A DNA stretch of 45,533 nt from the NCBI GenBank assembly GCA_024400935.1, contig JAKSLZ010000014.1, positions 1 through 45,533 of the forward strand. The letters run 5' to 3'. The position numbers were made by a program, and so were the translations under genes. Source of the stretch: Muribaculaceae bacterium. Lineage in GTDB: Bacteria; Bacteroidota; Bacteroidia; Bacteroidales; Muribaculaceae. A model generated the notes under the pieces. It was not told where the DNA came from, did no database searches, and saw nothing but the letters and a program-made list of their open reading frames with translations. Shown piece by piece: positions 1 through 45,533 of the stretch (position 1 is the stretch's first letter; every line of letters starts with the position of its first letter).

Positions 1-56
1 GGCGGCTTGGGGACTTGCACCCGTTAGAATACGTTCGTGCTGGGCGAACCAAAACA
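1..56. other. unassigned window edge
   Basis: No gene call can be made here. The segment is GC-rich and holds a small stem-loop (GTTCG/CGAAC around a 7-nt loop, about 34-49) that recalls a tRNA T-arm, but the loop lacks the TTC motif and no other tRNA arm is present. It may be the end of an RNA or gene that begins before the window. Confidence 0.3.
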
Positions 57-92
57 GAGGACCCGTGGCATGCACCACGGGTCCTCGTTTTT
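57..92. terminator. bidirectional intrinsic terminator
   Basis: A perfect 12-bp GC-rich stem (57-68 with 75-86) closes a 6-nt loop. It is followed by a T-run on the plus strand (88-92) and flanked by an A-run at 51-54 that gives U's on the minus strand. It lies 26 nt beyond the stop of the minus-strand gene ending at 112 and would stop its transcript. Confidence 0.85.
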
Positions 93-111
93 GTATATGC
101 TTGGTTAGGTG

Positions 112-2436
112 TTACTTGACCTCTACACCCTGCATGTTGTACTTCTTGCCTGCGTTGATGATGTAAACCTGACCGTTCTCTACCACCTTGACTGCCTTAA
201 CAGCCTTGGTTGCAGTAACGTCGGTGATGCCAGACATCTTCACGGTCTTGACGCGAACCACCTTCTTCTCGCCGGGGCACTCTATCACTACCTCGCCCTC
301 GACATCCTCGGGAGCACCCTCTACTGCCACCAGCGTGAGCTTGAACTGGTCGTAACGGCCTTCAACCTGTGCCTCGCACCACTCGGGAGCAGTAACGGTG
401 TACTTCTCAGCAGGATAGAAGCTGTCGTAGCTCAGCACTACGGGTTCGTCGTTCACTACTACAGCGTCTTCCATAGCCTTCACCTTAGCAGCGTCGCTGC
501 CGGTCTCTACCAGGTAAGTGTAAGTCATGAAGGGATTGATGTAGAATGAACTCTTGAGTTGTCCGAGGCTTGTGGCGAGCACGCTTGAGAATCTCACTAC
601 ATAGCCAGAGACTGCTGCGCTCTCAATCTTCATGAGCATTGCGGCGCGGTCGTCGCGCGGCTCAACGCTCATCATGGGGTTGAAGTACTCGAAACCAGGA
701 CCGCGGAAACCGTCAACGATGATTACATACTGTCCGTCAACCACAACGGGCTTGTCCATGGCGATGGTGAATGTGCTCTCGCTCACGTCCTTGTCGGCAT
801 AGAGTTTATAGGCATCGGCACCCTTGCACACGCCCTGGCCCAGAGGATTCTCCAAGTTAACGTTGCCCTGTGCGTCTACTGAGCATACCATTGCGTGCAG
901 CTCGGCCTCGGGAGCAACCTTTGCCACTGCAAAGACACACACGCTGTCGATAACAGCTGAGCGCGCGGGAGCGTCATAGATGGCCATGAGCTTGTCTACA
1001 TAGAGTTTGTCGCCGGGCTGTGCATCGGCAAGGAGTGTGCTTGTCCAGAATTCGTCGGCATTGTTCTGTGTTGCGTAACCGAACAGGGGATGACCGTCGG
1101 TATCCTTGATTTCCTGCGAACCTGCCGAGAAGGGAACCATGCTTGATGTGAACGTGAGGTGCTCACCGTTAGAGATCCAGCTGGGCAGACCACCCACGTT
1201 GATGATGTCGCACTCGGGATCCTGGTAAGAGCCGTCGCTGTAGCCGGGAGCGCTAGCGTTGAGCGTAGCGTTGTTATAGATGTTGCACACTGTGTTGAAC
1301 TCGCTAGAGTAGTCGCTGTGATAAGTAATGGTGAGGTCCTTGTCCATAGAGAAGTCGTTCTGGCTCTCGGGGCTGCGGAACTCCCAGTAAGCAAACGAAA
1401 CGTTGTCGGGATACTTTGACTTCCATGTGAGGGGTTCAAACACGGGATATTGCTTGATTTTATAGGTAGCTATTGCCTGGAACAGGTTGCTGTAAGACCA
1501 GAAGTAAGCACCCTCGGGCATCTCATAAGAAACGGGGCAAGCCTGGGCATCCACTGCCACCTCGTCAAGGCAGATGTTGTCGCCCATTACAGGGCAGTCA
1601 TAGTAGAATGCAATCTGGACCTTCTTGCCAGCATAGGCACTCATGTCCACGTCATACTGGAAGTACTTGCCATCCATGTTGTCATAGAGTTCGGTGAGGT
1701 CCATGGTTTGCATTGCCAGCGTTGCGTCTACCTGGCTCCAAGCCTTGGTCCACTCCTCGGCGCCTTCCTCGCGCACATATACCACAACGTCGCCCACGGG
1801 GTCGAGCTGGGTGAATACCCAGTTCTCAAAGTCCATATAAGTGGGGTCAAACAGCCATGCGGGGCAGCTCTTGAGCTGGAAGCTCAGGTTGTGGCCCTCC
1901 TTGCAGGTGAACACGGGCGATACGAGCCATTCCTTGGGCTGGTTGCCGGTGAAGTCCATGGGGTTGTTGATTGACATCTGGTAGTTGCCGGCATAGGGCT
2001 TGGTGCCGAATGTACCCTTACCATCGTCGGCATGCCAGTTGCTGGTGTTCTGCACTGTACACACGTCGATGCGGCTCCAGCCCTGGGGCACCCATTTCGC
2101 GTCGCTGAGATCAGCGCCTTCAAATCCCTCGTAGAGCGAAGCCTCGGCGCTCGCCTTGGGAGCGACTTTAGAAGCACCCGACAGCGGGAGACGCACGTTG
2201 AGTTTAGACTCAGGACTCTTCACGCGCATGTCAAGAGAAATCTTGTTGACCACGCCTGCGGGAGTGTTAACACTGTGGGCCACAACACCCTTTGCCACTT
2301 GCCTGATTTGCGATTGTTGACTGGTCACAGCCACCGGCTGCGATGCCTGCATGCGCTCGACCTTCATGTTGGCCTGCTGGGCACTTGCACCCACTGTAGC
2401 CAATGCCATTGCCAGGAGTAAAAACTGATTTTTCAT
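112..2436 (-). CDS. secreted choice-of-anchor J domain protein, candidate T9SS cargo
   Basis: The 774-aa product starts with a clear signal peptide (MKNQFLLLAMALATVGASA, then QQ). Residues about 100-300 match the choice-of-anchor J / cleaved-adhesin jelly-roll family: YEGFEG near the start, a GW then N-rich strand, EWLVSPVF, and a late DNICLDEV strand typical of the fold. The rest is a long beta-rich region without a motif I recognise. The last ~35 residues (a VYIIN strand, then KKYNMQGVEVK) resemble the short C-terminal tails of Bacteroidetes T9SS cargo, and the window also carries a T9SS core operon; cargo status is inference. The ligand is unknown, though this fold often binds glycans or matrix proteins. 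It is monocistronic, with a consensus promoter just upstream and a strong terminator downstream. Confidence 0.8.
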   Translation of the reverse strand: MKNQFLLLAMALATVGASAQQANMKVERMQASQPVAVTSQQSQIRQVAKGVVAHSVNTPAGVVNKISLDMRVKSPESKLNVRLPLSGASKVAPKASAEASLYEGFEGADLSDAKWVPQGWSRIDVCTVQNTSNWHADDGKGTFGTKPYAGNYQMSINNPMDFTGNQPKEWLVSPVFTCKEGHNLSFQLKSCPAWLFDPTYMDFENWVFTQLDPVGDVVVYVREEGAEEWTKAWSQVDATLAMQTMDLTELYDNMDGKYFQYDVDMSAYAGKKVQIAFYYDCPVMGDNICLDEVAVDAQACPVSYEMPEGAYFWSYSNLFQAIATYKIKQYPVFEPLTWKSKYPDNVSFAYWEFRSPESQNDFSMDKDLTITYHSDYSSEFNTVCNIYNNATLNASAPGYSDGSYQDPECDIINVGGLPSWISNGEHLTFTSSMVPFSAGSQEIKDTDGHPLFGYATQNNADEFWTSTLLADAQPGDKLYVDKLMAIYDAPARSAVIDSVCVFAVAKVAPEAELHAMVCSVDAQGNVNLENPLGQGVCKGADAYKLYADKDVSESTFTIAMDKPVVVDGQYVIIVDGFRGPGFEYFNPMMSVEPRDDRAAMLMKIESAAVSGYVVRFSSVLATSLGQLKSSFYINPFMTYTYLVETGSDAAKVKAMEDAVVVNDEPVVLSYDSFYPAEKYTVTAPEWCEAQVEGRYDQFKLTLVAVEGAPEDVEGEVVIECPGEKKVVRVKTVKMSGITDVTATKAVKAVKVVENGQVYIINAGKKYNMQGVEVK

Positions 2437-2503
2437 AAGCTTAAATTTTATAATTTATACAATAATTAGCCTGTTAGATTACATTTTAAACAATTTCCCT
2501 TTG

Positions 2504-2535
2504 CAAAAATAACAATAAAATACTAATTACCCAAA
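2504..2535 (-). promoter_or_regulatory. Bacteroidetes-type promoter of the choice-of-anchor J gene
   Basis: On the minus strand TTTG (2535-2532) is followed after exactly 20 nt by TATTTTTG (2511-2504), a full match to the Bacteroidetes -33/-7 consensus. It lies 67 nt before the ATG at 2436. Confidence 0.75.
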
Positions 2536-2639
2536 TTTAACTACATCTTTTTAATCAAAACGTCAGATATGACATCAAGTTGTCACCGTTGTGTCAGTCC
2601 CCACAACACATGCCTGAAATGCGTTTTTTGCGCCTAATT

Positions 2640-2671
2640 GTTGACTGTGTGGTGGAATTTGTGTATTTTCG
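2640..2671 (+). promoter_or_regulatory. probable promoter of tsaE
   Basis: GTTG (2640-2643), 20 nt, then TATTTTCG (2664-2671) is a near match to TTTG-N20-TAnnTTTG. It lies within the longest open frame (2638), which supports the later ATG at 2701 as the real start. Confidence 0.55.
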
Positions 2672-2700
2672 CAGAAAAATTCAAAACACATCTATATAAT

Positions 2701-3138
2701 ATGAAAAAAATTGAGATAAACATACCCTCAACCGAGGCTCTCCCCCAGGCTGCACACGAGTTCATGGCAGCCATGGGCGACTACACCGTGTTTGCATTCT
2801 ACGGCCAGATGGGCGCCGGCAAGACCACCTTCATCAACGCCCTGTGCCGTGAACTGGGCGTGGAGGAGGATGTGACCAACTCTCCCTCGTTTGCCATCAT
2901 CAACGAGTATCGCAGCGACACAACCGCCGAGCTCATCTACCACTTTGACTGCTACCGTCTTGAGAACGAAGAAGAGGCTGTGGAGATAGGCACTGAGGAT
3001 TATCTGGACTGCGGCGCAGTGTGCCTCATCGAGTGGCCCGAACGCATCGAAGGTCTTCTCCCCGACGACACCGTCAACGTCAACATCACCGTTAACGACG
3101 ACGACACCCGCACAATGACACTCACCCTGCCCGAATAA
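2701..3138 (+). CDS. tsaE: tRNA threonylcarbamoyladenosine biosynthesis ATPase TsaE
   Basis: This 145-aa protein is the P-loop ATPase that works with TsaB and TsaD to make the t6A modification at position 37 of ANN-decoding tRNAs in the cytoplasm. Walker A is GQMGAGKT at residues 35-42, followed by the TsaE-typical S-P-SFAI-NEY segment (about 61-70) and the late acidic stretch ending LIEWPERI. The open frame extends upstream to a TTG at 2638, but that extension overlaps the promoter. The ATG at 2701 opens a normal TsaE N-terminus ([10 protein letters not shown]) and gives the usual family length. No tsaB or tsaD is in the window. The downstream gap holds the 8-bp repeat arrays. Confidence 0.95.
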
Positions 3139-3164
3139 GAGGGTTAATGGGGGTAAAGGGGTAA

Positions 3165-3343
3165 CGGGTTAATGGGTTAACAGGTTAACGGGTTAATGGG
3201 TTAACGGGTTAATGGGTTAACGGGTTAATAGGTTAACAGGTTAACGTTTCAAACACTTGTGAGTTAAACCCTTAAACTCTTAAACCTTTAAACCTTTAAA
3301 CCCTTAAACCTTTAAACCCTTAAACTTTTAAACTTTTAAACTT
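3165..3343. repeat. two mirrored arrays of ten 8-bp units
   Basis: Positions 3165-3244 are ten consecutive 8-mers of the form [CT][AG]GGTTAA. After a 19-nt spacer, 3264-3343 are ten consecutive 8-mers of the form TTAAAC[CT][CT]. The second array is close to the reverse complement of the first (GGGTTTAA against GGGTTAAY), so the locus could fold into a long imperfect hairpin. Looser GGGT-rich sequence (3139-3164) precedes the first array. The arrays fill the whole tsaE-birA gap, and no ORF or clear promoter is visible in it. Confidence 0.9.
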
Positions 3344-3358
3344 TTACAAAAAAGAATT

Positions 3359-4102
3359 ATGCCACGATATATACTGCTGCACGAAACAGCATCAACCAAC
3401 ACCTACCTCAAGCGCATGGCATCCATCCTGCCGGGCGGCACCGTGGTCTACACCCACAACCAGACCGCAGGGCGAGGCCAGAAGGGCAACTCGTGGGAGG
3501 CCGAGCCGGGCAAGAACATCACCATGTCGATGCTCATCAAGCGTCCGGCAGTGAAGGCCGTGGAGCAATTCTACATCAGCGAGGCCGTAGCCGTGGCCAT
3601 TGCCACCGTGCTGAGCCGCTACACGCCGGGCTTCAAGGTCAAGTGGCCCAACGACATCTACCACAACGACCGCAAAGCGTGTGGCATACTCATCGAGCAC
3701 ACCCTGGCCGGCGGAGGCATTGCCGACAGCGTGCTGGGTGCCGGCATCAACATCAACCAGACCGAGTTTATGAGCGATGCCCCCAACCCCGTGTCGCTGG
3801 CCCAGCTCACCGGCGAGCAGTATGACGTTGAGGCCGTGATGCATGAGGTGTGCGACGAGATCGAGCGCCTCACCCAGTTCACTCCCCAGTCGTGCCAGGC
3901 ACTGCACAAGCAATTCCTCGAAATGCTCTACCGCAACGACGGCCAGGAGCACACCTTTGAGTTGCCCGACGGCACACAGTTCCAGGCCACCATCCACGAC
4001 GTGCTCACCGACGGCACCCTGCAGCTGCGCACCCCCGACGGCACCATCACCGGCTATGCCTTTAAGGAAGTGAAACACGTGATAGGTAATGTAACCCTTT
4101 AA
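3359..4102 (+). CDS. birA: biotin--[acetyl-CoA-carboxylase] ligase
   Basis: The 247-aa enzyme makes biotinyl-AMP and transfers biotin to the lysine of a biotin carboxyl carrier protein. The biotinyl-AMP loop reads GRGQKGNSW (38-46), the KWPNDIY motif is at 95-101, and GILIEH...GAGININQ follows (about 109-133). A smaller C-terminal domain after about residue 185 is beta-rich, as in the family. There is no N-terminal helix-turn-helix, so this is the monofunctional form without repressor activity. The ATG at 3359 follows an A-rich leader right after the 8-bp arrays and gives the conserved LHETASTNTYLK start. Its separation from tsaE by a repeat array argues against tight co-transcription. Confidence 0.95.
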   Translation: MPRYILLHETASTNTYLKRMASILPGGTVVYTHNQTAGRGQKGNSWEAEPGKNITMSMLIKRPAVKAVEQFYISEAVAVAIATVLSRYTPGFKVKWPNDIYHNDRKACGILIEHTLAGGGIADSVLGAGININQTEFMSDAPNPVSLAQLTGEQYDVEAVMHEVCDEIERLTQFTPQSCQALHKQFLEMLYRNDGQEHTFELPDGTQFQATIHDVLTDGTLQLRTPDGTITGYAFKEVKHVIGNVTL

Positions 4103-4112
4103 CGGCTGTGTG

Positions 4113-4132
4113 CTCGGCCTATTTAGGTCGAG
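4113..4132 (+). terminator. weak stem-loop after birA
   Basis: An 8-bp stem with one G-U pair (4113-4120 with 4125-4132) closes a 4-nt loop 11 nt after the birA stop. There is no T-run after it, so terminator function is doubtful. Confidence 0.3.
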
Positions 4133-4166
4133 ACAAAACACATCCACACTTTAATATATATAAATT

Positions 4167-4709
4167 ATGAACATAGCAGTATATTGTAGCTCACGAGATG
4201 GCCTCAGCAGCGACATCGAGGCCACAGCTCTTGCCCTGGGCACGTGGATAGGACAGAACGGCCACACGCTGGTATATGGCGGCGTCAACGCCGGCCTCAT
4301 GCACACCGTGGCACAGGCTGCACACGATGCCGGAGCACAAGTGGTGGGCGTAGTGCCCGAGTACTTCATGCACCGCCTCGACGAGGTTGTTGACGAAGTG
4401 ATCGAGACTCGCGACCTCAACGACCGCAAGGACGAGATGTATCGCCGCAGCGACGCCTTTGTGGTGTTGCCCGGCGGCATAGGCACCATCGACGAGTGGA
4501 TAGCCACACTGTCGCAAATCACCGTCGACGGCAGCGCGCGACGCATCGTGGTGATGAACCTCGACGGCATGTATGACCACACAGTGGAGCAACTCAAAGT
4601 CACTGAGGAGTCGCCCTATGCGCGCGTCAAGGGCATGGTAGACATCTCAATAATCGCATCCACTATACCCGAGATGATAGAATCGCTCGAAGCGATAGAG
4701 CAAATGTAA
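4167..4709 (+). CDS. LOG-family nucleotide phosphoribohydrolase (Rossmann fold)
   Basis: The 180-aa cytosolic protein belongs to the LOG family, often mislabelled lysine decarboxylase. Members cleave the N-glycosidic bond of nucleoside 5'-monophosphates, releasing a free base (cytokinin activation in the founding plant enzyme). The start MNIAVYCSSR, YGGVNAGLM (37-45), an R-K pair near 87-88 and the signature PGGIGTIDE (102-110) are all present. The signature holds the catalytic Glu and phosphate-binding glycines. The physiological substrate in Bacteroidales is not known, and nothing nearby points to a pathway. It starts 64 nt after birA and could share its transcript. A family A mobile repeat sits directly downstream. 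Confidence 0.9.
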   Translation: MNIAVYCSSRDGLSSDIEATALALGTWIGQNGHTLVYGGVNAGLMHTVAQAAHDAGAQVVGVVPEYFMHRLDEVVDEVIETRDLNDRKDEMYRRSDAFVVLPGGIGTIDEWIATLSQITVDGSARRIVVMNLDGMYDHTVEQLKVTEESPYARVKGMVDISIIASTIPEMIESLEAIEQM

Positions 4710-4739
4710 AGCTAGACAAACAGAACCGTCCCTTTTATC

Positions 4740-4950
4740 GTAACTAATTATACACCAATGGGGGGTCCAACTGACAGAAACAGGCTTTAGACTGTCAGAA
4801 ATTAAAAGCAATTTGAATTCAAATTCGTGTCTTTTACGTTCTTTTAGTCTAAAAAAGAACACGAAGTAAAAAATTTCTTCTAATTTCTTTTAATTTCTGT
4901 CAGTTATTCTGCGAGTTCTGCACGAGATAGTCCTATTGTTGAATAGCTAC
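4740..4950 (-). mobile_element. family A MITE-like repeat, copy A1
   Basis: This 211-bp element has inverted ends (GTAACTAATTATACACCAAT on the left, GAATAGCTAC on the right) and is in reverse orientation to copies A3 and A6, with the same internal landmarks (AGAAATTAAAAG blocks facing AATTTCTTTTAATTTCT). It is flanked by an 8-bp direct repeat, CTTTTATC, at 4732-4739 and 4951-4958, as expected of a target-site duplication. It is non-coding and fills the gap between the LOG-family and adenosyltransferase genes. Confidence 0.8.
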
Positions 4951-4982
4951 CTTTTATCTGGTTTTTAAATAACAAATTAAGC

Positions 4983-5549
4983 ATGATGAAAAGCAAAGTA
5001 TATACCCTCACCGGCGACCGCGGCACCACATCACTCGTGGGCGGCCAGCGCGTCGACAAGGACAACATGCGCGTCGAGGCCTACGGCACTGTCGACGAGC
5101 TCAACTCTCACATAGGCTTGCTGGCATGTCACCTGCGCGACAACGGCGATGAAGCCACAGGCAAGGTGATATTTGCCATACAGAACCGTCTGTTCAACCT
5201 CGGTGCCTATCTGGCTACCGAAAATGCCGACGCCGACAGTCCCGTCTATGGACTCACCGACGACGACGTCAAGACCATCGAGGCACGCATCGACGAGATG
5301 GATGCCACACTGCCACCCATGAAGAGTTTCATCCTTCCCGGCGGATGCATCACTGCAGCCCAGTGCGACGTGTGCCGAACCGTGGCACGTCGTGCCGAGC
5401 GACGCGTCATCACCCTCTCGCACAACGCTCCGGTCAATCCCATCGCAATGCGATATCTCAACCGATTGAGCGACTTTTTCTTCGTTTTATCACGATTTAT
5501 AAATATAAAAAATCATTTTGATGAAATTTTTTGGGACAAGAATGCGTAA
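4983..5549 (+). CDS. PduO-type cob(I)alamin adenosyltransferase
   Basis: The 188-aa enzyme transfers adenosyl from ATP to cob(I)alamin, making coenzyme B12. The N-terminal ATP-binding segment TLTGDRGTTSLVGGQRVDKD (about 8-27) and EAYGTVDELNSHIG (32-45) are hallmarks of the PduO/MMAB family. C-terminal helices carry FILPGG, CRTVARRAERRV and RYLNRLSDFFFVLSR. Length fits the stand-alone trimeric form. The frame begins with two Met codons (4983 and 4986); either could be used. No other cobalamin gene is present, so it probably serves a B12-dependent enzyme elsewhere. The last ~20 codons are markedly AT-rich compared with the rest. Confidence 0.93.
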   Translation: MMKSKVYTLTGDRGTTSLVGGQRVDKDNMRVEAYGTVDELNSHIGLLACHLRDNGDEATGKVIFAIQNRLFNLGAYLATENADADSPVYGLTDDDVKTIEARIDEMDATLPPMKSFILPGGCITAAQCDVCRTVARRAERRVITLSHNAPVNPIAMRYLNRLSDFFFVLSRFINIKNHFDEIFWDKNA

Positions 5550-5565
5550 ATTAAGATAATTATAT

Positions 5566-5573
5566 TATCTTTG
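5566..5573 (+). promoter_or_regulatory. -7 element upstream of the DUF2795 gene
   Basis: TATCTTTG followed by CG matches the Bacteroidetes -7 box, 45 nt before the ATG. No TTTG lies at the correct distance upstream, so the call rests on the -7 box alone. Confidence 0.5.
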
Positions 5574-5618
5574 CGTCCTAAAATTGAAAAACAATAAAAT
5601 CTAAATAAGAAAAGAACT

Positions 5619-5843
5619 ATGTATTGGACACTTGAACTCGCCACAAAACTCGAGGACGCTCCCTGGCCCGCAACCAAGGACGAGCTCATCGACTATGCTG
5701 TGCGCAGCGGTGCGCCGCTCGAAGTAATTGAGAACTTACACGAAATTGAGGACGAAGGCGAAACCTACGAATCTATCGAAGATATTTGGCCCGACTATCC
5801 CAGCACCGACGAAGATTTCTTCTACGACGAAGAAGAGTATTAA
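5619..5843 (+). CDS. DUF2795 domain protein, small acidic
   Basis: This 74-aa acidic protein matches the DUF2795 pattern common in Bacteroidetes: MYWTLELATKLEDAPWPATKDELIDYAVRSG is the conserved N-terminal helical region (quoted here in outline; key residues are W12-class Trp, P, TK-ELI-YA-R-GAP) and the C-terminus is a run of Asp, Glu and Tyr. It has no signal peptide and no membrane segment. Function is unknown; related domains are small helical folds, and a nucleic-acid or protein-binding role has been guessed but not shown. It has its own -7 box upstream and a terminator downstream, so it appears to be a single-gene unit. Confidence 0.85.
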   Translation: MYWTLELATKLEDAPWPATKDELIDYAVRSGAPLEVIENLHEIEDEGETYESIEDIWPDYPSTDEDFFYDEEEY

Positions 5844-5906
5844 CAGATAATATTGAGGTGGATCCTGATAATCAACAAACCCTGCCTTAAGACAAAAAAC
5901 TTAGAA

Positions 5907-5956
5907 TGTGCCCTGAAAGGTTTTTATGACCTTTAGGGCGCATTTTGCTTATTTTT
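5907..5956 (+). terminator. intrinsic terminator of the DUF2795 gene
   Basis: A 14-bp stem with one G-U pair and one bulged G (5907-5921 with 5929-5942) closes a 7-nt loop and is followed by TTTTGCTTATTTTT. It lies 63 nt after the stop codon. Confidence 0.8.
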
Positions 5957-5977
5957 CGCATCAGCTGATGCGAAAAA
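5952..5977. promoter_or_regulatory. perfect 26-bp palindrome
   Basis: TTTTTCGCATCAG at 5952-5964 is followed without spacer by its exact reverse complement (5965-5977). It lies about 130 nt upstream of the polysaccharide operon, so it could be an operator for a dimeric regulator. It could also be a second terminator-like dyad, since it overlaps the T-rich end of the preceding terminator. Confidence 0.5.
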
Positions 5978-6107
5978 AAATCAACTTAGCAATCAGTAAC
6001 AAACCCCAAATGTTGCAAACAAGCACAACACTGGTTCAACTTTATTTTGACAAAAAGGATGGAGAGATTCCTTTTCGTGGAATTCAAAAATGTTTCATAG
6101 ACACGGT

Positions 6108-7385
6108 ATGAACGCTATTGAATTTGACAGAATATCTAAGCAATATCGTCTGGGCGGAGTGGGTGCCGGCACCCTCTCGGCCGACTTGTCGCGCTGGTGG
6201 GCGATGAATGTGCGCCACAAAGAGGACCCGCGATTGAAGGTGGGCGAGTTGAACGACCGCTCCACAAGGGGGCACAGCGACTATGTGTGGGCACTGAAGG
6301 ACGTTTCCTTCAACGTCGAGCAAGGCGATGTCGTGGGCATCATTGGCAGGAACGGTGCCGGCAAGAGCACGCTGCTCAAACTGCTGTCAAAAGTGACTGC
6401 CCCCACTACGGGCGAGATACGCACCCGCGGCCGCATTGGCACATTGCTTGAGGTGGGCACTGGCTTCCATCCCGAGATGACCGGCCGCGAGAACATCTAC
6501 ATGAACGGCGCTATCCTGGGTATGACCAAGCACGAGATAACATCAAAGCTCGACGAGATCATCGACTTCTCGGGCTGCGAACGCTACATCGATACTCCCG
6601 TGAAGCGCTACTCCAGCGGCATGACGGTGCGCCTGGGATTTGCCGTCGCGGCACATCTGGAGCCCGAGATTCTTGTGGTAGACGAGGTGCTGGCCGTGGG
6701 CGATGCCGAGTTCCAGAAGAAAGCCATCGGCAAGATGCAGGATGTGGCCCAAGGACAGGGCCGCACGGTCCTCTTCGTGAGCCACAACATGACGGCAGTG
6801 AGCCACCTGTGCACACGAGGCATCGTGCTCAACCACGGCACACTCACCTTTGCAGGGACAGCCCAAGAGGCCATACAACATTACTCAAAGGAGTACACAA
6901 CCCAGTCGGCAGGCAGCGAAATCACACCCGACCCGCGCAGCAAAGGGCACCTCACCGACCTGTCAATGCAGTTCCTCGACGAGAACGGCAACGACATCAC
7001 ACCCCGTTGCGGCAGTCCGCTCACGGTGCGCATCTGCTGTAACGCCCTCAACGACTACCGCAGCGTGAAGGTATCGTTCGTGATTCGCGACCATCTCGAG
7101 CACCCCGTCCTCGCTTGTCCCACTTATCTCACGCTCGATGAATTTGCAATGAGGCAGGGCAAACACTGTTTCGATCTCAAGATTCCCAAGCTGCCGTTAA
7201 CTGCGGGCAACTACATGGCAGGACTCTTTATCGAAGCAAGCAAAGACATGCTATACGGCAAGCACGACGCAATGATGTTTGAAGTCGAAGACGCCGACTA
7301 CTACGGCAACGGCCGCACACTCCCCGCCCACCTCATGGGCAACGCCACCCTGTGCGACCACGAGTGGAAAATAGTAGATATTTAA
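6108..7385 (+). CDS. Wzt-like ABC transporter ATPase for polysaccharide export
   Basis: The 425-aa protein is the ATPase of an ABC exporter for O-antigen, teichoic acid or capsule. The ABC domain shows Walker A GRNGAGKST (80-88), the signature YSSGM (168-172), Walker B ILVVDE (188-193) and the family-typical VLAVGDAEFQKK. After about residue 250 comes a separate C-terminal domain, as in Wzt proteins that recognise the end of the glycan. The frame opens at 6090, but the ATG at 6108 gives the usual MNAIEFDRISKQYRLG start. The cognate permease (Wzm) is not in the window, which is unusual because the pair is normally adjacent. It leads a tight operon; the next gene starts 14 nt after its stop. 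Confidence 0.9.
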   Translation: MNAIEFDRISKQYRLGGVGAGTLSADLSRWWAMNVRHKEDPRLKVGELNDRSTRGHSDYVWALKDVSFNVEQGDVVGIIGRNGAGKSTLLKLLSKVTAPTTGEIRTRGRIGTLLEVGTGFHPEMTGRENIYMNGAILGMTKHEITSKLDEIIDFSGCERYIDTPVKRYSSGMTVRLGFAVAAHLEPEILVVDEVLAVGDAEFQKKAIGKMQDVAQGQGRTVLFVSHNMTAVSHLCTRGIVLNHGTLTFAGTAQEAIQHYSKEYTTQSAGSEITPDPRSKGHLTDLSMQFLDENGNDITPRCGSPLTVRICCNALNDYRSVKVSFVIRDHLEHPVLACPTYLTLDEFAMRQGKHCFDLKIPKLPLTAGNYMAGLFIEASKDMLYGKHDAMMFEVEDADYYGNGRTLPAHLMGNATLCDHEWKIVDI

Positions 7386-7399
7386 TTATACTTCATCAC

Positions 7400-8905
7400 A
7401 TGTCAATATTCATAACTGTTCATAACAAAACAGCACAAATACAAGCTGATGCCTCCCCAACGGTTTTCAACGATATCGAGGTCTATGTTTTGGGCGATTT
7501 CTTCACACCCAATGGTAAACCTGCTACGGGGAAAGATATTATTGACATCTATTCTCAACACCGGCATCTCGCCTATGACCACCTGGATGGCACAGGCGAA
7601 GTATTCATCTATGACCGCAAGAAGGAGAAAATATATATCTTCACCGACTATTTCAACGGCACTTCACCCGTGTTTTATGCACATTGTCACAACGGCCTGC
7701 TGGTAAGCACCGACCTCAACGCTATCACCTTGCAGCTGCCCAAGCGTACACTGTCGCTTGCCTCGGCCAGGGAATTTATGTTCTATGCCTACATGCGCAG
7801 CAACCGCACACTCATCAGGGAAGTGAAAAAGCTGGGCAGCAACCATTATCTTGAGATTGACGTCAAGCGCTCCCGCGTGCGTCATCTCAAGTGCAGTTAC
7901 CATATTCCCAAATCCGGCGAGCACATTGGATATGAATCTTATTATCAAGTGTTTAAAAATTGCCTGTTGCAAAGTTACGACCCCGATGCAGCAATTACAC
8001 TTTCGGGGGGATTTGACACTAATTTCATAATGCATGCTTTAAACGAAGAGCGTGCAAGTCAAGGCTTTGGCAATACGCTTCAAGCCTTTTGCGGCGGTGG
8101 TGTGAGCGGGAAAGACGAAACTCAACGGGCACGGCAAATTGCTGATCAATACAACAACGTTGATATGCACCTTTTCAAAGTGGGACGAGATGCTTTTCAA
8201 AATCTGCCGCACATCGTGTACCTGCTGCAGGGTGTTTCCTATGAACGCGGATGCTTCATGCACTATGAATTGGGGAAACTTTTTCAGCGCAACAATGTAA
8301 AGAGCGTGTACACAGGCGACCTGGCCGACCAGGTGTTCTGTTCAGAAACCTATGCTTATTCTTGGAAGACATGTAAGAGGATTGTGCACATGGACTTAAG
8401 AGGAATCAAATACCTTTTCAAGAATAGCTTTGACTATTATAATTTCCCATTCAGAAGCAAACGTGACATAGCGTCGCACATACTGCTCAAGAAAAGCGGT
8501 CAGATGTGGGCTCACTTCGGAGTCAAAGGGATATACCCCTACATGCGACGCCCATTCCTCTCGGTGGCACGAAGCACGGCAATTGACGGTAACTATTCCA
8601 AGCAATATCACCGCAGTGCAGTCAAGCACACACTGCCCGAGCAAGTGGCTAACATCATTCAACGCAATGGAGGAAACATAGACACCACCGCCATGCTCAA
8701 CGAGCAGTCTCGGGCGGCAATCTTTAACGTCGTCAAGGACATGAAATGGTTCTTTAACCTGCATTTCCCTGATATCGACCACCAGAACGACTTTTACATC
8801 AAGGCATTGATGATTGATATTTTCAAGAAAATCTACATTGACCGCCAGTTGGACTTTAAAGAGAAAACACCCACATTGCAAGAAATGTACCCATCTTTGT
8901 CCTAA
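7400..8905 (+). CDS. asparagine-synthase-related protein without glutaminase Cys
   Basis: The 501-aa protein resembles class B asparagine synthetases: a beta-rich N-terminal half (FIYDRKKEKIYIFTDYFN, then LLVSTDLNAI) and a C-terminal ATP-pyrophosphatase domain with the PP-loop LSGGFDT (201-207). The N-terminus MSIFITVHN has no Cys at position 2, so the glutamine-hydrolysing nucleophile is missing and ammonia could not be made in the usual way. In polysaccharide loci, relatives have been proposed to amidate or modify sugars; here that role is inference. The frame extends back to a GTG at 7352, but that overlaps the preceding gene and the ATG at 7400 fits better. GC content looks lower than in the flanking housekeeping genes, as often in acquired surface-glycan genes. 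Confidence 0.75.
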   Translation: MSIFITVHNKTAQIQADASPTVFNDIEVYVLGDFFTPNGKPATGKDIIDIYSQHRHLAYDHLDGTGEVFIYDRKKEKIYIFTDYFNGTSPVFYAHCHNGLLVSTDLNAITLQLPKRTLSLASAREFMFYAYMRSNRTLIREVKKLGSNHYLEIDVKRSRVRHLKCSYHIPKSGEHIGYESYYQVFKNCLLQSYDPDAAITLSGGFDTNFIMHALNEERASQGFGNTLQAFCGGGVSGKDETQRARQIADQYNNVDMHLFKVGRDAFQNLPHIVYLLQGVSYERGCFMHYELGKLFQRNNVKSVYTGDLADQVFCSETYAYSWKTCKRIVHMDLRGIKYLFKNSFDYYNFPFRSKRDIASHILLKKSGQMWAHFGVKGIYPYMRRPFLSVARSTAIDGNYSKQYHRSAVKHTLPEQVANIIQRNGGNIDTTAMLNEQSRAAIFNVVKDMKWFFNLHFPDIDHQNDFYIKALMIDIFKKIYIDRQLDFKEKTPTLQEMYPSLS

Positions 8906-8927
8906 CCCCAACCAGTCTTTATTTCCA

Positions 8928-9998
8928 ATGAAAGTATTACTTGTAGGAGCAACATTCAACTCCAACTTTGGCGACTTACTTTTCTCGCACCTGTTCTACA
9001 ACAAGTGCAAGGAAGCGGGATTTGACGAGATTTCGTTCTGGCAACTCCCGCGAGGCCATGCTATGTGCGACTTCTGCCGCAACGAGTTGGACTATCACAA
9101 GAAGGTCTCGCTATGGAGGGCGATGAGGCATGACGCCCTCATCGTTTATAGCGGTGGCATGTGGGGCGAACCAGTCTTCACCCGGCGCGGCACCGTGAAG
9201 CGCTTCATGCGGTTCATCTTGCCGGCACTTGTGTTTACCCTGTTGCGCCGACCCGTATATATCCTTGGTGCCGGTGGCGGACCGCTACACACGTGGCCCA
9301 TGCGCAAGATGGCACGCTACATCTGGAACCACGCGCGACGCATCACCGTGCGCAATGTTGAAACCAGCGACTACTACAAGTCTATAGGCGTGACCCGCGA
9401 CATTGAGCTCACTAGCGACACTGCACAGGTGATAACGCCACAGGCTCTCCCTCCATTTCTGGAGGAACAAGCACTCAATGCGTTCCTCGCTGGGCGCCGA
9501 TTCATATTGCTGCAATTTTCCTATGTCAACACCAGCGACCGGCAGATGACTGCGATGCTGCCGGCTGTGAAGGAGTTTGCCCAGGCCCACCCTGAGTATG
9601 CTATCGTGGCCACTACCGACAAGGCCGAGCAGGTTGAGAATCTGCGGCAACACATGGCCGGCGAGCGCGGCATCTATCTCTATGACTATCACGACAGCTG
9701 GCAGCTGGCTTCGCTCATCAATCTCGCCGCAGTCGTGGTCACCCCCACCCTGCATGTGGGCATCGTGGCGGCATCGCTGGGCAAGAGCGTCCTGTCGTTT
9801 GCAGGATTCTACGAGAAAACCCATCGTTACTACGACCAGATAGGCGAGAGCGACCGGTGCTTGAAATACAACACCATCAACAAGGACATCGTGCTGTCTC
9901 AGCTCGAAAAGTTTCACGACAAACCCATCGTGCTGAGCCCCATCACCCGAAACCTTGCCCAGAAAAACCTAGACATCATCAATGAAATACCCAGATGA
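8928..9998 (+). CDS. polysaccharide pyruvyl transferase family protein
   Basis: The 356-aa protein fits the polysaccharide pyruvyl transferase family (PF04230), whose members transfer pyruvate from PEP to a sugar as a ketal, or act in related glycan steps. Matching landmarks are the N-terminal GATFNSNFGDLLFSHLF, IVYSGGMWGE, ILGAGGGPLHTWPMRK, then SITVRN-like residues (ARRITVRNVETSDYYKSIGV in outline), the SDTAQVI strand, and the C-terminal TPTLHVGIVAASLGKSVLSF block with its conserved His. The longer frame begins at 8814, inside the previous gene; the ATG at 8928 leaves a 22-nt gap and gives MKVLLVGATF, a standard start. The stop overlaps the next start (ATGA). Confidence 0.85.
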   Translation: MKVLLVGATFNSNFGDLLFSHLFYNKCKEAGFDEISFWQLPRGHAMCDFCRNELDYHKKVSLWRAMRHDALIVYSGGMWGEPVFTRRGTVKRFMRFILPALVFTLLRRPVYILGAGGGPLHTWPMRKMARYIWNHARRITVRNVETSDYYKSIGVTRDIELTSDTAQVITPQALPPFLEEQALNAFLAGRRFILLQFSYVNTSDRQMTAMLPAVKEFAQAHPEYAIVATTDKAEQVENLRQHMAGERGIYLYDYHDSWQLASLINLAAVVVTPTLHVGIVAASLGKSVLSFAGFYEKTHRYYDQIGESDRCLKYNTINKDIVLSQLEKFHDKPIVLSPITRNLAQKNLDIINEIPR

Positions 9999-11101
9999 AA
10001 TCATTGAAGCAGCATATAATCAACGCGGCTCGTGCGGTTAAGCACCATTGCTGCCTGTTGCCCATCTACTTGCGCTACATGAGGGCGGCAGATCATCGCT
10101 TCGGCATGGACAAGGGTGTCTATCGCAACGAATTGAAAAAATGGGTGCAACTCTATCGCTCATCGTGGAGGCGCGATTATGTCTACACGCAGATGAAGAC
10201 ATTCTTCGGCACAGCCTTCACGCTGCACAGCGACACGCTCGACTTGTCACAAGACCCGTTAGAGCCCACACTGGTGGTGACAGTCAAGGACGAACTTGAG
10301 CGCATGAAGCTCTTCTATGAGCATTACCGCAGGTTAGGGATAAAGCAATTCATCGTCATTGACAACGGCTCCACCGACGGCACACTGGAATATGTAGCGG
10401 CACAGCCTGGCACACGCGTATACTGCGTTGAAGAACCATTCTTCACACCCAAGAAAGAAGCATGGATAGCACGGGTGCTTGCCACCACCGGCTACAACAG
10501 GTGGTATATCGCCGTTGATTCAGACGAGCTCCTCGACTACGTGGGGAGTGAACGCCACAGCATCAAGGAACTGATTGAGCATCACCACAACAACGGTAGC
10601 TCACGATTGCAAGGCTACATGGTCGACATGTATGCACAGGCCGATGTTTTCACCGCTGACTGCGCCCAGAGCGAGATACCCACGGTATTCTCCTATTTTG
10701 ACACCGGCAGCTACTTTGAGAAATCAAGCAATTCGATTTTCGGTGGGCCGCGACACCGCGTGTTTGGACTCAACAATTACCTGAGCAAGCAGGCAATATT
10801 TTGCTATCGTCCCGATATGCTATACAACAGCAGCCACAACTTGTACTGGCCCGGACATGAGCGCTGGATTGAGATGTGCTTCGTCCTGCGACACTACAAG
10901 TTCCTCAAATCTGACCTGCAATCTTACAAAGAGCGGGTCGAGAAAAAGAACTACTACAATGGCAGCGAGGAGTACAAGGCGATATTTGACACAATGGAAC
11001 AAGGGCAAGTTCCTTCGCTTTACTACGAAGAATCAGCCCATTACGTCAACTCCGAATCACTAAAGTCGCTACCATTTATAAAATGGACGGCACTGGAATA
11101 A
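9995..11101 (+). CDS. glycosyltransferase, family 2-like (PF13704 type)
   Basis: The 368-aa protein is a GT-A fold glycosyltransferase of the type related to GT92. Its core reads VVTVKDELERMKLFYEHY (about 89-106), IVIDNGSTDGTLEYV (115-129) and AVDSDELLDYVG (about 168-179, the DxD-like metal site), followed by the PRHRVFG region and an aromatic-rich HNLYW segment that may hold acceptor-binding residues. No signal peptide or convincing membrane segment is seen, so it probably acts at the cytoplasmic face. The ATGA overlap with the pyruvyl transferase implies translational coupling. The sugar transferred cannot be told from sequence. Confidence 0.85.
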   Translation: MKSLKQHIINAARAVKHHCCLLPIYLRYMRAADHRFGMDKGVYRNELKKWVQLYRSSWRRDYVYTQMKTFFGTAFTLHSDTLDLSQDPLEPTLVVTVKDELERMKLFYEHYRRLGIKQFIVIDNGSTDGTLEYVAAQPGTRVYCVEEPFFTPKKEAWIARVLATTGYNRWYIAVDSDELLDYVGSERHSIKELIEHHHNNGSSRLQGYMVDMYAQADVFTADCAQSEIPTVFSYFDTGSYFEKSSNSIFGGPRHRVFGLNNYLSKQAIFCYRPDMLYNSSHNLYWPGHERWIEMCFVLRHYKFLKSDLQSYKERVEKKNYYNGSEEYKAIFDTMEQGQVPSLYYEESAHYVNSESLKSLPFIKWTALE

Positions 11102-11154
11102 TCAGAATCAACGTTCTAAGTTGAATCATATCAGTTAAAGATTTAATTAAGAAA

Positions 11155-12168
11155 ATGAATAAGCTACTATCAACAATTGTTGCTTTATACAACAATGAGA
11201 CGTACTTGAGACAATGCATCGACTCGCTCTATCGACAAGGTCTTAGCGATGATGAATTTGAAGTCATCATTATTGACGACGGATCGACCGACGGTGGTGG
11301 TGCTCTTGCCGACAGCATTGCCTCCTCACACAGCAACATGCGTGTGGTACATCAAGAAAACAAAGGTCTGGGCGAGGCACGCAATGCGGGCCTCGAAATT
11401 GCTACGGGAAAATATCTGCACTTTATTGATGCCGATGATTTCCTGCTCGCTGGCAGTTACCGCCACATCGTCGACAACTTGATGCCGCAAGACACCGACA
11501 TTATGGTGCTTGACAATGTCAAAGACGGCACATGTGGGAGTGCAATGATCCCCGGCCACATAAAATATGTGGGGCCTATACGCCAATACATCGCAAGCAA
11601 ATACATGAGAGTGAACGTGTGGATAAAACTCTTCAAACGTTCCTTTATGGAAATCAACGGCTTAAAATGGCCTGCCGTCAACTTTAATGAAGACACTGCT
11701 ATTACTTGGAGTGCATTGCGTCATGACGGCACACTGCTTGTGAGCAGCGACAAAATTTACTTTTACAGAGCCAATCTTCACGGCATCGTACGCATGCGCG
11801 AGGTAGAACATGTAAAAAAGACAGTCAATGACCTTGTAACTGTTAACACCCTTCTCAGGGAATATGCTCCCATATTTTCTGGCTTCACCCCAGTGAAGAG
11901 CAACTTCACCCAAAAGTACGCTATGCTGTTCAACCGCATCTTGTGCACTCCCTACTCTTATAAGGAAATCAGGAGAATCTTTGCCCAGTGCGCTGCAATA
12001 GGGATTTCGCACTTGAACCAGAGCAAAAGCGTCCGAATATACAATCTGCTCTATAAGCACCCTATTTTATACTATATGTTCCAACGGGTTATAAGGGCTG
12101 TCTACTTTGCACACTTCAAGATAGACGACGGCTCGGCAGATTTTATTAACCGAAAATTATCCTATTAA
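11155..12168 (+). CDS. glycosyltransferase family 2
   Basis: The 337-aa protein is a standard GT2: LSTIVALYNNETYLRQCIDSL (about 4-24), EVIIIDDGSTDGG (38-50), the ENKGLGEARNAGL block (about 69-81) and FIDADDF (93-99), the nucleotide-sugar and metal site. The C-terminal third has hydrophobic and basic helices of the kind that attach such enzymes to the membrane. It is the last gene of the operon, 53 nt after its neighbour. The sequence is visibly more AT-rich than the housekeeping genes at 2.7-5.5 kb. It would add one sugar to a lipid-linked glycan, but donor and acceptor are unknown. Confidence 0.9.
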   Translation: MNKLLSTIVALYNNETYLRQCIDSLYRQGLSDDEFEVIIIDDGSTDGGGALADSIASSHSNMRVVHQENKGLGEARNAGLEIATGKYLHFIDADDFLLAGSYRHIVDNLMPQDTDIMVLDNVKDGTCGSAMIPGHIKYVGPIRQYIASKYMRVNVWIKLFKRSFMEINGLKWPAVNFNEDTAITWSALRHDGTLLVSSDKIYFYRANLHGIVRMREVEHVKKTVNDLVTVNTLLREYAPIFSGFTPVKSNFTQKYAMLFNRILCTPYSYKEIRRIFAQCAAIGISHLNQSKSVRIYNLLYKHPILYYMFQRVIRAVYFAHFKIDDGSADFINRKLSY

Positions 12169-12274
12169 CCCCAGACCGCAACTTCTAACGCATATCTCTC
12201 TCTTTTTGAGCTTCGTAATCACAATCGTGGCATCTTTTGGTAGAATGTAGAAAGGGGATGTGGGTAATATGTAG

Positions 12275-12282
12275 TACCTTTG
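12275..12282 (+). promoter_or_regulatory. -7 element of the GH5 gene
   Basis: TACCTTTG is a full -7 match 37 nt before the ATG. A TTTG at 12236 is too far upstream (35-nt spacer) to be its -33 partner. Confidence 0.5.
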
Positions 12283-12319
12283 TCAGCGAGAAAACTACTA
12301 CCAAATTAACTTACAGATT

Positions 12320-13456
12320 ATGAAAAAATCATTTTTTACCATTCTCCTTGCCGCTGTGGCAATGATGCTGGCATCATGCAACGGCACTAACGCCAACAAT
12401 GGCAAGGATTCTAACGAGAACAATTTCAAGATTCAGCGCGGCACCAACATCAGCCACTGGCTGTCGCAGAGCGAAGAGCGCGGCGAGGCTCGCAAGCAGC
12501 ACATCCAGGAGGACGACTTTGCACGTCTTGACAGCCTGGGATTTGACTTCGTGCGTCTCCCTATCGACGAGGTACAGATGTGGGACGAACAAGGCAACAA
12601 GATACCCGAGGCATGGGGCTTGATGCGCAACGCCATCGACTGGTCGATAAAGCACCATCTGCGTGTTATCGTTGACCTGCACATCATACGCTCACACAAC
12701 TTCAACGCCGTGAACGAGGGCGAGGACACTAACACCCTGTTTACCGACGACAAAGCACAACAGCAGCTCATAGGCATGTGGAAGCAGCTCAGCGACTCGC
12801 TCAAGGGCTATAGCGCCGACTCGGTGGCTTACGAGTTCATGAACGAGCCCGTGGCTAAAGAGCATGAGCAGTGGAACCAACTCATCGCCAAGGTACACAC
12901 CGCACTGCGCGAGCTCGAGCCGCAGCGCACCCTTGTGGTGGGCTCTAACCTGTGGCAGGGCACTGACACATTCAAGTTCCTCGAGATACCCGAGGGCGAC
13001 AAGAACATCATCCTGAGCTTCCACTTCTATGAACCCATGGTACTCACCCACAACGGTGCGCCCTGGACCCCCACCGGCAAGTACACCGGCAAGGTGAACT
13101 ACCCCGGCGTGATTATCAGCAAGGAAGACTTTAACAACTCACCCGACGAGATCAAGGAGCACATCCAGAAGTACACCAAGGAATGGAACCGCGACTCGCT
13201 GCGTGCACTCATGGACGACGCCATCAATGTGGCCAAGAAATATGACCTGCAGCTCTTCTGCGGCGAGTGGGGAGTGTACGAGCCCGTTGACCGCGACCTG
13301 GCTTACACATGGACACGCGACATGATCTCGGTATTCAACGAGAACCACGTGGCATGGTGCACATGGTGCTATGACGCCGACTTCGGCTTCTGGGACCAGA
13401 ACCGCCACGACTTCAAGGATGCCAAGCTGGTAGATATCCTCCTGGGCAAGGAATAA
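12320..13456 (+). CDS. GH5 family glycoside hydrolase lipoprotein
   Basis: The 378-aa product begins with a lipoprotein signal (lipobox LASC, Cys20), so it is probably an anchored envelope enzyme. The catalytic barrel follows directly: RGTNISHWLS (40-49), FDFVRLPID (75-83), VIVDLH (116-121), the acid/base motif FMNEP with Glu176, SFHFYEP (233-239), and the nucleophile motif FCGEWG with Glu316. Both catalytic Glu are present, so it should be an active retaining enzyme. GH5 members attack cellulose, mannan, xyloglucan or other beta-glucans; the subfamily cannot be fixed by eye. It has its own -7 box and terminator. It lies next to, but is probably not co-transcribed with, the polysaccharide operon. 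Confidence 0.93.
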   Translation: MKKSFFTILLAAVAMMLASCNGTNANNGKDSNENNFKIQRGTNISHWLSQSEERGEARKQHIQEDDFARLDSLGFDFVRLPIDEVQMWDEQGNKIPEAWGLMRNAIDWSIKHHLRVIVDLHIIRSHNFNAVNEGEDTNTLFTDDKAQQQLIGMWKQLSDSLKGYSADSVAYEFMNEPVAKEHEQWNQLIAKVHTALRELEPQRTLVVGSNLWQGTDTFKFLEIPEGDKNIILSFHFYEPMVLTHNGAPWTPTGKYTGKVNYPGVIISKEDFNNSPDEIKEHIQKYTKEWNRDSLRALMDDAINVAKKYDLQLFCGEWGVYEPVDRDLAYTWTRDMISVFNENHVAWCTWCYDADFGFWDQNRHDFKDAKLVDILLGKE

Positions 13457-13491
13457 CATAAGGTGCAACTCACATCCTGCACTGCACTCAC

Positions 13492-13536
13492 ACACAGGCT
13501 ACCGCCACCCACTGACAGGTAGCCTGTGTATTTTTT
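13492..13536 (+). terminator. intrinsic terminator of the GH5 gene
   Basis: A perfect 12-bp stem (13492-13503 with 13518-13529) closes a 14-nt loop and is followed by A and six T's (13531-13536). Confidence 0.9.
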
Positions 13537-13713
13537 ATAGGTTTTGCGAGTGACAACATCACTTTTGAGTTATCGGTGACCTGTGATTTTTCTGCACGAA
13601 AAAAACATATAGTGAAACATTTTTGGGGCACGAATACACTTTGCGAATAAACTTTAGCCCACATTTTCAGTCTAATAATACAGTCAATAATAAAAGTGAT
13701 TAAAACATATTTT

Positions 13714-14127
13714 ATGAAAAGAGTATTAGCAATGATTGTGATGGTGCTCACTATGGCATGCGGCACCACTGTTTGGGCACAAACTATTCAGAACAGCCAC
13801 TACAGCACCACAGGTTATATTAAGAGCGACGGCACCGTGCAGGACAGCCACTACAGCACCATTGGCCACATCAAGAGCGACGGCACCGTGCAGGACAGCC
13901 ACTACAGCACAATTGGCCACATCAAGAGCGACGGCACCATCCAGGACAGCCACTACAGCACCGTGGGCCACGTAAAGAGCGACGGCACCGTGCAGGACAG
14001 CCACTACAGCACCATTGGCCACATCAAGAGCGACGGCACCGTGCAGGACAGCCACTACAGCACAATTGGTTATGCCCGTGGAGTGAAAAAAGAGTGGGCA
14101 GCCGTGTTCTTCTTTTTCTTCTTTTGA
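13714..14127 (+). CDS. secreted 5-fold beta-flower repeat protein
   Basis: The 137-aa product has a signal peptide (MKRVLAMIVMVLTMACGTTVWA) and then five near-identical 17-residue repeats, DSHYSTIGHIKSDGTVQ, plus a sixth partial one. It ends KKEWAAVFFFFFF. The GxIKSDGxVxDSxxxTIG pattern and hydrophobic tail match the small Bacteroidetes proteins named 5-fold beta-flower; that name is from memory of the family and gives no function. In DNA the unit is 51 bp, running from 13795 to 14049, with few differences between units, which implies recent duplication or gene conversion. The frame starts at 13696, but the ATG at 13714 begins the signal peptide. A cell-surface adhesive or structural role is only a guess. 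Confidence 0.8.
   Translation: MKRVLAMIVMVLTMACGTTVWAQTIQNSHYSTTGYIKSDGTVQDSHYSTIGHIKSDGTVQDSHYSTIGHIKSDGTIQDSHYSTVGHVKSDGTVQDSHYSTIGHIKSDGTVQDSHYSTIGYARGVKKEWAAVFFFFFF
13795..14049 (+). repeat. five tandem 51-bp coding repeats
   Basis: Five head-to-tail 51-bp units in frame, each starting at an AGC codon (13795, 13846, 13897, 13948, 13999). They could expand or contract by slippage or recombination without frameshift. Confidence 0.9.
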
Positions 14128-14185
14128 CACACCTTGTGCAAGGCAGTGATTTAGAAACTGTTTGTGTTTCATCTAACAGCATGTG

Positions 14186-14334
14186 GGTGTGTCAAAACAT
14201 ATGAAAAAGCGGCGCGCTGTAAGCGCAATGCTGCAACTAGCCCAGGGCAACGCCCTGGGAAACAGACGGTAATGGCAATGCGCCCTGCAAGGGCAAAAGC
14301 ATTGTTACCCTACCAAAGCGCATTTTGACACACC
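14186..14334 (+). mobile_element. family B MITE-like repeat, copy B1
   Basis: A 149-bp non-coding element bounded by perfect 12-bp inverted repeats GGTGTGTCAAAA / TTTTGACACACC. It contains two inner hairpins (CCCAGGGC/GCCCTGGG and GCCCTGC/GCAAGGGC-like). A second copy, inverted, is at 41244-41392. No target duplication is evident. Confidence 0.8.
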
Positions 14335-14419
14335 CTCCTATATCACGTAGTGATATTAACCCCAGTTGCAGTGAGCGCAGCGAACGCAGGCTGGGGATAG
14401 ACCGAGGCATACACCCATG

Positions 14420-14464
14420 GCGGGCCAGCGGCCAGCGACTATATATCGCGAGCCGCTGGCCCGC
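14420..14464. repeat. 13-bp GC-rich inverted repeat
   Basis: GCGGGCCAGCGGC (14420-14432) pairs perfectly with 14452-14464 around a 19-nt loop. It follows a short CCCCAG...CTGGGG dyad (about 14360-14397). The pair looks like a dispersed intergenic repeat; neither has a T-run. Confidence 0.7.
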
Positions 14465-14544
14465 ATTGCATTGAGAGCTAGCTTTCTCCTTTCAACCTTT
14501 TTTTGACTGAACCGTATTTCACCTCTAAAAACCGAGACGTGGAG

Positions 14545-14576
14545 TGTGGCAAATCCTACATTTATTTGTAACTTTG
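14545..14576 (+). promoter_or_regulatory. probable promoter of the small secreted protein gene
   Basis: TGTG (14545-14548), 20 nt, then TAACTTTG (14569-14576) followed by C. The -7 box is a full match and the -33 box matches 3 of 4. The ATG is 35 nt downstream. Confidence 0.6.
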
Positions 14577-14611
14577 CACACAACTTATGAATCCCCTAAT
14601 TTATCCACATT

Positions 14612-15025
14612 ATGATTAAAAGAACTTTACTCTTATTCGCATTGATCATCTCGTTTGTAACAGCTAACGCAGCGTTTGTACAACTCAAGTATCGCGGCAC
14701 AGTGGGGCCCTATGCCGTAGAGGTTGCCTTCAACTACAACACAGGCGGTGCCGACACCAACTACAGGCCCTATTTCACCGATGATGGCTACTACCGCTAC
14801 GCTTCGCACTCTGACCGACGCATCCGCCTGGCCACATCTAACTGCGACGCAAGCAAGAGCACCTGGACATTCAACGAGTATTCTGGCGGACAACGCACAG
14901 GTCGCTGGACTCTCAAGAGCACAAGAGACGGTTTCACCGGCACATTCGTCACTACAGCCGGCAAGAAGTACAATGTCAAGCTCTATAATGTAACAGGCGA
15001 AAGAGACTGGGAGTGGGCTTGGTAA
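14612..15025 (+). CDS. small secreted protein of unknown function
   Basis: The 137-aa product has a signal peptide (MIKRTLLLFALIISFVTANA) and a mature part of about 117 residues rich in Tyr, Thr and Gly, predicted to be beta-stranded: LKYRGTVGPYAVEVAF, YYRYASHSDRRIRLA, WTLKSTRDGFTGTF, KYNVKLYNVTG. The pattern of alternating short strands is like a small lipocalin- or beta-sandwich-type domain, but I do not recognise the family. One Cys (in SNCDAS) is left in the mature chain. It has its own promoter and a strong terminator, so it is a single-gene unit between two repeat-rich gaps. No function can be assigned. Confidence 0.75.
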   Translation: MIKRTLLLFALIISFVTANAAFVQLKYRGTVGPYAVEVAFNYNTGGADTNYRPYFTDDGYYRYASHSDRRIRLATSNCDASKSTWTFNEYSGGQRTGRWTLKSTRDGFTGTFVTTAGKKYNVKLYNVTGERDWEWAW

Positions 15026-15050
15026 AACCCACATGCCACACATGCCAAGA

Positions 15051-15095
15051 AAGAGCCATCAACCGGAACCATCTCCGATTGATGGCTCTTTTTAT
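15051..15095 (+). terminator. intrinsic terminator of the small secreted protein gene
   Basis: A perfect 13-bp stem (15051-15063 with 15080-15092) closes a 16-nt loop, with the T-run overlapping the 3' arm and continuing to 15094. Confidence 0.88.
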
Positions 15096-15283
15096 TGGAA
15101 GTTTGAGAAGGCTGTGGCCGACCCGATAGTGTTGCACACAGGAGATGTGAAGGTAGAGGATAGTGTAATTTATCTACCTCTATATATGACAGGATTGCTA
15201 TAAACCGTTCATGTTTACACATAGTTCCATGTCAAGCACCTAACCGGCCACTTGACATTGTTGGTTTGATACTAACGTTATAA

Positions 15284-15317
15284 AAAGCCACGAGTTGTAA
15301 GGGGAACTCGTGGCTTT
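15284..15317 (-). terminator. intrinsic terminator of the GH97 gene
   Basis: A perfect 13-bp stem (15284-15296 with 15305-15317) with an 8-nt loop; the A-run at 15282-15286 gives U's on the minus strand. It lies 25 nt past the GH97 stop. The rest of 15096-15283 shows no gene. Confidence 0.85.
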
Positions 15318-15341
15318 ATGGTTATGTTGACTTGTAACTAT

Positions 15342-17549
<2,208 letters not shown>

Positions 17550-17627
17550 TTAATAATGTGCTCTTTTTACACAGGATTAGGTATATAAAACAGGCGCGGT
17601 TTCTAATAGAAGCCACACCTGCTGATG

Positions 17628-17699
17628 TACTTTCGCCGGGAATCGAACCCGGATCTACGCTTTAGGAGAGCGCTATTCTATCCATTGAACTACGAAAGC
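17628..17699 (-). tRNA. tRNA-Arg (anticodon CCU)
   Basis: The minus strand folds as a 72-nt tRNA. The acceptor stem is GCTTTCG/CGAAAGT with a G-U first pair, the D-arm starts GTTCAATGG, the anticodon loop is CTCCTAA (CCU, reading AGG), and the T-arm is CCGGG TTCGATT CCCGG. The discriminator is A. CCA is not encoded, so it is added after transcription. Confidence 0.93.
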
Positions 17700-17795
17700 C
17701 CGTTAAGTATTTGCGACCACAAAGGTAGTGATTTTTTACGAAATACAAAAGGCGAAGTGTGATAAATCAACAGCCGAAACTAATCAACGCTGAAA

Positions 17796-18752
17796 CTACA
17801 AGGCTTTCACCTCGTCGATACTGAGTTGTGTAACGCTGGCAATCTGTTCAACAGTCATAGTTCCCATTTGCTTGAGTGACAATGCGATCTCTCGAGCACT
17901 ATCGGCACGACCCTCGGCACGACCTTCTGCACGACCCTCGGCACGACCTTCTGCACGACCCTCTGCCCTACCCTCGACACGACCCTCAGCACGGCCCTCA
18001 AGACGGCCCTCAAGGCGGCCCTCGCCACGGGCCGTGGTGATGTTGTCCTGCAAGATGACGATATTGTCAAGGTGACGATAGTAGGCATCCAGTTCGGCCT
18101 TAGTCATGTGCTCAAGCACAAGCTTCTCGCGGGCCTCGCCCAAACCGGGGGCATCGGCGTCGTCAGGTATTTCGCCTGTGTTGAGGAAGTATATCCATTG
18201 CTCCAATGGTACTTTTGACCACTTGTTGAAGTCATTGACTTTGAGGATGTAATATTCGGGGTAGAGTTCACTCACCTCCGACACCTTGAACTTTTGCTGT
18301 TGGAATCCCGACAACGTGAGCAACTCTCCGTTGTGCATGCCCTTGAACTCGGTCTTGCCATGATACACATAGTCGGTGCCGTTGCCCAGTTTGAAGTACA
18401 CAATGTTGATACTATATATCTTGCGGATGTTCTCGTACCCCTGCCCACGGTTGATGTATTCGGTCACAAGTTTTGATGTACCGAAGAGCATGCGCTGGAA
18501 ATAAGCGAACTCGCTCTCGTTCTGCACTTCAATGATAAAAAGCTCACCGTTGTCATCCTCGGCAAGGACGTCAACACGGTTCTGCTTGTCGTTATCGTCA
18601 TCCATATTGCTTTCACTTTCAAGCAGTTTGCGGATGTGGATATTCTTGCCCAGAAGGGTCGTGATGAGTCCTTCAAGCACACCGAAGTTGGCCTTGTCGC
18701 GCAACAAGCGCTTCATCGCCCAGTCAAATCGTATGAGAGTTTTAGATGCCAT
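17796..18752 (-). CDS. Rpn-family PD-(D/E)XK nuclease / putative transposase
   Basis: The 318-aa protein matches the PD-(D/E)XK nuclease family transposase (Rpn/PF12784) group, linked in other bacteria to RecA-independent recombination. It opens LIRFDWAMKRLLRDKANFGVLEGL and carries the nuclease core RVDVLAEDDNGELFIIEVQNE (about 60-80), with the D and ExQ catalytic residues. Next comes the conserved FQRMLFGTSKLVTEYINRGQGY region. Residues about 245-285 are ten consecutive GRxE units (GRLE, GRAE, GRVE), then a short helical end (IALSLKQMGTMTVEQIASV) resembling a helix-turn-helix. The longest frame starts earlier, at 18794; the ATG at 18752 (MASKTLIRFDW) is the usual start. No insertion-sequence ends flank it. 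Confidence 0.88.
   Translation of the reverse strand: MASKTLIRFDWAMKRLLRDKANFGVLEGLITTLLGKNIHIRKLLESESNMDDDNDKQNRVDVLAEDDNGELFIIEVQNESEFAYFQRMLFGTSKLVTEYINRGQGYENIRKIYSINIVYFKLGNGTDYVYHGKTEFKGMHNGELLTLSGFQQQKFKVSEVSELYPEYYILKVNDFNKWSKVPLEQWIYFLNTGEIPDDADAPGLGEAREKLVLEHMTKAELDAYYRHLDNIVILQDNITTARGEGRLEGRLEGRAEGRVEGRAEGRAEGRAEGRAEGRAEGRADSAREIALSLKQMGTMTVEQIASVTQLSIDEVKAL
17905..18028 (-). repeat. 12-bp coding tandem repeat (GRxE units)
   Basis: About ten 12-bp units encode the GRxE run in the Rpn-family protein. Several units are identical or differ at one or two bases, so the array can change length in frame. Confidence 0.8.
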
Positions 18753-19068
18753 AGAGTTGCTTTCCGTTAAATCTGTTTTGCAAAAATACAACAATATTTG
18801 TTATGCGTCAAGATTTTGAACAAAAAAGTGCTTCGTTGATTTTACCGGGCAACTATTCGTCAACGGCTCTATCTCGCGCAGATCTTATCAATCTCACCGA
18901 TAAAATTTGGATCAGCGGAATTTTCTCTAGTACATTTTTCAATGTCGCATTGAAGGTATTGTATATCTCCAATGTCCGAAGGACGTCAGAGTGTCAGCCC
19001 ACCATATACGCCACAGCAAAGCGCCAACCAGAAAAAATCCACTGTTCCTAAAATTTGGCGTATAGGCC
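18753..19068. other. gene-free gap with a decayed repeat
   Basis: This gap holds a degraded end of a family A repeat (18849-18883: GCAACTATTCGTCAACGG then ATCTCGCGCAGAT). A plus-strand open frame of 82 codons (18803-19051) crosses it but shows no coding features. Confidence 0.5.
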
Positions 19069-19104
19069 AAAAAAATAGAGCTGGCGTTTGGGTGCCAGCC
19101 CTAT
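19069..19104 (-). terminator. intrinsic terminator of the FadL-type gene
   Basis: GCTGGC (19080-19085) pairs with GCCAGC (19094-19099), extended by flanking AATAG/CTATT-like pairs, around an 8-nt loop. Seven A's at 19069-19075 give the minus-strand U-run. It lies about 30 nt past the stop of the gene ending at 19133. Confidence 0.85.
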
Positions 19105-19132
19105 TGTGTGGAATATTCTGTTTAAGTGAGAT

Positions 19133-20476
19133 TTAGAACTTGTAGTCAACACCCACACCGAATACCTTGTTGGTGCGGCTGTAAACATCCTTGCCCGCAA
19201 AGGGAGTGCCGCAGTAACCGGGGCCACCTGCTGCCTGTGCAGCGCAGTTCTTTGTGTAGTCGCTGTAGGTTGTCCAGAAGTAAGCGACGTTAAGTTTCAA
19301 CTTGGGAGTGAGGTTCACTGCACCACCGAAGCCGATTGAGTAACTGTCGCAAGAGAATGAAGTCTGGCTCTGATAGCCGTCGCTCAAACCGTAGTCGGTG
19401 ATCTGACCACCGGCGCTCACTGTGAACATCTTGTTGATGTCCCACTCAGCACCCAGCAGGTACTCATTAGTGCCACGGGTGAGGGCTTTCTGCTTGTCAT
19501 GAGCCATACCAGCGTGCTTGTCATCATAGAAGTGGTATTCTACAGTTGCACGGAGCTTCTCGGGGATAATCTCATAGCCAGCGGCTACATAGAGAATTGA
19601 GGGCAGGTCGTTGGGGGTGTTCACGCCGTCCTTGTAGTCAGCAAGAGCGCTCTCAAAGGTGGTGGGCACACAGTCGAGCTGCTTGGTGTCGTTCTCGATG
19701 TTGAGCTTAGTCTTATACTCAAACTTAGTGGCGAGGGTGAGGCCCTTGTACTTGAAGTCAAGGCCAACGATGGGAGTTATGCCCCAGCCTGTCTGGTTGC
19801 AGTCAAGTGCAATCTTGGCAAGAGGAGTCTCGCCCATAATTGCGTTGACATGTCCTGTGTAGTTGCCGTTGAAGTAGTTAGCGCGGGCACCCAGGTGAGC
19901 CGAGAGATGCTCGTTGATTTTATAAGAAGCACCAGCCTGGAGGCCGAAGATGTACTGGCGTCCCTTCATGGCGCTACCCAACTGATAGGCTCCGGGGAGC
20001 AAGGGATGTCCTGTGGGTGCTGTCTGAGCGTAGATACCGGTCATGACTGCATCGTCAAACATGGGAAGACCCTTGTCAAACGAGCACTTGCCGCCGCCAC
20101 CGGTCACACCGAAACCACCCTGGAACACCCAGTCACCTTTTTTATACATTGCCTGTAAAGAGGGCAGCACGGGAGCCGCTGCGTCACCTTCATACAGCTT
20201 AGTCTTCTGCTCAGGAGTGAGGAAGGGAGCGTCAAATGTTGACTCCACGTTGCGAGTCTGGAATGCGCTCTGGACATTGAAAGAGAGCGTGAGGCCCTCG
20301 TGCTCGTTAAATGCGGTACCAGCAGGGTTAGTATAAACGGCGTCTACCTCAGTAGATGCACCGCGCGCCATCATACGGTTAAAAGCTATGTGCTGGTTAG
20401 TGTTTGTGAGCAGGCCACCTGCCCAAGCAGATGATGCTGCCATCATTGCAATTGATGCTACTAATACTTTCTTCAT
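19133..20476 (-). CDS. OmpP1/FadL/TodX-family outer membrane transporter
   Basis: The 447-aa product has a signal peptide (MKKVLVASIAMMAASSAWA) and the FadL-type N-terminus: a GGLLTNTNQHIAFNRMMARGA plug region (in outline), then VDAVYTNPAGTAF with the NPAG motif, then a series of amphipathic beta strands ending in an aromatic residue (VGVDYKF). FadL proteins form a 14-strand barrel that passes hydrophobic molecules, such as long-chain fatty acids, across the outer membrane. The true substrate here is unknown. It is a single-gene unit with a -7 box upstream and a terminator downstream. Two Cys-containing loops (NCAAQAAGGPGYCGTP region) near the C-terminus could form a disulfide. Confidence 0.9.
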   Translation of the reverse strand: MKKVLVASIAMMAASSAWAGGLLTNTNQHIAFNRMMARGASTEVDAVYTNPAGTAFNEHEGLTLSFNVQSAFQTRNVESTFDAPFLTPEQKTKLYEGDAAAPVLPSLQAMYKKGDWVFQGGFGVTGGGGKCSFDKGLPMFDDAVMTGIYAQTAPTGHPLLPGAYQLGSAMKGRQYIFGLQAGASYKINEHLSAHLGARANYFNGNYTGHVNAIMGETPLAKIALDCNQTGWGITPIVGLDFKYKGLTLATKFEYKTKLNIENDTKQLDCVPTTFESALADYKDGVNTPNDLPSILYVAAGYEIIPEKLRATVEYHFYDDKHAGMAHDKQKALTRGTNEYLLGAEWDINKMFTVSAGGQITDYGLSDGYQSQTSFSCDSYSIGFGGAVNLTPKLKLNVAYFWTTYSDYTKNCAAQAAGGPGYCGTPFAGKDVYSRTNKVFGVGVDYKF

Positions 20477-20502
20477 ACCTTAATTTTTTTATTTTCAGGC
20501 CA

Positions 20503-20510
20503 CAAAAGTA
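20503..20510 (-). promoter_or_regulatory. -7 element of the FadL-type gene
   Basis: TACTTTTG on the minus strand, 26 nt before the ATG at 20476. No convincing -33 box was found 19-21 nt upstream. Confidence 0.5.
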
Positions 20511-20675
20511 TTACAAACGATTCACATCGTTGTCCTAAATCGCTAAAAAAATGTCCATTTAGGGCATTTCTACCAAATTATTACAAAACTTAACAATCTA
20601 AATAGTTAACCAAAGTTAATTTGTCACATCGACTCACAAGCCCCCCCCTTGCTGAGGATGGTAGCTGTTGACACT

Positions 20676-20740
20676 GATGCCGGTGTTGTGCGTTTGAGAT
20701 ATGAGCTTTCTCTATAAATCAAACATGCAACACCGGCATC
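20676..20740. repeat. long interrupted stem-loop
   Basis: The left arm 20676-20697 pairs with 20719-20740: 13 bp (GATGCCGGTGTTG with CAACACCGGCATC), a 3-nt mismatch, then 6 bp (GTTTGA with TCAAAC), around a 21-nt loop. It lies beyond the 3' end of the DUF2807 gene and could be a terminator, processing site or dispersed repeat. Confidence 0.65.
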
Positions 20741-20898
20741 GGTCACGAGGCTCGAAGGCCCGCATATACAAGGGGTGAATATTTCTGTTTTTGTCAGAAC
20801 ACCCGCCCCTGTACATTTTTACTGATTGTTTTTTCTTCCAGAAATTAAAATAATCTCTTCTCTGGTGGTGAAAGATCTTTTTGAAACTAAGAGATGAA

Positions 20899-21621
20899 TT
20901 ACTTTTTCTCGTCTTCGAGCAGGCCCAGCTTAATGCCTCTCAGGATCTTGGCTTTGGAAACCTTGGCAGGCATTTTCTTGCATAGCACCAGAGCGCCACC
21001 GGCACCTTTCAGCTTGAGTTCTTCGGTCACATCACACCTTACCACACCTCTACCGGTGTAACGCACATCGGCTTTGCGTGCCTTGAGTTCCTGCACATTG
21101 AGGTCACCGGTACCCAGTCCTCTCACTACCAGCAGGTCGCACTTGCCACTGGCATAGATGTCGCCCCATCCAGTCTTGATACTCACTGTGAGTTTTTCAA
21201 CATCCACCCCTTTCAGCTTGGTGTCACCGTTGCGAGTACTCACTGCAGTAAACTCCTTGAGCCCCTTGGGAACAGTAACAGTCACGGTGCTGTCAGCATT
21301 GTTCTCGACAAACTCGAGTGTGCTGGAGTAAACCGTGAGCACGGGGGTTTGGTCCTTGCCCATCATGTCCTCCGACACCTGGATTGTGAGTTTCTTTTTG
21401 CCAGTGTTAGTAAAAATCAAGTTGTTGGCAACCTTCTTTGTTGCTTTGAACTGCACATGGCCTGCGAGCGTTTTGCTGGGTTTATACACAACATCAATGT
21501 TATTGTTAACCACTAACTTTGTGAAATCACCCACATTGATATCAAAATCCTCGACTTGAGCCACTGCGTTGAGCGATGTAAGCATGGCCAGCGCCATTAT
21601 TAATAAGCTTAATTTCTTCAT
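20899..21621 (-). CDS. secreted DUF2807 (head GIN domain) protein
   Basis: The 240-aa product starts with a signal peptide (MKKLSLLIMALAMLTSLNAVA) and continues with the DUF2807 pattern found widely in Bacteroidetes: DFTKLVVNNNIDVVYKP near the N-terminus, then repeated beta-strand turns such as LTVYSSTLEFVENNADSTV, LKEFTAVSTRNGDTKLKG and LTVSIKTGWGDIYASGKC. These suggest a right-handed beta-helix-like adhesin or polymer-binding fold. Function is unknown. It is 19 nt downstream of dusB on the same strand, so the two are probably co-transcribed, although their roles seem unrelated. The last residues (LLEDEKK) are charged. Confidence 0.85.
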   Translation of the reverse strand: MKKLSLLIMALAMLTSLNAVAQVEDFDINVGDFTKLVVNNNIDVVYKPSKTLAGHVQFKATKKVANNLIFTNTGKKKLTIQVSEDMMGKDQTPVLTVYSSTLEFVENNADSTVTVTVPKGLKEFTAVSTRNGDTKLKGVDVEKLTVSIKTGWGDIYASGKCDLLVVRGLGTGDLNVQELKARKADVRYTGRGVVRCDVTEELKLKGAGGALVLCKKMPAKVSKAKILRGIKLGLLEDEKK

Positions 21622-21640
21622 AATATTTTTTTTATGTTCA

Positions 21641-22648
21641 TTATCCTAATTTAATCTTCTCGTTGCGGTGAGGCAGGATGTCGCGCTCCACATGATCAAG
21701 GATTGCGACAAGTTCGTCACGGGTATTGGCCTGCAGCATGGCAATGCGGGTGGCCCTGAAGTCATAGATACCCTTGAACAGCGGCGTAGCGGCCAGATGA
21801 CGTCTTATGTGAAGTATGCCTCGATACTCGTCGATGCGGTCAATACTTTCATCAATCTGCCGGCGCACAAGAGCCATCTTCTCAGTATCAGTGATTACGG
21901 GCAGCTCGCCGGTGGCCATGTAGTGTTTCATCTCGCGGAAAATCCACGGGGCGCCTATGGTGGCACGGCCCACCATGATACCGTCCACACCATAGCGGTC
22001 ATAGTACTCAACTAGTTTTTGTGGCGAAGTGATGTCGCCGTTGCCTATGATGGGGATAGTCATGCGCTGATTGTTCTTCACATCGCCTATCAGCGTCCAG
22101 TCAGCTTCACCGTTATACATCTGCGAGCGGGTGCGGCCATGGATGCTCAATGCCTGAATGCCGCAATCCTGCAGCTGCTCGGCCAGCTCAACGATAATCT
22201 TGTTGTTATGGTCCCAGCCCAAGCGGGTCTTGACTGTAACGGGCAGCTTGACTGCCTTGACCACCTCGCGGGTGATTTCGAGCATCAACGGAATATTGCG
22301 CAGCATGCCTGCACCTGCGCCCTTGCCTGCCACCTTCTTCACCGGGCAGCCAAAGTTGATGTCTATGACCTCGGGGTGTGCCTCCTCGGCTATGCGCGCA
22401 GCCTCGACCATAGAGTCCACATCGCGACCATAAATCTGTATGGCAGCCGGACGCTCACCGGGGTTAATGGTGAGCTTGCGCAGCGTGCTGTTGATGCTGC
22501 GAATGAGGGCATCGGCGCTTACAAACTCGGTGTAAACCATGTCGGCGCCTTGCTCACGGCATATCTTGCGGAACGACACATCGGTCACGTCCTCCATGGG
22601 CGCGAGCAACACCGGACGGTCACCTAAATCGATATTTCCTATTTTCAT
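21641..22648 (-). CDS. dusB: tRNA-dihydrouridine synthase
   Basis: The 335-aa FMN enzyme reduces specific uridines in the tRNA D-loop to dihydrouridine. The family pattern is complete: LLAPMEDVTDVSFRKICREQGAD (about 16-38), YTEFVSADAL, IQIYGRD, DINFGCPVKKVAGKGAGAGM with the catalytic Cys (CPVKK), VTVKTRLGWD, LSIHGRTRSQMYNGEADW and IIGNGDITSP, then GVDGIMVGRATIGAPWIF. This fits the DusB subfamily. The open frame allows a TTG start at 22657, but the ATG at 22648 gives the standard MKIGNIDLG start. The enzyme leads a two-gene operon with the DUF2807 protein. Confidence 0.95.
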   Translation of the reverse strand: MKIGNIDLGDRPVLLAPMEDVTDVSFRKICREQGADMVYTEFVSADALIRSINSTLRKLTINPGERPAAIQIYGRDVDSMVEAARIAEEAHPEVIDINFGCPVKKVAGKGAGAGMLRNIPLMLEITREVVKAVKLPVTVKTRLGWDHNNKIIVELAEQLQDCGIQALSIHGRTRSQMYNGEADWTLIGDVKNNQRMTIPIIGNGDITSPQKLVEYYDRYGVDGIMVGRATIGAPWIFREMKHYMATGELPVITDTEKMALVRRQIDESIDRIDEYRGILHIRRHLAATPLFKGIYDFRATRIAMLQANTRDELVAILDHVERDILPHRNEKIKLG

Positions 22649-22654
22649 CGTCTG

Positions 22655-22662
22655 CAAAATTA
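22655..22662 (-). promoter_or_regulatory. -7 element just upstream of dusB
   Basis: TAATTTTG followed by CA on the minus strand, ending 6 nt before the ATG. If used, the 5' leader would be only a few nucleotides or absent. The -33 box is poor. Confidence 0.4.
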
Positions 22663-22769
22663 ATGTTTTTTTCTAAAACATAACTCATGCACTAGAAAAA
22701 TTAACCATTTTTCGGGTAACTTCGCACCAAATGTCACAATCTAGCAATAAAACTAAGCATGTACAACTA

Positions 22770-23146
22770 GTAACTATACAATACGTTTTTTGTGGAGTCC
22801 CCACCGCCCAAACCTCACCGCAATCTTTCTCTCGCACAAAGTATAAGACACAGAGAAAGATATAGTGTAGGGCTAAGAGAGAGGGGATCGCAAAAAGCCC
22901 TTTGCCCGATCACGGGCATTGATGTAGGGACGACACCCCCGTGTCGTCCGTATGTTCGGAACGAGCATGATTTGAGACAAGCTACTGTGTTACAGCGCCC
23001 TGCGGTCGCTACGAACGACACAGGGGTGTTGTCCCTGCTGCCCGTTACCGGGCAAAACGTTGCTTTAGGCTTTCAGCCTCATTGTTTATTTTCAATTAAA
23101 AAATTCTGTGAGATCCGCGCGGGGTGTTCCATTGGTGTATAGTTAC
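22770..23146 (+). mobile_element. family A repeat, copy A5, with a nested family C repeat
   Basis: The 377-bp span is bounded by family A termini, GTAACTATAC (22770-22779) and ATTGGTGTATAGTTAC (ending 23146). Its interior differs from other A copies: about 22880-23085 is a GC-rich family C repeat with a GGACGACAC/GTGTCGTCC hairpin (22928-22949), related to 41093-41240 in reverse orientation. Flanking 9-mers (GTACAACTA, GAACAAATA) agree at 7 of 9 positions, perhaps a diverged target duplication. The gap from 22663 to 23296 holds no other gene. Confidence 0.7.
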
Positions 23147-23296
23147 GAACAAATAAACCGAAAGATATTTTTCGAAATTAAAAGCGCAAGGGTGTGATAC
23201 AATTTCTTCTAATTTTGAGATGATGGCACGATTATTGCACCATCTTTTTTGTGAGACACACTCATTTTTACTAATCATTAAAAACACATCCTTAAT

Positions 23297-24757
23297 ATGA
23301 AACCAACCAAGAACCACATCTACTGTCCTGCAAGTCACAAGCCCAAGATCTTGTTTAAGACACAAAAGAAAGCCGACAACTTTATTAAGTTTAACAGCGA
23401 GGAGATACTGGACGAAACCGGCGTGGCACCGGTGCGCAGCTACTACTGCATGGTGTGCGGCGGATGGCACGTGACCAGCAACCCCTCTAAGGAAGAAGGC
23501 GAAAGACTCAACCAGCGCGACCAGCGTGCGACAAGACGCCTGCGCACACAGGCCGAGACCGAGCAACTCATGAAAGACAACCTCAAGGAGATAACCGAGA
23601 TGCAGCCACAGTTCAACCAGCACCTGCTCAAGTGGGAGCTCAGCGAGGCTCACGAGTGCTTCAGGCTAGCCCGACACAAAATCATCTTAATGCGGGCCGT
23701 GGGCGCATACGCCACCAAAAACAAAATCACACAGATACTGGCTAAGGCCATCAAACTGTGCGACAACATGTACTTCTTGCAGCGGTCGCACTGCCATGTG
23801 GAGAGGCTGTCGGCCGACGATATAGAGCGCATCATGGCTAAGAAGGAACGCAACAGCTGGGAGGAGTCCATGGTGCAGTCAATAGAGACAGTGAGGGAGT
23901 TCAGGCTGCACAACAGCTTGGTATATGGCGACCTGCCCCGACTTTACAACCACCTGCAGCTGGCCGTGACCATGGCACAGTTTGATAAAGCGCTCTCCAT
24001 CTTGGACCAGTGCCGGGACATCGTCAGTGACATGGCACAACAAGGCGCCTCTGAGAACGACCTTAACAGCGCTCTGACTACAATAAAAAGCCGCGAATAC
24101 ATGATTGACACGCTTCAGGACGTTTACAACTCGCCCTCCAACTCCCTGGGCAAAGTATATGGAACAACCCCAGAGTTGAACTCGTGGAGAAAAATCAGGG
24201 ACAACTACCCCTTAATCAAGAAAATAAACAGCCGCATCGCTACGCTTGAGCACATACAGGACCCTCAGGAGCTCGAAAACGAGCTCGCAGCATGCCGCAA
24301 GCTGGTCAAGGGAATCAAGGGTGCCACCAAGGAATTTCGCAACCACTACTACGAATTGCTTGATGCCATGAGCACTACACCCCCTTCTGCCACCGAGGCA
24401 ACGAAGAGCATTGAACCAGTACAAGAGCCAGCAACAACAGGACCCGATATCCCTGCAGCACCCGACAACGAGCCCCAACACGCAAAAGACAAGCGCATTA
24501 AACTACAGATTCTGAACATGCTGGAACGCATGCAGCAAACCTATGCCGAGGGCAAACTGGCTGCCTGCAAGAGCAACTATGACGGTTGTTGCTACCTGAT
24601 GTCGGTCATCGACGAGGTTGACGACGAGTACACCCGCGCCATCGAGGCACACCTGGAGGCATGGGAAGCGCGCCTGGGACTGAACCAAACCGACTTGTTT
24701 GAATCATTCAGTGAATACACACAGTTCAGGTCTATGCCATCCTGTGGACAGAGCTGA
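23297..24757 (+). CDS. unrecognised protein with N-terminal zinc-ribbon motif
   Basis: The 486-aa product has no signal peptide or membrane segment. Its N-terminus (residues 9-60) carries a putative metal site: YCP at 9-11 (Cys10, His14 nearby), then RSYYCMVCGGWHVTS with Cys51, Cys54 and His58. A CP-K start followed by R-Y-C-x2-C-x2-WH-x-TS is a short zinc-ribbon pattern I associate with phage and plasmid proteins. Residues about 65-355 are highly charged and helical, probably coiled-coil or TPR-like bundles. Then comes a Pro/Thr/Glu-rich linker (about 358-395) and a second helical domain to the end. I cannot name the family or its function. It stands alone between repeat A5 and a convergent gene. 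Confidence 0.75.
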   Translation: MKPTKNHIYCPASHKPKILFKTQKKADNFIKFNSEEILDETGVAPVRSYYCMVCGGWHVTSNPSKEEGERLNQRDQRATRRLRTQAETEQLMKDNLKEITEMQPQFNQHLLKWELSEAHECFRLARHKIILMRAVGAYATKNKITQILAKAIKLCDNMYFLQRSHCHVERLSADDIERIMAKKERNSWEESMVQSIETVREFRLHNSLVYGDLPRLYNHLQLAVTMAQFDKALSILDQCRDIVSDMAQQGASENDLNSALTTIKSREYMIDTLQDVYNSPSNSLGKVYGTTPELNSWRKIRDNYPLIKKINSRIATLEHIQDPQELENELAACRKLVKGIKGATKEFRNHYYELLDAMSTTPPSATEATKSIEPVQEPATTGPDIPAAPDNEPQHAKDKRIKLQILNMLERMQQTYAEGKLAACKSNYDGCCYLMSVIDEVDDEYTRAIEAHLEAWEARLGLNQTDLFESFSEYTQFRSMPSCGQS

Positions 24758-24802
24758 TTTTGCCCAAGCACGACAGCTGTAAGGTGACGGGGCGCTCCTG
24801 GC

Positions 24803-26653
24803 TTAGAAGTGCATCTGCAGGGCAATGCCACCACCTATAGTGTTGAGTTTCCTCTTGCAGGCCGCGCTGGCCGATGTGACTGCCTTGTGGTCATAGGATG
24901 TTCCCTCATACAGTGCTGAATACTTATAGGCGTTGTCGACACGGCCATATGTCAGGTCGTAGTCAAACTTAGAGTTGCTGTAGTCCACATAGACTTTGCA
25001 CCCCATGTTGCGGCGCAGCATCACCGAGAAGCTGAGACCTGTGGTGAGGACAAACGAGTTTTTGACATCGAGGTCGATGAACTCATAGGCCGACGATGTG
25101 ACTGTGCCATAGGCTTCCATCAGCTCCTTATCATCGGGATTGAGACTGACAAACTCAGCCGCATTATTTTTGCCGTTGATTAGTTCGGTGGGGAGGATTC
25201 CCTTGTGCGAATCAATATTGCAACTGCCGGCGATGCGCTGTCCCACAAGCACCTTGGCACCCAAGGCACAACGTCGCGACACCGGAAGCGAACCGTAAAC
25301 ACCCATTTGGGCCGAGAAGAGGGGCAGGTTGTCAACCGCCTGCATGAACTCGTGGCCGGGATACATCGAGTAACGGTGAACGTTGCCAGTGTTGAAGTAA
25401 GCGTTCATGTTGCCCGGAGTGTAGGCTCCTGGTGACGAATAGGGACTGGAGATGAGTTGCGAACCGTCGGGCGAGAACACATCCACCCTGTAGACGTTGA
25501 GGTTATCGGCCACAACGGGCATTGAAGCAACCTCAAGCCTACCGCCAAATCCCACATACGGGTTGATGAAATAAGCCCCCTCGGCATTGACTGTAGCAGC
25601 CGAGCCCAATTTCAAGCGGGGCAGCAGCAGGTTGTCCTTAGAGATACCGTCGGTGTGCGGCAACAAGCTATACACTTCTTCCATCACCTTGCCGTCGACG
25701 CTGAGCGACCCAAAGGGCTTGGTAGTGCCCAGACTGGCCGAGAAAAACGACGGATGCTGGCGCATGTCGCACACACCCTCAGCAGGCGTGCGCATGATGC
25801 CTTTGTCCTTAAATATCAGGTCGGCAAAGAGGTAGCCCAGGTCGGTGCTGATGATGCCTATGCCGGCACCCACCATAATATCGCTTATCCAGTGGCGGTT
25901 ATTGAGTGCACGCAACAGACCGGTGGTTGTGGCCAATGCATAGGCACCCACCGAGTACCATGGGCTGCGCGTCATGCCATACTCCTTGTGCATGATGGTG
26001 GCCGCCATGAAGGCTGTGGCCGTGTGGCCTGAGGGGAACGAACTGCGGTCAGTGCCGTCGGGGCGCAGTTCCCCGGCCGCATGCTTCACCCCACTGGCTA
26101 TGCCGGCCATCAAGGCTACTGAGAAAGCGTTGCTCACAACAAAGCGAGGCCAGTTGCTGCGTCCTTCCACACCCAGGGCCTTCATGCCCCACACCGCCGC
26201 CAGGGGGACATACTGCACATAGTCGTCCAGGCGCTTGTGCGACTGTGGTTCAAAATCAACGGCGGCACGGCGCCGGTTGTTATTGTCGGCCTTGGCAACG
26301 AGTCCCACCGCCACCATGGGCAATGCGGTGACCGAGAACTCCCTGGCCGGGGTATAGCAGCCGTAACGCGAATTGCTGCGACACACAGCATCGGCAACAT
26401 CATGCTCTTTGACAGAAAAATCCATGTTGAGCAACTTTTCAAGCATCTCATCGCTGACGACGTTCACAGTGTCGGGGCGCGACACATCACCATCCAGTAC
26501 GGGCACTGCAGCACACACGGAGGGGGAGGTATCATGCTCATGCACCAGGACCGAATCGCACATATGCTCCTGTGCACTTATTGAATCAACATGCTGGGCC
26601 GTCGCCCAAGTCCACGACAGCAGCATCATGGCTACTAATATAATCTGTTTCAT
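24803..26653 (-). CDS. PAP2-family phosphatase with C-terminal beta-rich domain
   Basis: The 616-aa product has a signal peptide (MKQIILVAMMLLSWTWATA) and a PAP2 acid-phosphatase domain with all three signatures: K190-x6-R197-P198, PSGH at 207-210, and R248-x5-H254-x3-D258. Active-site residues are complete, so it should hydrolyse a phosphate ester such as a lipid phosphate or undecaprenyl pyrophosphate in the periplasm. After about residue 300 comes a ~310-residue extension of amphipathic strands (GFGGRLEVAS, ALGAKVLVGQ, FVLTTGLSFSVML, IGGGIALQMHF) ending in Phe, like an outer membrane barrel. That topology is inference. The ATG at 26653 starts the signal peptide. A family A repeat ends 14 nt upstream, so the gene's promoter must lie in or beyond it. 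Confidence 0.85.
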   Translation of the reverse strand: MKQIILVAMMLLSWTWATAQHVDSISAQEHMCDSVLVHEHDTSPSVCAAVPVLDGDVSRPDTVNVVSDEMLEKLLNMDFSVKEHDVADAVCRSNSRYGCYTPAREFSVTALPMVAVGLVAKADNNNRRRAAVDFEPQSHKRLDDYVQYVPLAAVWGMKALGVEGRSNWPRFVVSNAFSVALMAGIASGVKHAAGELRPDGTDRSSFPSGHTATAFMAATIMHKEYGMTRSPWYSVGAYALATTTGLLRALNNRHWISDIMVGAGIGIISTDLGYLFADLIFKDKGIMRTPAEGVCDMRQHPSFFSASLGTTKPFGSLSVDGKVMEEVYSLLPHTDGISKDNLLLPRLKLGSAATVNAEGAYFINPYVGFGGRLEVASMPVVADNLNVYRVDVFSPDGSQLISSPYSSPGAYTPGNMNAYFNTGNVHRYSMYPGHEFMQAVDNLPLFSAQMGVYGSLPVSRRCALGAKVLVGQRIAGSCNIDSHKGILPTELINGKNNAAEFVSLNPDDKELMEAYGTVTSSAYEFIDLDVKNSFVLTTGLSFSVMLRRNMGCKVYVDYSNSKFDYDLTYGRVDNAYKYSALYEGTSYDHKAVTSASAACKRKLNTIGGGIALQMHF

Positions 26654-26667
26654 AGCGTTGGGTATAT

Positions 26668-26831
26668 GCAACTATACAACAATGGGAATTATCTCGCGCA
26701 GATTTTTTGCATAATCCCCGCGCGGATCTCACGGATCTCATGGACAAATCATATAATTATTTATTTTTTCAGATTAAATCCGTGAGATCTGCGAAATCTG
26801 CGCGAGACAATCCCCATTGGTGTATAGTTAC
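26668..26831 (+). mobile_element. family A repeat, copy A2
   Basis: A 164-bp element with ends GCAACTATAC (26668-26677) and GTATAGTTAC (26822-26831). The second arm pair ATCTCGCGCAGAT / ATCTGCGCGAGA lies just inside, and an inner dyad GATCTCACGGAT / ATCCGTGAGATC makes the whole unit fold back. No target duplication is seen. It begins 14 nt upstream of the PAP2 start codon. Confidence 0.75.
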
Positions 26832-26850
26832 GAACAGTTACTGGGTGTAT

Positions 26851-27054
26851 GTAACTATACAGCAATAGGACTATCTCGTGCAAATCTCGCTCTAACTGAC
26901 AGAAATTAAAAGAAATTTGAAGAAATTTTTTTACTTCGTATTCTTATTCAGACTAAAAGAACATAAAAGACACGAATTTTAATTTTAATTTCTTTAAATT
27001 TCTGTAAGTTTTAAGCCTGGTTTTGCCCATTGGAACCCATTGGTGTATAGTTAC
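26851..27054 (+). mobile_element. family A repeat, copy A3
   Basis: A 204-bp element with perfect termini GTAACTATAC / GTATAGTTAC and an inner AGAAATTAAAAGAAATT dyad. It is flanked by a 9-bp direct repeat TGGGTGTAT (26842-26850 and 27055-27063), the mark of transposition. By eye it differs from copy A6 (44845-45048) at one position. It lies 19 bp from copy A2. Confidence 0.88.
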
Positions 27055-27222
27055 TGGGTGTATAAATATTTGCAAAAGTACGTTAAATTTTTCATATATG
27101 ACACACTGGCAAGCATTTTATTTTAACACCCACATCTCGACATGCCTGATTATGGGCACTTTAGCTCGTCTTTCACACAATGGCGGCAACTGGGCGACAC
27201 AGGGCAGTTTTTCGCCTCACAA

Positions 27223-27254
27223 ATTGCGTCCCTCACAAAAATTTCGTACCTTTG
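27223..27254 (+). promoter_or_regulatory. probable promoter of the glycosyltransferase gene
   Basis: ATTG (27223-27226), 20 nt, then TACCTTTG (27247-27254) followed by CA. The ATG at 27284 is 29 nt further. This argues for the late start rather than the long frame opening at 27023. Confidence 0.65.
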
Positions 27255-27283
27255 CATTTCCAATTATAACATCTAAGACTACA

Positions 27284-28477
27284 ATGTATTTTTCTATAGA
27301 TATTCCATTTTATATATGGATAATGCTGGGCGTGGCTATGTTGCTGAGCATTATCTACATAGTGTGGCAGTGGAACAGGACCAAGACCCTGACCCGCTTT
27401 ACCCGCGAGACCGAATCGATGCGCGGCTACCTGGAAGAAATGCCCGACGTATCTATCGTTGTTGACGCAATGAACGAGACCGACCAGCTCAACCGCTTCT
27501 TGCCGCTGGTGCTCCACCAGGACTATCCCGGACGAGTTGAGGTGATCGTGGTGGTCGACAGCAATGCCGAGGCCACCAGCGACATGCTCAGCGACATGAA
27601 GGCCCACTTCCCCAACCTGCACACCACATTCGTACCCTACGGCTCACGTTCTCTCTCACGCAAGAAACTAGCCCTGATGATAGGCATCAAGGCTGCACAA
27701 TACGACATCATTCTCACCACCACTGCCGCTTGCCGTCCCACTAACGACCAGTGGCTCAAACTGATGATGCGCAACTTCGTTCCCGGTGTGGACGTGGTGC
27801 TGGGCTACTCGCACTACCGCTACCATCGCGACATGCGCATGGGTCGCCGCATGCGCATCTTTGACACTGTCACCACAGGCGTGCAGTGGCTCACTTGCGC
27901 CATCGCCGGCAAGCCCCACCGTGGCACCAGCGACAACATGGCTTATCGCAAGCAGCTATTCTACAACGTGCGCGGCTTTGCTAACAGCATGGACATGAAG
28001 TGGGGCGAGGACGACGTGTTCCTCAAGGAAATATGCAACCGCACCAACACCCGCGTGGAGATAGCCCCCGAGGCTCAGCTAAACGTCTACTATGAGTCAC
28101 TGCGACGCGCACACTCATTGCTCAAGATGCGCCGCGACTTCACCTCGCGCAAGGTGCGCCGCCTGCCTTTCATCCTGCAGGGCTTCATGAGCTCTATCTA
28201 CTGGCTGCGCTTTGCCTGTCTGGCTGCAGCCGTGGCACTCACCGCAGTGTTCAACCTCAACTCAATAGGCATCGTGGGCATCGCGGCATTCCTCGTCCTG
28301 CTACTCACATGGATCCCCTCGGCATCGCTGTTTGCCACTAACTGCAAGATACTGCAGGCTCCGCCACTGCGCGCCACCGTGCCGTTCTTCATCATGTGGC
28401 GCCCGCTGGTAAACATCTGCTATGCCATCCGCGAGAGCTTCAGCAAGAAGAGCAACCTCACTTCATTCTATGATTAA
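27284..28477 (+). CDS. membrane glycosyltransferase family 2
   Basis: The 397-aa product has an N-terminal membrane segment (YIWIMLGVAMLLSIIYIVW), a cytosolic GT2 domain and two or three C-terminal membrane segments (LRFACLAAAVALTAVF and IGIVGIAAFLVLLLTWI). The catalytic domain shows VSIVVDAMNE, YPGRVEVIVVVDSNAEATSD, SRKKLALMIGIKAA, a TTTAACRPTND stretch and GTSDNMAYRKQLFYNVRGF, with WGEDDVFLKEI as the ED motif. This layout is that of processive or polyprenol-dependent GT2 enzymes. The open frame runs back to 27023 across repeat A3; the ATG at 27284 follows a good promoter and opens the first membrane helix. Its stop overlaps the acyltransferase start. Confidence 0.88.
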   Translation: MYFSIDIPFYIWIMLGVAMLLSIIYIVWQWNRTKTLTRFTRETESMRGYLEEMPDVSIVVDAMNETDQLNRFLPLVLHQDYPGRVEVIVVVDSNAEATSDMLSDMKAHFPNLHTTFVPYGSRSLSRKKLALMIGIKAAQYDIILTTTAACRPTNDQWLKLMMRNFVPGVDVVLGYSHYRYHRDMRMGRRMRIFDTVTTGVQWLTCAIAGKPHRGTSDNMAYRKQLFYNVRGFANSMDMKWGEDDVFLKEICNRTNTRVEIAPEAQLNVYYESLRRAHSLLKMRRDFTSRKVRRLPFILQGFMSSIYWLRFACLAAAVALTAVFNLNSIGIVGIAAFLVLLLTWIPSASLFATNCKILQAPPLRATVPFFIMWRPLVNICYAIRESFSKKSNLTSFYD

Positions 28478-29483
28478 AACCCTGTCGTCGTGGCGCGGAC
28501 TGCTGGTAGTGCTGATAGTGATCTATCACACACCTGTGGCAGCCCTCACCGAGACCGCACACTTGGCGGTGTCGCTGTTCATCGTCATGAGCGGTGCCAT
28601 GCTGGCAATGCGTCACCCTCGGGTGGAATGCACGTGGCGGCAATGGATGTGGCCACGCACGCGACGCATCTACCTGGTGCACTGGCTGGTGCTGGCACTG
28701 CTAGTGCTGTTGCAGTGGCCCATGGGCGACTTCAAGGCCGACTGGACGCTGGCGGCCAATGCCCTGCTCATTCACCCCTACGTGCCCGTGCGCGACACAT
28801 TCCTCTCTTATAATAAACCCACTTGGTTCCTAAGTTCGCTGTTGCTGTGCTATGCCTGCTACCCGGTGCTCAGCACCGCTATGTCACGCCTGCGCTTGCG
28901 CAACAAGTGGATGGTAGCCGCCGCAATGCTCGCACTGCACTGTTGCGTGATGGCCCTGGTGAGTCAATCCACCCGCGACTGGCTGGTCAACATGCCGCTT
29001 ACCCGCCTGGGCGAGTTCATCTGGGGCATGGCATTGGGAGCATCGCTACCCACCATCGAGGAGGGCTGCGGCACATGGATGCGCCGTCATGCCACACTCG
29101 TTGAGATAGCCGTGATGGCTGTGATTGCCGCCATAGTGATAGCTGTGGGCCGCATGCCGTGGCTCGACTGGTGCGAGGACATGGCAGTGTGGTGGATACC
29201 ATCGGCAATGATCATAGCCGTGTGCGTCATTCTCAACGGCAACGAGGGCCTCGTGGGTCGTCTCATGACCACACGCCCCATGACATGGCTGGGCAGCATG
29301 AGCCTCGAAGTTTTCATGCTCTCTGCAGCCGTCACTTACTTCTACAGCCATTACCTCGCCGGCCTCGCCGGCCACTGGGGCCACACCGAGTTCTACGACA
29401 TCAGCTGGCCCCTCACCCTGCCACTCACCCTACTGGCAGCCCCCATCCTCCATTATCTCATTAAAACAATCATAAAGAAATGA
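28470..29483 (+). CDS. acyltransferase 3 family membrane protein
   Basis: The 337-aa protein has about ten hydrophobic helices and the acyltransferase-3 (OafA/PF01757) N-terminal pattern: SSWRGLLVVLIVIYHTPVA with the conserved His of the YH motif, LFIVMSGAML, and R-R-x2-R-IYLVHW. Members move acetyl or other acyl groups onto extracellular sugars. The start ATG at 28470 lies inside the last codons of the glycosyltransferase gene, so the two are translationally coupled. The pair probably makes and then acylates one glycan or glycolipid. The gap from 29484 to 29701 has no ORF and no clear terminator. Confidence 0.88.
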   Translation: MIKTLSSWRGLLVVLIVIYHTPVAALTETAHLAVSLFIVMSGAMLAMRHPRVECTWRQWMWPRTRRIYLVHWLVLALLVLLQWPMGDFKADWTLAANALLIHPYVPVRDTFLSYNKPTWFLSSLLLCYACYPVLSTAMSRLRLRNKWMVAAAMLALHCCVMALVSQSTRDWLVNMPLTRLGEFIWGMALGASLPTIEEGCGTWMRRHATLVEIAVMAVIAAIVIAVGRMPWLDWCEDMAVWWIPSAMIIAVCVILNGNEGLVGRLMTTRPMTWLGSMSLEVFMLSAAVTYFYSHYLAGLAGHWGHTEFYDISWPLTLPLTLLAAPILHYLIKTIIKK

Positions 29484-29701
29484 ACGCAGATTACACGTTT
29501 ACCACACCCCGCACCCGAGCCGCCTCTCAGGAACATCCTCTCTAATCCCGGAAGAAGAAATAACGGCTCTAGAAAAATGGCAAAAAATAATTTGTTTTTC
29601 AAAAAAGAGAAAGAAAATATATTGCATATTACATAATTTTTCAGCAACTTTGCAAAACGCAAATTCACATATATTAATTTTTATAACTCACATTAACTAT
29701 T

Positions 29702-30586
29702 ATGAAAAGACTTTGTATCATCCTCACGATTGCCCTCCTGTACAGCGCAAGCAGCGCAACCGCACAGCGTCGCAACTCATCATCACGCAAAGCAACCACA
29801 ACAACCACAACCTCGGCAAAACTTCCCAAAGACGCCGATCTGGTGCGCCGCGCCCAAGCCGAAGAACCTCGCGCAATGGCCAAGATGGCCGAATGTTATC
29901 TCGAGGGAAGCAACGGTGTCAAGAGAGACGAAAGAGAAGGCTTCGAATGGGCTCAGAAAGCAGCCGAACAAGACGACGGTGTGGGACTGTACCTCTTGGC
30001 ACTGTGCTACTACAGCGGATTTGGAGTTGACGAAGATTACAACAGCGCTTACAACCTGTTCGGTGAAGCTGTATACACACTGATGCGCGAAGCCCAAACC
30101 GGCGATGTCACGGCGCAATACTACCTTGCATGTTGCTACGACTACGGTTTTGGCACACAGCCCGATAGTTATGAAGCTGCCAAGTGGTACAAGCTCGCGG
30201 CCGAGCAAGGTGACGCTTTTGCACAATGCAACCTTGGCATATGCTATGAAGAAGGCAATGGCGTGAGACAAGACTACGCCGAGGCCGTGAAGTGGTACAA
30301 GCTTGCGGCACAGCAAGGCGACTCTGCCGCACAACGCAAACTGGGTTATTGCTATGACCAAGGATATGGCGTGAACCCAAACATCAATGAGGCCGTCAAG
30401 TGGTACAAACTCGCCGCAGAGCAAGGCGATGCCCGTGCACAATGCTTGCTCGGATGGTGCTATGAAAAAGGACGCGGCGTGGCCCAAAACAAAAACACAG
30501 CCATCAGCTGGTACAAGAAGTCGGCGGCACAAGGCGACGAAACAGCCCAGCAAAACTTAAGAAACCACGGCATCTACAAATGGTGA
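29702..30586 (+). CDS. secreted Sel1-like repeat protein
   Basis: The 294-aa product has a signal peptide (MKRLCIILTIALLYSASSATA) and a Ser/Thr-rich spacer (about 24-42). It is followed by about six Sel1-like repeats of 36 residues, with pattern AxxWYKLAAEQGDxxAQxxLGxCYExGxGV. The last three repeats are near-perfect; the first is degenerate, and one near the middle has an expanded loop (EAVYTLMREAQTG). Sel1 repeats form a right-handed alpha solenoid used for protein-protein contact, here in the periplasm or at the surface. The partner is unknown. It is a single gene with a strong downstream stem-loop. Confidence 0.93.
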   Translation: MKRLCIILTIALLYSASSATAQRRNSSSRKATTTTTTSAKLPKDADLVRRAQAEEPRAMAKMAECYLEGSNGVKRDEREGFEWAQKAAEQDDGVGLYLLALCYYSGFGVDEDYNSAYNLFGEAVYTLMREAQTGDVTAQYYLACCYDYGFGTQPDSYEAAKWYKLAAEQGDAFAQCNLGICYEEGNGVRQDYAEAVKWYKLAAQQGDSAAQRKLGYCYDQGYGVNPNINEAVKWYKLAAEQGDARAQCLLGWCYEKGRGVAQNKNTAISWYKKSAAQGDETAQQNLRNHGIYKW

Positions 30587-30608
30587 TATACTGAAATCAC
30601 CACCACGC

Positions 30609-30663
30609 AACTATTCCCGCACAAAGGCAAGCAATACACATCTGCTTTTGTGCGGGAATAGTT
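30609..30663. terminator. 21-bp stem-loop between convergent genes
   Basis: The left arm 30609-30629 pairs with 30643-30663 (21 bp, one G-U) around a 13-nt loop. It lies 22 nt after the Sel1-repeat gene stop and faces the convergent gene ending at 30825. No T-run follows, so it may be an RNA-stabilising hairpin more than an intrinsic terminator. Confidence 0.7.
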
Positions 30664-30824
30664 ATATATATCTATGCAGTGCCTCCTCACACTAAAGCCA
30701 ATATCCTCTAGCCGTTAACCCCATCACATCACGAACCACATAAAAAAAGGATGAACCATGCGGCCCACCCTTCTCTATATCAGATGCCTGCAACAGCCCA
30801 AAGCCATGCAGTGTTAAATGTCAT

Positions 30825-31325
30825 TTAAAAATACACGATTACTCTTGTCTCTTTCTCCTTGCCGTCAGTCCTTAAAATCCAGTTACCGTGGCTATCATAC
30901 TCTAAATACCTATAAGAGTGGCGCATAAAATTTTCATCAAAGTACCCTGTTCGCTTTCCGTTACCGTCATAGGTGTATCTATACATATTTTCTTCTCCCT
31001 GACAAGAAAAATGTTCACTTACAACCTGCATGTCATTCCAAGACCATACGGTATGGTCGTTAAATGTACTTGTGATACGCCCTTTACCATCTCTTACATA
31101 GTACTCTCTAGCGTCCTGACCAGCGAATGACAAAAGTCGGCCGTTCCTGTTAAAAACATAATCAAAATTCCAACTATCATTAGATGTCTCACAGTAAACC
31201 GTCACTTTCTTCACTTTTCCCAGGAGATCACAAAATGCATAGTCATAAGTCAGATAATTAGTTGCCTGGCCGAAGGCAAATACTGCCGACAGCAGGAAAA
31301 CGAAAGATATAATACTCTTCTTCAT
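30825..31325 (-). CDS. secreted YD-repeat-like protein
   Basis: The 166-aa product has a signal peptide (MKKSIISFVFLLSAVFAFG) and a beta-rich mature part of short Y/D/N/G-rich strands: FDYVFNRNGRLLSFAG, YYVRDGKGRITSTF, YRYTYDGNGKRTGYFDE and YLEYDSHGNWILRTDG. These resemble RHS/YD-type repeats, which curl into a shell in toxins, but four units are too few for that. Similar small proteins are common in Bacteroidetes and of unknown function. The longest frame extends upstream to 31430; the ATG at 31325 begins the signal peptide and lies 33 nt after a good -7 box. It is AT-richer than most of the window. Confidence 0.8.
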   Translation of the reverse strand: MKKSIISFVFLLSAVFAFGQATNYLTYDYAFCDLLGKVKKVTVYCETSNDSWNFDYVFNRNGRLLSFAGQDAREYYVRDGKGRITSTFNDHTVWSWNDMQVVSEHFSCQGEENMYRYTYDGNGKRTGYFDENFMRHSYRYLEYDSHGNWILRTDGKEKETRVIVYF

Positions 31326-31357
31326 TGTTGATATTATTTTATTATGGTTACCAAGTA

Positions 31358-31388
31358 CAAAGGTACACAAATTTCCACTAACAACAAC
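31358..31388 (-). promoter_or_regulatory. promoter of the YD-repeat-like gene
   Basis: On the minus strand GTTG (31388-31385), 19 nt, then TACCTTTG (31365-31358). The -7 box is a full match and the -33 box matches 3 of 4. Confidence 0.6.
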
Positions 31389-31456
31389 CTTCACGCCAAG
31401 AAAAATGAGTTTCCCCGCACTTCCTCGCACTCTATTGAAGAAACACTATTGAAGAA

Positions 31457-31631
31457 GTAACTATTCAGCAATGGTAATATCTCGCGCAGAACTCGCGAAA
31501 TAACTGGAAGAAATTTATCAAAATCAGAAGAAATTATTTCACCACCTAATATTATGCAAATACATTATCCCGCTTTTATCTGCGTTGTCTGCGAGTTCTG
31601 CGCGAGATTATCCCCATTGGTGTATAGTTAC
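31457..31631 (+). mobile_element. family A repeat, copy A4
   Basis: A 175-bp element with ends GTAACTATTC and CATTGGTGTATAGTTAC, and the same TATCTCGCGCAGA / TCTGCGCGAGA inner arms as copy A2. It is flanked by an 8-bp direct repeat TTGAAGAA (31449-31456 and 31632-31639). It lies in a 579-nt gap (31326-31904) between divergent genes with no other gene in it. Confidence 0.8.
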
Positions 31632-31833
31632 TTGAAGAAAGAAACCCTTCATCAGCTTTACACCACCCCACGCCTCCCTAAAAAACGGAAAAAGTGGGAT
31701 TTTTACCCCAATTTTGACAGAAAAAGTGGAGAATACATGGCAATGACGTGATTTTGCCACCGCTCGACATTCCACATATATAGGTAAACGGGGTTAAACA
31801 AAAACTTGTCGACGACAAACAGATGGATAAAAA

Positions 31834-31865
31834 TTTGGTAGAAATCAATAAGTTTTATACCTTTG
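31834..31865 (+). promoter_or_regulatory. consensus promoter of the DUF234-type ATPase
   Basis: TTTG (31834-31837), exactly 20 nt, TACCTTTG (31858-31865), a full match to the Bacteroidetes consensus, 39 nt before the ATG. Confidence 0.8.
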
Positions 31866-31904
31866 CATGAAATTTAATTTTTTGTAATTTACAAATTTGT
31901 AAAA

Positions 31905-33215
31905 ATGAAATTCTACGACAGAGAAATCGAAATGCGAGAGCTACAGCGGCTAGATGACCTTGCTTCGAAGGTTGCCCAATTCACTGTGCTCATGGGTCGC
32001 CGTCGAACAGGCAAGACAACCCTCATGATTAAGGCAATGGAGGGACGCAGGTTCGTATATTTCTTTATCGGAAAGAAGGCCGAAGCCCTACAATGCCGAG
32101 ACTTCCAGAAAACTGCCGAGGAGGTGTTGGGCATACACATTCATGGCCAAATCACCACGTTCAGTTCTTTACTAGAGGAATTGATGATTTACAGCAAAAC
32201 ACAGAAAACAACTGTAATAATTGACGAATTTCAACGACTTGCCGAGATTGACGAAAGCATCATAGGCAGTATCCAGAAAGTGTGGGATGCACACCATGCC
32301 GATGCAAAGATGCATCTAATTGCGTGCGGTAGCATTTATTCGATGATGAAGAAGATATTTGAAGACCGCAAGGAGCCCCTCTTCGGCCGAAAAACCGCAC
32401 GCATTGACTTGAAACCCTTTTCCACTCAAGTGTTAAAGCAGATTATCCAAGACCACAATCCCTATTTTGTCCCAGATGATTTGCTGATGCTTTATGCAAT
32501 CACAGGCGGTGTGGCAAAATATGTGGCACAGTTGATGGACGAAGGATGCAAAACTGCTGGCGACATGATTAATGCAGTGTGTCGTCCGTCAAGCATTTTT
32601 ATGGATGAAGGCACAGAACTGCTGGTAGGAGAGTTTGGACGCAAGTATCAAGTTTATTACAGCATCCTGCAGCTTATTGCCAGCGGCAAGACGAGTCAAC
32701 CCGAAATAGATAGCATTATTGAAAAAAATACCGGGCGATACATTGACACGCTAGAACGAGAATATTCGCTCATCCAGAAACGTCGTCCCATGTGGGCAAA
32801 ACCTGCTAGCCAAGGAGTCAAATTTTATATCAACGATTGTTTCCTTATGTTCTGGTTTCGCTTCATTGAGAGCAACAGGGCAATGGTGGAGCTAGGCAAG
32901 TATGACTTGCTGCGCGACATCATCTTGGAGGAATATCCTCAATATAGCGGCATGATTCTTGAAAAGTATTTTAGACAGAAATATGGGGAACAAGAGCGTG
33001 TTACCGAAGTGTCGCACTGGTGGGATAGCCTGGGAGACAACGAGATAGACCTGATTGCTATTCAAAAACTCGACCGACGTGCCACGGTTGCCGAAGTGAA
33101 ACGCAATCCGCACAAGTACAATCCGCATTCATTAGAAAAGAAGTTTGAATGCATCAAAAAACATTTGCAAGGATACGAGGTATCATTGATAGGATTATCT
33201 CTCAAGGACATGTAA
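31905..33215 (+). CDS. AAA ATPase with C-terminal DUF234 nuclease-like domain
   Basis: The 436-aa protein fits the archaeal-ATPase/DUF234 group common in Bacteroidales. The N-terminal half has MKFYDREIEM, Walker A GRRRTGKTT (31-39), Walker B VIIDEFQ (about 104-110) and a sensor-like LIACGSIYSMM. A winged-helix-like middle follows (ITGGVAKYVAQL, then YYSILQLIASGKTSQPEI). The C-terminal part carries a PD-(D/E)XK-like core, NEIDLIAIQKLDRRATVAEVKRN, with the D and ExK residues in place. These proteins have been tied to mobile elements and toxin-like systems, but no biological role is established. It is a single gene with a consensus promoter. Its GC looks lower than that of the T9SS genes that follow, consistent with transfer. 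Confidence 0.9.
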   Translation: MKFYDREIEMRELQRLDDLASKVAQFTVLMGRRRTGKTTLMIKAMEGRRFVYFFIGKKAEALQCRDFQKTAEEVLGIHIHGQITTFSSLLEELMIYSKTQKTTVIIDEFQRLAEIDESIIGSIQKVWDAHHADAKMHLIACGSIYSMMKKIFEDRKEPLFGRKTARIDLKPFSTQVLKQIIQDHNPYFVPDDLLMLYAITGGVAKYVAQLMDEGCKTAGDMINAVCRPSSIFMDEGTELLVGEFGRKYQVYYSILQLIASGKTSQPEIDSIIEKNTGRYIDTLEREYSLIQKRRPMWAKPASQGVKFYINDCFLMFWFRFIESNRAMVELGKYDLLRDIILEEYPQYSGMILEKYFRQKYGEQERVTEVSHWWDSLGDNEIDLIAIQKLDRRATVAEVKRNPHKYNPHSLEKKFECIKKHLQGYEVSLIGLSLKDM

Positions 33216-33257
33216 TTCACAATTAAGTGGAAAAATAATACGGTTGCCCACCTACAG

Positions 33258-33265
33258 TAACTTTG
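33258..33265 (+). promoter_or_regulatory. -7 element before the truncated gene
   Basis: TAACTTTG followed by CA, 78 nt before the truncated ATG at 33344. The -33 box is weak. Confidence 0.4.
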
Positions 33266-33343
33266 CAAACAACAAACATCTACACATCACATACATATTA
33301 ATTAATATAATCCACTTCAACATATAGAACCCACACTACTGTA

Positions 33344-33385
33344 ATGAAAAAACTCACCACCATACTCGCGGCTGCCCTATCATGA
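33344..33385 (+). pseudogene. truncated secreted-protein gene (signal peptide only)
   Basis: ATG at 33344 opens MKKLTTILAAALS and then a stop. The sequence is a plausible start of an exported protein (two Lys, then a hydrophobic core), cut off before a cleavage site. With a -7 box upstream, the simplest reading is a decayed secreted-protein gene. No downstream homologous body can be recognised. Confidence 0.45.
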
Positions 33386-33655
33386 CAGCCTTACCCTGAC
33401 ACGCACACCCAACCTGGTAAACACACACCCGGAAAACCCGGAACTCCCGGGAAATCCGGAACCTATGGGGATAGTTAAAACCAATGGGGAGGACCGCTCT
33501 GGGAATGCTGGGGCCCCCGGGGGATGCAGGGCTTTCTTCCCGCGGAAAATCATCCTTCAAAAATGGATGGCAGGAATGCTTTACCTGGGGGTGTGGATGA
33601 AAAAAATGAGGGTTTGTGGCAATAAGTTGATAAAAAATGCGTTATTATCTTTACA

Positions 33656-34399
33656 ATGGCACGTTTTTTTAGACACATCTTATGCTTGACAATGCTGGTG
33701 CTCACTGCGCTGGCTACTGTGGCTCAGGACAATGACAAGATCCTCAACCGCCAGTATGCCGACATGAAGCGGGTGCACTTTGGGTTCTCCATAGGACTTA
33801 ATTTCCAGGACCTTAACATCACCAACAATGGTTTTACAAGCGAGGACGGCGAGCAGTGGTGGAGCGACATTCCCCAGCACTCGCCGGGATTTTGCGTCAA
33901 CGTGCTGGCCGACTACCGTCTGGGCAAGCACTTCAACCTGCGCTGCGCCCCGGGCATGTACTTTGGCAACAAGGTGGTGCAATTCCGCAACTCGATGGCT
34001 AACCCCGAGCTGGACGACATCACCCACCAGCGCCAGAGCCAGAATATCAAGTCGACCTATCTGGTACTGCCCGTCGACCTGAAGATCTCGTCGCTGCGCT
34101 ACCACAACCTGCGCCCCTATGTGACCACCGGCGTGATGCCCGTGTGGGACCTGAGCAAGAACCACAGCGAGCAGTTCCAGCTCAAGAAGACCGACGTGAT
34201 GCTGAGCGTGGGCATGGGCTGCGACTTCTACCTGCCTTTCTTCAAGTTCTGCCCCGAGGTGAAGTTTTGCTTCGGCCTCAAGAACGTGCTCAACAAGAAC
34301 CGCGACGACCTCAAGGACAACCCTGAGCTGATGAGGTTCACCCAGAGCGTGGACAAGATGCAAAACAACATGGTGGTGGTGACATTTAACTTTGAATAA
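33656..34399 (+). CDS. porT: PorT-family outer membrane protein, T9SS
   Basis: The 247-aa product has a signal peptide (MARFFRHILCLTMLVLTALATVA) and an outer-membrane beta-barrel pattern of the PorT/OMP_b-brl_2 type: MKRVHFGFSIGLNFQDLNI, GFCVNVLADYRLGKHFNLRCAPGMYFG, STYLVLPVDLKISS, LRPYVTTGVMPVWDL, and a final VVVTFNFE strand ending near an aromatic residue. PorT is required for type IX secretion in Porphyromonas gingivalis, though its precise task is unsettled. A -7-like box (TATCTTTA, 33646-33653) ends only 2 nt before the ATG. The next gene starts 9 nt after its stop, so it appears to lead the operon porT-porP-gldK-L-M-N. Confidence 0.88.
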   Translation: MARFFRHILCLTMLVLTALATVAQDNDKILNRQYADMKRVHFGFSIGLNFQDLNITNNGFTSEDGEQWWSDIPQHSPGFCVNVLADYRLGKHFNLRCAPGMYFGNKVVQFRNSMANPELDDITHQRQSQNIKSTYLVLPVDLKISSLRYHNLRPYVTTGVMPVWDLSKNHSEQFQLKKTDVMLSVGMGCDFYLPFFKFCPEVKFCFGLKNVLNKNRDDLKDNPELMRFTQSVDKMQNNMVVVTFNFE

Positions 34400-34408
34400 C
34401 TCTAGACA

Positions 34409-35398
34409 ATGCAATATAGCCTGATGCGCACATATCGACGAATGGCATTGCTGCTGGTGCTGGCACTGGCAGGCACACTGGGCATGCGCGCCCAGGTGGA
34501 CGCCCAGCTCACCCAGTACTGGAATGTGCCCAACTACTATAACCCCGCAGCCATTGGCAACATCGACTACATCCACATCAATGCCGGCAGCCGCCTGCAG
34601 TGGGTGGGCGTGCGCCATGCTCCCATGTCGTTCCTGGCGCTGGCCGACATGCCGTTCAAGTTCATGGGCCGCCGCTGGGGCACCGGTGTGTCGCTACAGC
34701 AGGAAAACGTGGGTCTATTCAGGTCAATACATGCCGGAGCACAGCTGGCCTGGAAAAAGGACATGCTGGGCGGTACGCTCTCAGTGGGCTTGCAGGCAGG
34801 CATCATCAACCAGACATTCAAGGGCGACGAGATTGAGATTCCCGAGGGCGACGATGCGCACACCAGTGCCGACGACGCCATACCGCAGGGTGTGGTCACC
34901 GGCACCGCATTTGACGCTAACGCCGGCGTGATGTTCACCCACAAGTGGTTCTGGGCATCGCTGTCGTCGACCCACATCACCTCGCCCACTGTATCGCTCA
35001 AAATGGAGAACGACGAGGAAAAAGTATTTGAATTTGATGCCGGCCGACTATATTATTTTATGGCTGGTAGCAATATTCCGGTAAAAAATACGTTATTTGA
35101 AATACAGCCCTCGATAATGTTTAAGACCGACTTTAAATTTTATCAGGCTGAAGCAACTGCCCGCGTGAGGTACAACAAGTTCCTCAGCGGTGGTGTTGCA
35201 TATAGGCATAAAGACGCTGTGGCACTGCTACTTGGAGCTAATTACAAGGATTTCTTCATCAGTTATTCTTATGATTATCCCATCTCTGAGATACGCAAGG
35301 CCACCAGCGGCAGCCATGAGCTATTTGTGGGTTACAACCTCAAGCTCAACATGGGAGAGAAAAACAAGAATAAACATAAAAGTATTCGTATAATGTAG
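34409..35398 (+). CDS. porP: PorP/SprF-family T9SS outer membrane protein
   Basis: The 329-aa product has a signal peptide ending at MRAQ (the frame may start at 34409 or at the Met 6 codons later) and the PorP/SprF signature: AQLTQYWNVPNYYNPAAIGN near the mature N-terminus, followed by LQWVGV and a series of paired beta strands. The last strand SHELFVGYNLKLNMG is followed by a basic tail. The protein forms an outer membrane barrel that links the secretion machinery to cargo and to the GldK/N ring. It sits in the canonical porP-gldK-L-M-N order. gldK starts 3 nt after its stop. Confidence 0.93.
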   Translation: MQYSLMRTYRRMALLLVLALAGTLGMRAQVDAQLTQYWNVPNYYNPAAIGNIDYIHINAGSRLQWVGVRHAPMSFLALADMPFKFMGRRWGTGVSLQQENVGLFRSIHAGAQLAWKKDMLGGTLSVGLQAGIINQTFKGDEIEIPEGDDAHTSADDAIPQGVVTGTAFDANAGVMFTHKWFWASLSSTHITSPTVSLKMENDEEKVFEFDAGRLYYFMAGSNIPVKNTLFEIQPSIMFKTDFKFYQAEATARVRYNKFLSGGVAYRHKDAVALLLGANYKDFFISYSYDYPISEIRKATSGSHELFVGYNLKLNMGEKNKNKHKSIRIM

Positions 35399-35401
35399 TA
35401 T

Positions 35402-36832
35402 ATGAAAAAGATAATATTTATACTGACAATTGCAATTGTGATGGTATCGTGTGGAGCCGTGCGCAAGAACCTGCCCGTGGGTGGCGAGGTTACTGGCGTG
35501 GGCGCAACCACATTTAGCGAGCCCACCCCCTATGGCATGGTGCTGATTGACTGCGGCTCTATGCGTGAGGGTCCTGCACAGCACGATTCGATCTGGGGTC
35601 TGGACTCTACAGCCCACGGCATCTCGGTAGATGCCTTCTGGATGGACGAGACTGAGATCTCTAACTCCAAGTACAAGCAGTTTGTGTACTGGGTGCGCGA
35701 CTCTATCATCCGTGAGCGCCTGGCCGACCCCAACTATGGCGGCAACGAGGAGTTCAAGATTGAGGAAGACAAAGAGGGCAACCCCATCACCCCGCGCCTC
35801 AACTGGAGCAAGAGCATACCCTGGAAGAACCCCAGCGAGGACGAGGAGCGTGCCATCGAGAGCGTCTACAAGATCAACCCCATCACCGGTGTGAAGGAGC
35901 TGGACGCTGCACAGATGAACTATCGCTTTGACGTGTACAACCTCACCGAGGCCGCTAAGCGCCGCAACCGCTTTGACGCCACACGCCGCGACTACAACAC
36001 TGACCACGCTGTGCCCGAGGTGGCTCCCACCATCAGCAAGGACACCGCTTATATTGATGACGACGGCCGCATCATACGCCAGACCATCACCCGCCCGCTA
36101 CAAAACGAATATGACTTCCTCAACACCTACATCGTGAATATCTATCCCGATACCACATGTTGGGTCAATGACTTTGAGAATGCCTACAATGAGCCCTACG
36201 TGCGCATGTACTTTGCTAACGGCAACTACAACAACCACCCCGTGGTGGGTGTGAGCTGGGAGCAGGCCAACGCATTCTGCGTGTGGCGCACCGACTTCCT
36301 GCGCAAGGCTCTGGGCAAGGAAGGCGTCTACATCGAGCCCTTCCGCCTGCCCACCGAGGCCGAGTGGGAGTTTGCAGCCCGTGCCGGTATGGACCAGAAC
36401 AAGTATCCCTGGGAGGGAGACCTGCCGCTGGCCGAGAGCGACGGATGCTTCTATGCTAACTTCAAGCCCATGGAAGGCAACTATGTGAAGGACGGTAGCA
36501 TCATCAGTGCACCGGTGGGGACTTATCAGCCCAACGACTTTGGCCTCTTTGACATGGCCGGTAACGTGAGCGAGTGGACCTCAACTGCTTACACCGAGAG
36601 CATCGACCGCATGACCAGCGACCTCAACCCCGAGTACCGCTACTTCGTTGCCAAGGAAGACCCCTACAAGATGTCACGCAAGATCGTGCGCGGCGGCTCG
36701 TGGAAGGACGTGGCACACAACCTGCGCAGCGACATACGCATGTGGGAATACCAGAACGAGCAGCGCAGCTACATCGGTTTCCGCTGCGTGCGCTCTAAGG
36801 TGGGCTACACCAAGGCTAAACGCAAGAAATAA
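35402..36832 (+). CDS. gldK: T9SS ring lipoprotein GldK/PorK
   Basis: The 476-aa lipoprotein (lipobox VMVSC, Cys17) carries a formylglycine-generating-enzyme/SUMF1-like domain: FWMDETEISNSKYKQFVYWVRD (about 80-101), HPVVGVSWEQANAFCVWR, FRLPTEAEWEFAARAGMDQNKYPWEGD, FDMAGNVSEWTS, VRGGSWKD and YIGFRCVRSK. In GldK this fold is structural. With GldN it forms the large periplasmic ring under the outer membrane in type IX secretion. A long insertion (about 130-260) between the first motifs and the core is typical of GldK. The intercistronic gap to gldL is 114 nt and holds a hairpin. Confidence 0.95.
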   Translation: MKKIIFILTIAIVMVSCGAVRKNLPVGGEVTGVGATTFSEPTPYGMVLIDCGSMREGPAQHDSIWGLDSTAHGISVDAFWMDETEISNSKYKQFVYWVRDSIIRERLADPNYGGNEEFKIEEDKEGNPITPRLNWSKSIPWKNPSEDEERAIESVYKINPITGVKELDAAQMNYRFDVYNLTEAAKRRNRFDATRRDYNTDHAVPEVAPTISKDTAYIDDDGRIIRQTITRPLQNEYDFLNTYIVNIYPDTTCWVNDFENAYNEPYVRMYFANGNYNNHPVVGVSWEQANAFCVWRTDFLRKALGKEGVYIEPFRLPTEAEWEFAARAGMDQNKYPWEGDLPLAESDGCFYANFKPMEGNYVKDGSIISAPVGTYQPNDFGLFDMAGNVSEWTSTAYTESIDRMTSDLNPEYRYFVAKEDPYKMSRKIVRGGSWKDVAHNLRSDIRMWEYQNEQRSYIGFRCVRSKVGYTKAKRKK

Positions 36833-36860
36833 CCCTCCTGCGCACCGCCCGGTTGCCACA

Positions 36861-36886
36861 GTGTGCCTCCCCCCGTGACGGCACAC
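36861..36886 (+). other. intercistronic hairpin between gldK and gldL
   Basis: GTGTGCC (36861-36867) pairs with GGCACAC (36880-36886) around a 12-nt C-rich loop. It has no T-run. It could mark an mRNA processing or partial attenuation site in the 114-nt gap, the longest in this operon. Confidence 0.4.
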
Positions 36887-36946
36887 ACCACACAATAATA
36901 TTAACAAGACTACTCTACAGCAATACATATAATAGAGATTAGCAAG

Positions 36947-37906
36947 ATGAAAATCAAAAAAGGCTTTTTGTCGGGAGAAAATGCTCAGCGTTTCTTCAAC
37001 TTTGCATACAGTATAGGTGCCGCCATCGTCATCTGGGGTGCACTATTCAAAATCCTGCACCTTACCGGCGGTAACACACTGCTCACCATCGGTATGGGTA
37101 CCGAGGTCGTGATGTTCCTCCTCACCGCGTTTGACCGCCCAGAGAAAGAGTATCACTGGGAAGACGTGTTCCCCGTGCTGGGAAGCGGCAACCCTGAGGA
37201 CCGACCCAACTTCAGCGGCAACATCGTTGTGAGCAGCGAGGAAAGCGAGCTCCTTAACGACGACGATGCCAGCCCTGCCGACCCCGAGGCCTACACCCAG
37301 GGACAGGTGGCAGCGGCAGTGGGTGTGCCCAGCGCCATCCTCTCACCCGAGGACACCCAGTCGCTGAGCGAAAGCATCGCCAAGATGGCCACCGCAAGCG
37401 ACCAGCTCTCGCGCATGGCCGAGCTCACTGACGCCACACAGCAGTATCTGTCGCAGATGAGCAACATCAGCGAGCAGATGGCTAAGCTCAACGAGACTAC
37501 CACCGCCCTGAACCAGGTGAGCGAGACTCTGCTGGGCAGCTACAAGGCTATCACCGACAACAGCCAGACAATCAACGAGAGCTCTACCGGATATGTGGAG
37601 CAGATGGAAGCGCTCAACCGCAACATCGGCGGCCTCAACACCATCTATGAGATACAGCTCAAGAGCATCTCGTCACAGCTTGACAGCATCGACCGCGTGA
37701 ACCGCGGCCTCAAGGATATACGCGACATGTATGAGAAGAGTGCAGCCGAGAGCGCACACTACTGCGACGAGACCGAGAAGATGGCTCGCTACATGAAGCA
37801 GCTCAACAGCGTCTATGAGAAGATGATCAAGGCAATGACCGTGAACATGTACCGCCCCATGGCAGGCATGGCACCCGAAATGCCCGAAGAGACCAACGAA
37901 GAATAA
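36947..37906 (+). CDS. gldL: T9SS motor protein GldL/PorL
   Basis: The 319-aa inner-membrane protein has two membrane helices at the N-terminus: FAYSIGAAIVIWGALFKILH (about 19-38, with Lys35) and TLLTIGMGTEVVMFLLTAF (about 44-62, with Glu53). A buried charged pair of this kind is the proton path of the GldL/GldM motor, by comparison with the known family. The remaining ~255 residues are cytoplasmic and mostly coiled coil (MSNISEQMAKLNETTTALNQ and following), with a Pro/Asp-rich linker near 100-115. GldL forms a pentamer around a GldM dimer and uses proton motive force to drive secretion. Confidence 0.95.
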   Translation: MKIKKGFLSGENAQRFFNFAYSIGAAIVIWGALFKILHLTGGNTLLTIGMGTEVVMFLLTAFDRPEKEYHWEDVFPVLGSGNPEDRPNFSGNIVVSSEESELLNDDDASPADPEAYTQGQVAAAVGVPSAILSPEDTQSLSESIAKMATASDQLSRMAELTDATQQYLSQMSNISEQMAKLNETTTALNQVSETLLGSYKAITDNSQTINESSTGYVEQMEALNRNIGGLNTIYEIQLKSISSQLDSIDRVNRGLKDIRDMYEKSAAESAHYCDETEKMARYMKQLNSVYEKMIKAMTVNMYRPMAGMAPEMPEETNEE

Positions 37907-37960
37907 GCACGTGACTCGATAACTGACACATCAACCACTTCATATATATAGTTAATATAA

Positions 37961-39577
37961 ATGGCAAATGGTAGAAACCAATCGGTGAACAAGATGTCGC
38001 CTCGCCAGAAGATGATAAACCTCATGTATATCGTCCTCACAGCGATGCTAGCGCTCAATGTGTCCAGCGACGTGCTCAACGGATTCAGCCAGGTTGCCGA
38101 CAGCCTCGAGCGCTCTAACCGCATCATCACGGCGCGCAACCAGGGCCTCTATCTTGCCTTGCAGCAGTTCAACGAGAAGAACCCCGTCAACGGCAAGAAG
38201 TTCCTGGCACAGGCTACCGACCTGAGAGCCAAGAGCGACATGCTCTACAGCTACATCGACTCACTGAAATTTGAAATCGTCAAGGAAGCCGACGGTGAAA
38301 ACGCCGACGTCCACAACATCATAAACCGCGACGACCTCGAGGCCGCCGCACACGTGATGCTCACTCCGGGTACCGGCCGCGGGCCCGAACTGAGAGCCAA
38401 GATTGACGCCTTCCGCACTTATGTCACAGGACTCATCAACGACAAGTACATGAAGGACAACATCGCTCAGGCACTCTCTACCGACAACCGCAACACTAAG
38501 GGCGGCGAGAACGGCGAGGAACTGAGCAACAAGAAATGGGAAGAGGCAATGTTTGAGAACATGCCCACCATCGCGGCTGTGACAATGCTCTCTAAACTGC
38601 AAAATGACATACGCTATGCCGAGGGACAGGTGCTCAACCACATGCTCAGCGAGGGCGACGAGCCCGCACATCCCGAGCCCGTGATCGAGAACATCACACC
38701 CGCACCGCCCGTGCCCCTGCAGGGCGACTCGTTTGAGGCATTCGTGTGCCCGCAGTCAAGCATCGTCATGAAGGGATCGCGCTACTCGGCCGACATCGTC
38801 ATGGCGGCTATCGACGAGAGCCATCGCCCCGTGGTGGTTGTCAACGGACAACGCATCACTAACGGCCACTATGAGGTGGGCGCAAGCACTCCCGGCACTC
38901 ACAACTACTCAGGATATGTGACCGTGACCGACCGCAACGGCAAGACCTATAAGCGTGAATTCCAGTCGAGCTACACTGTAGTTGAACCCATGGCAACCAT
39001 CCAGGCCACCATGATGAACGTGTTCTATGCCGGCATCGACAACCCCGTGAGCATAGGCGTGGGCGGTGTTCCCGGTTCAAACATCTCAGCCACAATGACT
39101 AACGGCACGCTCACCAAGAGCGGTAACGGCTGGGTGGCACGTTGCTCTAAGGTGGGTGCCGAGTGTGAAATCTCAGTATCGGCCGAGGTCAACGGCAAGC
39201 GCATCAGCGTGGGCTCTACCAAGTTCCGCGTGCGCAAGCTGCCCGATCCACTCCCCTACCTCAGCGTGGGCGACAACCGCTTCAAGGGCGGACGCATCGC
39301 TAAGGCATCGCTCATGGGTGCCAGCGGCGTGGGAGCAGCCATCGACGACGGCATCCTCGACATCAAGTATCACGTCGTGAGCTTCGAGACCGTCTTCTTC
39401 GACTCAATGGGCAACGCTATGCCCGAGGTTTCTAGCGGCGGCGGTTTCAGCGAGCGTCAGCGTGCAGCCATCAAGAACCTCAAGCACGGCAAGCGCTTCT
39501 ACATCTCTCGCATCAAGGCATCAGGCCCCGACGGCATCACCCGCGACCTGCCGCCACTCGAGATTATCGTGAACTAA
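37961..39577 (+). CDS. gldM: T9SS motor protein GldM/PorM
   Basis: The 538-aa protein has one N-terminal membrane helix (MINLMYIVLTAMLALNVS, about 18-35) and a long periplasmic part of four domains that reaches the GldK/N ring. Family landmarks include the N-terminal SPRQKMINLMY, the helical DSLERSNRIITARNQGLY, PGTHNYSGYV in the middle, PVSIGVGGVPGSNISATMTNG, and the C-terminal ISRIKASGPDGITRDLPPLEIIVN. A dimer is driven by the GldL pentamer and transmits torque or conformational energy across the periplasm. It starts 54 nt after gldL. Length matches the family. Confidence 0.95.
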   Translation: MANGRNQSVNKMSPRQKMINLMYIVLTAMLALNVSSDVLNGFSQVADSLERSNRIITARNQGLYLALQQFNEKNPVNGKKFLAQATDLRAKSDMLYSYIDSLKFEIVKEADGENADVHNIINRDDLEAAAHVMLTPGTGRGPELRAKIDAFRTYVTGLINDKYMKDNIAQALSTDNRNTKGGENGEELSNKKWEEAMFENMPTIAAVTMLSKLQNDIRYAEGQVLNHMLSEGDEPAHPEPVIENITPAPPVPLQGDSFEAFVCPQSSIVMKGSRYSADIVMAAIDESHRPVVVVNGQRITNGHYEVGASTPGTHNYSGYVTVTDRNGKTYKREFQSSYTVVEPMATIQATMMNVFYAGIDNPVSIGVGGVPGSNISATMTNGTLTKSGNGWVARCSKVGAECEISVSAEVNGKRISVGSTKFRVRKLPDPLPYLSVGDNRFKGGRIAKASLMGASGVGAAIDDGILDIKYHVVSFETVFFDSMGNAMPEVSSGGGFSERQRAAIKNLKHGKRFYISRIKASGPDGITRDLPPLEIIVN

Positions 39578-39604
39578 AGCAAACTCTACACTTAACTCAA
39601 GAAT

Positions 39605-40765
39605 ATGAAGACTATCAAACTGATATTAGCACTGATGATTGCAGTGGGCATCGCTTCCTCAGCCAGCGCACAGGTGGTGAAGAAGACCGAGGCCGACCGC
39701 AAGAACGAAGAGAAGTCGGCAACCGGCATCACTTCACGCCAGCAGGCATTCTATGAAGTGACCGAGCCCAGCGACGCTGACCTGCAGTGGATGAAGGTGC
39801 TCTACCGCAAGCTTGACCTCACTAAGGGCAAGAACCAGGCACTGTACTATCCCGAAGACCCCAACGAAGACGGCATGAGCCTCTTCTTCATCATCATGCG
39901 ACTGCTTGCCGACGACAAGATTTGCGCCTATGAGTTCCTCGATGGCCGCGAGATGTTTACCGACGAGTACAAGATCAAGGTGAGCGAGATGCTCGACCGC
40001 TTCCACATCATGTCACAACCCGCCAAGGGCAGCACTGAGAAGAGCCCCAAGTTTGACATTGAGGACGCCGACATCCCCGGCAACGAGATCCTGAGCTACT
40101 ACATCATTGAGCGCTGGGAGTTTGACACACGTTCTAACCGCATGCGCACACGCGTCGAGGCACTGTGCCCCGTGCTGCACCGCATGGACGAGTTTGGCGG
40201 CGAAGCCATCCCCTACCCCATGTTCTGGGTCAAGCTCAACGACATACGCCCCTACATAGCTAACCAGTTTATCTTCACCGACGACGACAACAACCTGGCA
40301 CGCTACAGCCTGGACGACTTCTTCAAGCTCAACATGTACACCGGCGAGATCTACAAGACCAAGAACATGCGCAACCTGTCGCTGCGTCAGCAGTTCCCCG
40401 ACGACGATGCCTACAAGCACGCACAAGACAGCATTGAGCAGCGTCTGCGCGCCTTCAACAAGGAGCTGTGGGTTCCCACCCGCGAAGAGCTCAAGGCTCG
40501 CGCTGAGGCTAAAGAAAACGACAAGGCTCAGCTTTATGACGACGAGGACGGTGACGGCGACAAGAGCAAAGACAGCAAGAAAGATGACAAGAAGGACGAC
40601 AAGAGCGTGAAGCGCAGCACTAAGCGCGGCAATCAGTCGGCCGACAAACCCAAAGAGAAAAAGTCAGAGAAGAAACCCACTGAATCAAAGGTTAAGGAGC
40701 GCAAGCCCAAGAGCGCACCCTCAGCTTCGAGCGGAGCAGCACGTAGCGTGCGCAACCGCAAGTAA
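39605..40765 (+). CDS. gldN: T9SS ring protein GldN/PorN with Lys-rich tail
   Basis: The 386-aa product has a signal peptide (MKTIKLILALMIAVGIASSASA) and the GldN core, which builds the periplasmic ring with GldK: VLYRKLDLTKGKNQALYYPE, NLFFI-like GMSLFFIIMRLL, ILSYYIIERWEFDTRSNRMRTRVEALCPV, YPMFWVKLNDIRPYI, and DDFFKLNMYTGEIYKTKNMRNLSLRQQ. After about residue 305 comes an unusually long Lys/Asp/Ser-rich disordered tail (KSKDSKKDDKKDDK, then KPKEKKSEKKP). The tail is not part of the ring fold and probably varies between species. It ends the operon, and a terminator follows. Confidence 0.93.
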   Translation: MKTIKLILALMIAVGIASSASAQVVKKTEADRKNEEKSATGITSRQQAFYEVTEPSDADLQWMKVLYRKLDLTKGKNQALYYPEDPNEDGMSLFFIIMRLLADDKICAYEFLDGREMFTDEYKIKVSEMLDRFHIMSQPAKGSTEKSPKFDIEDADIPGNEILSYYIIERWEFDTRSNRMRTRVEALCPVLHRMDEFGGEAIPYPMFWVKLNDIRPYIANQFIFTDDDNNLARYSLDDFFKLNMYTGEIYKTKNMRNLSLRQQFPDDDAYKHAQDSIEQRLRAFNKELWVPTREELKARAEAKENDKAQLYDDEDGDGDKSKDSKKDDKKDDKSVKRSTKRGNQSADKPKEKKSEKKPTESKVKERKPKSAPSASSGAARSVRNRK

Positions 40766-40794
40766 AAGACTTATCCGGGTCACCACAACAACAC

Positions 40795-40835
40795 AGATCC
40801 CTGCCGACCACCACATCGGCAGGGATCTTGATTTT
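40795..40835 (+). terminator. intrinsic terminator of the T9SS operon
   Basis: A perfect 13-bp stem (40795-40807 with 40816-40828) closes an 8-nt loop and is followed by TGATTTT, 29 nt after the gldN stop. Confidence 0.85.
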
Positions 40836-41092
40836 GTAATATTGCTGTCCGGGGAATTTCAATCATTAGAAAACGTTATTCAAAGAACACGATTCAAATT
40901 GCAGTAAAAGAAGCGCTGAAGGCGCGTGCTGTGAGCGGTAGGGCTTCGCCCCTTTGTTTTATCCCCGTACGTTCTCCAGTCGCTTCGCTCCTTGCGCACG
41001 TACGGTGTTATTAGCCAAACTCCAGTTTGGCGTAGCGTACCTTGCGGCACGCTTTTGAAAATACTTTTGTATATACTCCCGATGCATGCAAA
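40836..41092. other. gene-free gap with small hairpins
   Basis: No ORF is supported. It contains GCCAAACT-CC-AGTTTGGC (41014-41031), a near-perfect palindrome, and CGTACG motifs at about 40966 and 40999 flanking CTCCAGTCGCTTCGCTCC. These look like degraded intergenic repeats. Confidence 0.5.
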
Positions 41093-41240
41093 GAGGGTGT
41101 CTCAAAAAGCATAGAGCAACGTTTTGCCCGGTCACGGGCAGCGGGTAGGGACGACACCCCCGTGTCGTCCGTAGCGACCGCAGGGCGCTGCAACACAGCA
41201 GCTTGCCTCAGGGGGGGGCACACACGATCAGAGCATACGG
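41093..41240 (+). repeat. family C GC-rich hairpin repeat, copy C1
   Basis: Starts GAGGGTGTCTCAAAA and holds GGACGACAC/GTGTCGTCC around a CCCC loop (41149-41170). Its core (about 41110-41215) aligns with the reverse complement of 22950-23075 inside repeat A5. It abuts repeat B2, whose left end (GGTGTGTCAAAA) resembles its own start. Confidence 0.7.
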
Positions 41241-41243
41241 GAG

Positions 41244-41392
41244 GGTGTGTCAAAATGCGCTTTGGTAGGGTAACAATGCTTTTGCCCTTGCAGGGCGCAT
41301 TGCCATTACCGTCTGTTTCCCTGGGCGTTGCCCTGGGCTAGTTACAACATTGCGCTTACAGCGCGCCGCTTTTTCATATGTTTTGACACAGC
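41244..41392 (-). mobile_element. family B MITE-like repeat, copy B2
   Basis: A 149-bp copy of B1 in the opposite orientation, differing by eye at about four positions. It has a GGTGTGTCAAAA left end and a slightly changed right end (TTTTGACACAGCC). It ends 20 nt past the carbohydrate-binding lipoprotein gene's stop and may serve as its terminator. Confidence 0.8.
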
Positions 41393-41412
41393 CCCCTTTC
41401 AACTTAATTATT

Positions 41413-43392
41413 TCAAGCTACCGAGTCGTTGCCGGTATGGGCTTTCTTGGGCGAGGTCTGATGATGGGTTGACTTAGATGCTGCCGAGGGTTTTGAAGCC
41501 GCGGCACGAGTTGAACGGGTTGCCGACGAGTCGGTCGACCTCATAGTGCGGGCAGCAACGGTCGAATCAGTTGCCGTTGCAGCAGCCGATGCAGTTGTGG
41601 CGCCAGCACCAGGAGTCATGATGTTGACCATGTTGAGTTTCTTGGCAAATGTGCACTTGCCAGCTACCGACTTGTTAACTGCCGAGCCGTTCAGCATGAG
41701 TCCGTGGAAGGTGTGGGTGGGCTGACTCACATTAGCTGTTGTGCAGATGTCATAAGTAGCATCATCGGCAAACTGAGGCAGGCTGACGAGCACCTTATAG
41801 CCATTCACAAAATTCTGGAACTCAGGCAGCTTGAAAGCAAGGGCATTTTCCTGTGTACCTGACGCAGTCAATGCAAACTCCTTGTCAGAGAGGGGTCTGT
41901 GTACGATGCATGCAGGGTGCTCTAGCAGCGCTGCAGTGGGAGGCGATGTAATGTTGCCCACACCCACCAGTGTAACGTCAGGAGCAATGCGGAACTCATT
42001 GAAGTCACAGTCAAATCCGCGGCCGCCTCTATACTTTGACACGGCAAACAGCACACCGCCGTTAATGTGGATGGTACCGTTAGAGTCAATGGCATCCATC
42101 ATGGTTTCAGAGTACAAGCAACCGCTGTTGAACTCAAAGTCGGCCACACCGGGCTCACCCACGCTCACAGCGTCATCATGGGCAAGCAGCTCTATCAGAC
42201 TGTTGTTGATGATAATCTTGCGACGGCTCTCGAGTGCTTCGTTCCTGCCGTTAGTACAGCGAATGCGCACACGCGCACTGTCTATGCGCACCTCATCCAT
42301 ACCCTTGACGCCCTTGTTCTTGCTACCAGTAGACCTGTCGTCGTTGCCAAATGTGAGCACATCGACCATGGCGTTCTTGATATACAGCTTGTGAGAAGCA
42401 CGCATACCCTTGCCACCCAGCGACATCTCCTTGATGCGCACGATACCTCCGGTGATGTTGATGATACTGTCGCACTTGATGCCCTTGGCGTTCTTGTTGC
42501 CCTTGGCTCCCGGTGTGTCGCTGATGATGATGGTGCGACCACCGGCAATCTCGACAATGCTGTCGGCCACAAGACCGGCTGCACCGCGTCCCTTAGAACT
42601 GATGTTGATCATACCGCCCTCAATGCGTATATTGTGCTGCGCCTGGATAGCGTCGCCATATCGTGAATCGATGTCGAGCTTGGTACCGCGGCGCACAAAG
42701 ATGCTCTTGTCAGAGTGAACGGCATCGGCTCCCATGGCAACAACCTTGAGCGGAGCAGTACCGCCAAAGGCCAGCTTGCCTTCGCTGAAGATACACCCCT
42801 TTTGCTGCAGCGTGTCGTTGACCACGGTATAGAGGGTATCGTCGCTCAGCTGCGATGCGGCATTAGTGATGACATAGCACTCTTTCTTAGACTGGCAGTT
42901 AAGCGCCGGACCCTTGGGATTCTTGAGCTTAACACCGTCGAGAGTCATGCACACCTTCTTGTCACCCATGACCATGAGCGAGCCGTTGTCTGACTGGCCC
43001 GAAAGCACGCAGTTGACCTTCTTCATTGCTGTCACAGTGACGTGGGCACCGTCAGTCTTGATCTTGAAGTCTGACTGGTTCTTGCTCTCAACAGTGGCAG
43101 TGTTTCCTTCAAATTTAATGTTTATCACATCCTCAAACGGAGTGTTCTCCACATAGGCGTTCTTCTCGCTGTTGTGGTAAATCTTTTCCTTAAACTCTGT
43201 GTAGTCGGGGGTAATGTCAAATGTCTTGAAATCAGCCGTTCCCAGCTCTACGCTGTCAGTGTTGAATGTCCATACGGGTGGTTCGGGTTCATTGTCTTCC
43301 TCGGCAACTGCCTTCTTCTTGTCATCACTGCATGCGGCCAGGCATGCAATAATTGCAAGTGTCGCGATAACATAATTAGGTCTACTAATCAT
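41413..43392 (-). CDS. carbohydrate-binding (Cthe_2159-like) beta-helix lipoprotein
   Basis: The 659-aa lipoprotein (lipobox LAAC, Cys21) matches the carbohydrate-binding domain family PF14262 (Cthe_2159): FNTDSVELG..., INIKFEGNTATV, then ladders of short beta turns such as GPALNCQSKKECYVITN, VHSDKSIFVRRGTKLDI, KGIKCDSIINITGGIVRI and HDDAVSVGEPG. This is a right-handed beta-helix thought to bind pectin or cellulose-like polymers. The C-terminal ~80 residues are Ala/Ser/Thr-rich and basic (STHHQTSPKKAHTGNDSVA at the end), probably disordered. It lies 38 nt downstream of the tyrosine phosphatase gene, so the two are probably co-transcribed. No enzyme motif is seen. Confidence 0.85.
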   Translation of the reverse strand: MISRPNYVIATLAIIACLAACSDDKKKAVAEEDNEPEPPVWTFNTDSVELGTADFKTFDITPDYTEFKEKIYHNSEKNAYVENTPFEDVINIKFEGNTATVESKNQSDFKIKTDGAHVTVTAMKKVNCVLSGQSDNGSLMVMGDKKVCMTLDGVKLKNPKGPALNCQSKKECYVITNAASQLSDDTLYTVVNDTLQQKGCIFSEGKLAFGGTAPLKVVAMGADAVHSDKSIFVRRGTKLDIDSRYGDAIQAQHNIRIEGGMINISSKGRGAAGLVADSIVEIAGGRTIIISDTPGAKGNKNAKGIKCDSIINITGGIVRIKEMSLGGKGMRASHKLYIKNAMVDVLTFGNDDRSTGSKNKGVKGMDEVRIDSARVRIRCTNGRNEALESRRKIIINNSLIELLAHDDAVSVGEPGVADFEFNSGCLYSETMMDAIDSNGTIHINGGVLFAVSKYRGGRGFDCDFNEFRIAPDVTLVGVGNITSPPTAALLEHPACIVHRPLSDKEFALTASGTQENALAFKLPEFQNFVNGYKVLVSLPQFADDATYDICTTANVSQPTHTFHGLMLNGSAVNKSVAGKCTFAKKLNMVNIMTPGAGATTASAAATATDSTVAARTMRSTDSSATRSTRAAASKPSAASKSTHHQTSPKKAHTGNDSVA

Positions 43393-43430
43393 CAGGTTAT
43401 TATTGCATCTAGTATATTAATATAAGTTTT

Positions 43431-44717
43431 TTATTCGTCACTATCATTATTTTCTCGATGAGCAGCCTCGATGAGTTCGTGCTCGGGCTCAAGGCCCAAC
43501 ATGGCGCAGCGTATCCCATCAAGTTCCTCCTCTGACACGCCCAACTCCAGGCAGTAGTTGTAGAAGCACTGCGTGAGGCTGTCGCCCGACTTGCCATAGG
43601 AACGGATGACCGGCAGCATACTAGCATAGTTCCCGGCGCGGATGGTATTGCCATAAGCAAATGACGACAGCTCATACTCACGGCTCAGGTCGGCCTCGCT
43701 GAGACCTATCAGTCCGCCGATGACAAACGCAAGCGTGCCGGCGCGGTTTACGCCATGGTTACAGTGCAAGAACACCGCTTTGCCCTCCTGCATCACCCGT
43801 GAGATGAACTTGAGGTCGTCGCGCAATGCCGCCTTAGAACTTGGTTGCGTCAGCCCCGTTTTGTAACGGGCATTGTTAGTGGTATGGATTTCCACCTCAT
43901 TAGCTGGCCCCATGGCCGAGCGGTCGCGCACGGTTCCAGTGAGCTCCAGGTCGGCCTTGATGCGCTCGTTCTTCACAAAGTCGTTCCTGCCGGTCTCTGT
44001 AATGCCACGAGGATGGTTGCCGCGAAAGATGCGACCATAATTGGTCTTGACGCCGAACGATGTGTTCCAGCCACCAAAGTCGCGCACGTTGGACATGCCG
44101 CCCACGCGCATCATGCGCACCTGACCTGTAGTGATGAAATGGCCATATGTCACGACATTGCGCGTGCCATCCTTGAGTACCTCTTCCACTTTATAGTAGT
44201 AATGACTGTCAGGAAGCATGTTGCATATCGTGTAACTGGTGCTGTTGTCGGCAGGATAATAAGTATTTACATCTCCCTCAAAGTTCTCTGACATGCTCAG
44301 CGTCACCACCAGGTCGGCCAACTCACCCTCTGCCGCACGGCGCTGCCACGAGACACTCTTGCCACGAGGAGTGGAGCCTATACCCTTTGAATACTTTTGA
44401 ACGACAGTTAGCGAATATCTGTCAGTATTTCCCGGCTGGTCATAAGTGCGATCGGCCATAAACGCCTTAACACCGTCATTCTCAATATTGACAGTCTCAC
44501 AACTCAGGTTTGTAAAATCCAGAACAGGAACAGTCGAAGCACTTGTTGCTGATGGTTCCCGAGTTTTTTTATTTTTATCAGAGGGATGTGGAACCAGACG
44601 GTTATTAGTAGTGGGTCTCCCTGCAGGTCTGGGTATAACCCTAGTGTCGTGCTGCTGTGCAACCGACGACAAGAAAATACAGAATATAGAGAGTAAAAAA
44701 GCTAATCGTTTAGTCAT
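43431..44717 (-). CDS. secreted tyrosine-type phosphatase with an Ig/FnIII-like domain
   Basis: The 428-aa product has a signal peptide (MTKRLAFLLSIFCIFLSSVA) and a basic Pro/Ser-rich spacer (about 25-60). A beta-sandwich domain of about 100 residues follows (SYTICNMLPDSHYYYKVEEV resembles the end of a FnIII fold). The C-terminal phosphatase domain fits PF13350: RVGGMSNVRDFGGW (204-217), FRGNHPRGITETG, then the active-site loop HCNHGVNRAG with Cys319-x5-Arg325 intact. The open frame extends to 44750, but the ATG at 44717 starts the signal peptide. An exported tyrosine phosphatase could act on host or surface proteins or on phosphosugars; the substrate is unknown. It leads a two-gene operon and has a consensus promoter. 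Confidence 0.88.
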   Translation of the reverse strand: MTKRLAFLLSIFCIFLSSVAQQHDTRVIPRPAGRPTTNNRLVPHPSDKNKKTREPSATSASTVPVLDFTNLSCETVNIENDGVKAFMADRTYDQPGNTDRYSLTVVQKYSKGIGSTPRGKSVSWQRRAAEGELADLVVTLSMSENFEGDVNTYYPADNSTSYTICNMLPDSHYYYKVEEVLKDGTRNVVTYGHFITTGQVRMMRVGGMSNVRDFGGWNTSFGVKTNYGRIFRGNHPRGITETGRNDFVKNERIKADLELTGTVRDRSAMGPANEVEIHTTNNARYKTGLTQPSSKAALRDDLKFISRVMQEGKAVFLHCNHGVNRAGTLAFVIGGLIGLSEADLSREYELSSFAYGNTIRAGNYASMLPVIRSYGKSGDSLTQCFYNYCLELGVSEEELDGIRCAMLGLEPEHELIEAAHRENNDSDE

Positions 44718-44766
44718 GAAAATGTGAATTTCGTGAAAAAAATTCTCCAACTTACAGTTGATTATG

Positions 44767-44797
44767 CAAAGTTACTACTTTTATCCCAACCCACAAA
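44767..44797 (-). promoter_or_regulatory. consensus promoter of the phosphatase operon
   Basis: On the minus strand TTTG (44797-44794), 19 nt, TAACTTTG (44774-44767), followed by CA, 49 nt before the ATG. Full match to the Bacteroidetes consensus. Confidence 0.8.
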
Positions 44798-44844
44798 GCA
44801 AAGCGCTTGTTTTTAAGAAATTTATACACAGTTTGATACCCGTT

Positions 44845-45048
44845 GTAACTATACTGCAATAGGACTATCTCGTGCAAATCTCGCTCTAACTGACAGAAAT
44901 TAAAAGAAATTTGAAGAAATTTTTTTACTTCGTATTCTTATTCAGACTAAAAGAACATAAAAGACACGAATTTTAATTTTAATTTCTTTAAATTTCTGTA
45001 AGTTTTAAGCCTGGTTTTGCCCATTGGAACCCATTGGTGTATAGTTAC
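44845..45048 (+). mobile_element. family A repeat, copy A6
   Basis: A 204-bp copy, differing by eye at one position from A3 (26851-27054). It is flanked by a 9-bp direct repeat ATACCCGTT (44836-44844 and 45049-45057). The differing target duplications of A3 and A6 mark independent insertions. The rest of the 44798-45269 gap holds no clear gene. Confidence 0.88.
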
Positions 45049-45269
45049 ATACCCGTTATAACGGTTTGTTTCGACACCCCATTTACCGAGAAAAAAAAAG
45101 GCTTCATTAAACCCTGTCACGATTTTTGTGTCACATACACATAAATTCACATTTTCCACTTTTAATACTTACAGTTATGAAACAGAAATAATTACCCCCA
45201 TAGTTGCCGGCAAGGCAATTATCGAGAGAAACAGCCCCCCTAGCGTATCACCCATAAAATCAATGAGTC

Positions 45270-45473
45270 ATGAAGAAATTTTTACTATATACATTTTGCA
45301 CACTGGCAGCCGTGATGTTCACAAGCTGCGACTGGCTGGAAGATCTTAACTGGTGCGAATACCACGACACCGTGCACTGCGAATACTATGATTGCTGCGA
45401 CCTCAAGTGGTGCGGACAACATGACGGATGGTTCTACCCCGAGCATTGGAACGGACACCGCTATTACTACTAA
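45270..45473 (+). CDS. tiny Cys-rich lipoprotein
   Basis: The 67-aa precursor has a lipoprotein signal with lipobox FTSC (Cys20), so the mature chain is only 48 residues. Beyond the lipid-bearing Cys it contains five more Cys (29, 37, 42, 43, 48) and is very rich in Trp, Tyr, His and Asp, in the pattern WCEYHD-TVHC-EYYDCC-DLKWC. It ends HRYYY. The Cys/His spacing could form disulfides or bind a metal; nothing in sequence decides between them. I recognise no family. It is a single gene, 204 bp, in a repeat-rich gap, followed by a strong stem-loop. Confidence 0.75.
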   Translation: MKKFLLYTFCTLAAVMFTSCDWLEDLNWCEYHDTVHCEYYDCCDLKWCGQHDGWFYPEHWNGHRYYY

Positions 45474-45484
45474 TAGTACAATCG

Positions 45485-45526
45485 AGTAGGAGGAAAACGA
45501 AGTAGTTTTCTTCCTACTTTCGTTTT
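45485..45526 (+). terminator. intrinsic terminator of the Cys-rich lipoprotein gene
   Basis: A 14-bp stem with one mismatch (45485-45498 with 45505-45518) around a 6-nt loop, followed by TTCGTTTT, 12 nt after the stop. Confidence 0.8.
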
Positions 45527-45533
45527 CCGACCT

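What the first reader, a model, noticed from the sequence alone, without database searches (positions are those of the whole stretch)
26851..45048. Near-identical 204-bp non-autonomous transposons with target duplications (family A, copies A3 and A6)
Copies at 26851-27054 and 44845-45048 have the same length, differ by my reading at one of 204 positions, and share GTAACTATAC/GTATAGTTAC termini. Each is flanked by its own 9-bp direct repeat (TGGGTGTAT and ATACCCGTT). Different duplications and near-identical bodies imply two recent independent insertions of a MITE-like element mobilised in trans.
Basis: seen in the sequence. Interest (0 to 1): 0.75.

Follow-up and report, generated by a model that had tools for sequence, protein, structure and literature searches.

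The report
Mobile DNA hairpins that insert side-by-side
A gut bacterium's genome carries many nearly identical 204-letter pieces of mobile, gene-free DNA that jumped recently, and more than half of them landed exactly beside the end of another piece of the same kind, which suggests that the unseen enzyme that moves them picks its own kin as landing sites.

Summary
Confirmed: the copies at 26851-27054 and 44845-45048 differ at 1 of 204 bases and each has its own exact 9-bp duplication. The genome, a 77%-complete MAG, holds at least 17 full-length copies at 97-100% identity: ten with exact 9-bp duplications, four 8-bp, one 9-bp with a mismatch, two without. These are recent insertions of a MITE, a transposon lacking its own transposase gene. 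It belongs to a set of short elements with shared ends (144 termini against 7 for the control pattern). No autonomous partner was found.

New: 11 of 17 copies, including the one at 26851, lie exactly 8-9 bp from the terminus of another element of the set (9 of 17 under a strict match, with three strict matches at all other gaps from 0 to 99 bp). The 26851 copy shares its 9-mer with an older element at 26668-26841; the 44845 copy has no such neighbour.

Best reading: an unidentified transposase making 8-9-bp staggered cuts prefers the edge of resident sister ends as target. The MITE is ordinary in kind; the self-adjacent targeting is the interesting part.

The parts
26851..27054 (+). 204-bp MITE, family A, copy A3
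   Evidence: Identical to six other copies in the genome; long hairpin, z -5.7 and -7.3 on the two strands
26842..26850 (.). target duplication TGGGTGTAT, left; also the right flank of the older element at 26668-26841
27055..27063 (.). target duplication TGGGTGTAT, right
26668..26841 (.). older GTAAC-ended element (174 bp, right end doubled) that abuts A3
   Evidence: flanked by TGGGTATAT/TGGGTGTAT, 1 mismatch
26659..26667 (.). diverged third copy of the duplication, TGGGTATAT
44845..45048 (+). 204-bp MITE, family A, copy A6
   Evidence: 1 of 204 differences from A3
44836..44844 (.). target duplication ATACCCGTT, left
45049..45057 (.). target duplication ATACCCGTT, right
4740..4950 (-). diverged relative of family A (about 84% identical), 8-bp duplication CTTTTATC
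31457..31631 (+). 175-bp GTAAC-ended element of another subfamily, 8-bp duplication TTGAAGAA
22770..23146 (+). 377-bp GTAAC-ended element with internal palindromes; no duplication found

Best explanation
Family A is a 204-bp MITE: a non-autonomous DNA transposon with about 10-18 bp of conserved terminal inverted repeat and an imperfect palindrome inside. A transposase that recognises GTAACTATWCASCAATGG-type ends (consensus drawn by eye) moves it in trans and joins it to target strands cut 9 bp (sometimes 8) apart. Its preferred target is the outer edge of a resident element with the same kind of end: one of the two joining points falls at, or within one base of, the resident's end/flank junction and the other 8-9 bp outside, giving end - 8/9 bp - end arrays. 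Shown: bodies, duplications, copy number, exact spacing, position between genes. Inferred: the transposase, its binding to resident ends during target choice, and the cut-and-paste or copy-in chemistry.
For: At least 17 full-length copies. Against one reference copy 7 of 17 are identical (the reference included), 6 have one difference, 3 two, 1 six. Duplications: 10 of 17 exact 9 bp, 4 exact 8 bp, 1 nine bp with one mismatch, 2 none. No copy of 17 is spanned by an ORF of 120 codons or more as it stands. Sister termini: 144 against 7 for the reversed pattern. Adjacent sister end at 8-9 bp: 9 of 17 copies at <=2 mismatches in 11 bases (three matches at all other gaps 0-99: 19, 69, 81), 10 of 17 at <=3 (eight elsewhere), 11 of 17 at <=4 (62 spread over the other 98 gaps, at most four at any one). 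In 321,688 bases fetched around termini, outward-facing neighbouring ends within 400 bp had gaps 8, 9 (seven times), 19 and 93; all but the 93 involve family A. At 19 the neighbour has a doubled end whose outermost half is 9 bp away. The far side of the neighbour carries a diverged third copy of the duplication in two clear cases. Two elements as one 598-bp unit carry an outer duplication TGGTTTACG, so outer ends alone seem to suffice.
Against: No transposase gene bounded by these ends was found. 6 of 17 copies, among them the window's 44845 copy, have no sister terminus at 8-9 bp. Two of the 11 neighbours match the terminus weakly (L001 at 3, L006 at 4 of 11 mismatches). Beyond the two clear cases no convincing third copy of the duplication was found on the neighbour's far side (in one case the neighbour is cut by the contig end). 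The end-to-end spacing was seen only with family A: other elements of G000 gave one outward-facing pair, at 93 bp, and the loci held from G004 and G031 gave none. The genome is a fragmented MAG, so some junctions could be assembly errors, although 15 of 17 copies with matching duplications are hard to get that way.
Confidence: 0.8

Rival explanations
1. An ordinary MITE with no preference for sister ends: the adjacency reflects insertion into intergenic safe havens already full of repeats.
For: The copies lie between genes and the genome is rich in sister elements; six of 17 copies have no neighbour at 8-9 bp.
Against: Clustering would give spread gaps, not 8-9 bp exactly; the strict gap count is 9 at 8-9 bp and 3 elsewhere from 0 to 99. 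By my arithmetic 144 termini in 2.84 Mb give about 1e-4 per random insertion.
Confidence: 0.1
2. The pairs are composites: A plus its neighbour move together as one unit from a donor site.
For: One clear case, C140:374-971, has an outer duplication TGGTTTACG and a different inner spacer GCTGCATTG.
Against: In the other ten cases the spacer between A and its neighbour matches the flank on A's other side over 8-9 bp (exact in nine, one mismatch in L015), as expected if A itself inserted there; the neighbours are of several sequences.
Confidence: 0.07
3. Not transposons but structured RNA or regulatory hairpin repeats spread by recombination or gene conversion.
For: Strong hairpins on both strands; position between genes.
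Against: 8-9-bp duplications that differ from copy to copy mark transposase-made insertions; no Rfam family matched the elements in the window at the gathering score.
Confidence: 0.03

Closest known systems
MITEs of Porphyromonas gingivalis (BrickBuilt, 464/PgRS; PMC4596501, passages seen)
   Same: Also Bacteroidales (recalled); short, intergenic, multi-copy, inverted-repeat ended, no transposase gene, with internal repeats.
   Different: BrickBuilt ends are said to resemble those of ISPg1/ISPg9 and ISPg4 and the elements hold 23-bp tandem repeats; the end letters shown for BrickBuilt differ from GTAACTATAC; no end-to-end insertion was mentioned in the passages seen.
IS66 family (recalled: ends begin GTAA, 8-bp duplication)
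   Same: Ends begin GTAA and some duplications are 8 bp.
   Different: Most duplications here are 9 bp, and no IS66 transposase domain was found in G000, G004 or G031.
IS256 family (recalled: 8-9-bp duplications)
   Same: A mix of 8- and 9-bp duplications.
   Different: No Transposase_mut domain in the three genomes.
IS30-type end-targeted insertion, and plant MITEs nested at their own duplications (both recalled, not tested)
   Same: Insertion beside the ends of resident kin.
   Different: Here an 8-9-bp duplication spaces the ends, in a bacterial MITE.
Casposons (PMC6977970 and PMC4046053, seen in search listings only; details recalled)
   Same: Repeated insertion at one target that duplicates it each time.
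   Different: Longer duplications and a fixed site beside host genes (recalled); no Cas1 was sought here.

Membership tests
MITE | short (under about 600 bp) and too short to code for a transposase | tested here: met
   204 bp, at most 68 codons
MITE | terminal inverted repeats | tested here: met
   GTAACTATAC/GTATAGTTAC
MITE | target duplication of constant length class, different at each site | tested here: met
   14 of 17 exact at 8 or 9 bp, 1 with one mismatch, 2 without
MITE | multiple near-identical copies | tested here: met
   at least 17 copies at 97-100%
MITE | autonomous partner with the same ends | tested here: inconclusive
   none among the termini fetched; not all termini were listed or fetched (one search lists 100 of 144) and the genome is 77% complete in 140 contigs
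IS66-derived MITE | IS66 transposase (PF03050) in the host | tested here: not met
   0 of 3 incomplete genomes; the control search rang in 4 of 14
IS66-derived MITE | 8-bp duplication | tested here: not met
   10 of 17 are 9 bp, 4 of 17 are 8 bp
IS256-derived MITE | Transposase_mut (PF00872) in the host | tested here: not met
   0 of 3 incomplete genomes; the control search rang in 6 of 14
IS4/IS5/ISAs1-type (PF01609) | transposase gene bounded by GTAACTATAC ends | tested here: inconclusive
   two partial genes in G000 at contig edges; no bounding ends in the DNA held. The hits in G004 and G061 (G031 gave none) were not examined for ends

The most novel reading that the evidence does not exclude
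The transposase behind these elements uses the ends of resident sister elements as its main target: it recognises a resident terminus, joins at its edge and 8-9 bp outside, and so builds arrays in which each new copy duplicates the same 8-9-bp spacer. This would be a self-addressing mode of MITE spread that keeps insertions out of genes.
Probability: 0.6. Interest if true: 0.6.

Novelty: new variant of a known kind. Interest (0 to 1): 0.45.

Why it matters
MITEs are common in bacteria, but how they choose targets and avoid genes is poorly known. Copies that pile up one duplication away from their own kin give a simple rule: resident ends are the landing pads. That would limit damage to the host, could build composite units that move together (one is seen here), and would make target choice by a bacterial transposase directly testable. 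It also warns that duplications read in isolation can hide a shared older site.

Tried and rejected
Autonomous element: looked for paired ends with a target duplication enclosing a gene around the termini fetched in G000 (none longer than 598 bp), read the starts of 134 ORFs from the stretches, and the longest ORFs of 16 earlier loci, by eye (none looked like a fitting transposase; one looked IS110-like), and searched PF01609, PF03050 and PF00872. The 20 stretches were not read for ORFs, and one search listed only 100 of its 144 termini. IS1, IS1595, ISL3, ISLre2 and IS982 families were not searched with models. Six contig-edge termini (C21, C59, C63, C66, C85, C97) belong to a second element family of about 376 bp, not to a gene-bearing IS; the edges of C62 and C65 did not match it at E 1e-20 and remain unassigned.

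Elsewhere: the 18-base end pattern gave six hits in genome contigs, two of them in Candidatus Sodaliphilus records and the other four looking like chance (records near the window's genome may be left out there); none in viral contigs. Plasmid and phage searches gave only weak partial matches. The 10-base end searched as text was in 13 papers; none of the 10 listed is on transposons by title. Papers on MITEs in Bacteroidetes and on end-adjacent insertion were sought without a direct precedent in the listings; this is a limited library and limited wording.

Orthologous sites: the 44845 flank gave no match spanning the site in the genus; for 26851 only gene-pair conservation could be shown. Hairpin covariation: an alignment of six relatives was made but not scored. 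First comparison of G031 with the fimicaballi record failed, probably because the stretch ran past the DNA held; a shorter stretch matched.

Full report
Observation. The window is a whole contig (C46) of a 2.84-Mb MAG in 140 contigs, 77% complete. DNA from two relatives matches public records: G031 shares a stretch with a Candidatus Sodaliphilus fimicaballi contig and G004 with a Candidatus Sodaliphilus limicaballi contig. The host, of the same genus in the tool's scheme, is by inference a Sodaliphilus species (Muribaculaceae, Bacteroidales; lineage).

Copy number and age. A DNA search of the genome gave 74 matches (40 of 120 first-look candidates scored), of which 17 are full-length at 97-100%. 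Against one reference copy, 7 of 17 are identical (including the reference), 6 have one difference, 3 two and 1 six. Of the 17, 10 have exact 9-bp and 4 exact 8-bp duplications, one a 9-bp duplication with one mismatch, and two none. One of the two without (C140) is part of a 598-bp pair whose outer flanks carry an exact 9-bp duplication. No ORF of 120 codons or more spans any of the 17 copies as they stand; one neighbouring ORF runs 18 bases into a copy (L011). With the copy removed in a script, stop-to-stop frames of 90 codons or more spanned five of 17 sites; they were short or spanned the site near the frame's upstream edge, and none is clearly a broken gene. This is a recent burst of transposition into DNA between genes.

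The wider set. Termini of the type TGNTGWATAGTTAC with up to one mismatch occur 144 times in the genome, against 7 for the reversed control. Where both ends and a duplication with at most one mismatch could be paired, elements run from 53 to 376 bp, besides three longer spans that join two neighbours. In the genus, 3 of 101 genomes hold an exact 14-base end; in a sample of the family, 3 of 397 hold the 18-base end with up to one mismatch. The same three genomes are concerned: G000, G004 and G031. In one search (61 genomes, up to 13 candidates scored in each) the full body was matched only in G000; G004, G031 and G046 gave partial matches, nearly all to the inner palindrome and one, in G031, to the first 40 bases.

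Anatomy. Family A folds as one long imperfect hairpin on either strand: -51.7 and -58.1 kcal/mol, z -5.7 and -7.3 against 200 shuffles. A second family of about 376 bp (for example C90:13728-14103, duplication CCGCTATAA) carries nested hairpin modules, -175.4 kcal/mol, z -12.5 against 100 shuffles. Pieces of it lie at six of the contig edges fetched.

Insertion beside sister ends. Lining up the flanks of the 17 copies showed that many abut another element. I then counted outward-facing ends at every gap from 0 to 99 bp on both sides of each copy. At two or fewer mismatches in 11 bases there were 9 matches at 8-9 bp (eight at 9, one at 8) and three at all other gaps (19, 69, 81); at three or fewer, 10 at 8-9 bp and eight elsewhere; at four or fewer, 11 at 8-9 bp and 62 spread over the other 98 gaps, at most four at any one. 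The gap of 19 is the window copy itself: its neighbour at 26668-26841 has a doubled right end, the outer half of which lies 9 bp from A3. A scan of the 321,688 bases fetched around termini gave outward-facing end pairs within 400 bp at gaps 8, 9 (seven), 19 and 93; all but the 93 involve family A, and the loci held from G004 and G031 gave no such pair. By my arithmetic, 144 termini in 2.84 Mb give a random insertion about a 1 in 10,000 chance of falling at such a place.

What the pattern says. In ten of the 11 cases the spacer between A and the neighbour matches the flank on A's other side (nine exactly over 8-9 bp, L015 with one mismatch), so A itself inserted there. In L001 and in the window copy a diverged third copy of the duplication lies beyond the neighbour; in the others none was convincing. 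In L003 and L006 the gap is 9 while A's own duplication is 8, so the duplication starts one base short of the neighbour's end. The simplest mechanism is a transposase that treats a resident terminus as a preferred target and joins at or next to its edge and 8-9 bp outside. The eleventh case, C140, looks like two elements that moved as one unit. Six of 17 copies, the window's 44845 copy included, have no sister end at 8-9 bp.

Neighbouring genes. Around the 26851 copy lie a PAP2-domain gene and a glycosyltransferase gene. Both have relatives side by side in G063, with no such element seen by eye in the stretch printed (which holds a run of N on the PAP2 side), and in G004, with what looks like a different palindromic repeat in the gap.

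The mover. No gene-bearing element with these ends was found. PF03050 and PF00872 gave 0 of 3 genomes. PF01609 gave two partial genes in G000 without these ends in the DNA held, and one hit each in G004 and G061, whose ends were not examined. Not every terminus was fetched, the MAG is incomplete, and multi-copy IS are often lost in binning (general knowledge), so absence is not proof.

Verdict. The element is a new MITE family, ordinary in kind. The exact self-adjacent spacing is unusual; within the searches made (listings or passages only) I saw no description of it for bacterial MITEs.

Noticed in passing
L146 (G000:C140) 374-971: Two different GTAAC elements 9 bp apart share one outer 9-bp duplication TGGTTTACG, so the pair probably moved as a 598-bp composite.
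   Followed up: partly
L186 (G000:C90:13728-14103) and contig edges C21, C59, C63, C66, C85, C97: A second MITE family of about 376 bp built of nested hairpin modules (fold z -12.5); pieces of it lie at six contig edges.
   Followed up: partly
L002 and L011, right flank of the A copy: Two A copies without a sister terminus at 8-9 bp sit one duplication away from TGA(C/A)AGAAATTAAAAT, like the start of the inner palindrome of the set, perhaps a second kind of landing site.
   Followed up: no
window 26821-26841; L027 start: Doubled terminal repeats (two end-like motifs in a row) on single elements.
   Followed up: no
window 22770-23146: 377-bp GTAAC-ended element with a GGGACGACACCCCCGTGTCGTCC-type palindrome inside; no target duplication found.
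   Followed up: no
window 45479-45533: The last bases of the contig match several places in G061, G089, G004 and G003 at 91-100%, a dispersed repeat of another kind.
   Followed up: no
L204 (G004:C73), gap before the glycosyltransferase gene: The gap orthologous to the 26851 site seems to hold a different palindromic repeat.
   Followed up: partly
L148 (G000:C35) 191-509: Two tandem copies of the family A inner palindrome.
   Followed up: no
L136 (G000:C76), contig end: An ORF that by eye looks like an IS110-type transposase, cut by the contig end.
   Followed up: no
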